A DNA stretch of 38,770 nt, taken from the NCBI GenBank assembly GCA_017471925.1, contig JAFURM010000016.1:1-38770 (forward strand). The letters are read 5' to 3'. Source of the stretch: Bacteroides sp. Lineage in GTDB: Bacteria; Bacteroidota; Bacteroidia; Bacteroidales; Bacteroidaceae. Shown here piece after piece: positions 1 to 38,770 of this stretch (the stretch's first letter is position 1; each line of letters begins with the position of its first letter). The notes under the pieces are model-generated. The model had not been told where the DNA came from. It ran no database searches and worked only from the letters and a program-made list of their open reading frames with translations. A program made the position numbers and the translations under genes.

Positions 1-103
1 GCAAAGTACTTACTTGGCCAACGCAGTATATATCCGTTAGCACTTGAAGTATATATTACCTGACCGATGAAGTATATATTACTTGGCCGATGAAGTATAT
101 CTG
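1..103. repeat. 23-bp degenerate tandem array
   Basis: Units start at about 1 (22 bp), 23, 46, 69 and 92 (partial). The units at 46 and 69 are nearly identical, differing at two positions. Their core AAGTATATATTACTT has complementary 5-bp arms (AAGTA and TACTT) around TATAT. The first two units are more diverged. The array may continue to the left of the window. It encodes nothing obvious, and 23 is not a multiple of three. It resembles the 22-bp arrays elsewhere in the window in having dyad symmetry and alternating purine/pyrimidine cores. Confidence 0.75.
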
Positions 104-140
104 CTCGAAAATGAGAATTCAACCAAATTGCAGAAGAGCC

Positions 141-289
141 TCTTTTATTATCCGCTTTTCCTGAGTTTCTTTTCGGCTCTTTTGTCCGTTCTTTCTTGTC
201 ACATAGCCCGCTATGCTCCTTGAAAGAACAACCAAAATAGCTCGAAAAGACTCTTCATGAAAAAACTGAATAAATTCAAAACAGGTTCT
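141..289. repeat. MITE-like repeat, copy 1 (left end lost)
   Basis: This copy shares most of its length with the element at 10877-11004, including a CTTTTATTATCCGCTTT-like block, TCTTTTCGG, CGAAAAGACTC and the right terminal arm ending AAACAGGTTCT at 289. The left terminal arm is absent or degraded. It carries extra internal sequence around 199-235, including the small hairpin CATAGC-CC-GCTATG. It is non-coding and lies just past the 3' end of the helicase gene. Confidence 0.65.
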
Positions 290-341
290 AAATATTAATC
301 GATTCTCAAGACGCGTGCCGCGGCGTTTCCCAAACGAGCCT

Positions 342-2315
342 TTATTTCTTTTTCTTCATCGGCTTGGCCCATCCCTCTTCGTTGAAGTCGGGTGCGGGAC
401 CTCGGAAGTCATCGTCGTGCTGGAAGAACTGTTTCCAGTCGTCCTTGCGTCCGCGGGGTTTGGTGTAGCCACGTTCTTCACGGCTGGGTTTTTGCTTCTT
501 CTCTTTGGCGAAGCGTGTTCCGCTCTCTTCGGCGGGGGCGAAGGGACGTATTTCGGCTGCCGTTTTCTTGCGGGGTTTCTCTGCGGACGTGGCACGGCGG
601 CCTTCTGTGGCGGCAGGCTTGAAGGCGTCTTTGCGGTATTCCTTTTTGCTTTTTCGTCCTTTTTCATCGCTGTTTCCCTCGCCGCTTATTTCAACAGACA
701 CCTTGCGGCCATTCCATTTGGCTCGGGAAAGAGCCTTTACCACTTGGCGGGCATCCTCTTCGGCCACTTCGAAGAAGGAAAACTTGGGCATCAGGTCAAT
801 GCGGCCCACCTCCACACGGTTCTTCATGTTCTTGTTCAGCAGGCCGATGACATCGGCAGGGAAGAAGTTGTCCATCTTGCCCAGGTTGATGAAGAGGCGG
901 GTGTAGCCCTCCTCAGCCTGATGGGTGCGCTTGATGCCTTTGCCTTCGCGCGGTTCCCGTCTGTCACCCCGCTCTTTGCCTCTCAGTTCTTCGGTGTGAA
1001 TCTCCTTGCGGTCGCGGTAGTAGTCCAGGAAACGGTTGAATTCATGTGATACCACACGTTTGATGAGATCTTCTTTAGAGAGCCAGTCCAGCTTGCGGTA
1101 GATATCGGGCATGAAGTCGGCAATCTCCTCTTCGTTCACCTTTACCTTTTCCAGATTGTCGATGACCTTCAGCAGCTGCTTTTCACAAATCTGTTTGCTA
1201 GTGGGCATCTGTCCCATTTCAAACTTCTTGGCAATGATACGTTCTATTTCGCGCATCTTTCCCTTTTCACGCATGTTGATGATGGCGATGGAGGTACCGG
1301 TCTTTCCGGCCCGGCCGGTTCGTCCGCTGCGATGAGTGTAGCTTTCAATATCATCGGGCAGGCCATAGTTGATGACATGCGTCAGGTCGTCCACGTCCAG
1401 TCCACGGGCGGCAACATCGGTGGCTACCAGCAGTTGCAGGTTGCGTATGCGGAATTTCTGCATCACGGCATCACGTTGTGCTTGGGAGAGTTCGCCGTGC
1501 AGTGTGTCGGCATTGTAGCCCTCTTGCATCAGCTTGTCGGCAATCTCCTGGGTCTCCTTGCGTGTGCGGCAGAAGATGATGGCATAGATGTCTGGATAGT
1601 AGTCCACCACACGCTTCAGGGCTTCGTACTTGTCCTTGGCGTGTACGCAGTAGGCCACGTGTTTCACGTTGGCCGTGCTTTCGTTCTTGCGGCCAATGGT
1701 GATTTCCTTGGCATCGTGCAGGTAGTTCTTGGCGATACGGGCAATCTCGGGGCTCATGGTGGCCGAGAAGAGCAGGGTGTTGCGTTCCTGAGGCACGTCG
1801 GCCAGGATGGCATTGATGCTGTCGGTGAACCCCATGTTCAGCATCTCATCGGCCTCGTCCAGTACCACATTCTGCACTGTGCTGAGCGAGACGGTCTTGC
1901 GTTCCATCAGGTCAATGAGACGTCCGGGGGTAGCCACGATGATGTGTACTCCTTGCTTCAGGGCGCGTATCTGGCTCTCTATGCTGCTGCCTCCATAGAC
2001 GGGGAGCACCTTCAGGCCGTTGACATACTTGCTGTAGTCGTTCAGGTCACCGGCAATTTGCAGGCACAGTTCGCGTGTGGGGCAGAGAATCAGCGATTGC
2101 GGGATGCGTTGTTCCACGTCAATCTTCTGGATGAGCGGCAGACCGAATGCGGCCGTCTTTCCTGTGCCCGTCTGGGCCAGGGCCACCACGTCGTTGTTTT
2201 CTCCCAAAAGGTAGGGGATTACCTCTTCCTGTACCGGCATGGGCTGCTCATAGCCCATCTCTTCAATGGCGCGGCGTATTTCGGCCGATACGCCCAACTC
2301 TTCGAATGTCTTCAT
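342..2315 (-). CDS. DEAD-box ATP-dependent RNA helicase with DbpA-type RNA-binding domain
   Basis: Cytoplasmic RNA helicase of 657 residues that unwinds RNA duplexes using ATP, probably in ribosome assembly, mRNA turnover or cold adaptation. The Q-motif region lies near residues 25-30, Walker A AQTGTGKT at 47-54, DEAD at 153-156 and SAT at 184-186. The second RecA domain ends in a THRSGRTGRAG motif. Residues about 470-555 look like the small DbpA RRM-like RNA-binding domain, followed by a basic, lysine- and arginine-rich disordered tail ending in KPMKKKK. This layout fits the long DeaD/CsdA-like helicases common in Bacteroidetes. The ATG start is supported by a TAnnTTTG promoter element 27 bp upstream. 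It lies downstream of the sugar kinase on the same strand but has its own promoter-like element. The exact RNA target cannot be read from sequence. Confidence 0.95.
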   Translation of the reverse strand: MKTFEELGVSAEIRRAIEEMGYEQPMPVQEEVIPYLLGENNDVVALAQTGTGKTAAFGLPLIQKIDVEQRIPQSLILCPTRELCLQIAGDLNDYSKYVNGLKVLPVYGGSSIESQIRALKQGVHIIVATPGRLIDLMERKTVSLSTVQNVVLDEADEMLNMGFTDSINAILADVPQERNTLLFSATMSPEIARIAKNYLHDAKEITIGRKNESTANVKHVAYCVHAKDKYEALKRVVDYYPDIYAIIFCRTRKETQEIADKLMQEGYNADTLHGELSQAQRDAVMQKFRIRNLQLLVATDVAARGLDVDDLTHVINYGLPDDIESYTHRSGRTGRAGKTGTSIAIINMREKGKMREIERIIAKKFEMGQMPTSKQICEKQLLKVIDNLEKVKVNEEEIADFMPDIYRKLDWLSKEDLIKRVVSHEFNRFLDYYRDRKEIHTEELRGKERGDRREPREGKGIKRTHQAEEGYTRLFINLGKMDNFFPADVIGLLNKNMKNRVEVGRIDLMPKFSFFEVAEEDARQVVKALSRAKWNGRKVSVEISGEGNSDEKGRKSKKEYRKDAFKPAATEGRRATSAEKPRKKTAAEIRPFAPAEESGTRFAKEKKQKPSREERGYTKPRGRKDDWKQFFQHDDDFRGPAPDFNEEGWAKPMKKKK

Positions 2316-2341
2316 AAATCGTTTTTTGCTTGTTTGGGGTG

Positions 2342-2349
2342 CAAAGGTA
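2342..2349 (-). promoter_or_regulatory. candidate -7 element for the helicase gene
   Basis: The minus strand reads TACCTTTG, a full match to the Bacteroides -7 consensus TAnnTTTG, 27 bp before the helicase ATG. I see no good TTTG at the -33 position, so strength is uncertain. Confidence 0.5.
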
Positions 2350-2394
2350 GTGAATTATTGCCAATGTCTCCTGATTTTGTGCAGCGGATGTTTC

Positions 2395-3324
2395 TTAGAG
2401 CATTGCTTTCATCTTTTCCGCGAACTCCATTGAGACAGAATTGTGTACGCTTTGGCAAACGTTGGCCGAGAAGGCTATGCCGGTGGCCACGATACGGTCC
2501 CATCTCTTCTGGTCCATATGGGGCAGGTCGTCACGGTGGATGCCCTCTTTCAGCAGGCCATAGAGCAGGCCGGCATTGAAGTTGTCGCCCGCACCGATGG
2601 TGCTGACGGCCTCAATGGGAGGCACGGCGTAGGTTTTGCGTTGGCCGTCGGTGTAGAGGATGACTTCGTTGCCGCCCTGGGTGTAGATGAAGTTGGGACA
2701 GTAGAACTTTATTTTCTCCTTGTACACCTTGTCTCCCTCCTGCAAGCCATAGAGGTGCAGAAAGTCTTCGCTTGAGCCGCGCACGATGTCGGCATATTCC
2801 AGGTTTTCGATGAGTGCCGCGTTGAGTTTGATGGCCTCTTCCTTGTGTGGTGCACGGAAGTTGGGGTCGTAGTAGATGATGGCTCCGGCTTGTCGGGCAC
2901 GCTCCAGCAGTTCCACTACCTTGTCGCGCAGCAGGGGAGAGAGGGCATAATAGGAACCCAGGATAAGGATGTCCTCGTCTGTAATGTCGGGATAGTCCAC
3001 CTCTAGACGCAGTTTGGGGTAATCCTTATAAAAGATGTATTCGGCATCACTCCGTTCGTTGAGGAAGGCGAGTGATACGGGCGACTTGCCGTTGGGGAAG
3101 ACGTTCACATGAGTGGTCTCCATACCGTTGCTGCGCATGAAGTCCAGGATGATTTCTCCCACCCGGTCGTTGCCTACTTCTGTGATGAACTCCACGGGTA
3201 CTCCCATGCGTGCCAGTGACACCACACCGTTGAACACCGAACCGCCGGGTACGGCTGCCGTGGGCTGTCCGTCGCGAAACAGGATGTCCAGAATGGTTTC
3301 GCCTATACCGATTATTTTTCGCAT
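2395..3324 (-). CDS. PfkB-family carbohydrate kinase
   Basis: Ribokinase-like sugar kinase of 309 residues, probably a fructokinase-type enzyme that phosphorylates a free sugar or sugar phosphate with ATP in the cytoplasm. The first PfkB signature is visible as GGSVFNG (27-33) and the second as GAGDNFNAG (244-252), where D247 should be the catalytic base and the glycines form the anion hole. Length is normal for the family. Its start codon overlaps the end of the SIS-domain isomerase gene by 13 bp, so the two are almost certainly cotranscribed and translationally coupled. Substrate cannot be decided from sequence. The partnership with an arabinose-5-phosphate isomerase-like protein suggests sugar-phosphate supply, perhaps for surface polysaccharide. 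Confidence 0.93.
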   Translation of the reverse strand: MRKIIGIGETILDILFRDGQPTAAVPGGSVFNGVVSLARMGVPVEFITEVGNDRVGEIILDFMRSNGMETTHVNVFPNGKSPVSLAFLNERSDAEYIFYKDYPKLRLEVDYPDITDEDILILGSYYALSPLLRDKVVELLERARQAGAIIYYDPNFRAPHKEEAIKLNAALIENLEYADIVRGSSEDFLHLYGLQEGDKVYKEKIKFYCPNFIYTQGGNEVILYTDGQRKTYAVPPIEAVSTIGAGDNFNAGLLYGLLKEGIHRDDLPHMDQKRWDRIVATGIAFSANVCQSVHNSVSMEFAEKMKAML

Positions 3325-3917
3325 AATAATCTTGATTTTTCGCCCAGATAGCCACCGTGGTGGCGCTTGGAATATTCCTCGATGGTAAAGCCTGTCTGCT
3401 TCATGGTCTGCACCACGAGAATGTCACCGATGACGGTCATCACGGTGGTGGAAGTCGTGGGCGTCATGCCCAAAGCGCAGACCTCCTTGGGACTGCCGGT
3501 GCTGAGGCATACAGTGGCCTCACGGGCCAGCGGACTGTCGGGGGTTCCGGTGATGACGATAAATTTCAGTTGGGGGTTCAGGTTGTGGGCCAGTTGGGTC
3601 AACTCAACTATCTCGCGTGTCTTGCCCGAGTTGGAGATGAGTAACAGCAGGTCATCCTCCTGCAGGATGCCCAGGTCGCCGTGTTGTGCTTCGCTGGGAT
3701 GCAGGAACACGGCCGGTATGCCAGTGGAGCAAAAGGTGGTAGCGATGTTCATGGCTATCTGTCCGGCCTTTCCCATGCCAGAGGTGACCAGCTTGCCTTT
3801 GCGGCGATGTACCTGCTCCACGATGAGCGTCACGGCCTTTTCGTAGGCGTCGGTTACGGGGATGTTCTGCACAGCTTGTGCTTCCTTCTGCAGAAGTTCT
3901 TTGATGGATTCTATCAT
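3312..3917 (-). CDS. SIS-domain sugar-phosphate isomerase, KdsD/KpsF-like without CBS domains
   Basis: Protein of 201 residues consisting of one SIS domain. It shows GMGKAG (47-52), SEAQHGDLG (75-83), the phosphosugar-binding SNSGKT loop (95-100) and a C-terminal RHHGGYLG (185-192). The last resembles the HPGGxLG segment of D-arabinose-5-phosphate isomerases (KdsD, KpsF, GutQ). Those enzymes are usually about 320 residues with two C-terminal CBS domains, which are absent here. Short SIS-only arabinose-5-phosphate isomerases are known from Bacteroides, so the likely reaction is ribulose 5-phosphate to arabinose 5-phosphate for Kdo synthesis in the cytoplasm. This is family inference: a different aldose-ketose pair is possible. 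It is first in a two-gene unit with the PfkB kinase. Confidence 0.88.
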   Translation of the reverse strand: MIESIKELLQKEAQAVQNIPVTDAYEKAVTLIVEQVHRRKGKLVTSGMGKAGQIAMNIATTFCSTGIPAVFLHPSEAQHGDLGILQEDDLLLLISNSGKTREIVELTQLAHNLNPQLKFIVITGTPDSPLAREATVCLSTGSPKEVCALGMTPTTSTTVMTVIGDILVVQTMKQTGFTIEEYSKRHHGGYLGEKSRLLCEK

Positions 3918-3939
3918 AACTCAGTTTTATTATTGGGCG

Positions 3940-3947
3940 CAAATATC
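3940..3947 (-). promoter_or_regulatory. weak -7 element for the isomerase-kinase unit
   Basis: The minus strand reads GATATTTG, one mismatch from TAnnTTTG, 22 bp upstream of the isomerase ATG in the divergent gap. No clear -33 element is seen. Confidence 0.3.
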
Positions 3948-4013
3948 TGCAATTTTCCATAAACTACAATAAGAATGGGAGAATAAAATCCCGATGGATT
4001 CTAAGTTTTATTG

Positions 4014-4021
4014 TATTTTTG
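4014..4021 (+). promoter_or_regulatory. candidate -7 element for the M16 peptidase gene
   Basis: TATTTTTG matches TAnnTTTG exactly and ends 26 bp before the ATG at 4048. The -33 region is AT-rich but has no exact TTTG. Confidence 0.5.
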
Positions 4022-4047
4022 CAGCCGATTTGTCCGGATAGCCCGGA

Positions 4048-5292
4048 ATGAACAGCATGAAAGATTCGGAAGAAAAATATCACTTGCACACCTTGCCTAA
4101 CGGCTTGCGCCTCATTTACCGTCCCACGCTTTCCCCGGTGGCTTATTGTGGTTTTGCCATAGATGCCGGCACGCGCGATGAACTGGCGGAGGAGCAGGGT
4201 ATGGCCCATTTCGTGGAACATCTCATTTTCAAGGGAACCCGCAAACGGCGGGCCTGGCATATCCTGAACCGCATGGAGAATGTGGGCGGCGAGCTGAACG
4301 CCTATACCAATAAGGAGGAGACTGTGGTCTACTCGGCCTTCTTGGTCGAAGACTTTGCCCGGGCTGCCGAACTGCTCACCGACATCGTGTTCCGTTCCAC
4401 CTTTCCTCAGCGGGAGATAGCCAAGGAGGTAGAGGTCATCATTGATGAGATACAGTCTTATGAGGACAATCCCTCGGAACTGATATTCGATGATTTCGAA
4501 GACCTCATTTTCCGCAATCATCCTTTGGGACGTAACATTTTGGGATGTCCCTCACTGTTGAAACGTTTCCGCAGCGAGGATGCGGTTGCTTTCACCTCAC
4601 GTTTCTATCATCCGGCCAACATGGTCTTTTTTGCACAGGGGCGGCTGGACTTTCGCCGGATGGTGTGCCTCATGGAGCGGCTGACGGCTGATGTACCGGC
4701 TGTGGTGGTGGACAATCGCCGTGTTCCCCCTCCGGCTTATGTTCCCGAACGGCTTGTCCTGCATCGTGAAACCCATCAGGCTCATGTCATGATAGGGGCA
4801 CGAGGCTATGATGCCCACGACGAGCGGCGCACGGCCCTCTATCTGCTGAACAATCTCCTGGGCGGTCCGGGCATGAACAGTCGCCTGAACCTGTCGCTGC
4901 GCGAAAGGCGTGGACTGGTCTACAACGTGGAGTCCAACCTCACCTCTTATACCGATACCGGCACGTTCTGCATCTACTTCGGTTGCGACAATGATGATGT
5001 GGACCTTTGCACCTCACTGGTCCATAGGGAGTTGAAGCGGTTGTGCGACTGCCGCCTGAGCACTGCTCAGCTGGCTGCGGCCAAGAAACAGCTGATTGGG
5101 CAAATCGGTGTGGCCGGTGACAATGCCGAAAACAATGCTTTGGGCATGGCCAAAACTTATCTGCATTACAACCGTTGTGAGACTTCCGAAGCTGTTTGCA
5201 GGCGTATTTCCGCCCTCACGTCGGAACAACTGCTCGAAGTGGCCAACGAAATGTTTGCCGAGGAGTATCTTTCCACGCTGATTTACTGTTGA
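4048..5292 (+). CDS. M16-family zinc metallopeptidase (insulinase/processing-peptidase type)
   Basis: Peptidase of 414 residues with the inverted zinc motif HxxEH at 54-58 (HFVEH). The downstream EVIIDEIQSYEDNP helix should provide the third zinc ligand, as in mitochondrial-processing-peptidase-like enzymes. GGELNAYTNKEET follows the zinc helix as expected, and the C-terminal half is the usual second M16 lobe, with an arginine- and tyrosine-containing segment (RERRGLVYNVES). No signal peptide is seen, so it is probably cytoplasmic. Length is typical of single-chain bacterial M16B proteins. A second ATG lies three codons downstream, and the first is kept because both fit. The next ORF begins three codons after the stop and is in the same frame. 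Confidence 0.94.
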   Translation: MNSMKDSEEKYHLHTLPNGLRLIYRPTLSPVAYCGFAIDAGTRDELAEEQGMAHFVEHLIFKGTRKRRAWHILNRMENVGGELNAYTNKEETVVYSAFLVEDFARAAELLTDIVFRSTFPQREIAKEVEVIIDEIQSYEDNPSELIFDDFEDLIFRNHPLGRNILGCPSLLKRFRSEDAVAFTSRFYHPANMVFFAQGRLDFRRMVCLMERLTADVPAVVVDNRRVPPPAYVPERLVLHRETHQAHVMIGARGYDAHDERRTALYLLNNLLGGPGMNSRLNLSLRERRGLVYNVESNLTSYTDTGTFCIYFGCDNDDVDLCTSLVHRELKRLCDCRLSTAQLAAAKKQLIGQIGVAGDNAENNALGMAKTYLHYNRCETSEAVCRRISALTSEQLLEVANEMFAEEYLSTLIYC

Positions 5293-5301
5293 GCCGGCGG
5301 A

Positions 5302-5994
5302 GTGAACCGCTCGGATATTTTTGCCTTGGGCGGTTTCGACTTCTTTTGTGTGAAGGGTCTCCAAAGTGTGGAGAAAGATGGCACACTGATGGCCTGCTGG
5401 ATGGCGGATGATACCTTTGCCTGGACGGTGGTCACGGCGGCCGGTACGCCTTGGGAAATGCGTGAGGAGATCTCCTGGCGCTATGCCTCGGGGCATGAGG
5501 CTTCGTCGGCTGACGCGCAGGCAGCCACGGCTGCACGCTCCTCGCTGTTTCCAGTAGAGGCTTTGGTGCAGGTTTACCGTCGTGGCGAACTGCTCTCTTC
5601 GGAGCGTACGGAACTGGAATTTGCGGCCGATGGTTCTTTGGCGGCTACGGTCAGGACGCTTTCCGATGCCACGACCGGCGAACTGCTGGAGCGGGTCACC
5701 TGCCGCTATCAGACGTCTTGTGTGGGTCTTCCATTGGCCTGGAGTGAAACGCAGGATGGCGAAGGCAATGTGGTGCGTCGGGAGTATGCTTACGATACCT
5801 CCCGCTGGCTGTGCGAGATTGTCTGTACCTCTTCCTTGGCTGCCGATGAGGCCGAGCGTGAGAGCTACCTCTATGCTTCGCCCGACGAGGCGGGTAACTG
5901 GCTTGTCTCCTGGCAGGAGTGGAACGACCGTGTGGACTGGAATCACGTCACGGCTTCCGTACAGGTGCGTCGCGAAATCAGCTATTTCCCTTAG
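5302..5994 (+). CDS. hypothetical protein, GTG start
   Basis: Unknown protein of 230 residues. I recognise no domain. No signal peptide or membrane segment is visible, and it is rich in tryptophan and in short beta-type stretches (for example REYAYDTSRW and WQEWNDRVDW), slightly like YD-repeat or beta-sandwich proteins. The GTG at 5302 is three codons after the M16 TGA and in the same reading frame, so cotranscription and translational coupling are likely. An internal ATG at 5389 is an alternative start. An antisense ORF covers the region (5014-6015) but reads as a shadow. The stop is 5 bp from the end of the convergent DUF1573 gene. The M16 protein has a normal C-terminus, so a broken fusion is less likely than a separate gene. 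Confidence 0.7.
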   Translation: MNRSDIFALGGFDFFCVKGLQSVEKDGTLMACWMADDTFAWTVVTAAGTPWEMREEISWRYASGHEASSADAQAATAARSSLFPVEALVQVYRRGELLSSERTELEFAADGSLAATVRTLSDATTGELLERVTCRYQTSCVGLPLAWSETQDGEGNVVRREYAYDTSRWLCEIVCTSSLAADEAERESYLYASPDEAGNWLVSWQEWNDRVDWNHVTASVQVRREISYFP

Positions 5995-5999
5995 TCTCC

Positions 6000-6809
6000 T
6001 TACTTTCTCCTGCACTGCTCTGTCGTGAGCTTGATGAGGAGCCTTCCTTCTTCCTCTTCCTTCTCTTTTCCCTTCTCTTTCCCTTGTGTCGCTTCTGTCA
6101 GGCTGACGCAGAGGGGGGAGGCGGTTTCATCCGTTTTTCGTGTCAGGGTGATGATGATTTCTCCCTCTTGGTCGGGCATCAGGGTGTCGGGTTGCATGCG
6201 GGCCTGCAGGTTCTCTGTGGGGGTGATGAAGTGTGTGGTCAGCGGGGTGTTGCCTTGGTTGACGACGAGAATGCTCTGTGTTTGCCGCAGGGAGGAGGTG
6301 CCGGTGCGTGTCGGGTGGAAGCGCAGGAGGGTGTTGCGCAGTTGCAGGTTGCCCATGGTGTAGGGATATCCGGTGTGTTTGCGCGTTTTTCCGGCCGTTA
6401 CGCGGCCTTTCACCAAGAGAATGGTGCGCAGGTCTGCTCCGTCCATAAGGACCGTGAGCGTGCGTCTGAAGACTCCCGGACGTCCTGCGGGGTTGTAGGT
6501 GACGTGTATGGTGCCTTCCTTGCCGGGCAGTATGGCTTCACGGGTGTAGGTAGAGGTGGTGCATCCGCAGCTGCTCAGTACGCGTGCAATGGCGATGGAA
6601 ACCGTGGTGTTGTTGGTGAAGCGGAAGGTCGTTTCCTGTGTCCCTCCGTCTTCGTCGATGGTGCCGAAGTCGTGTTCGTAGCGGTCGAAGCGGATGGTCT
6701 CTTGTGCGCCGGCATCGGTGGTCTGCAGCAGGGCGAGGACGAGGAGTGCGTGGAGCAGTATCTGTCGGAGGGGGCTGTGGGGGGGCGAGAGAGGGTGATT
6801 GGTGTCCAT
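6000..6809 (-). CDS. exported DUF1573 protein
   Basis: Protein of 269 residues with a hydrophobic N-terminal segment (LLHALLVLALLQ) and a likely cleavage site near GAQE, so it is probably exported to the periplasm. The mature part begins with the DUF1573 signature FDRYEHDFGTI and continues with FRFTNNT and SSCGCTTSTY. This Ig-like, ASH/MSP-type fold is very common in Bacteroidetes, with unknown biochemical function. A second, weaker Ig-like repeat may cover residues 145-240. The C-terminus is highly charged (KGKEKEEEEGR). The N-terminal MDTNHPLSPPHSP stretch before the hydrophobic core is unusual, and the true start could be slightly downstream. It reads in the same direction as the frd operon, with a hairpin and a short repeat array between them. 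Confidence 0.85.
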   Translation of the reverse strand: MDTNHPLSPPHSPLRQILLHALLVLALLQTTDAGAQETIRFDRYEHDFGTIDEDGGTQETTFRFTNNTTVSIAIARVLSSCGCTTSTYTREAILPGKEGTIHVTYNPAGRPGVFRRTLTVLMDGADLRTILLVKGRVTAGKTRKHTGYPYTMGNLQLRNTLLRFHPTRTGTSSLRQTQSILVVNQGNTPLTTHFITPTENLQARMQPDTLMPDQEGEIIITLTRKTDETASPLCVSLTEATQGKEKGKEKEEEEGRLLIKLTTEQCRRK

Positions 6810-6845
6810 CAGTGTTGGGGGATAGTGGTGAAACGTCCTGTGTGT

Positions 6846-6900
6846 GCCGTGGCTATAGCGGAGTGCATGTGCCGTGGCTACGGCAATGTGCCTGTGCCGT
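6846..6900. repeat. 25-bp short tandem repeat with dyad core
   Basis: GCCGTGGCTA occurs at 6846 and 6871, and GCCGT again at 6896, giving a 25-bp period and about 2.2 units. The second unit contains GCCGTGGCTACGGC, with complementary 5-bp arms. It lies about 40-90 bp upstream of the DUF1573 gene start. It is short, so it could be chance, but it resembles the longer 22-bp arrays in the window. Confidence 0.5.
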
Positions 6901-6913
6901 GTGGCGAAAGAGA

Positions 6914-6960
6914 ATCCCCTCCCGGGATGCGGGGCGTTTTCCCGCGCATGGGGAGGGGAT
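6914..6960 (-). terminator. GC-rich hairpin after frdB, candidate terminator or REP-like palindrome
   Basis: The arms ATCCCCTCCC (6914-6923) and GGGAGGGGAT (6951-6960) are perfectly complementary, and the inner ATGCGGG/CCCGCGCAT also pairs in part. Read on the minus strand, the hairpin comes 33 bp after the frdB stop and is followed by TTCTCTTT, so it could terminate the frd transcript. It also shares the CCCCTCCC/GGGAGGGG theme with palindromes at 7764-7838, which suggests a dispersed REP-like repeat. Confidence 0.55.
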
Positions 6961-6992
6961 GTTGATATTAATCAAATGTGTGAGAAATGTTC

Positions 6993-7748
6993 TCAGTCTT
7001 TCAGCTTGGCGATGATGAAGTCGCGGTTCAGGCGTGCGATGTTGCTGATGGAAATGTTCTTGGGACATTCGGCTTCGCAGGCACGTGTGTTGGTGCAGTT
7101 GCCGAATCCCAGTTCGTCCATCTTGCTGAGCATGGCCTTTGCGCGTCTCAGGGCTTCAGGCTTGCCTTGGGGCAGGAGGTTGAGCTGGCTCACCTTGGCT
7201 GATACGAAGAGCATGGCCGAGCCGTTCTTGCAGGCTGCTACGCAGGCACCGCATCCGATGCAGCTGGCTGCGTCCATGGCCTCGTCGGCCACCTGCTTGG
7301 GGATGAGGATGGCGTTGGCATCCTGGGGGGCACCGGTGCGCACGCTCACGAAGCCGCCTGCCTGCATAATCTTGTCATAGGCGGTGCGGTCCACCATGAG
7401 GTCTTTGATGACGGGGAATCCGGCTGAACGCCAAGGCTCTACGGTGATGGTGTCGCCGTCCTTGAAGCGGCGCATGTAGATTTGGCAGGTGGTGGCACCG
7501 GTTGCGGGGCCGTGGGGGTGTCCGTTGATGTAGAGGGAGCACATGCCGCAGATGCCTTCGCGGCAGTCGTGGTCGAAGACTACGGGTTCCTTACCCTCGG
7601 AGATGAGCTGCTCGTTCAGGATGTCGAGCATTTCCAGGAATGAGGTATCTCCCGGAATGTCCTTCATTTGGTAGGTTTCGAATGCGCCTTTGGCCTTGGG
7701 GCCTTCCTGACGCCACACTTTCAGTGTAAATGATATGTTTTTGTCCAT
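6993..7748 (-). CDS. frdB: fumarate reductase / succinate dehydrogenase iron-sulfur subunit
   Basis: Iron-sulfur subunit of 251 residues that carries electrons between the cytochrome b subunit and the flavoprotein. The N-terminal ferredoxin-like domain has the [2Fe-2S] ligands in CREGICGMC (C62, C67, C70) with a later cysteine at about 88. The C-terminal domain has [11 protein letters not shown] and [12 protein letters not shown] for the [4Fe-4S] and [3Fe-4S] clusters. Length matches family members. It is the last gene of frdC-frdA-frdB, the order known for Bacteroides fumarate reductase, which supports anaerobic fumarate respiration and succinate formation at the cytoplasmic face of the inner membrane. 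The 102-bp gap to frdA holds GC-rich palindromes that may affect relative expression. Confidence 0.96.
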
Positions 7749-7763
7749 AATTCTAATGTTTGG

Positions 7764-7838
7764 CCCCTCCCGTCCTCCCCCGTGGGGAGGGGATGGGGTA
7801 TTGTAGGTATTGCCTTAAGCTCCCCCTTGCGGGGGGAG
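7764..7838. repeat. pair of REP-like GC-rich palindromes between frdA and frdB
   Basis: Two hairpins lie back to back: CCCCTCCC...GGGGAGGGG at 7764-7792, and CTCCCCC-TTGC-GGGGGGAG at 7820-7838 followed by TTGAGGGGGC. Such CTCCCCC/GGGGGAG palindromes are frequent dispersed repeats in Bacteroidetes. Being inside the frd operon, they could act as mRNA stabilisers or partial terminators. Confidence 0.6.
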
Positions 7839-7850
7839 TTGAGGGGGCTT

Positions 7851-9797
<1,947 letters not shown>

Positions 9798-9841
9798 GAA
9801 TGCTGAATTTTAATTCTTTAATTCTTGGTTTTTAATTCCCC

Positions 9842-10546
9842 TTAGCAGGCCCCTCCGCAGCAGAGTGACTTCAGGAAGAAGACCACCACGACGGCTGCAA
9901 AGCCCAGCACGATGACGGTGGAGTAGATGTTGGAGATGCATTTCCAGCGGTTGATCCAAGTCTGGTTGTTCCATCCCAGGGTCTGCATGGCGCTCCAGAA
10001 TCCGTGTGTAAGGTGGAACCAGATGGCACTCAGCCAAACGAGATAGAGCACTACGTTGATCCAGCTGCTGAAGGTGTTCTGGATGTGCATGACACCGTTT
10101 GTAGCTTCGGCCATGGCCAGCACGGACACTTCGGCACCGGTTTCGTGCAGGATTTCCACAAGTTGCATCTTGCTCCAGAAGTGTACCAGGTGGAGTGCCA
10201 GGCCCAGGATGACGATAACTCCCAGGACGAGCATGTTCTGTGAGGCCCATTCCACGGTCTTCGGCTTGTCTGTCACGGCATAGCGTTCAGTTCCGCGTGC
10301 CTTACGGTTCTGCATGGTGAGCCAGAAGGCATAGATGATGTGAATGATGAACAAGGCAGCCAGACCCACGCAGGCCACCAGGGCATACCAGTTTGCTCCC
10401 AGGAACTCACAAATCATGTTGTATCCCTTGGCCGATACCAAGGCTACGAGATTCATGGCCATGTGGAACGTCAGAAACAGGATAAGGGCAAGGCCGGTAA
10501 CGCTCATCACCACTTTCCTTCCTACAGATGAATTACTTAACCACAT
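9842..10546 (-). CDS. frdC: fumarate reductase / succinate dehydrogenase cytochrome b subunit
   Basis: Integral membrane subunit of 234 residues that anchors the complex and passes electrons from menaquinol through two b hemes. About five hydrophobic segments are visible: near 12-35, 52-77, 105-125, 155-178 and 208-228. Histidines fall inside helices, including H28 (LTFHMAMN) and those in LFIIHIIYAF, LALHLVHFW and IWFHLTHGFW, which are candidates for heme ligands. It is the first gene of the frd operon, with a good promoter 73-104 bp upstream. The C-terminus ends in CCGGAC, an unusual cysteine cluster. The fusion-type single subunit distinguishes it from the separate SdhC/SdhD of enterobacteria. 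Confidence 0.94.
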   Translation of the reverse strand: MWLSNSSVGRKVVMSVTGLALILFLTFHMAMNLVALVSAKGYNMICEFLGANWYALVACVGLAALFIIHIIYAFWLTMQNRKARGTERYAVTDKPKTVEWASQNMLVLGVIVILGLALHLVHFWSKMQLVEILHETGAEVSVLAMAEATNGVMHIQNTFSSWINVVLYLVWLSAIWFHLTHGFWSAMQTLGWNNQTWINRWKCISNIYSTVIVLGFAAVVVVFFLKSLCCGGAC

Positions 10547-10618
10547 AAATGATTGAATTTAAATTATTTAATAGTTAGAAAATTTCTCTTACCAAGGCAC
10601 GGAGGTCTTAATCTCTTG

Positions 10619-10650
10619 CAAAAATAGGGCAAATACCTTGATTAAGCAAG
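10619..10650 (-). promoter_or_regulatory. promoter of the frdCAB operon
   Basis: On the minus strand TATTTTTG (10619-10626) matches TAnnTTTG and lies about 20 bp after a TTG within 10647-10650, the Bacteroides sigma-ABfr arrangement. The leader to the frdC ATG would be about 65 nt and AT-rich. Confidence 0.6.
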
Positions 10651-10693
10651 CGATTAGAGAAATAATTCCGTAATTCATTGGAAGTGGACTGCA

Positions 10694-10803
10694 GGAACTG
10701 CACGCACTTTTTGTCGGAACTGTGTGTGGTTCTTGTGGAAATTGCATGCAGTTTGAGGAGAAATGGCGTGTAATTCCGGCCGGAACTGTACGCCATTCCG
10801 AAG
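10694..10803. repeat. 22-bp palindrome array A, upstream of frd
   Basis: Five consecutive 22-bp units start at 10694, 10716, 10738, 10760 and 10782. Cores are GGAACTGCACGCAC, GGAACTGTGTGTGGTTC, GAAATTGCATGCAGTTT, GAAATGGCGTGTAATTCC and GGAACTGTACGCCATTCC. Each approximates a dyad with GGAA/TTCC arms around an alternating purine-pyrimidine centre. Spacers of 4-6 bp differ. The array begins 44 bp upstream of the frd -33 element and encodes nothing. Confidence 0.75.
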
Positions 10804-10876
10804 TCTTTTCCGTTTCCCCTGTTTTTAAAAAAATGTATTTCGTAACATATAACATCGCCTTGTGTGTGGGAATGTC

Positions 10877-11004
10877 AGAACCTGTTTTGAATTTATTCCT
10901 TTCCTTTATTATCCGCTTTCCCTGAGTCTCTTTTCGGTTCTTTCGTCCGTTCTTTCTCGAAAAGACTCCTCATGAAAAAGCAGAATAAATTCAAAACAGG
11001 TTCT
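10877..11004. repeat. MITE-like element, complete copy
   Basis: A 128-bp element is bounded by perfect 22-bp terminal inverted repeats: the left arm 10877-10898 begins AGAACCTGTTTTGAATT and the right arm 10983-11004 is its exact complement. An inner imperfect pair (GAGTCTCTTTTCG and CGAAAAGACTC) would extend the stem. It has no ORF. Related sequence or ends are at 141-289, 12663-12684 and 35513-35534. No obvious target-site duplication is visible. Confidence 0.72.
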
Positions 11005-11383
11005 CAAACGCTCCCTTTTTGCTTAAAAACGACTGTTTAGATGCTGTGTTTAATATATTTATCATGTAGTAATAAATATATAGCCCCTATTCCCCTCTCT
11101 TTTAAGCCCCATTTCAGCGATGAAATGAGTTTTGCTGCATTATAAGGTGAAAAGGCCTGTTTTCTTTCTTGAAAACGGCCTTTTCTCTCGAAAACACTCA
11201 GGTGATGTTACATGTTATATGTTATAAAACTAAAAATAGGTTGATTGGGAAACTACGATTCTTTAATGGGAGTTAAGCAGAGGTGATTATCCCTACAAAA
11301 TTTCGGGTCTATTCCCAGAGTGGAATATATGTCTTATCTTCGCCTCAATAAAACGAGACACAAACACTTCAAAAACGAATCGT
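11005..11383. other. AT-rich intergenic region with hairpins, no gene
   Basis: I see no coding region here. It holds a strong hairpin (11150-11184), a small one (CATTTCA-GCGA-TGAAATG, about 11110-11128), an ATGTTACATGTTATATGTTAT stretch with short direct repeats near 11204-11225 and a plus-strand promoter-like TATCTTCG at 11335. The latter faces the 3' end of the minus-strand GH43 gene. Confidence 0.5.
11150..11184. terminator. strong hairpin, possible terminator at the PUL 3' end
   Basis: AAAAGGCCTGTTTTC and GAAAACGGCCTTTT pair almost perfectly with one bulge and a short loop. The A/T-flanked stem could act on either strand. On the minus strand it lies about 210 bp past the GH43 stop, the last PUL gene. 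Confidence 0.5.
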
Positions 11384-11395
11384 ATGATGCTGCTT

Positions 11396-12538
11396 TCATT
11401 TTTTCTTTTTCTGTCGTTCTATCTCTGGCATTCCGGTCTCCGGATTCATGCGGATGGGAATCCACAGGTGGCCGGAGTACATGAGGCTACGGGGATGCCA
11501 CACGTCGGCCATGAATATCCAACCACCGCCCTGCTTGGCGGGGAGGGGGAGGATGAAGGTGCTCTGTCCGCCAAAGGTACGTTTGGCTCCCGGCCCACGC
11601 ATGGGCGAGGGGTGTTGCTGCCACGGTCCCCAGATGGAGGGGGCGGAGAAGAGGCGTGCTTCGTTGGGCTCCCATCCCGTGCAGCCTGATGCGATGAGCC
11701 AGTAGGTGCTCGTAGCGGGGTCGTGGAAGATGGCCGGTGCCTCGTTGTGGCCGCCGGGGAAGAGGCGGATGTAGCGGCCCGTGTGGCTCAGGTAGTTGTC
11801 AGAGAGTTCGGCGATGTGCAGTGTCAGGTTCTCTTCCGAGGAGTAGATGTGATAGGCCCGGCCGTCGGCGGGGTCTTGGAAGAGCGTCATGTCGCGCGAC
11901 ATCTGTCCGTCCTGCAGGTCGCGCTGCACGAAGAGTCCCTGCTCCACGGCCTGACGCCACTGGGGAGTCCACCACTCCTTTACCTCCTCGGCGGGAAATT
12001 GGCGGGTGCGGTTTTCGGCAGGCATGTTCAGCGGCCACTGCCCGGGGTTGACGCGTGTGGAGCGCACAAAGTGGTAGGGACCTTCGGGACGGTCGGCCAC
12101 GGCCACACCGGCGCGTGCCGCCTCATAGCCTCGTCCGCGCAGCTCTAAGTGGAACCACATGACGAACTGGCGCGTCTCTTCGTTGTAGAGCACCTTGGGC
12201 CGTTCCATGATGCAGCCGCGCGAAATCTCGCTCAGGGTGTCGGTGGTGCAGACACTGAGGGCGATGCCTCGGTGCTTCCAGTTCTTCAGGTCGCGCGAGG
12301 AGTAGCAGTTGATGCCTTCGGTCGTGGCAAAGCCGCGTTCGGGGCGATGCTCGCCAAACCAGTAGTAGGTGCCCTTGTGGAGCAGGATGCCGCCGCCGTG
12401 GGCGTTGATGTAGCGTCCTTCCGTGTCTAACCAGGCCGTAGTGTCGGGCGGCAGGGGACGTTCGTGACGCGCAGCAGGGCCTTGCCCATAGACAGGCAGG
12501 CACAGGAGAAGGAGGAGGAGGGGAAGAAGGTGGGGCAT
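11396..12538 (-). CDS. glycoside hydrolase family 43, subfamily 24/34-like (exo-beta-1,3-galactanase / galactofuranosidase-type)
   Basis: Exported five-bladed propeller enzyme of 380 residues with a hydrophobic signal (LLPLLLLLLCLPVYGQG). NAHGGG (45-50), INCYSSRDLKNW (76-87), ERPKVLYN (112-119), HNEAPAIF (264-271) and FGGQSTFILPL (322-332) match the GH43 group that includes fungal exo-beta-1,3-galactanase. There a glutamate acts as the acid (E266 here by position) and a glutamine (Q325) replaces the usual aspartate base. An insertion at about 165-212 (WPLNMPAEN to GQMSRDM) is typical of Bacteroides homologues. The family's C-terminal tryptophan-rich end appears clipped to IERQKKKK. It is the last gene of the PUL and its only hydrolase. 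Substrate is inferred to be a galactan or arabinogalactan-type linkage. Confidence 0.85.
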   Translation of the reverse strand: MPHLLPLLLLLLCLPVYGQGPAARHERPLPPDTTAWLDTEGRYINAHGGGILLHKGTYYWFGEHRPERGFATTEGINCYSSRDLKNWKHRGIALSVCTTDTLSEISRGCIMERPKVLYNEETRQFVMWFHLELRGRGYEAARAGVAVADRPEGPYHFVRSTRVNPGQWPLNMPAENRTRQFPAEEVKEWWTPQWRQAVEQGLFVQRDLQDGQMSRDMTLFQDPADGRAYHIYSSEENLTLHIAELSDNYLSHTGRYIRLFPGGHNEAPAIFHDPATSTYWLIASGCTGWEPNEARLFSAPSIWGPWQQHPSPMRGPGAKRTFGGQSTFILPLPAKQGGGWIFMADVWHPRSLMYSGHLWIPIRMNPETGMPEIERQKKKK

Positions 12539-12573
12539 GAGGAATTATGGATTATGAATTTTGAATGATGAAT

Positions 12574-12650
12574 TTAGGCACGGATGACACGGATTTTCAC
12601 GGATTTTAGGTATGTTCTAAAACCGTTTTCTCCCTGCTATCCGTGCCTAA
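12574..12650. repeat. 77-bp inverted repeat with ACACGGAT blocks
   Basis: TTAGGCACGGAT at 12574-12585 is exactly complementary to ATCCGTGCCTAA at 12639-12650. Inside are CACGGATGACACGGATTTTC and a further CACGGATT. A related fragment with ATCCGTGTATTCATCCGTGT lies at 23878-23902. Such CACGGAT repeats look like dispersed intergenic elements. They encode nothing. Confidence 0.55.
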
Positions 12651-12652
12651 GG

Positions 12653-12684
12653 GAACTGTTCTGAATGAATTCAAAACAGGTTCT
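12653..12684. repeat. solo or collapsed end of the MITE-like element
   Basis: GAATGAATTCAAAACAGG... ending at 12684 matches the right terminal arm of the 10877-11004 element with one mismatch. The preceding GAACTGTTCTGAAT resembles a degraded left arm, so the two ends may be joined directly into a short hairpin. It lies between the discoidin lipoprotein and GH43 genes. Confidence 0.5.
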
Positions 12685-12706
12685 CAAAACAACTTGGGAT
12701 GAAAGA

Positions 12707-13588
12707 TTATTCTTCCATCGTTTCGGGGTCGTAGACTTCCACTGTTACGTCATAGAAGTAGAACTCGGCGAAGCAGTAGTAGCTGGCTGAGCCAGTGGCG
12801 GAGGTCACGACATAGCGCAGGTGCTTGAAGCCGAAGCCGGGCATGATGTAGTTCGTGGTGTACTCACTGCCGGCGCTGCTGGGCAGGCTGCTCAGGGTGC
12901 TGACGGACTGCCAGTCGGTGCCGTTGGCGCTGACCTGCAGCTCCACGGAGGCCGGACGGCCCGAGGTACGCCATCCGTCGTCCGTGCGGTTCACGTAGCC
13001 GATGGCGAAGTTCTCATGTTCTTCGGCAAAGTCCACCTGGATGTAGCTGGGATAGGTGGTGCCGCTGCCGTGCCAGTTGCTGGAGAAGAAGGTGCCGGTG
13101 CTTCCGTCCACCAGGTGCTTCAGCTGACCCTCTGAGGAGTCGGCCTGGTCGGCCGAAATCTGCGAAACATCCAGCTCCACCTTAGTGCGGCCCTTCTCCG
13201 TGTAGGTGGCGGGTGCGGCTCCCGAACGGGCCTTCACCTGAACCGTCTGGCCGCCCTCATGACGGGCGTTGAAGGTCTGGAAGTTGAAGGTGTAGTCGCC
13301 ATAGCGGGCGCGGGTGTTGTCAATCAGCAGTTCACCGGTGGTGTTGGAGCAGATTTGGCAGACATCCTTGTCCTGGAGCGGGTCGTGATAGCTTATCTTC
13401 ACGTACTCATATCCCTCGTTGGGCGTCCAGGTGAGCTTGATTTGTCCCGGCAGAGCCTCGCCCTGCACGCTTGAGGCCTCGATGGCCACGGGTGCCTTGT
13501 CGCTGCCCGTCACCTCGAAAGTCTCCAACTTGTCGTCGCATCCTGCCAAAGCCATCAGCAGGCAGGAGCCTAATATGATTCTTTTCAT
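12707..13588 (-). CDS. surface lipoprotein with Ig-like and discoidin (F5/8 type C) domains
   Basis: Lipoprotein of 293 residues with signal peptide and lipobox LAGC, giving the mature N-terminal CDDKLETFE. Residues about 30-125 form a fibronectin type III or Ig-like domain (IKLTWTPNEGYEYVKISY, as in DUF4959/DUF4998-type proteins). Residues about 135-285 look like a discoidin/CBM32-type beta-sandwich: HLVDGSTGTFFSSNWH, YIQVDFAEEHENFAIGYVNR, SVELQVSANGTDWQSVS and FKHLRYVVT. It lies 33 bp after susD2 in the same direction, the usual place for a surface glycan-binding protein of a PUL. No catalytic motif is visible, so the role is likely to hold polysaccharide at the outer membrane. Confidence 0.85.
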   Translation of the reverse strand: MKRIILGSCLLMALAGCDDKLETFEVTGSDKAPVAIEASSVQGEALPGQIKLTWTPNEGYEYVKISYHDPLQDKDVCQICSNTTGELLIDNTRARYGDYTFNFQTFNARHEGGQTVQVKARSGAAPATYTEKGRTKVELDVSQISADQADSSEGQLKHLVDGSTGTFFSSNWHGSGTTYPSYIQVDFAEEHENFAIGYVNRTDDGWRTSGRPASVELQVSANGTDWQSVSTLSSLPSSAGSEYTTNYIMPGFGFKHLRYVVTSATGSASYYCFAEFYFYDVTVEVYDPETMEE

Positions 13589-13621
13589 TGAATATACGGT
13601 TTATTTGAAGTTTATACTGTC

Positions 13622-15289
13622 TTACCAGCCCGGATTCTGCGTCAGCTTGGGGTTCTTGCGGATTTCAGAGTCGGGGATGGGGAAGAGATACATCTTGTCG
13701 TTCCACACGAGTTCCTTGTTGCTCTTGTTGTAGCTGAAGGTGTCGTCGCCGGTCTTCGTGATGGTCATGCGGCTGATGGAGGTGAAACCGTCCTCTTTCC
13801 AGCGGCGCACGTCCCAGAAGCGGTGGCCTTCGAAGGCCAGCTCTACCATGCGCTCGCGCTTGTAGCGGGTCCAGAATTCGCTGCCCGTCATGCCTTCGGG
13901 GAAGGCGGGCATCTTCACGCCCTGACGGTCGCGCACCACGTTCACGGCTTCGCGGGCTGTCAGGTCGAGGTCGCCCTCGGTCAGGTCGGCACCGCCCAGA
14001 TACTGATACATGGCCTCGGCATAGTTCAGGTAGAACTCACCCAGACGGAAGGTCACCCAGCTGTGGCGCTTGCCGCCCGTGCCCGTTCCGGCGCTGATGT
14101 CGATGGAGCCGTCCAGATACTTCTTCAGGTAGTAGCCGGTGGGAGTGGCATAGGGGATGGGCATGCCGTTGCGTCCGCCTACGTAGGTCTCCAGCGGATA
14201 GGGGTTGGTGTCGGGCCACTTGTCGCCGTTTACGGCGATGGTCATGCCCATGCGCGGGTCGCGTCCGCTGTAGGGGTTGTTGGGGTCGGGTTCGCCACCG
14301 TTCTTCATCTCATAGGCATCCACCAGCGTCTGTGTGGGGCAGTTGCCCGAGTTGGCGTTCTCCATGCCGATGGGGAAGTTGTACCACTCCGGAGAGTTGG
14401 TATCGCCTACGCGGCGGGCGAAGATGACTTCGGCAGCCTTGTAGTTGCCGGTGCCCCACAGGTCGGTGTATTTGCCCAGCGTGATGCCGTTCTCGGCACA
14501 GTAGTCGATGACCGCCTTGTTGGCCTGGGCAGCAGCGTGCCACAGGTTCTTGTCGCCGCTCTCGTTGAAGAGCTTGCTGGCACGGTACAGGGCGGCGCGG
14601 GCCTTCAGGGCCAGGGCCATTCCGCGTGTCACGCGGCCCGTCTCCGGGTTGCTCGTGCCACCGGCAGCATCGTTCTCTATGCCCGAGTAGGTCACGGGCA
14701 GTTCGGGTGCCACGGCGTCACACTCCTTGATGATGAAGTCGAACACCTCGTCGGCCGGCGTGCGTTCCATGTTGTTGGCCTCGGCCTCGGTCAGCACGGT
14801 GGTGGTGAAGGGCACATCGCCATAGGCACGCACCAGCAGGAAGTAATAGTAGGCACGGAGCAGGCGCACCTCGTAGGGGTAGCGCTTGTAGCGGTTCATC
14901 TGTGACTCATAGTCCTGCGTGAAGCGCAGGTCGTAGAAGTCGCGGTCCACGCCCTCGGTCAGGAAGTAGTTGGCCGCACGGATGCCGCTGTAGTAGCTCC
15001 ACTGTGACTTGGGGTTCAGGGCACTCCAGCCACCGTTGGTATAGTCGCGCACGCTGCTGTAGGTGATGGCCATCTCGGCCTCGTCGCAGGCCGAAGCCAG
15101 CGAGTTGAGTCCGGGCAGGTCATAGTCCAGATAGGAATAGATGTTGTTCACGAACCCGGCTGTGCGACCGAAGTCGGTGAAGACATACTCCTTGTCGTAG
15201 GAAGTATATTCATGGTAGTCCATCTTGTCCGAGCAAGCCGTCAGGGCGGCCAGGCAGGCAATTCCGGCACATATATTCTTCAGTTTCAT
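13622..15289 (-). CDS. SusD-family nutrient-binding lipoprotein (susD2)
   Basis: Lipoprotein of 555 residues with lipobox ALTAC at about residue 19, expected on the outer leaflet of the outer membrane as the lid of its SusC partner. The N-terminal SusD region shows the TPR-type helical pattern (RLLRAYYYFLLVRAYGDVPF). The C-terminal RagB/SusD hallmark is present in FRLGEFYLNYAEAMYQYLGG, RERMVELAFEGHRFWDVRRWK and the ending LFPIPDSEIRKNPKLTQNPGW. Length is normal and no defect is seen, although the upstream susC2 carries an in-frame stop. It starts 37 bp after susC2. If susC2 is not functional, this protein would lack its cognate transporter or pair with susC1. Confidence 0.95.
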   Translation of the reverse strand: MKLKNICAGIACLAALTACSDKMDYHEYTSYDKEYVFTDFGRTAGFVNNIYSYLDYDLPGLNSLASACDEAEMAITYSSVRDYTNGGWSALNPKSQWSYYSGIRAANYFLTEGVDRDFYDLRFTQDYESQMNRYKRYPYEVRLLRAYYYFLLVRAYGDVPFTTTVLTEAEANNMERTPADEVFDFIIKECDAVAPELPVTYSGIENDAAGGTSNPETGRVTRGMALALKARAALYRASKLFNESGDKNLWHAAAQANKAVIDYCAENGITLGKYTDLWGTGNYKAAEVIFARRVGDTNSPEWYNFPIGMENANSGNCPTQTLVDAYEMKNGGEPDPNNPYSGRDPRMGMTIAVNGDKWPDTNPYPLETYVGGRNGMPIPYATPTGYYLKKYLDGSIDISAGTGTGGKRHSWVTFRLGEFYLNYAEAMYQYLGGADLTEGDLDLTAREAVNVVRDRQGVKMPAFPEGMTGSEFWTRYKRERMVELAFEGHRFWDVRRWKEDGFTSISRMTITKTGDDTFSYNKSNKELVWNDKMYLFPIPDSEIRKNPKLTQNPGW

Positions 15290-15325
15290 ATATATCTGTT
15301 CGTTTTTATAAGTTAAACTATCGGT

Positions 15326-18300
15326 TTAGAAGCCCACTTGCAAGCCCACGTGGATGGAGCGTGTGGCGGGGTAGTAGCCCATGGCCTCGGGGTCGGTCAG
15401 GTCAATGCTGTCCCAGCAGAGCAGGTCCACACCACGCACGTACACCTTGGCATTCTTCATCTTGGCCTTGCTGACGAGCGATGCAGGCAGTTTGTAGTAG
15501 ATTTCGGCATTGCGCAGCTTCAGGAACGAGCGGTCGGCCAGCCAGATGGAGGAGGTCTCATTGTTGTTGTCTACGGTCTCCGTGGTCAGACGCGGGAAAC
15601 GGGCGTTGGGCGTTTCGGGAGTCCAGTGGTTGTTGTAGACATATTCTGATATGCTTGTGTTGTCCACCAACGGGCGATAGAACGTGCTGGTCAGGTAGGC
15701 GGTGTAGTTGCCCACGCCCTGGAAGTAGGCGTTGAAGCCCAAGCCTTTCCATTCCAGACCCACGTTGAAGCCGTAATAGATTTCGGGGCAGGTGGAGTTG
15801 TAGCCCATGGGAATGTAGTCGTTGCTGTTGATGACGTTGTCACCGTTGATGTCCTTGTACTTGATGTCACCGGCCTGTACGGGTCCGAACTGTTGGGGCA
15901 GGCTGTTGGTCACGTCGTTGTCGTCGATGAAGTAGCCTGCTGCCTGGAGGCCGAAAATCTGGCCTACGCGCTTGCCGGTCTGCGTCAGGTAGTCATAAGC
16001 CTGAGGCTCTTCCAGCATTTCGATGATCTTGCTGCGGCTGTAGGAGAAGTTGGCTCCGGCACGGAGTTGGAAGTCACCGATGCGCTTGTTGTAGTCCAGA
16101 CCGAGTTCTGCGCCCCAGCTGTCCACGATACCGGCGTTCACGTAAGGACTGGAGGCACCCAGCACGGCCGAGTTCTGTCCCGATGCGCTGACCCAGATGT
16201 CCGAGCGGCGCTCATAGAAGCCGTCGATGGTCATGTTCAGGCCCTTCAGCAGCGACATGTCCAGACCGAGGTTGTACTTGTAAGCCTTCTCGGTGGTGCC
16301 GTTCAGGGAGGCCAGACGGCCTTCGCTCCAGCCGCCGTCGCCGCCGAAGTTGTCCTGCACGGGGTATCCGCTGGCACTGCCCACGGTGGTGTTCCAGTAG
16401 CCGTTGGCCGGGATGTTGTCGGTGTTGATGATGCCGAATGAGGCACGCAGCTTCATGAAGTCAATGATGCTCTGGTTCTTCATGAACGGTTCGTCGCTGA
16501 TGACCCAGGCCAGACCCAGTGTGGGAGAGAGGTTCCAGCGGCTGTCGGGGTCCAGACGGTTGGAGGCCGATGCCATCAGGGTGAAGTCGGCAAAGTAGCG
16601 GTTCTTGTAACCGTAGTGGCTGTACCAGCCGGCGTTCTGGGTGTAGAGCGTGTTGTTAGTGCCGTTCATGTTGTCATACTTATAGGTATAGAGCAACATG
16701 CTGTAGACGTCGTGCAGGCCGAAGCTGCGCTTCCAGTCTACGTTGAACTGGAAGTTGAACGAGCGGTGCTGCCAGTCCAGCTTGGCGTTGTCGCCCGACA
16801 CGCTGCTCACCGTACCGCCTTCGAAGTTGCTGAATTCCACGGGCACGCCGTTTTCCCACTTGGTCACCGTCTGCATGCCATACTTGGCGCTCTGGCGATA
16901 GTCTTCCCAATAGGAGGCGATGTTGTCATAGCCCATGCGCACGGTGGCGCCGAGACCCTGCGTGATGCTGGAGAGATCTTGCGTCAGGGCCATGTCGGCA
17001 TAGAGGGCGCGGGTGTGGCCCTTGGTGTAGCCGTGTCCCTGGCTCAGGTAGACGGGGTTGTAGCTGCCGTCCCAGGTGGAGTTACCGCCCCACAGACCCT
17101 TCTCCGTGCGGATGGGGAAGGCTGCCGAGGGAGTGGTGAAGATTTTGCCCATCAGGTTGTCGCCCGAGGAACTGGGGCGGCTGAACTCGTTCAGTACACC
17201 CATGATGTTGGCCTTCATCTGTGTCTTGGGGCTGAGCTCGATGTCCAGGTTGGTACGGAAGTTGGCCTTGGAGTACTTCTCCTGTGTGGAGTAGCCTTCG
17301 TTGGCGTTGGCATTGTTGATGAAGCCCTTGTTGTTCTGCAGGTTCAGCAGGGTGAAGTAGCGCATCTTGGTGGAACCGCCACGGAAGGTGAGGGTGGCGA
17401 TGTCGGATGCACCGTTGTCGCGCAACACCTCGTCGGCCCAGTTCACGTTGGGGTAGAGGTAGGGATAGTTACCGCTCTGGAAGGCTGCCAGTTCGTTGGC
17501 CGAGTAGCGCGGTGACTTGCCGTCGTTGGCCAGAGCCTCGTTGATGGCGCTGGCATAGGTGTAGGCGTCAGCCATGCGCGGTGTGCTGGTCTGTGAGGTG
17601 AAGGCATGGTCATAGGAGAAGTTGATTTCGCGGGTGTTGTACTTGCCGCGTTTGGTCACGATGTTCACCACGCCGTTGATGCCACGGAAGCCGTAGAGGG
17701 CCACGGCTGCAGCGTCGCGCAGCACGGTCACGGATTCCACTTCCTCGGGAGTGATGTAGTTCAGGGCGTTCCAGTTGTTGTCGCGCTCCAGTCCGTCCAC
17801 TACGAGGAGGATGCCGTTGTTGCCGTTCAGGGTCTGCAGGCCACGGATGTACATGGAGGGAATCTGTTCCTAGATGCTTCCCGTGTTCTGCATGGTGGTG
17901 AGTCCCGTCACGTTGCCGAAGAGGGAGTTGCCGATGTTCATGGCCGAGCGGTTGTCTATCTGGTCGGCATAGACGGTAGAGGCGGCTCCGGTGCTCTCTG
18001 CACGGGTCTGGTTCAGGCCGAATCCATATTCCACCTTCTGCGAGGCGAGGTCCATGGTGATGGTCATGATTTTCTTGTCGCCGCTGACGGTGACGAGCTT
18101 GGTGTCGTCGTTGCCGGTGCGCACTCTCAGCGCGTCGTTCTTCTCGGCTGAGATTTCAAAGAGACCGTTGCTGTCAGTGGTGGCTTGGAGCAGGGGGTTG
18201 TTCTCCACTGTCACCAGGGCACCTGCCACGGGATTGCCCTGCAGGTCCACTACCTTTCCGGTCACCTGGTTGTCTGCTTGCGCCCATCCTTTAAGGCCGG

Positions 18301-18343
18301 TGCAAGCCAGCATAGCGAAAGCTATTATGATATGTTTTTTCAT
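15326..18343 (-). pseudogene. SusC-family TonB-dependent transporter (susC2) interrupted by an in-frame TAG
   Basis: Without the stop this would be a 1005-codon SusC-like outer-membrane transporter. It has a signal peptide (MKKHIIIAFAMLACTGLKGWAQ), a carboxypeptidase-regulatory-like domain (about 25-100), a plug domain and a 22-strand barrel ending GLQVGF. Codon 158 (17870-17872) is TAG between NTGSI and EQIPSMYIRG. Reading continues in frame for 847 codons with no other stop, so this is a point mutation, not a frameshift. SusC homologues usually have tryptophan here, so TGG to TAG is the simplest change. An ATG six codons later (17854) could start a product without signal peptide, which would not reach the membrane. 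Alternatives are sequencing error, readthrough or a recent null allele. It follows susD1 by 64 bp. Confidence 0.88.
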
Positions 18344-18407
18344 ACTGTTTGTTTCCTGATATATGGTTTCTTGAAAAAAACGTTTGTAGCCTCAGAGAGG
18401 GCGTGGA

Positions 18408-20327
18408 TTAGTTCCAGCCCGGGTTCTGGGTGAGTCCGTAACCCTTGTTCACTTCTGAAGGCGGGAAGGCGGCAAGATACCACTTGGGGTTGAAGCCGTT
18501 CCACCACACGCGCGCTCCGCCGCTCAGGGGGAAGGGCTCGTACTTGAAGTTGGCGGGCTTTTCGGGGAATTCGCTGGCGTTGCCGGTGCTTCCGGTCCAG
18601 GGGGTGTTGCCACCGCCGTCGTTGCGGTAAATCTTGAGGCCGTGGAGCTGCTTCTCGAAGAGGTCGGCACGCTTGTAGCTAATCATGTCGAAGAAGCGCA
18701 CGTCTTCCAGACCCAGCTCGCAGGCACGCTCACGCAGGATTTCCTCCAACAGGGCGTCGGCATTGGCGGTGAGGTTCTTGTCGGGGTTGCTCTCGGCCAG
18801 GCCCTTCATGCCTACACGGGCACGCACGATGTCCACCTGCTTGATGGCTTCGGCCAGCTGGCCGTCCTTCAGCAAGGCTTCGGCATAGATGAGGTAGACC
18901 TCGGCCAGGCGGAGGTAGGGCCACTCCAGGTAGTTGCCGGCCAGGCTGCTCTTGCCCTCCTTGAAGAACTTGTAGTTGCGGAAGCCGGTAGCGGTCTGTC
19001 CGTTTTCCTTTTCGGTGTCGCTCACGTTTTCGCGTCCGCCCAGCCACAGCTCGGCCGTGTGGTCGCCATAGCTTGCACCGTTCACCAGCATGGTCTCATA
19101 GAGGCGCGGGTCGCGCACGGGCTGGTTCACGTCGTTGCCCTCGAAGAAGGGGTGTGCACCGTCTTGCAGATAGTCGTCGGTGAAGGGCTTGCCGTCGGCC
19201 ATGGGGAACATCTTCATGTACTCCAGGGTGGGCGTATAGCCGCCGAAGGTCACCCATTCGCCCCAGTAGTACCACCAGTCCCAGTTGTACTTGCCGATGA
19301 TACGGGTGGAGATGAGCAGCTCGGTGTTGTTTTCGCGAACGAAGTAGGCCTTGTTGAAGGCGCTGCGATAGTCCTTGCAGGTGGTGCCGTCGGCCTGCAT
19401 CAGGCTGTAGAAGCCGTTGCTCTTCAGGGCACTGAAGAACTCCTGGCAGGCGGTGAGGCAGCGTTTCCACATCTCGGGCTTGTAGGAGCCATACCATACC
19501 TGGAGGTTCTCTACGGCAGCCTGGGGCTCTTCGCGGCAGTAGGGTTCGTTGTCATTGAAGAGGGGGCGTGCGGCGAAACAGAGAATCTTGCACTTCAGAC
19601 CCATGGCAGCTGCCTTGGTGAAGCGCCCCTGCCAGTTGGCATCGTCCTCGCCGAGATCCCAGGGCAGGTTAGGGATGGCCTGGTCCAGGAGGTCAATCAT
19701 GAAGTCTACAGTGGCTTCGGCCGTGGCACGGGGCACTTCATAGGTGGCTTGCACTTCGTAAGCCTTGTCCACTAACGGCAGACCGCCGAAGTGACGGAAG
19801 AGGTCGAAGTAGCGTGACGCGATGAGTACGCGGGCTTCGGCAGAGAGGCGGCTCTTCTCGCTCTCCTCCATGTCGGGCACGCGCTCCACGTTCTCGATGA
19901 AGAGCCATGAGGCACGGATGGCTTCCCAGCACTCTTCCTTATTGTATCCGAAACGGGTTTCGTTGGTGCTGTCCTCGTTGCTGGCCTTGTAGGCTCCCGA
20001 GTAGTACTGGCGGTTCAGGCCGTCCCAGGAGTTGTGGCTCTGCCAGCAGTCGGAGAGCACTTCGAACATACCGGTGTTCATCTTGCCGTCCACGGTGTTC
20101 CAGTTGGTGGCCAGACCGTAGTAGAGCTTGCTGTAGGCGTTCCACAGGAAGGCGCGGGCATAGTCGGCCTTGTTGAAGATGGTGTCCTGGGTCATGTCGC
20201 CCGTGCTGGGTGCCTTCTCCAGGAAGCTGTCGCCGAACTTGATGGGGTCTACGCACGAGGTCGTGGCTGTGAGGCCCAAGGCCCCCACGCTTAGTGCGAC
20301 AAACCATTTATTCAGATGATGTTTCAT
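18408..20327 (-). CDS. SusD-family nutrient-binding lipoprotein (susD1)
   Basis: Lipoprotein of 639 residues with signal peptide and lipobox (ATTSC at about 21-25), giving mature CVDPIKFGDSFLEK. It is the surface lid and glycan-binding partner of susC1. Typical SusD features are FIENVERVPDM, ARVLIASRYFDLFRHFGGLPL in the TPR region, YLRLAEVYLIYAEALLKDG, ERACELGLEDVRFFDMISYKR, and a C-terminus ending in GLTQNPGWN. It is longer than susD2, with insertions in the ligand-facing middle region (about 230-420), consistent with a different or larger ligand. It begins 43 bp after susC1 and lies 64 bp before susC2, so the four genes probably form one transcript. Confidence 0.96.
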   Translation of the reverse strand: MKHHLNKWFVALSVGALGLTATTSCVDPIKFGDSFLEKAPSTGDMTQDTIFNKADYARAFLWNAYSKLYYGLATNWNTVDGKMNTGMFEVLSDCWQSHNSWDGLNRQYYSGAYKASNEDSTNETRFGYNKEECWEAIRASWLFIENVERVPDMEESEKSRLSAEARVLIASRYFDLFRHFGGLPLVDKAYEVQATYEVPRATAEATVDFMIDLLDQAIPNLPWDLGEDDANWQGRFTKAAAMGLKCKILCFAARPLFNDNEPYCREEPQAAVENLQVWYGSYKPEMWKRCLTACQEFFSALKSNGFYSLMQADGTTCKDYRSAFNKAYFVRENNTELLISTRIIGKYNWDWWYYWGEWVTFGGYTPTLEYMKMFPMADGKPFTDDYLQDGAHPFFEGNDVNQPVRDPRLYETMLVNGASYGDHTAELWLGGRENVSDTEKENGQTATGFRNYKFFKEGKSSLAGNYLEWPYLRLAEVYLIYAEALLKDGQLAEAIKQVDIVRARVGMKGLAESNPDKNLTANADALLEEILRERACELGLEDVRFFDMISYKRADLFEKQLHGLKIYRNDGGGNTPWTGSTGNASEFPEKPANFKYEPFPLSGGARVWWNGFNPKWYLAAFPPSEVNKGYGLTQNPGWN

Positions 20328-20370
20328 ATCTTGTTCTGTTTTATATAGTTGTTGTTAGACGCATAGGTTA

Positions 20371-23300
20371 TCAGAATCCAAGTTTCAGACCGAGGTTGAA
20401 CACGCGGGTCAGCGGATAGTTGGGACGGTCGCTCTGGCGTGACTCGGGGTCACTCCACTTGAAGTTGGTGAAGGTGAGCAGGTTGTAGCCGTTCAGGTAG
20501 AGGCGGCAGTTGTTCAGCTTCAGCTTCTTCATGAAGGGGAAGTCGAAGTTGTAGCCCACTTCCACGCTCTTCAGGCGCAGGTAGCTGGCGTTTTCCAGGT
20601 AGAGGTTGCTGATGGCGTAGTTGTTGTTGGCATGGTCGCTGCTGGCGCGGGGGAACTTGGCGGTGAAACTGTCGTCAGAGCTGCGCCAGGTGTTCTCGTA
20701 CTGATAGAGCAGGAGGCCCTTCTCGTTGGTGTCGCCCAACGGACGGCGGAACTCGCTGAGCATGCGGTCCACGTTCCAGGCACCGGTCCACTGCATGGAG
20801 AAGTCCAGCTTGCCCCACTGGAAGCCCATGTTGAGGCCGGCGGTGTACTCGGGCACATCGGTGAAGCCGATGTCGCGGGTGGCGTCGTTGCCATCCAGCT
20901 TGCCGTCCTTGTTCAGGTCCACGTAGACGGCGTCGCCATAGACCAGCGAGATACCGTGGTCGGCGATGGGCTGGCCGAACTCTTCCTGATAGCGGGCGTC
21001 GGCGTTTTCGTCATAGAAGCCCCAGAACTTGTACATGGAGCGGGAGTTGATGCGACGGCCGGTCTGATACATCCAAGGCTCGTTCTGTGCCACTTCGTTC
21101 ATGTAGACAATCTTGTTGCGGGCAAAGGAGATGTTGGCGTTGGCCCAGTAGCGGAAGTCGTCGCTCAGGCGGTCGTTCCATTTCAGTTGCAGCTCGTAAC
21201 CCTTGTTCTCGGTCTCGCCCACGTTCACTACGGGGAGTGACATACCCAGGATACCGGGCAGGTAGTCGGGGGTGACGAGGATGTCCTTACGCTTCTCGAT
21301 GAAGTAGTCGGCCGAGAAGGTGAGTCGTTCGTTCAGCACGGTGAAGTCGATACCGTAGTTCTGCTTCACGGCTGTCTCCCACTTGGCGTCGGGGTTGGAC
21401 TTGGTGGCCTCATAGGCACCGGGCTTGATGCTGCCCACGTTCTGGCCGAAGTAGTAACCGTCGTTGCGGCCTGTGCCGTAAGTGTACTTGTCGGGCACGT
21501 AGAGGAAGCGGCTGGCGCTGCTCTTGTCGTTACCCACCATACCCACGGAGGCACGCAGCTTCAGGTAGCTCACCACTTTCTTCAGCGGGGCGAAGAAGGG
21601 CTCTTCGCTCACCACCCAGCCCAGTGAACCGGCGGGGAAGAAGCCGTAGCGGTTGTCGGGGTGGAAGTTTTCGGAACCGTTGTAGCCGGCGTTGAACTCG
21701 GCCATGTAGCGGGTCTTCCAGTCATAGGTGACGCGGCCCACGATGCCTACGTAGCCCGAGGGAATGTAGGTGTAGGTGCCGCCGGGATAGTATTTCTTGC
21801 TCTGGTTGTAGAGCAACAGACCGCTCACGTTGTGGTCGCCGAACTTGCGGTTGTAGTTCACGGCCAGCTCCATGTACCAGTCACGGGCCTTGCCGAAGCT
21901 GCCGTCGCTGTAGCTCAGCTGGCTGTCGCTGCCCTCCTTGCGGTAGGAGATGCTGCCGTCGCTGCCCACCACGGGCACATAGTAGGCCATGGACGAGCTG
22001 GCCACCTTGGTGTTGGAGTAGCTGGAGTTGTAGGAGCCTTTCAGCTTCATGGAGAGACCCTTGGTGATGAAGTCCAGCTTCTGGTCCAGCACGAGGTCCA
22101 GGTTCAGCACGTTGGTGGTGCGGGTGCGGAAGCCCTTGCCATAGTAGGAGGAGAGACCGTCGGTTCCGGTGAAGGGCAGGTAGTCGGTGTTGGAGACTAC
22201 GCGGTTGCCGTCCACGATACCGGCGCCGGCGAAGGGCACGGCCCAGTAGAGCTTACGGAAGAGTTGGTTCTGGTCTTCGCCCGATTCGGGAGTACGCTTG
22301 GTCTCCACGCGGCCGCCGATGTTCACGGAGAGCAGGGTGCTCTTGGTCACGTCGAAGTCCAGGTTGGCGCGGTAGTTGTAGCGGTCATAGTCGAAGTTGA
22401 AGTCGTCGGATGCGTTGAACTGCTTGAACATACCGTTCTGGCTGAACATACCGGCCGACACGAAGTAGCGCATGCGGTCTGTTCCGCCCGAGATGTTCAC
22501 GTTGTGCTGCGACTGGATGGCAGCCTTGTTCATACAGTAGTCAATCCAGTTGATGTCGGGGTAGAGGATGGGGTCTGTATGGTTGCGGAAGGCATCCAGC
22601 TGCTCCTGTGAGAAGAGCGGCTCCAGGCCGTCGTTGGTCTTCATCATATTGTAGTATTCGGCATACTGGTAGGAGTTGGCAAACTCCAGCTCCTTGGTGC
22701 GCACGTTCACACCCACTGACGTGGAGAACGAAATCTTGGCCTTGCCCTCGGCTCCGCGCTTGGTGGTGATGAGGATAACGCCGTTGGCACCGCGCACACC
22801 GAACACGGCTGTGGCCGAAGCATCCTTCAGCACCGTGATGCTCTCAATTTCGTTGGGGTCAATCTGTGAAAAGTCGCGCTCCACGCCGTCCACCTGAATC
22901 AGCGGTGAGGCGTTTTCCCATGTGGCGATACCGCGCACATAGATGTCGGCCGCGTCGGCACCCGGCTCGCCGGAGTACTGCACGGAGGAGATACCCGTCA
23001 TCTGGCCCGAGAGGATGTTGGACACAGAGCCGGCAGGCGTCTTCAGCAGGTCGTCGCCCTTCATGGAGGAGATGGCACCCGTGATGGAGACCTTCTTCTG
23101 AACGCCATAGGCCACTACCTGCACCTCGCCTAGCACCTGGGAGTCTTCTTCCAGGACGATGTTGAGGGTGGTTGCCTTCTTGATGACCACTTGCTGGTCC
23201 TTGTAGCCGATGTAGCTGATTTGGAGCGTTGAGCCTACAGGTACATTGAGGGAGAAGTTACCGTCTATGTCGGTAATCACACCGGTGGTTGTTCCCACCA

Positions 23301-23526
23301 CCGTCACATTGGCTCCGATGACTGTCTCACCGGTAGCATCCTTGACCGTTCCGGTCACTTTCACTGTCTGCTGCTGTTGCACCGCTTCGGCAAGGGGAGA
23401 CTCCTCGGCCCAGGCTTGCAAGGGGGCAGACACGGACAAGGCCAGCAGCAGGGCGGCCGATAAGAGACGGCGCCAGCCGGAGGTTTGTCCTGCACGTTGT
23501 AAATGGAAGATTTTCTGCTTTTCCAT
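20371..23526 (-). CDS. SusC-family TonB-dependent outer-membrane transporter (susC1)
   Basis: TonB-dependent glycan importer of 1051 residues from the ATG at 23526. The longer ORF from 23553 adds nine residues in front of the MEKQK signal sequence and is less likely. After the signal peptide comes a carboxypeptidase-like Ig domain (VKVTGTVKDATGETVIGANV...), then a TonB-box-like segment (EVQVVAYGVQKK), the plug domain with DIYVRGIATWENASPLIQVD (a tryptophan is present in this loop) and SITVLKDASATAVFGVRGAN, and the beta-barrel ending NLGLKLGF. All parts look intact. It is the first structural gene of the PUL, divergent from nothing and downstream of a promoter-like element and putative regulator sites at 23629-23720. 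It should import oligosaccharides with susD1. Confidence 0.96.
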   Translation of the reverse strand: MEKQKIFHLQRAGQTSGWRRLLSAALLLALSVSAPLQAWAEESPLAEAVQQQQTVKVTGTVKDATGETVIGANVTVVGTTTGVITDIDGNFSLNVPVGSTLQISYIGYKDQQVVIKKATTLNIVLEEDSQVLGEVQVVAYGVQKKVSITGAISSMKGDDLLKTPAGSVSNILSGQMTGISSVQYSGEPGADAADIYVRGIATWENASPLIQVDGVERDFSQIDPNEIESITVLKDASATAVFGVRGANGVILITTKRGAEGKAKISFSTSVGVNVRTKELEFANSYQYAEYYNMMKTNDGLEPLFSQEQLDAFRNHTDPILYPDINWIDYCMNKAAIQSQHNVNISGGTDRMRYFVSAGMFSQNGMFKQFNASDDFNFDYDRYNYRANLDFDVTKSTLLSVNIGGRVETKRTPESGEDQNQLFRKLYWAVPFAGAGIVDGNRVVSNTDYLPFTGTDGLSSYYGKGFRTRTTNVLNLDLVLDQKLDFITKGLSMKLKGSYNSSYSNTKVASSSMAYYVPVVGSDGSISYRKEGSDSQLSYSDGSFGKARDWYMELAVNYNRKFGDHNVSGLLLYNQSKKYYPGGTYTYIPSGYVGIVGRVTYDWKTRYMAEFNAGYNGSENFHPDNRYGFFPAGSLGWVVSEEPFFAPLKKVVSYLKLRASVGMVGNDKSSASRFLYVPDKYTYGTGRNDGYYFGQNVGSIKPGAYEATKSNPDAKWETAVKQNYGIDFTVLNERLTFSADYFIEKRKDILVTPDYLPGILGMSLPVVNVGETENKGYELQLKWNDRLSDDFRYWANANISFARNKIVYMNEVAQNEPWMYQTGRRINSRSMYKFWGFYDENADARYQEEFGQPIADHGISLVYGDAVYVDLNKDGKLDGNDATRDIGFTDVPEYTAGLNMGFQWGKLDFSMQWTGAWNVDRMLSEFRRPLGDTNEKGLLLYQYENTWRSSDDSFTAKFPRASSDHANNNYAISNLYLENASYLRLKSVEVGYNFDFPFMKKLKLNNCRLYLNGYNLLTFTNFKWSDPESRQSDRPNYPLTRVFNLGLKLGF

Positions 23527-23628
23527 GTAGCACGTTTTTTTAAGATTAAACATTGGTTATTTCTATCTTTTCGTTTGGCGGAACAGTGACGCTCCACGAC
23601 ATGACGCATGGAGGGACTGAATCCGCTG

Positions 23629-23636
23629 CAAAGGTA
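23629..23636 (-). promoter_or_regulatory. candidate -7 element of the PUL promoter upstream of susC1
   Basis: The minus strand reads TACCTTTG, a full TAnnTTTG match, about 100 bp before the susC1 ATG. No good TTTG is seen at -33, as expected for a promoter that depends on an activator bound just upstream. Confidence 0.55.
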
Positions 23637-23678
23637 GCCCGGACGAGTGTTAACGACTTCTAATTTGCGGTGAGGAGG

Positions 23679-23720
23679 GTGGAATTATGCTTATTCCACC
23701 TTTTTGAATCATAATTCCAC
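23679..23720 (-). promoter_or_regulatory. putative HTCS regulator binding site (21-bp direct repeat plus inverted repeat)
   Basis: On the minus strand GTGGAAT occurs twice with a 21-bp period, the spacing expected for an AraC-type regulator on one DNA face. CATAATTCCAC forms an inverted copy of the first half-site. The site lies about 43-84 bp upstream of the -7 element, a normal activator position. The dyads here also fit the 22-bp phase of the neighbouring array at 23727, so the two may be related or overlapping. Confidence 0.45.
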
Positions 23721-23726
23721 TCTTTC

Positions 23727-23814
23727 GCCCCTATACGCACGGCCTTTTGCCCCTATACGTATGCTCTTTCGTCCATACACGTGTGGCCCGTCGTCCATAC
23801 ATGTGTGGTCCAAA
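23727..23814. repeat. 22-bp palindrome array B, upstream of susC1
   Basis: Four units start at 23727, 23749, 23771 and 23793. Cores are CCCCTATACGCACGGCC, CCCCTATACGTATGCTC, GTCCATACACGTGTGGCC and GTCCATACATGTGTGGTCC. Dyad symmetry is clear in the last three. Two weaker units (23683-23704 and 23705-23726), with GGAAT/ATTCC and GAAT/ATTC arms, may extend the array toward susC1. The last two units closely match array C at 33157-33266. Confidence 0.75.
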
Positions 23815-23877
23815 GGTTCTCTGAGTGGTGTCAATTGTCACTTATCAACTGTGCAGAAACACAGATTCACACAGAGG

Positions 23878-23902
23878 AAATCCGTGTATTCATCCGTGTC
23901 TC
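23878..23902. repeat. short ATCCGTGT repeat fragment
   Basis: AATCCGTGTATTCATCCGTG and the following TCTC resemble, in reverse orientation, the CACGGAT blocks of the 12574-12650 element. It is flanked by TCAATTGTCA/TATCAATTGTCAATTATC direct repeats (23830-23940), so the gap between susC1 and the regulator is largely repeat material with no gene. Confidence 0.4.
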
Positions 23903-23935
23903 TAAAACTGTCAATTGTCAACTATCAATTGTCAA

Positions 23936-26900
23936 TTATCCCTCACTTCTTCCCGTTGCGAAGCGTTCCAGATATTCCGTGGGTTGCATGCCAAATTCGC
24001 GCTTGAAGCAGGAACTGAAGTACTTGGGATCGTTGAAGCCCACGGCATAGGCCAGGTCGGAGATACGCACCGAGTTGCCTTTCTCCTCCATGATGCGGCA
24101 GGCCGCTTTCAGACGGATGTTGCGGATGAAGGCCGAGGTGTTGAGGCCGGTGAGCGACTTCAGCTTCTTGTAGAGCGTGCTCTTGCTGGTGTTCATCTCT
24201 TCCACGAACTGCTGCTGGTCGAACTCGCAGTCCTCCAAGTGGCGGTTCACGCAGTCTATGGCCCGCTGCATGAAGTCTTCGTCCAGGCTGGTGTAGTTCA
24301 GCTCCTTCACTTCGAAGACCAGCTGGTTCTTGAAGTCGCGTGCCGACCGCTCCTTGTTCTTCAGCAGGTTGCGGATGCGGGCATGGAGCACGATGAGGTT
24401 GAAGGGCTTGGTGATGAAGGCGTCGGCTCCCACCTCGTAGGCTTCGGCACGGTCTTCTTCCTTGGTCTTGGCCGTGAGCAGGATGACGGGGATGTGGCTG
24501 ATTTCCAGCTTGCTCTTCACGTAGCGGCAAAGCTCTATGCCGTCCATGACGGGCATCATCACGTCGGAGACGATGAGGTGTACGTCTTCGTTCTCCACCA
24601 CGGTGACGGCCTCCTGTCCGTTCTCGGCAGTCAGCACGTTGTAGTCGCGCTTCAGCAGGCGCACCATGAGCTGCAACAGCTCTTCGTTGTCCTCCACCAC
24701 GAGGATGGTGTGCTTCTTCTGCGCCTCGCCGGAGGGGTTCTCGTTGCCGCTCTCCTCGGGCATGGGCGTGGCGGTGATGGTGCGTTGCACGGGCAGGGCA
24801 GCGTCTTCGTCCACCTGTTCCTCCTTGAAGTAGGAGCGTTCGATGGGCAGCGTGACGATGAACTCCGTGCCCTTGTCCGGTTCGCTCTCCACCCTGATGC
24901 TGCCGCCGTGCAACTTCACCAGGTCGCGCGTCAGCGAGAGGCCGATGCCGGTGCCGATGGTGCCCACCTTGCGGTAGTCGCCCTCATAGAAACGCTTGAA
25001 GAGGTCTTCCTGCTTCTGCTTGGAGATGCCGCGTCCGCTGTCTTTCACGCAGAGGCACACGTAGTCGGGGTTGTCGGCCCGCTGCAGTGTCACCTGTATG
25101 AAGCCGCCGTCTTTGTTGTACTTGGCGGCGTTGGAGAGCAGGTTGTAGAGAATCTTGTCCAACTTGTCCGTGTCAAAGTAGCCCCGGATGGACTCGGGGT
25201 CGCACAAGACGGAGAAGTGCAGCTTCTTGCGCTTGATGAGCGGCAGGAAGGCTTCGGCCTCGTTCTTCACGAAGGCGGCCAGGTCGCCCGGCGAGACGCG
25301 CAGCTTCAGGTTGCCCGTCTCGGCCTTGCGGAACTCCAGAATCTGTTGCAGCAGGCGGATGAGGCGGTTGATGTTGGTGCTGATGACCGTGTAGAGCTCG
25401 CCGTGGCCCGGTGCCTGCAGCTTCAGCTCGTCCACGGTGGCCGAGATGATGGTGAGCGGTGTCAGCAGTTCGTGGGTGATGTTGGTGAAGAACTGCAGCT
25501 TGATGTGGTTCAGCTCCTCCAGCTTGGACTTCTCCATTTCGCGCAGGCGCAGTTCGCCTTGCAGGAGGATGCGGTTGTGGCTGGTGCGATAGAGGAAGTA
25601 GACCAGCAGGGCGGTCACTATTATATATATAAGGTATGCCCACCAGGTGGCCCATAGGGGTGGCAGCACCACGACGGTCAGTTCGCGCGTCTCGGTGCTC
25701 CAGATGCCGTTTTCGTTGGTGGCCCGCAGGCGGAAGCGGTAGGTGCCGCTCTCCAGGTTGTTGTAGTAGGCGAAGCGGCGGCCCACGTCGGTATATTGCC
25801 ACTCGTTGTCGAAGCCCACGAGCTGGTAGGCATAGCGGTTCAGCTCGGGATTCTTGTAGGTGAGCGAGGCAAACTCAATGCTGAAGTTGTTGTACTGGTA
25901 GGGCAGGCGTATCTCCTGGGTGAAGGAGGGCGTGAGTGGCGAAATCTTCTCCCGCAGTTCAGGCTCCAGGGAGGAGAGCGAGTGGTTGAAGATTTTAATG
26001 TCGGTAATCAGGTAAGGCACCGTCTCCTGACGTTCCTTCAGTTCGTCGGGCTGGAAGCTGTTGTAGCCCTTGTGTCCGCCGAAGAGCATCTTGTCGCCCC
26101 AGGTGCAGGAAGAGACAGAGATGAAGTTGTCCAGCAGGCCGTCGGCCGTGGTGTAGACGCGCGTGGTGAAGAGGTTGGTGTCGGCACCCACGTTGAGCTT
26201 CACCAGACCGTTGTTGGTGCCCAGCCAGAGGCAGCCCGAACAGTCTTCCTCGATGGAGCCGATGAGGTCACCGGGGATGTTGTAGTCGCGGCTCTTCTCT
26301 TCGAAGCGGTTCTTTTCGCGGTTGTAGAGGTGCAGTCCGCTGCCTTCGGTTCCTGCCCACAGGCGTCCGCGTTTGTCCACGTGCAGGGCCAGCACGGAGT
26401 TCACCGTGAGTTGTCCGTTCATCAGGCTGTAGTTGCTGTAGGTCAGTGTTTCGGGATGGCGCACGTCGCCCTCGATGTGGATGATACCGCAGTTGCGGGT
26501 GGCCAGCCAGATGCTGCCATCGGTGTCCTCCACGATGTTGATGACGTAATACCACTCCAAGGGGGCTGCGTTCTTGCAGTTCAGGATGCCGAAGCGGTGG
26601 AATGTGCCGTCGGCATAGCTGACGCCGGCACCGCCACGGCAGCCGGCCCAGAGGTTGCCCCGGCTGTCCTCGAAGAGCGCGGAGACGCAGTGGGAGTAGA
26701 GGTAGGGCGCGTTGGCCTCCGTCAGGTTCTTCACCTTCTCCCCCTTGCGGTAGACCAGGATGCCGCCGTCATAGGTCCCCACCCACACCTCACCGTTCCT
26801 GCGCTGCATGATGGCATTGACGGTAGGAATGCGGGTGATGTGGGCAAACTCCGGCAGACCGGTGAAGAAGACGGTCTCGCCCGTGTCGTAGTTCTTGCGG

Positions 26901-28081
26901 GCCAGGCCATAGCTGCCCACGCCTATCCACAGGTTGCCCTCGGCGTCGGGGAAGAGGGCACGCACCGAAGTGGCGGGCACGTCATCCTCCTGCAGGTTCA
27001 GGTGGTGGCTGGTGAAGGGAGGCTGCTCGGTGTCGCTCATCAGCACGCCGCCACCGATGGACCCCATCCAGATGCGGCTGTTGCTGTCGCACATCAGGGC
27101 ATTGATTTCGTCGCAGGGGATGTACCACGGCGAGCGGCGGGGCTTGTAGTTGATGAAACGCCCCGGCTCGTCAAGCTTCATGAGGCTCAGGCCGCTGCGT
27201 GTGCCTACCCACAGGGTGCCGGTGTGACGGTCTTCCACCATGTCATAGACCATGTTGTCCGAAAGGCTGGCCTCGTTGCCCGGCTGGTGGACGAAGTTGG
27301 TGTAGCTCACCTTGTCCATCTCCTTGGGGTGGTTCAGCAGGTAGAGTCCGCTGTCCCATCCACCCACCCAGATGTTCTTCCGGCTGTCTTCATAGATGAA
27401 GTGGGCCGAGCTTTGGGCATTGATATAGGGGTAGGCGAAGAACTTCCCTTCGCGCGGTGAGTAGCGGTAGAGTCCGCTGGACCAGGTGCCTATCCACAGG
27501 TCGCCGTCGCTGTCTTCGTGCAGGTCCTTGATGGCGGTGCGATACAGCACTTCATCGGTGTTCTTGCTGTCATAGACAATGAAACTGTCCAGTTCGGCCA
27601 CATACTGGCAGAGTCCCTGGTCGGTGCCTATCCACACCTTGTTGTCGCGGGTCACCTGCATGCAGGAGACCGTGTTGTTGGGAATCTGGGGAGCCAGGTA
27701 TTGGCGTATTTCGCCGGTCTTCTTGTTCAGCACGTTCAGGCCGTCCTGCGTACCTATCCACAGGTTACCCTCGTTGTCGTCCGAAAGGCTGAAGATGTTG
27801 TTGTTCGTCAGCAGGCCCGGTGTGTAGAGGTTGGACTTGTAGACGGTCACTTCATAGCCGTCATAGCGGCACAGACCGTAGCGGGTGGCCAGCCAGATGA
27901 GTCCGTCCTTGTCCTGATGCACCTTCTGCACCTCATCGGTGGGCAGGCCGTGCACGGTGGAGAGTTGCTTGAAGGTCAGGTGGGAGAGGATGTCGCCTTC
28001 CGAGGCACGAAGGTTGCAGACGCAGCATAGCAGCAGGACGATGAGTCCATACGCGGGGCATGTTTTGTTGGATAGAAGCAT
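23936..28081 (-). CDS. hybrid two-component system regulator (HTCS)
   Basis: One-protein sensor and transcription regulator of 1381 residues from the ATG at 28081. The GTG at 28105 lies inside the -7 element and is not a likely start. Order: signal peptide; two-component-regulator propeller repeats (many WLATRYGL, WIGTQDGL, LWVGTRSGL motifs, about 30-700); a Y_Y_Y domain (about 720-795); transmembrane segment (about 807-830); HisKA with ITHELLTPLT (histidine about 869); HATPase with NLLSNAAKYN, DSGRGIS and GTGIGLSL; receiver with SDVMMPVMDG (aspartate about 1174); and a C-terminal AraC-type HTH (about 1260-1375, ending ECFKREFG-like SSCFKREFGMQPTEYL). The periplasmic part should bind a glycan fragment and activate the adjacent PUL. 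All catalytic motifs look intact. Confidence 0.96.
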   Translation of the reverse strand: MLLSNKTCPAYGLIVLLLCCVCNLRASEGDILSHLTFKQLSTVHGLPTDEVQKVHQDKDGLIWLATRYGLCRYDGYEVTVYKSNLYTPGLLTNNNIFSLSDDNEGNLWIGTQDGLNVLNKKTGEIRQYLAPQIPNNTVSCMQVTRDNKVWIGTDQGLCQYVAELDSFIVYDSKNTDEVLYRTAIKDLHEDSDGDLWIGTWSSGLYRYSPREGKFFAYPYINAQSSAHFIYEDSRKNIWVGGWDSGLYLLNHPKEMDKVSYTNFVHQPGNEASLSDNMVYDMVEDRHTGTLWVGTRSGLSLMKLDEPGRFINYKPRRSPWYIPCDEINALMCDSNSRIWMGSIGGGVLMSDTEQPPFTSHHLNLQEDDVPATSVRALFPDAEGNLWIGVGSYGLARKNYDTGETVFFTGLPEFAHITRIPTVNAIMQRRNGEVWVGTYDGGILVYRKGEKVKNLTEANAPYLYSHCVSALFEDSRGNLWAGCRGGAGVSYADGTFHRFGILNCKNAAPLEWYYVINIVEDTDGSIWLATRNCGIIHIEGDVRHPETLTYSNYSLMNGQLTVNSVLALHVDKRGRLWAGTEGSGLHLYNREKNRFEEKSRDYNIPGDLIGSIEEDCSGCLWLGTNNGLVKLNVGADTNLFTTRVYTTADGLLDNFISVSSCTWGDKMLFGGHKGYNSFQPDELKERQETVPYLITDIKIFNHSLSSLEPELREKISPLTPSFTQEIRLPYQYNNFSIEFASLTYKNPELNRYAYQLVGFDNEWQYTDVGRRFAYYNNLESGTYRFRLRATNENGIWSTETRELTVVVLPPLWATWWAYLIYIIVTALLVYFLYRTSHNRILLQGELRLREMEKSKLEELNHIKLQFFTNITHELLTPLTIISATVDELKLQAPGHGELYTVISTNINRLIRLLQQILEFRKAETGNLKLRVSPGDLAAFVKNEAEAFLPLIKRKKLHFSVLCDPESIRGYFDTDKLDKILYNLLSNAAKYNKDGGFIQVTLQRADNPDYVCLCVKDSGRGISKQKQEDLFKRFYEGDYRKVGTIGTGIGLSLTRDLVKLHGGSIRVESEPDKGTEFIVTLPIERSYFKEEQVDEDAALPVQRTITATPMPEESGNENPSGEAQKKHTILVVEDNEELLQLMVRLLKRDYNVLTAENGQEAVTVVENEDVHLIVSDVMMPVMDGIELCRYVKSKLEISHIPVILLTAKTKEEDRAEAYEVGADAFITKPFNLIVLHARIRNLLKNKERSARDFKNQLVFEVKELNYTSLDEDFMQRAIDCVNRHLEDCEFDQQQFVEEMNTSKSTLYKKLKSLTGLNTSAFIRNIRLKAACRIMEEKGNSVRISDLAYAVGFNDPKYFSSCFKREFGMQPTEYLERFATGRSEG

Positions 28082-28104
28082 ACTTATTAGAGTTAAAGCA
28101 CGCA

Positions 28105-28112
28105 CAAAGATA
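28105..28112 (-). promoter_or_regulatory. candidate -7 element for the HTCS gene
   Basis: The minus strand reads TATCTTTG, matching TAnnTTTG, 23 bp before the ATG at 28081. This leaves only a short leader and argues against the upstream GTG start. Confidence 0.55.
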
Positions 28113-28177
28113 ATGAACCAAACGCGTCTGCGGGTAGATTTTTATCTTTTTTAGGCGTATAAAGACGGATTTTCCCT

Positions 28178-28185
28178 TATCTTTG
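28178..28185 (+). promoter_or_regulatory. candidate -7 element for the PAP2 gene
   Basis: TATCTTTG matches TAnnTTTG, 55 bp before the ATG at 28241. No exact TTTG is present at -33. The GTG at 28196 lies too close to this element to be the start. Confidence 0.5.
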
Positions 28186-28240
28186 CCCTGTCTCTGTGCG
28201 GGCAGAGGCGCATGTCAAACCGCTTATCCGATTAGTGATT

Positions 28241-28843
28241 ATGAAGAAAATGCTCCTTTTCATCGTGTTTTTCTCTCTGCAGGTGTTTCCGGCCGTGGCT
28301 CAGAACTGGGACATCAACACCCTTCACAAGGTGAACAGCTGGGACGGGAAACTGGTGCGCAATTACAATAAGTTCATCTCGAAGAGCGAGCCTTACGTAG
28401 CCGTGGGTGTGCCCGTGGCTATGGCTGTGGCAGCCTGGATAAAAGACGATAGGGAACTGCTGAAAGATGCCGTCTATGTGGGCACTTCCGTGGCCAGCAC
28501 CTTTATCGTGACCTATGGCATGAAGTACACCTTTGACCGTCGTCGCCCCTATGAACGCTATCCCGACCGTGTGCATCCCTATAGCTATGAGGATTCCCCC
28601 TCTTTCCCCTCCGGGCATACCTCCACGGCCTTCGCCCTGGCCACTTCGCTCAGCATCAAGTATCCCAAGTGGTATGTCATTGCCCCGTCAGCTTTGTGGG
28701 CCTGCTCCGTGGGCGTGTCGCGCATGAACGAGGGTGTACACTATCCCTCCGATGTGCTGGCCGGTGCAGCCATCGGTGCCGGTTGTGCCGTGGCCAATAT
28801 CTACATCAACAAGTGGCTGAACCGTTGGCTCTTCGGCAGATGA
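28241..28843 (+). CDS. PAP2-family phosphatase (phosphatidic-acid phosphatase type 2)
   Basis: Protein of 200 residues from the ATG at 28241, chosen because it gives a normal signal peptide (MKKMLLFIVFFSLQVFPAVAQ). A GTG at 28196 would add 15 residues. The three acid-phosphatase motifs are intact: KYTFDRRRP (95-103), PSGH (123-126) and SRMNEGVHYPSD near 160-171, with the histidine nucleophile in the last. A hydrophobic stretch at 54-66 and another near 170-185 suggest membrane association. The enzyme likely dephosphorylates a lipid phosphate (phosphatidate or an isoprenoid/lipid A-type phosphate) on the periplasmic side. It lies divergent from the regulator and convergent with the S41 protease, so no operon partner tells the substrate. 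Confidence 0.92.
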   Translation: MKKMLLFIVFFSLQVFPAVAQNWDINTLHKVNSWDGKLVRNYNKFISKSEPYVAVGVPVAMAVAAWIKDDRELLKDAVYVGTSVASTFIVTYGMKYTFDRRRPYERYPDRVHPYSYEDSPSFPSGHTSTAFALATSLSIKYPKWYVIAPSALWACSVGVSRMNEGVHYPSDVLAGAAIGAGCAVANIYINKWLNRWLFGR

Positions 28844-28892
28844 AATCAGCCTGAAAAATGAACAAATGTTCCTGTCTTGATGCGCTTCTCGT

Positions 28893-30500
28893 TTACTTTA
28901 TTGATGGGGACCCCATCAGCTTCTCATAGCTGCCGTCGGTCAAGACCCGCAGGGCTTCCTGCACCACGTCGTCCGTGGCGTTCATCACCTGGAAATACTC
29001 GTTCATGTCCCACAGGTCACGGGCCAGAAGAGCCTTGAGCTGCGTCTTGATGAGAGGAAGGGAGTGCTCATACTGCTCCTGCCGGAATGCAACGTTCTCC
29101 TTCTCGGCGGTGGCGAGGAGGTCGGCAAGCAGGGCATCGTCCACCTGGAACTTCTCGTTGAAGTTCTGGAACTTCTTGTAGGTGGCCAGCAACTCCTTGC
29201 GGTGCTGCTCAATGTACTTCATGGTGGTCTTGATGACGACTCCCTTGGCAACCAGGTTGCGGTGGTAGTCGGTGTAGCGGGCGGTGTCCATGGGCACGAA
29301 GATGTCGGGCATGATGCCGCCACCGCCATAGACAGTGCGCTGCAGGCGCTTGGTCTGATACTTCAGGGAGTCGGGGAAGTGGATGCTGTCGGCATGCATC
29401 AGCTCGCCCCGGTTGAAGCGGTTGATGAGGTCGCGGCTATATGCCTCCTGTCGTTGCTCGGCACTGTTGCCCTCATACGGCTTCTGGATGCAGCGGCCGG
29501 CGGGGGTATAGTAGCGGGCCACGGTGAGGCGCATCATGGAGCCGTCGGGCAGGTCAATGGGGCGTTGCACGAGTCCCTTGCCGAAACTGCGGCGGCCCAC
29601 CACCACGCCACGGTCCCAATCCTGCAGGGCACCCGTCACAATCTCGCTGGCCGAGGCCGAATATTCATCCACAAGCACGGCTATGCGTCCCTCCTGAAGG
29701 TTGCCGTTACCCTTGGCCCGGAACTCCTGACGGCGCGAGTTGCGCCCTTGGGTGTAGACAATCAGCGAGTTGTACTGCAGGAACTCGTTGGCCAGGTCGA
29801 TGGCTGCATTCAGATAGCCGCCCCCGTTCTCCTGCAGGTCCAGGATGAGGTCGTTCATCCCCTCCTTCTTCAGCCTCTTCATGGCTGTGAGAAACTCCTC
29901 GCTCGTGGTGGCACCGAAGCGGTTGATGCGGATGTAGCCGATTCGGGGAGCAATCATGTAGGCCGCATCCAGGCTGTGGATGGGAATCTTGTCGCGCTTC
30001 ACGGTGAAGGACAACGGTTCGTTCACGCCACGGCGCACCACAGTGAGCCGAACTACCGAGCCTTTGGGACCGCGAAGGCGGCCCATGATTTCCTCTTGAG
30101 GCATCTTCACACCGGCAATGGCGGTGTCGTTCACGGCTGTGATGCGGTCGCCGGCCAGGATGCCCACCTTCTCTGACGGGCCGTTGCTCACGGGCTGCAC
30201 CACGAGCAGCGTGTCTTCAATCATCTGAAACTGCACGCCGATACCTTCGAAGTTGCCCTGCAGCGGTTCGTTCATCTTCTTCACCTCCTCGGCATTGTTG
30301 TAGGTGGAGTGGGGGTCCAGCTGTTTCAGCATGCCGATGATGGCCTCTTCCACCAGTTTCTCCTCACTGATGGAGTCTACATAAAGGTTGGCGATGGCAA
30401 ACTCGGCCAGTTGCAGTTTGCGGAGGTGCTCCTTGTTTCGCTGGGCATGGAGAAACGCTGTGCAGAGCAGGAGGGCAAGCAGAAGGATATTTCTTTTCAT
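28893..30500 (-). CDS. S41-family C-terminal processing protease
   Basis: Exported serine protease of 535 residues with signal peptide (LLLALLLCTAFLHAQ). A helical N-terminal segment contains LDPHSTY (61-67), a PDZ domain spans about 85-165 (GIGVQFQMIEDTLLVVQPV), and the protease core has the catalytic serine in EYSASASE (S283) and lysine in RSFGKGLVQ (K308), 25 residues apart as in Prc/CtpA. The C-terminal 120 residues form an extra helical domain (QRQEAYSRDLINRF...) found in Bacteroidetes homologues. It should cleave C-termini of exported proteins in the periplasm. It follows coaD by 47 bp and likely shares a transcript with parE and coaD. Confidence 0.95.
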   Translation of the reverse strand: MKRNILLLALLLCTAFLHAQRNKEHLRKLQLAEFAIANLYVDSISEEKLVEEAIIGMLKQLDPHSTYNNAEEVKKMNEPLQGNFEGIGVQFQMIEDTLLVVQPVSNGPSEKVGILAGDRITAVNDTAIAGVKMPQEEIMGRLRGPKGSVVRLTVVRRGVNEPLSFTVKRDKIPIHSLDAAYMIAPRIGYIRINRFGATTSEEFLTAMKRLKKEGMNDLILDLQENGGGYLNAAIDLANEFLQYNSLIVYTQGRNSRRQEFRAKGNGNLQEGRIAVLVDEYSASASEIVTGALQDWDRGVVVGRRSFGKGLVQRPIDLPDGSMMRLTVARYYTPAGRCIQKPYEGNSAEQRQEAYSRDLINRFNRGELMHADSIHFPDSLKYQTKRLQRTVYGGGGIMPDIFVPMDTARYTDYHRNLVAKGVVIKTTMKYIEQHRKELLATYKKFQNFNEKFQVDDALLADLLATAEKENVAFRQEQYEHSLPLIKTQLKALLARDLWDMNEYFQVMNATDDVVQEALRVLTDGSYEKLMGSPSIK

Positions 30501-30547
30501 GTGCGTATGTTCTTATGGGATTGTTCTTGTGGGGGATGGGGTCTCTT

Positions 30548-31009
30548 TCAGCGTTTGGGCTGTTCCATGCCTTCGGGCAGGAAGCGGCTCACGTCTTTAC
30601 CGTAGCGCATCAGTTCGCGCACAATGGTGGAACTGACGCAGGTCATCTCGGGCTCGGTAAAGAGCAGGATGGTTTCAATGCCGGTGAGCTTGCGGTTCAC
30701 GTCGGCAATGGTCTCCTCATATTCAAAGTCTTTCACCGTGCGGATGCCGCGGATGATGATGTTGGCCCCTACCTCTTGGGCAAAGTCAATGGTGAGGCTG
30801 CTGTAGGAGGCCACCTTGACGCGTGGTTCGTTCCGATAGTAGCGGCGAATCATCTCTTCGCGCTGCTGGATGGCCAGGTGGGCGTTCTTCTTGTCGTTGA
30901 TGCCGATGGCAATCACTACTTCGTCAATGAAGGTCAAAGCCCGCTTCACTATTGAGGCGTGGCCTATGGTGAAGGGGTCGAATGTTCCGGGAAATATGGC
31001 TTTGGTCAT
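30548..31009 (-). CDS. coaD: phosphopantetheine adenylyltransferase
   Basis: Cytoplasmic enzyme of 153 residues that converts 4'-phosphopantetheine and ATP into dephospho-CoA, the penultimate step of CoA synthesis. It is a small nucleotidyltransferase: [10 protein letters not shown] (8-17) holds the T/HxGH motif with the catalytic histidine at 17, and the C-terminal VSSTIVRE is the ISSTxxR motif. [14 protein letters not shown] is the conserved substrate-binding region. Length is standard. It starts 7 bp after the parE-like stop, so the two are cotranscribed. No relation of function to topoisomerase is implied. The arrangement looks like a housekeeping operon. Confidence 0.97.
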
Positions 31010-31016
31010 TGGGCTT

Positions 31017-32945
31017 TCAGTTTTCCACCACGTCTTCTTCTATGACGAGGTTGTTGATGATAAAACCTTGGCGTTCCATGGTGTTCTTGCCCATGTAGAA
31101 CTCCAGCAGTTCCTTTACCGAGTCGGTCTTTCGCAGGGAGACTTGTTCCAGGCGGATATCCTTGCCGATGAAATGGCGGAACTCGTCGGGCGAAATCTCA
31201 CCGAGACCTTTGAATCGGGTGATTTCGGGATTGGGACCCAGCTCGTCGATGGCGGCCTGGCGTTCCTCTTCGCTGTAGCAGTAGCTGGTCTTCTTCTTGT
31301 TGCGCACACGGAAGAGAGGGGTCTGCAGGATGTAGACGTGCCCTTTCTTGATGAGGTCGGGGAAGAACTGCAGGAAGAAGGTGAGCATCAGCAGGCGGAT
31401 GTGCATGCCGTCCACATCGGCATCGGTTGCCACGATGACGCGGTTATAGCGCAGTCCTTCGATGCCGTCCTCTATGTTCAGCGCGGCTTGCAGCAGGTTG
31501 AACTCTTCGTTTTCATAGACCACCTTCTTGGTGAGGCCGAAGGTGTTCAGCGGTTTGCCTCGCAGGGAGAAGACGGCCTGTGTGTTCACGTCGCGGCTCT
31601 TCGTGATGGAGCCGCTGGCCGAGTCGCCCTCGGTGATGAAGATGCACGAGTCGTTCTCCTGCTCTTTGCCCTTGCCGTCGTTCAGGTGGTAGCGGCAGTC
31701 GCGCAGTTTGCGGTTGTGCAGGTTGGCCTTCTTGGCCCGCTCGCGGGCCAGTTTGGTCACTCCGGCGATGGCCTTGCGCTCTTTCTCAGACTCCTGAATC
31801 TTCTGCAGCATGGCTTCGGCCACCAAGGGATGCTTGTGCAGGTAGTTGTCCACTTCGGTCTTGATGAAGTCGCCTACAAACTTGTTCACTGTGGGGCCGG
31901 CCGGTTTGTTCTCCTGCGGAATGGCGGGCCACATGTTGTTGCTGCCCAGCTTGGTCTTCGTCTGGCTCTCAAACATCGGCTCTTCCACGTCGAGGGCAAT
32001 GGCGGCCACGATGCCGTTGCGGATGTCGGAGTATTCCTGGTTCTTGTTGAAGAACTCCTTGATGGTGCGGGCGATGTGTTCTTTCAGGGCACTCTGGTGC
32101 GTACCGCCTTGCGTGGTGTGCTGGCCGTTGACGAAGGAGTAGTACTCTTCGCCATACTGGTTGGTGTGGGTGAAGGCGATTTCGATGTCTTCGCCCTTCA
32201 GGTGTACGATGTCGTAGAGCCCCTCGGCGGTCATGTTGTCTTTCAGCAGGTCTTCCAGGCCGTGGCGCGAGAGGATGCGCTGTCCGTTGTAGAGGAAGGT
32301 AAGCCCCGTGTTCAGGTAGGTGTAGTTGCGCAGCAGCGTCTCCACGAACTGGTTCTGGAAGCTGTAGTTCAGGAACAGCGTGTTGTCCGGTTCAAAGAAG
32401 ATGTAGGTGCCGTTCTCTTCATTGGTGTCCAGGGTCTCGTCGGAGAGCAGTCTGCCTTGGGCGAAGGTGGCCCGCCGCACTTTGCCGTCGCGGTAGCTGG
32501 CCACTTCGAAGCGGCTGCTCAGGGCGTTTACCGCCTTGATGCCCACACCGTTCAGACCTACGCTCTTCTTGAAGGCTTTGGAGTCATATTTGCCGCCTGT
32601 GTTCAGCTTGCTTACCGCTTCGATGAGTTTGCCTTGCGGGATGCCCCGGCCATAGTCGCGCACACTGACGCGCAGGCTGTCTTCGATGTTCACCTCGATT
32701 CGCTTTCCGGCACCCATCTTGAACTCGTCGATGCTGTTGTCCATCACCTCTTTCAGCAGCACGTAGATGCCGTCATCGCTCTGCTGTCCGTCGCCCAAGC
32801 GGCCGATGTACATACCCGAGCGCACACGGATGTGCTCCATGTCTTCCAGATGTCGGATTTGCGCGTCATCGTAGGTCACATTGCTGTCGTTGTTTGCTGT
32901 TGCCGTCTCTTCCAGCGGCAGTCCTATGCTATTGTTATCTTCCAT
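31017..32945 (-). CDS. parE: type IIA topoisomerase ATPase subunit, topoisomerase IV ParE-like
   Basis: ATPase and TOPRIM subunit of 642 residues from the ATG at 32945 (MEDNNSIG). The open frame continues upstream to 33230 but that part only translates repeat DNA and lies above the promoter. GHKL motifs are [10 protein letters not shown] (66-75), GRGIPQGK and [10 protein letters not shown]. The transducer region follows, then TOPRIM with EGDSASG (about 438) and [10 protein letters not shown] (about 510). Length suits GyrB/ParE. I prefer ParE because of the Bacteroidetes sequence style and the coaD neighbour, but GyrB-type function cannot be excluded by eye. The partner A subunit is not in this window. 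A very good promoter lies 40 bp upstream, and a 22-bp palindrome array further up. Confidence 0.9.
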
Positions 32946-32984
32946 GGATTTGTTGCTGACGTGCCTGCTTATAGGCACTTTGGG

Positions 32985-33015
32985 CAAAAGTAAGGAGAAA
33001 ATCGGAGGTGGCAAA
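32985..33015 (-). promoter_or_regulatory. promoter of parE-coaD-S41
   Basis: On the minus strand TTTG (33012-33015), 19 bp, TACTTTTG (32985-32992) is a full match to the Bacteroides promoter consensus. The leader to the parE ATG is about 35 nt. This also shows that the ORF extension to 33230 is not translated from this promoter. Confidence 0.75.
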
Positions 33016-33156
33016 AAAAAGCACGTCTTTTTTGCGGGACTACGTCGGGAAGGGGGGCGGGATGACCCACTCCATGATGTAGCACTTCTCTTCTTTCCGT
33101 TGCCGGATGCAACACCCCGAACGGACAAGTCTGGAGCGGGGTATTTATGCCGTTTG

Positions 33157-33266
33157 AACCATACATGTCTCGTCCGTCGTCCGCACATGTGTGGTCCGCG
33201 GGCCAAACATGTATGGACGACGGACCACACGTGTATGGTCCAACGCCCTTCTACGTATGCCTGTAG
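33157..33266. repeat. 22-bp palindrome array C, upstream of parE
   Basis: Five units start at 33157, 33179, 33201, 33223 and 33245. Cores are AACCATACATGTCTCGTCC, GTCCGCACATGTGTGGTCC, GGCCAAACATGTATGGAC, GACCACACGTGTATGGTC and GCCCTTCTACGTATGCC. The consensus dyad is CCAYACRYGTRTGG. The array starts about 140 bp upstream of the parE -33 element and ends 29 bp from the 3' end of the GNAT-fold gene. The DNA between promoter and array (33016-33156) has no gene that I can see. Confidence 0.78.
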
Positions 33267-33294
33267 AGGGGGTTGCTCAAGCTGTTCTGACGGG

Positions 33295-34428
33295 CTAAAG
33301 CTCTTTCACGAAGCAACGGCGGCGTTTGTGCTGCTCGGTCTTGAAGTATTCCCACTGGGCCTGCACCTTGTCGTTCATCTCCAGTTCGGGATTGCTCTCG
33401 GCATATTCATAGCCCAGCTGCTGGTAGACAGGGATGAGGTCGGAGAAGAGCAGGGCGTTCACTCCCTTGTTCTGATACTCCGGCTTCACGGCCACGAGCA
33501 GCAGGTCCAGCACCTTGGGGTACTTCTTCAGGTAGATGGTCTTGGCCAGGTGATACCAGCCGAAGGGCAGCAGGCGTCCCTTGGCCTTCTGCAGTGCCCG
33601 TGCCAGTGAGGGCATGGAGATGCCCACGGCTATCAGCCGGTCTTCGGCGTCGGTGATGAGCGTCACCATGCGCAGGTCCAGGATGGGCAGGTAGGTCTTG
33701 ATGTATTGGTCTATCTGCTTGGCCGACAGGGCGGAATAGCCGTAGAGCGGGCTATAGGCCTCGTTCATCAGTTCAAAGATGGCCTGCCCGTAACGGGAGG
33801 CAATCTCCTTGGCCGACTGACACTTCACGATGTTCAGGTTATACTTGCGCTGGATGAGGTTAGAGATGCGCTGGTGCTTCTCGGGAATGGCCTCGGGAAT
33901 GTAAATCTTGAACTCCACCCAGTCGGCGTCCTTGTCATAGCCCAGCCGGGCCATGTGTTCGGGATAATAGGGATAGTTGTAGATGGTGGCCATGGTGCTC
34001 AGCTGGTCGAAGCCCTCCACCAGCATGCCTTCGGCGTCGAAGTCGGTGAAGCCCAGCGGACCCTGGATGTACTTCATTCCACGCTCCTTGCCCCACTCTT
34101 CCACGGCTTTCAGCAGGGCCGAGGAGACCTCGATGTCGTCCACGAAGTCTATCCATCCGAATCTCACTTCCTGCTTGCCCCACTTCTCGTTGGCGCGGTG
34201 GTTGATGATGGCTGCCACGCGCCCCACCAGCCGGCCGCCCTTGTAGGCCAGGAAGTAGTCGGCTTCACAAAACTCGAAGGCCGGGTTCTTCTCCTTGCTG
34301 AAGGTGTTCAGCATGTCGTCATAGAGGTCGGGCACCGAGTAGGGATTGTTCTTGTACAGTTCATAGTTGAAGCGGATGAACTTTTTCAGTTCGCTCTTGC
34401 TGCTTACTTGCTTGATGGTGATTGACAT
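33295..34428 (-). CDS. GNAT-fold (acyl-CoA N-acyltransferase-like) protein
   Basis: Protein of 377 residues, probably cytoplasmic. The N-terminal half reads as an acyl-CoA N-acyltransferase fold: [48 protein letters not shown] and FGWIDFVDD. The C-terminal part repeats a similar pattern, with [26 protein letters not shown] resembling the acetyl-CoA-binding loop (Q/RxxGxG/A). The conserved [20 protein letters not shown] block is typical of a large uncharacterised Bacteroidetes family that databases give varied names. The substrate is unknown. It lies 53 bp after the CaCA exchanger in the same direction, and may be cotranscribed. Confidence 0.85.
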
Positions 34429-34481
34429 GAGGAGGAGATTAGTGAGGGTGAATACTAAGGTTGATTATGCGTGAGTCGCTT

Positions 34482-35435
34482 TTACAGGCAGTAGATGAGC
34501 CAGCCCGTATAGGCCACATAGCAGAGCATCAGCAGGATGCCCTCCACACGGGTGATGGTGCGCTTGGCGAAGAACAGGCCGAAGAACCACAGCAGGACGC
34601 TGCTCCCCACGAGCACCAGCAGGTCTGTGTTGTTGATGCCCACCAGTCGCAGGGGAGTGATGCTGGCCGAGCAGCCCAGCACGAAAAAGATGTTGAACAG
34701 GTTGCTGCCCACCACGTTGCCGATGGCAATCTCGGGATTCTTCTTCAGGGCGGCCACGACCGAAGTGGCCAGTTCGGGCAGGGAGGTGCCGGCGGCCACG
34801 AGCGTCAGGCCGATGATGGATTCGCTCACGCCGAGGCTGCGGGCGATGTTGCTGGCCGAGTCCACGAACAGGCTGCCGCCCCAGATGAGGCAGGCCAGTC
34901 CGCCGATGATATAGAGGGTGGACCTCCACACGGGCAGGCTCTTCACCTCCTCGCCCTCCTCGCCGGGACCGTTCTTGGCGATGGCGAAGGTGTAGCCCAG
35001 GAAGATGGCAAAGAAGCAGAGCATGACGAGTCCGTCGGTGATGCTCAGGACGTTCTCTTCGGCCTTGTCCAGCAGGATGTCGTTGGCGCAGATGAGAATC
35101 AGCAGGGAGGCCAGTATGCAGAGCGGAATCTCCTTGCGCAGCGTGTTGCGGGTCACGGTGATGGGGGCGAACAGGGCGGCACAGCCCACAATCATCAGGG
35201 CGTTGAAGATGTTGCTGCCCACCACGTTGCCGATGGCGATGTCTGCATTGCCCTTCAGGGCCGAAGAGACGCTGACGGTCAGTTCGGGTGCAGAGGTGCC
35301 GAAGGCCACGATGGTGAGTCCGATGACAATGTTGGGGATGTTGAAACGTTTGGCCACGGCCGCTGCGCCGTCGGTCAATCCGTTGGCGCCCAATAGGATG
35401 AGGAGCAGGCTCCCGATGAGAATGAGTACGTCCAT
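34482..35435 (-). CDS. CaCA-family calcium/sodium antiporter (YrbG-like)
   Basis: Inner-membrane exchanger of 317 residues from the ATG at 35435. The open frame runs to 35474 but that part lies across the promoter. It has two inverted halves, each with the alpha-repeat of the family: IVAFGTSAPEL with IAIGNVVGSNIFN (about 42-78), and LVAAGTSLPEL with IAIGNVVGSNLFN (about 210-250). The glutamates in both repeats (SAPE, SLPE) are the expected ion ligands. About ten hydrophobic segments are visible, with a charged loop GPGEEGEEVK in the middle. It likely exports Ca2+ in exchange for Na+ or H+. The promoter is a full consensus match. Confidence 0.94.
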   Translation of the reverse strand: MDVLILIGSLLLILLGANGLTDGAAAVAKRFNIPNIVIGLTIVAFGTSAPELTVSVSSALKGNADIAIGNVVGSNIFNALMIVGCAALFAPITVTRNTLRKEIPLCILASLLILICANDILLDKAEENVLSITDGLVMLCFFAIFLGYTFAIAKNGPGEEGEEVKSLPVWRSTLYIIGGLACLIWGGSLFVDSASNIARSLGVSESIIGLTLVAAGTSLPELATSVVAALKKNPEIAIGNVVGSNLFNIFFVLGCSASITPLRLVGINNTDLLVLVGSSVLLWFFGLFFAKRTITRVEGILLMLCYVAYTGWLIYCL

Positions 35436-35460
35436 AAGTGTTGCTGTCTGATTTTTGCGG

Positions 35461-35492
35461 CAAAGATAATGCAAACCGAGCGTAGAAGCAAA
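35461..35492 (-). promoter_or_regulatory. promoter of the CaCA antiporter gene
   Basis: On the minus strand TTTG (35489-35492), 20 bp, TATCTTTG (35461-35468) matches the Bacteroides consensus fully, 26 bp before the ATG at 35435. This decides the start against the longer ORF. Confidence 0.72.
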
Positions 35493-35512
35493 TAAATCTC
35501 AAACAGACTCTT

Positions 35513-35534
35513 AGAACCTGTTTGGAATTTATTC
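35513..35534. repeat. solo terminal arm of the MITE-like element
   Basis: AGAACCTGTTTGGAATTT and the following bases match the left arm of the 10877-11004 element in 21 of 22 positions. The next bases (TGCTTTTACATGGGA) continue the homology to the complement of its right end. No second arm is found nearby, so this is a decayed copy between the antiporter and mscS genes. Confidence 0.55.
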
Positions 35535-35623
35535 TGCTTTTACATGGGAAGTTCCAGGCAGTTTCTTAACTCCTTTTATACCTTTTTCCCGCACCGTCTG
35601 CCTTTGCCGTTTGTTATGGAGGC

Positions 35624-36853
35624 ATGATGAACGTGATTGCTGTTTCGGAAACTCTCCCTCCGCTGCTTGCCTGGAGCGTGGAACTGGGTGAGGTGGCGTG
35701 GAAGGTGGCGGCCTTTGTCCTAGTGCTTGTCGTGCAGTTGCTGCTCTTCTGGCTCACCGGCCGCCTCTTCCTCAAACTGGTGGCGGTGTTGCGCCGCAGG
35801 TTGTTTGTCCGCCTGAAGCCCATTGCCATCCAGGGTTATGAACTGTTGGACACGGGGCATCAGGTGCGCCTGCTGCTGGGACTGTTGCGCCTGCTGAGGT
35901 GGGGCACGATGGGGGTGCAGCTGCTCTTCTCCGTGCCGTTGCTCTTCGCACTCTTTCCCCAGACCAAGGGACTGGCCCATCGCCTGTGGAGCTACATCTG
36001 GGTGCCCGCCAAGGGGATGGTGATGGCCGTGGTGGACTATGTGCCCAACATGTTCACCATTGCCCTGATTGTCTACGTGCTCCACACCCTGGTGCGCCTG
36101 GCGCGCTACCTGGCCGGCGAGGTGCAGACCGGCCGCCTGAAGCTGCGCGGCTTCTATGCCGACTGGGCGTTGCCCACCTATCATATCGTGCGTTTCCTGC
36201 TCTATGCCTTCATGGTGGCCATGGTCTATCCCTACCTGCCCGGTGCCCGGTCGGGGGTCTTCCAGGGCATATCGGTCTTCGTGGGGCTGATTGTGTCGCT
36301 GGGTTCCAGCACGGTGATTGCCAACATCATTGCCGGCATGGTCATCACCTACATGCGTCCCTTCAAGATTGGCGACCGCATCGCCCTGAACGACACCGTG
36401 GGCAACGTGGTGGAGAAGACGGCCCTCGTGACCCGCTTGCGCACGCCGAAGAACGAGCTGGTCACCGTGCCCAACTCCTTCGTCATGTCGTCGCGCACGG
36501 TGAACTATACCCGCTCGGCCCGCGATTTCGGGCTGATTCTTCATGTGGAGGTGAGCATCGGCTACGACGTGCCGTGGCGGAAGGTGCATGAACTGCTGCT
36601 GGCGGCCGCCGAGGCTACGGAGGGCATCCTGCCCCATCCTTCGCCCTTCGTGCTGCAGACCTCGCTCAGCGACAACTATCCCGTCTATCAGCTCAATGTC
36701 TATGCCCGCGATGCCGACAGCATGTTGAACATCTACTCGGGGCTCTACCAGCACATCCGCGACGGTTTCGAGGCGGCCGGCGTGGAGATTCTATCGCCCC
36801 ATTACGTGACGGTGAGGGAGGCGGCCTCCGGCGAGGCGCGTCCCGCTACTTGA
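35624..36853 (+). CDS. mechanosensitive ion channel of the MscS family
   Basis: Inner-membrane channel of 409 residues that should open on membrane tension to release solutes during osmotic downshock. Hydrophobic segments lie at about 22-48, 85-112, 130-155, 185-205 and 210-235. The pore-lining helix and beta domain are recognisable: GSSTVIANIIAGMVITYMRP (about 226-245), FKIGDRIALNDTVGNVVEKT and VPNSFVMSSRTVNY. The C-terminal alpha-beta domain is present (LILHVEVSIGYDVPWRKVHELL). It is longer than E. coli MscS (286) by the N-terminal helices, which is common. A second ATG is the next codon. Its last 8 bp overlap the convergent ThuA gene. A weak TGCCTTTG element lies about 20-30 bp upstream. 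Confidence 0.95.
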   Translation: MMNVIAVSETLPPLLAWSVELGEVAWKVAAFVLVLVVQLLLFWLTGRLFLKLVAVLRRRLFVRLKPIAIQGYELLDTGHQVRLLLGLLRLLRWGTMGVQLLFSVPLLFALFPQTKGLAHRLWSYIWVPAKGMVMAVVDYVPNMFTIALIVYVLHTLVRLARYLAGEVQTGRLKLRGFYADWALPTYHIVRFLLYAFMVAMVYPYLPGARSGVFQGISVFVGLIVSLGSSTVIANIIAGMVITYMRPFKIGDRIALNDTVGNVVEKTALVTRLRTPKNELVTVPNSFVMSSRTVNYTRSARDFGLILHVEVSIGYDVPWRKVHELLLAAAEATEGILPHPSPFVLQTSLSDNYPVYQLNVYARDADSMLNIYSGLYQHIRDGFEAAGVEILSPHYVTVREAASGEARPAT

Positions 36854-38315
36854 ATTGCTCCCTCATCAGCCAGCGCACGGCGTTATATATCAGGTAGTTC
36901 TGCGTGGGGTCCACGAAGGTGCGTGGTCCGTGTCCCATGTTGATGTAGAGCATGTTGAAGTCGGTATTGGTCCACACCACCGGCAGGTCGCCGTCGGGCA
37001 CGGTGTCCTTGAATCCCAGCGGATAGTTCTCCGGTGCGAGCGTCACCAGCACCTTCACCTTCTCGTTCTCGCGCGGACTGGGCTTCCACTGATACCACTC
37101 GTTCATCGGGGCCATGTAGCTGTCGGGCATCGCCTTGGTCACGGGGTGTGCTCCGTCGTCCACCACCAGCCTGGCCGACTGGGGCGGCCAGTTGTTGCGA
37201 TGGAACACGCCGCCGCCCAGGAACTCCAGATACCACGGCCAGTTGGTGGAGCGGTCGTTATAGCCCGCTGCATGGAAGCCCAGCCAGGCTCCGCCACGCT
37301 CCATGTATCTCCTGAAGGCTTCACGCTGCGCTGTCGTGTGGCCCGGATTGTCGTTCAGGCAGACCAGCAGGTGATAGGTGCGCAGCTTTTCGTCGTTGAG
37401 GTCGTTGGCGTCGGTAGTCACGTCCACCACCAGTCCGTCGCCTATCGTCATGTCCTGGAAGAAGCGGATGGCGTCGTGGGCAAACTGTCGGTGAGCCTCC
37501 TCCACCTGCTCGTTGGCATAGACCAGCATGCGGAAGCGTGGAAACCAGTTGGGCTCGCCTGCCGCCCAGGTGATGGCATTGCCCAGCATGGTCGTGAAGT
37601 CGGCCGACTGCAGCAACTCGGGATGATGGCCCATCAGGAAGTAGACATTCCTGGCTTTCATCCGGTGGTTAATCCACACCACCGGGTGGTCGCCCATCTT
37701 CACGTCCGAGGCGGGGGCGTAGCTCGCCTCATCCACGTTGGCCAGCACGGTGATGCCGTCGTGCCTGGGGCTTTGCTGGAAGGTGTACCACTCCTCCTTG
37801 GGCAGGACGAACTCCTTGCTCACGTTCTTCATGATGGGGTGGTCGCTTCGTTCCACCCTCACCTTGCCGTCGGCCAGTCCGGCGATGTAGTTTCTGAACT
37901 CCAGTCCTCCCAGGAAGTCCGAGGCCCACTCCCACATGGGGAATCCGTCGAAGTTGCCCAGCAGGGCAGCATGGTGCAGGCCCACCCATCCGATGGTGCC
38001 GTTGAACATCGCCTGCTCAAAGGCTGCCTTGGCCCTGTCAGTCCAGTTGTAGGGAGGATAGTCCAGTTGCACGAACACCTTGAACCGGGTCAGGAAGGCC
38101 GAGTCTATCGGTTCGGTGTGATTGATGACGGTCATTTCAAGGTCGTTTCCCTTGGCGAACTTCTTCATCCAACTGATGGCTGCATCACTGAACGGCTTGT
38201 GTTGTCCCGCATTTTCGGTCAGCACCAGGATGCGCTGGCGCTCTGTCTTCGCTGCATGGCTCATTGTCGCTGACATCATCAGCATCGCCATGCACAGCAA
38301 TAGGATTTTCTTCAT
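36846..38315 (-). CDS. exported protein with two ThuA-like domains
   Basis: Protein of 489 residues with a signal peptide (MKKILLLCMAMLMMSATMSHA), likely periplasmic. It contains two tandem ThuA-like (trehalose-utilisation, glutamine-amidotransferase-like) domains. The first covers about 28-240 (RILVLTENAGQHKPFSDAAI, IGWVGLHHAAL, ERSDHPIMKNV, HPVVWINHRMKARNVYFLMGHHPE). The second covers about 255-485 (RMLVYANEQVEEAHRQFAHD, GAWLGFHAAGYND, DGAHPVTKAM, LPVVWTNTDFNMLYINMGHGPRTF). Both keep the GxHxA and the late GH motifs. No nucleophilic cysteine like class I amidotransferases is visible. ThuA-like proteins are linked to sugar metabolism, with unproven reactions. It overlaps mscS by 8 bp tail to tail. 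Confidence 0.92.
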   Translation of the reverse strand: MKKILLLCMAMLMMSATMSHAAKTERQRILVLTENAGQHKPFSDAAISWMKKFAKGNDLEMTVINHTEPIDSAFLTRFKVFVQLDYPPYNWTDRAKAAFEQAMFNGTIGWVGLHHAALLGNFDGFPMWEWASDFLGGLEFRNYIAGLADGKVRVERSDHPIMKNVSKEFVLPKEEWYTFQQSPRHDGITVLANVDEASYAPASDVKMGDHPVVWINHRMKARNVYFLMGHHPELLQSADFTTMLGNAITWAAGEPNWFPRFRMLVYANEQVEEAHRQFAHDAIRFFQDMTIGDGLVVDVTTDANDLNDEKLRTYHLLVCLNDNPGHTTAQREAFRRYMERGGAWLGFHAAGYNDRSTNWPWYLEFLGGGVFHRNNWPPQSARLVVDDGAHPVTKAMPDSYMAPMNEWYQWKPSPRENEKVKVLVTLAPENYPLGFKDTVPDGDLPVVWTNTDFNMLYINMGHGPRTFVDPTQNYLIYNAVRWLMREQFK

Positions 38316-38350
38316 GAGGTATAAAAGTTTAAATTAGGTTATCTCTGTGG

Positions 38351-38358
38351 CAAAGATA
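38351..38358 (-). promoter_or_regulatory. candidate -7 element for the ThuA gene
   Basis: The minus strand reads TATCTTTG, a full TAnnTTTG match, 36 bp before the ATG at 38315. No TTTG is seen at -33. Confidence 0.5.
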
Positions 38359-38436
38359 GGATTAATTCCTCTATTCATTTGTTTATATGGATGAAAATCT
38401 GTTTCTTTGCGTATTGAACGTTTAAAGCATAGCATT

Positions 38437-38770
38437 ATGTCCAATTACATCCGTTTTGACTGGGCCATGAAGCGCCTGCTTCGCGACAAGGTGAACTTCA
38501 GTGTGCTGGAGGGTCTTCTGACCACACTTCTGAAGGAGAAGATAACCATCAAGAAACTCCTGGAGAGCGAGAGCAACCAGGAGGAAGAGTTCGACAAGTT
38601 CAACCGTGTGGACCTGCTGGCAGAGGATGCCGAGGGTCGTCTGCTGCTGTTCGAGATACAGAACAACAACGAGTATGCCTACTTCCAGCGCATGCTGTTC
38701 GGTGTCTCCAAGCTGGTGACCGAGTATATCCGTCGCGGCCAGGGCTACGAGCATATCCGCAAGATATACA
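38437..38770 (+). CDS. Rpn / PD-(D/E)XK nuclease-transposase family protein, 5' part only
   Basis: The first 111 codons of a gene that runs off the window, starting MSNYIRFDWAMKRLLRDKVN. FNRVDLLAEDAEGRLLLFEIQ carries the D-x(n)-ExQ pattern of the PD-(D/E)XK nuclease core found in the Rpn recombination-promoting nuclease family (often named putative transposase). FFDWAMK-type N-termini and YFQRMLFGVSKLVTEYI fit Bacteroides members. The frame stays open to the end. Weak TTTCTTTG upstream (38402-38409) could be its -7 element. Whether it is active cannot be judged from the part seen. Such genes occur in many copies in Bacteroides genomes. Confidence 0.82.
   Translation, partial: MSNYIRFDWAMKRLLRDKVNFSVLEGLLTTLLKEKITIKKLLESESNQEEEFDKFNRVDLLAEDAEGRLLLFEIQNNNEYAYFQRMLFGVSKLVTEYIRRGQGYEHIRKIY

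Follow-up and report, generated by a model that had tools for sequence, protein, structure and literature searches.

Palindrome arrays with a 22-bp step in Bacteroides genomes and their association with the leaders of HU-HIG-family genes

Several protein sites lying about two helical turns apart and bound cooperatively are familiar from plasmid iterons and from oriLambda. The Bacteroides arrays described here share this two-turn spacing with iteron arrays and phased operators but are dispersed chromosome-wide, in many sequence classes, instead of belonging to one origin. HU is the textbook DNA-bending protein with little sequence preference, and HU clades, including HU-HIG, were reportedly the subject of a study by Burroughs et al. 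in 2017. The proteins that we consider below as candidate readers of the arrays are, by Pfam score, members of HU-HIG (PF18291).

Two kinds of intergenic element are also close. REP/BIME elements (GTAG and CGTC families) are likewise described as intergenic palindromes that occur in many clustered copies, commonly at the ends of convergent or tandem genes (PMC3733652). By comparison, the Bacteroides arrays nearly always keep a 22-bp step and often have four units, their palindrome varies by class and species, no RAYT was found in the genome studied, and arrays of this kind also occur in HU-HIG leaders. The BrickBuilt element of Porphyromonas gingivalis is an intergenic element of the Bacteroidales that occurs 19 times in one strain and has tandem repeats of almost the same length as ours (23 nt). 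It is presented as a MITE with a leader, a tail and small inverted ends, built on a single repeat sequence, and the main text of its source never uses the word stem palindrom- (PMC4596501). The Bacteroides arrays differ from it in having many sequence classes and a symmetric flank that stops after about 12-14 bp. Among the matches listed in the open-access literature (titles and the starts of abstracts), we recognised no description of these arrays and found no array of cognate HU-HIG sites.

Phased arrays in the window and in Bacteroides genomes

The window, by which we mean the whole stretch of DNA analysed, comprises 38,770 nt of Bacteroides sp. (GCA_017471925.1, contig JAFURM010000016.1, positions 1 to 38,770, forward strand). 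The three 22-bp-phased arrays described in an earlier note on this DNA are present, with units in 22-bp phase and arms that differ between arrays (Table 1). In a scan making 66 comparisons per place at period 22 they were the window's top three stretches, with 50 matches for array B (from 23721), 45 for array C and 39 for array A; the next place had 31. Tandem Repeats Finder reported arrays B and C with period 22 and did not report array A. Array A represents class A (GGAAnTGCRYGCAnTTCC-like). A class B weight matrix matched array C at exact 22-bp steps and missed the left units of array B. The units are imperfect palindromes, none of them being among the window's nine places that passed an 8-of-9 arm test for even-centred palindromes. 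The imperfection of the palindromes and the unlike outer arms of units speak against cruciforms, a cruciform-prone insulator having been one suggestion of the earlier note.

Table 1. Arrays and promoter-like elements of the window
Feature	Position	Strand	Details
TAnnTTTG promoter-like element	10619..10626	-	62 bp beyond array A; pattern match
Array A	10694..10803	.	five units at exact 22-bp steps (10694, 10716, 10738, 10760, 10782); from sequence
TAnnTTTG promoter-like element	23629..23636	-	85 bp beyond array B; pattern match
Array B, left units (degenerate)	23725..23768	.	CCCCTATACGCACGG, CCCCTATACGTATGC; share the phase of the right pair
Array B, right units (class B)	23769..23812	.	tcgtCCATACACGTGTGGcccg, tcgtCCATACATGTGTGGtcca; weight-matrix matches 22 bp apart
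TAnnTTTG promoter-like element	32985..32992	-	163 bp beyond array C; pattern match
Array C, four class B units	33155..33242	.	units at 33155, 33177, 33199, 33221
Array C, fifth unit (degenerate)	33243..33264	.	acgcCCTTCTACGTATGCctgt; from sequence and phase

We surveyed the intergenic DNA of evenly placed 400-kb samples from four Bacteroides genomes for periods of 15 to 40. Period 22 was the commonest in all four (7, 12, 14 and 4 arrays), although in the sample of the host genome it was barely ahead, with 7 arrays vs 5 at period 23. No period-22 array occurred in shuffles or in the sample of G103, a genome of another family; the excess over shuffled DNA in the four sampled Bacteroides genomes bears out the 22-bp periodicity described in the earlier note. 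The sampled arrays include many palindromes unrelated to one another, and in one genome (G040) 8 of the 12 arrays consist, by eye, of 11-bp direct repeats rather than palindromes. Extrapolating from the 14 arrays in 400 kb of genome G085, a large Bacteroides genome may hold some two hundred; the abundant GAAAC class of G085 matched at 150 places vs 29 in the control. Array sequence varies between species and the spacing is kept, the units often being four in number and 22 bp apart.

In the host genome, the class B motif CCATACAYGTGTGG was found at 42 + 39 places with one mismatch (reversed control, 0 + 2) and at 94 + 92 with two (control, 10 + 16), and the class A motif at 25 + 17 places with up to three mismatches (control, 5 + 3). 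Class B forms 36 arrays in the fetched part of the genome; 24 of these have exactly four units, and 108 of 115 unit-to-unit steps measure 22 bp. Whole arrays are related and have dyad symmetry. Each side carries a short symmetric flank, some 12-14 bp long, that reads AACGGCCATAAA outward and gives way to no consensus farther out. In 147 relatives the class B motif stayed at background level, and a GACAC pattern matched once among 251 genomes drawn from the family, of which only 17, host included, belonged to the genus; one motif for all arrays was rejected on these two grounds. A two-unit class B pattern had no exact match in viral contigs, for which reason a viral origin was rejected, and none in species genomes; records very near the window may be absent from the sets searched.

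Placement relative to promoters and gene ends

The arrays had been said to lie just upstream of promoters. For the window's three this holds with respect to promoter-like TAnnTTTG elements, TAnnTTTG being a Bacteroides -7 consensus. The element beyond array A points to a minus-strand frame (9842-10546) without a Pfam match, that beyond array B to a TonB-dependent-receptor gene (20371-23526) and that beyond array C to a DNA_gyraseB-family gene (31017-32945). As a general rule it does not hold. According to a purpose-written gene-calling script, the genes flanking the 36 class B arrays are convergent in 19 cases, tandem in 16 and divergent in 1, which amounts to a preference for convergent ends (19/36 vs 14/105, p = 5e-6). 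Because class B favours convergent gene ends, promoter placement is not a rule of the family. Convergent ends are not favoured by arrays at loci picked by the GACAC motif (2 of 38) or by the GAAAC arrays sampled in G085 (1 of 6, by eye).

Arrays in the leaders of HU-HIG genes

A period-22 array lay at most 400 bp upstream of the gene in 28 of 30 HU-HIG loci, which were the best-scoring and partly orthologous ones, one each from 30 of 80 genomes searched; among 1082 sampled control genes, 12 had such an array at most 350 bp upstream. HU-HIG was also the family with the most array-adjacent members (9 of 11) among 1736 proteins at fetched loci, 214 of them array-adjacent, with 8 of the 9 coming from loci selected for the GACAC motif; at 8 of 31 loci a GACAC array immediately preceded an HU-HIG gene. 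We examined 31 of the 33 HU-HIG matches of G085. Frames of at least 200 aa had an upstream array in 11 of 16 cases (10 with a 22-bp step, 1 with a 23-bp step), shorter frames in 0 of 15. The palindromes of these leader arrays are mostly different from one another, and the palindrome differs between HU-HIG subfamilies. In a forward test on G118, a genome of another family, an array was found at 5 of 14 examined HU-HIG loci, and these were the five top-scoring; four further loci with long frames had none. In G103, the genome whose sample held no period-22 arrays, the only HU-HIG match is weak and of ordinary HU size. Moreover, 25 of 32 HU loci have TAnnTTTG ahead of the array (control window, 17 of 268). 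At one locus compared in three species, conservation of the array was 0.95, 0.87 and 0.86, that of the left flank 0.76, 0.74 and 0.69, and that of the right flank 0.93, 0.63 and 0.63, so that in one pair the right flank is conserved like the array. The host genome itself has five HU-HIG matches, one of ordinary HU size, and its palindrome classes outnumber them; two of the upstream regions lack an array, and in another two the step differs (21 bp, and a mixture of 22 and 23 bp below threshold).

Because arrays sit just before many HU-like genes, HU-HIG proteins suggest themselves as array binders. We favour, with a probability of roughly 0.55, the reading that the arrays are cooperative binding platforms for HU-HIG-family proteins, including sites of autoregulation in leaders as well as dispersed sites. 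The earlier note had proposed, among other things, a platform for an oligomeric DNA-bending protein; this is now the reading that fits best, HU-HIG proteins being the candidates. Phase, unit number, distribution in the sampled genomes, placement and the association of arrays with HU-HIG leaders are observed; binding, cooperativity, autoregulation and the recognition of the window's classes by an HU-HIG protein are inferred. An array usually has four near-palindromic units, and because the 22-bp step is about two helical turns, dimers of a DNA-binding protein could lie next to each other on the same helical face and would most likely bind cooperatively. The candidate readers combine an HU domain with a winged helix or a glycine-rich tail, and the palindrome recognised would differ by subfamily. 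At a long-type HU-HIG gene the array follows a promoter-like element and precedes the start codon, a position in which it would most likely serve autoregulation. Dispersed arrays, the window's three included, would be distant sites of HU-HIG proteins, organising or insulating the ends of transcription units.

More tentatively, Bacteroides might use a hitherto undescribed code for chromosome organisation. Each genome would encode a number of HU-family proteins with sequence specificity, every one recognising a palindrome of its own set out in 22-bp arrays of about four units, which control the protein's own gene and mark gene ends across the chromosome; between species, protein and palindrome would change together and the phase would persist. 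Among the matches listed in the open-access literature we found no precedent for a rule that combines a fixed step, a near-fixed unit number, a free palindrome and an adjacent HU-family gene; the likely working principle, that proteins bind a phased operator array cooperatively, is familiar. If the HU-HIG reading is true, abundant gut bacteria would be seen to possess sequence-specific nucleoid proteins, intergenic arrays would gain a function, and a large HU-like family would have each member tied to its own phased palindrome array. The link between arrays and HU-HIG genes makes cheap and concrete tests of binding, spacing and occupancy feasible.

Alternative readings of the dispersed arrays

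The HU-HIG proteins may bind only the leader arrays, a half that is common to this reading and to the one we favour, with the dispersed arrays serving as platforms for another dimeric DNA-binding family. We consider this unlikely, but it carries appreciable weight. No HU-HIG match was found on the window's contig, and the window's arrays are not HU-HIG leaders. When dispersed arrays were compared with 46 sampled HU-leader arrays, 4 of 43 matched beyond a null made of a single permutation for each array, and one of these did so barely; the 39 unmatched arrays argue for a different protein, and the window's three matched none of the 46. The GAAAC class points the same way, since the 31 examined HU-HIG upstream regions of G085 contain no array of this class and one single palindrome only. 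Against another protein, three arrays outside HU-HIG leaders (L183, L226 and L232) clearly match HU-leader classes, and no other DNA-binding family is prominent beside arrays among the 1736 proteins. In favour of HU-HIG binding of dispersed arrays, one HU-HIG leader palindrome of the host genome recurs at two other places, with four units and 22-bp steps; one of these two arrays precedes what appears by eye to be a decayed HU copy and may be a relic. The sole class B array (1 of 36) that lies between TAnnTTTG and a gene start heads a run of co-directed genes that includes an HU-HIG gene. (Note that two genes intervene and that another TAnnTTTG lies nearer the HU gene; with 36 arrays and five HU-HIG genes, one class B array within 2 kb of such a gene is not improbable by chance.)

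It is doubtful that the dispersed arrays are instead REP/BIME- or MITE-like gene-end elements, bound by gyrase or acting on RNA, that were spread by a transposase or by gene conversion, with the HU-leader arrays a separate matter. Mobile spread alone could go together with HU-HIG binding, and the odds of the two readings overlap. Class B resembles REP/BIME elements in its tens of copies per genome and its position mostly at 3' ends, where REPs too are reported to lie for the most part (PMC3733652). The symmetric flank on both sides and the many dispersed arrays unmatched to sampled HU leaders also count in favour of this reading. Many class B half-sites read TCGTCC, but this tag is not constant, and the class A pattern has no GTAG/CGTC tag. 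The RAYT family (Y1_Tnp, PF01797) had no match in the host genome, which is 89% complete, and a REP/RAYT origin was rejected for this reason. The 22-bp step common to HU leaders and otherwise unrelated sequences, the GACAC-picked and GAAAC arrays that do not favour convergent ends and the absence of hairpin covariation likewise count against elements of this kind. The selfish repeat envisaged in the earlier note retains some probability, as does a MITE: the arrays are related and dyad-symmetric with a short flank that is itself symmetric, but the RAYT search in the host genome was negative.

That the arrays act as RNA, in the form of transcribed hairpin chains with a role in termination, processing or attenuation, is highly improbable. 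Palindromic units and the leader position in HU genes would suit such a role, and GACAC units could, from their sequence, fold as 7-bp stems with 5-nt loops. However, in 39 HU-leader arrays the transcript strand showed no wobble preference (83 G.U vs 96 C.A mismatches, p = 0.37), which makes DNA a more likely target than RNA. Among 24 class B arrays the arm pairs of a long hairpin were less alike within than between arrays (L1:R4, z = -3.1; R2:L3, z = -2.6), and a constant 22-bp step is needless for RNA hairpins. At gathering scores Rfam had no hit in the window, and with the covariation and wobble tests negative, an RNA hairpin was rejected.

Least probable of all is that the arrays are functionless by-products of a mutational process, slippage and template switching at palindromes: one rule is obeyed by many unrelated sequences, and the units of an array can change in concert (the L098 and L104 arrays, taken as orthologous from their flanks, have different loops in each of the four units), yet units diverge while the step is kept, the array at the three-species locus is better conserved than its left flank, if equalled by the right flank in one pair, and the arrays are strongly linked to one gene family, HU-HIG.

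Arrays with a 22-bp step in the window and in other genomes

The three arrays described in the earlier note were confirmed in the sequence, where they are the top three places in the window for period-22 matches over 66 comparisons (see table); the next-best place reached 31/66, and among the other periods from 8 to 60 just 23 (at the window start), 44, and 46 gave at least 60% over 66 comparisons. The units had been described as palindromes, and palindromic they are, but imperfectly so: none was among the nine window places passing an 8-of-9 arm test, which detects even-centred palindromes only. An autocorrelation scan of intergenic DNA (20 samples of 20 kb per genome, with an array defined as an intergenic place with at least 39 of 66 matches) bore out the predicted enrichment, in that 7 period-22 arrays were found in the window's own genome and 12, 14, and 4 in three others (G040, G085, and G165), whereas shuffled sequence gave no array at 22 and a single one at 37. 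At each other period between 15 and 40 there was at most one array, except in the window's own genome (three arrays at period 21 and five at 23) and in G040 (two at 23 and seven at 33). No period-22 array was present in the sample from G103, a genome of another family.

Coordinates of the arrays and of other repeats (L-numbers denote fetched stretches)
Feature	Location	Period-22 matches of 66 (position)	Minus-strand TAnnTTTG, bp beyond array
Array A (class A)	window 10694-10803	39 (10688)	62
Array B (class B)	window 23725-23812	50 (23721)	85
Array C (class B)	window 33155-33264	45 (33155)	163
23-bp tandem repeat TGAAGTATATATTACCTGACCGA, contig end	window 14-100		
Inverted repeat GAACCTGTTTTGAAT ... 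ATTCAAAACAGGTTC, MITE-like	window 10870-11000 and about 12660-12690; one arm again near 12680, similar arm in L079		
14-bp dispersed repeat TTGATAATTGATAG	window 23906-23940; L055, L062, L063, L072, L090		
Units like CCCTATACGCATGG, 23-bp or 22-bp step, adjoining class B arrays	L055:5893, L076:5765, L080:6066, window 23725-23768		
Four-unit GACAC arrays, two species	L098:4114, L104:3963		
ACATGT-core, class-B-like arrays with other arms CGCAACATGTTGCG, another uncultured Bacteroides species	L140:6950, L149:5588, L150:5169		
Long intergenic 11-bp direct-repeat arrays (CTCCGTATMAC, AAACGGACTTG)	G040: L157, L158, L160, L161, L163, L170, L171		
Array of GACTCACnnnn(n)GTGAATC units on contig C34	L321, G000:C34:38700-40800		

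At the parE locus, examined in 29 relatives, eight arrays of other sequences but with the same 22-bp step lie inside the loci. GACACYTGTGCTAAGTGTC occurs in 31 stretches, whose sources include Bacteroides sp. ET71, Candidatus B. merdipullorum, B. stercorirosoris, B. cellulosilyticus, and Parabacteroides. At one array locus compared in three species, conservation was higher in the array (0.95, 0.87, and 0.86) than in the left flank (0.76, 0.74, and 0.69); the right flank gave 0.93, 0.63, and 0.63. The arrays are real, numerous, and present in every sampled Bacteroides genome, with fixed geometry and free sequence.

By eye, 8 of the 12 arrays of G040 consist of 11-bp direct repeats; with one helical turn per unit, the 11-bp repeats of this genome are perhaps a one-turn form of the 22-bp rule. 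In the two GACAC arrays (GACAC denotes a palindrome class), which look to be at one locus, all four loops have changed (CTGAT vs GTGCT) and the arms are kept; this joint change is concerted evolution inside the array.

Class B arrays and their placement

In the window's own genome the class B motif CCATACAYGTGTGG occurred with at most one mismatch at 42 + 39 places versus 0 + 2 for the reversed control, and with two mismatches at 94 + 92 versus 10 + 16. Class A is also genome-wide (25 + 17 versus 5 + 3 in the control). In 147 relatives, including 88 congeners, the class B motif was at background level. Neither genome_contigs nor viral_contigs, from which records very near the window were possibly omitted, contained an exact match to its two-unit form. 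A weight matrix identified 36 class B arrays in the window and 40 fetched stretches, a sample biased to class B because the stretches were picked by motif hits (six single hits were excluded). Four units were most frequent (24 arrays), followed by five (7), six (2), three (2), and two (1); 108 of the 115 steps were of 22 bp, six of 23 bp, and one of 44 bp. Further, different sequences with the same 22-bp step were found in the flanks. (The CCCTATACGCATGG-type units are possibly a decayed or sister class.)

Each class B unit has an ACRYGT core and outer arms with a free choice of C or G. The half-sites of the 24 four-unit arrays are position-specific, with dyad symmetry across the whole 88 bp, such that the first half-site resembles the last and the second the seventh. 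On either side, reading outward, a symmetric flank AACGGCCATAAA continues for about 12-14 bp and then ends.

The earlier note had placed the arrays just upstream of promoters. TAnnTTTG, which we take to be a promoter-like consensus, does lie on the minus strand beyond all three window arrays, but class B as a whole favors convergent gene ends. Among the 36 arrays, 19 were convergent, 16 tandem, and 1 divergent, as compared with 14 convergent (p 5e-6) and 28 divergent (p 0.0015) among 105 intergenic regions of at least 120 bp from stretches spaced evenly over the window's own genome, with genes called by a simple codon-usage script. This preference is not general, since 38 arrays of several classes in loci picked by GACAC comprised 27 tandem, 4 divergent, and 2 convergent cases and 5 at edges.

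Arrays in the leaders of HU-HIG genes

Of 1736 proteins encoded in the fetched loci, 214 adjoin an array, and the family with the most array-adjacent members (9/11) was HU-HIG; eight of these nine came from GACAC-picked loci of related genomes and one from G085. Two clusters were array-adjacent throughout (6/6 and 3/3), and represent the same loci in three related species; the remaining clusters with at least three adjacent members had 3/4 (twice), 4/7, 3/9, and 6/37. An upstream array (score at least 39, within 400 bp) was present at 28 of the 30 best-scoring, partly orthologous HU-HIG loci obtained on searching 80 genomes of the genus, against a background of 12/1082 sampled genes with an array within 350 bp upstream. 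Leader palindromes vary by HU-HIG subfamily (ACTATAGT, CCTATAGG, CCACCATGGTGG, CCGACAGCTGTCGG, and others). Because TAnnTTTG stood just before the array at 25/32 HU loci versus 17/268 in a control window, a typical leader runs from promoter-like element through array to start codon. The link of arrays to HU-HIG leaders is strong.

In G085, where 31 of 33 HU-HIG hits were examined, arrays preceded 11 of the 16 frames of at least 200 aa (ten at 22 bp, one at 23) and none of the 15 that were shorter (p 7e-5). Judging from their length and the Pfam description, the long proteins probably carry a winged helix; an HU-HIG protein of the window's own genome had an HTH_IclR match just under the cut-off. 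In a forward test on G118, from another family and with 18 HU-HIG hits, arrays (scores 45 to 56) were present at 5 of the 14 loci examined, and these were the five loci that scored highest; the remaining nine, of which four had frames longer than 200 aa, lacked an array. One locus from each of G117 and G129 was examined and also had no array. For G103, which gave no arrays, the HU-HIG search yielded a single match, weak and of the size of an ordinary HU protein.

Five HU-HIG hits were obtained in the window's own genome, one of them the size of an ordinary HU protein. Upstream of one long HU-HIG gene, four GACTCACnnnn(n)GTGAATC units with mixed 22/23 steps were recognized by eye (top score 34 at period 23, under the threshold). 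Contigs C34 and C39 each carry a further array of this palindrome, with four units at 22-bp steps and a score of 43. By eye, the C34 array precedes an apparent decayed copy of that gene, with no corresponding open frame of at least 60 aa there; the C39 array follows a gene that, from its sequence alone, resembles an ATP synthase subunit. A second long HU-HIG gene has a GATTCATAAGAATC array with a 21-bp step.

A probable reader protein of the arrays, and alternative explanations

We infer that an HU-HIG-type protein reads the window arrays, with a probability of roughly 0.55. Suggestive for class B is L087, the one locus of 36 where the array lies between TAnnTTTG and a gene start: an HU-HIG gene, 1.7 kb further along, is among the co-directed genes that follow. 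Class A gave no such case, and not one of the window's three arrays matched any of the 46 sampled HU leaders beyond the null.

For the dispersed high-copy classes, a reader of another kind is less likely but keeps some weight because 39 of 43 dispersed arrays were unmatched (of the four that matched sampled HU leaders above the null, one did so barely) and because the GAAAC class of G085, at 150 places versus 29 in the control, had no HU leader among the 31 examined. The odds of the several explanations do not sum to one, since the rivals overlap with the HU-HIG reading: one shares its leader half and one can be its mode of spread.

That the arrays act as RNA hairpins is argued against by mismatch counts on the transcript strand in 39 HU-leader arrays (83 G.U versus 96 C.A, p 0.37), by the class B arm pairs that would close a long hairpin, which are less alike within than between arrays (z -3.1, -2.6), and by the lack of any Rfam match in the window. 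Some same-side class B half-sites are more alike within arrays (z +3.9, +2.8). Palindromic pairing in HU-leader arrays was 0.64 versus 0.52 for a column-permuted null, and a few arrays were not above their own null.

Among known repeats, REP elements share with the arrays their intergenic palindromes and placement (PMC3733652), whereas the fixed step is found in the arrays only; no RAYT gene was found in the window's own genome. Searches of an open-access library turned up nothing that we recognized as arrays of this kind or as sites for HU-HIG proteins. In P. gingivalis, the MITE BrickBuilt contains a tandem repeat of 23 nt (PMC4596501).
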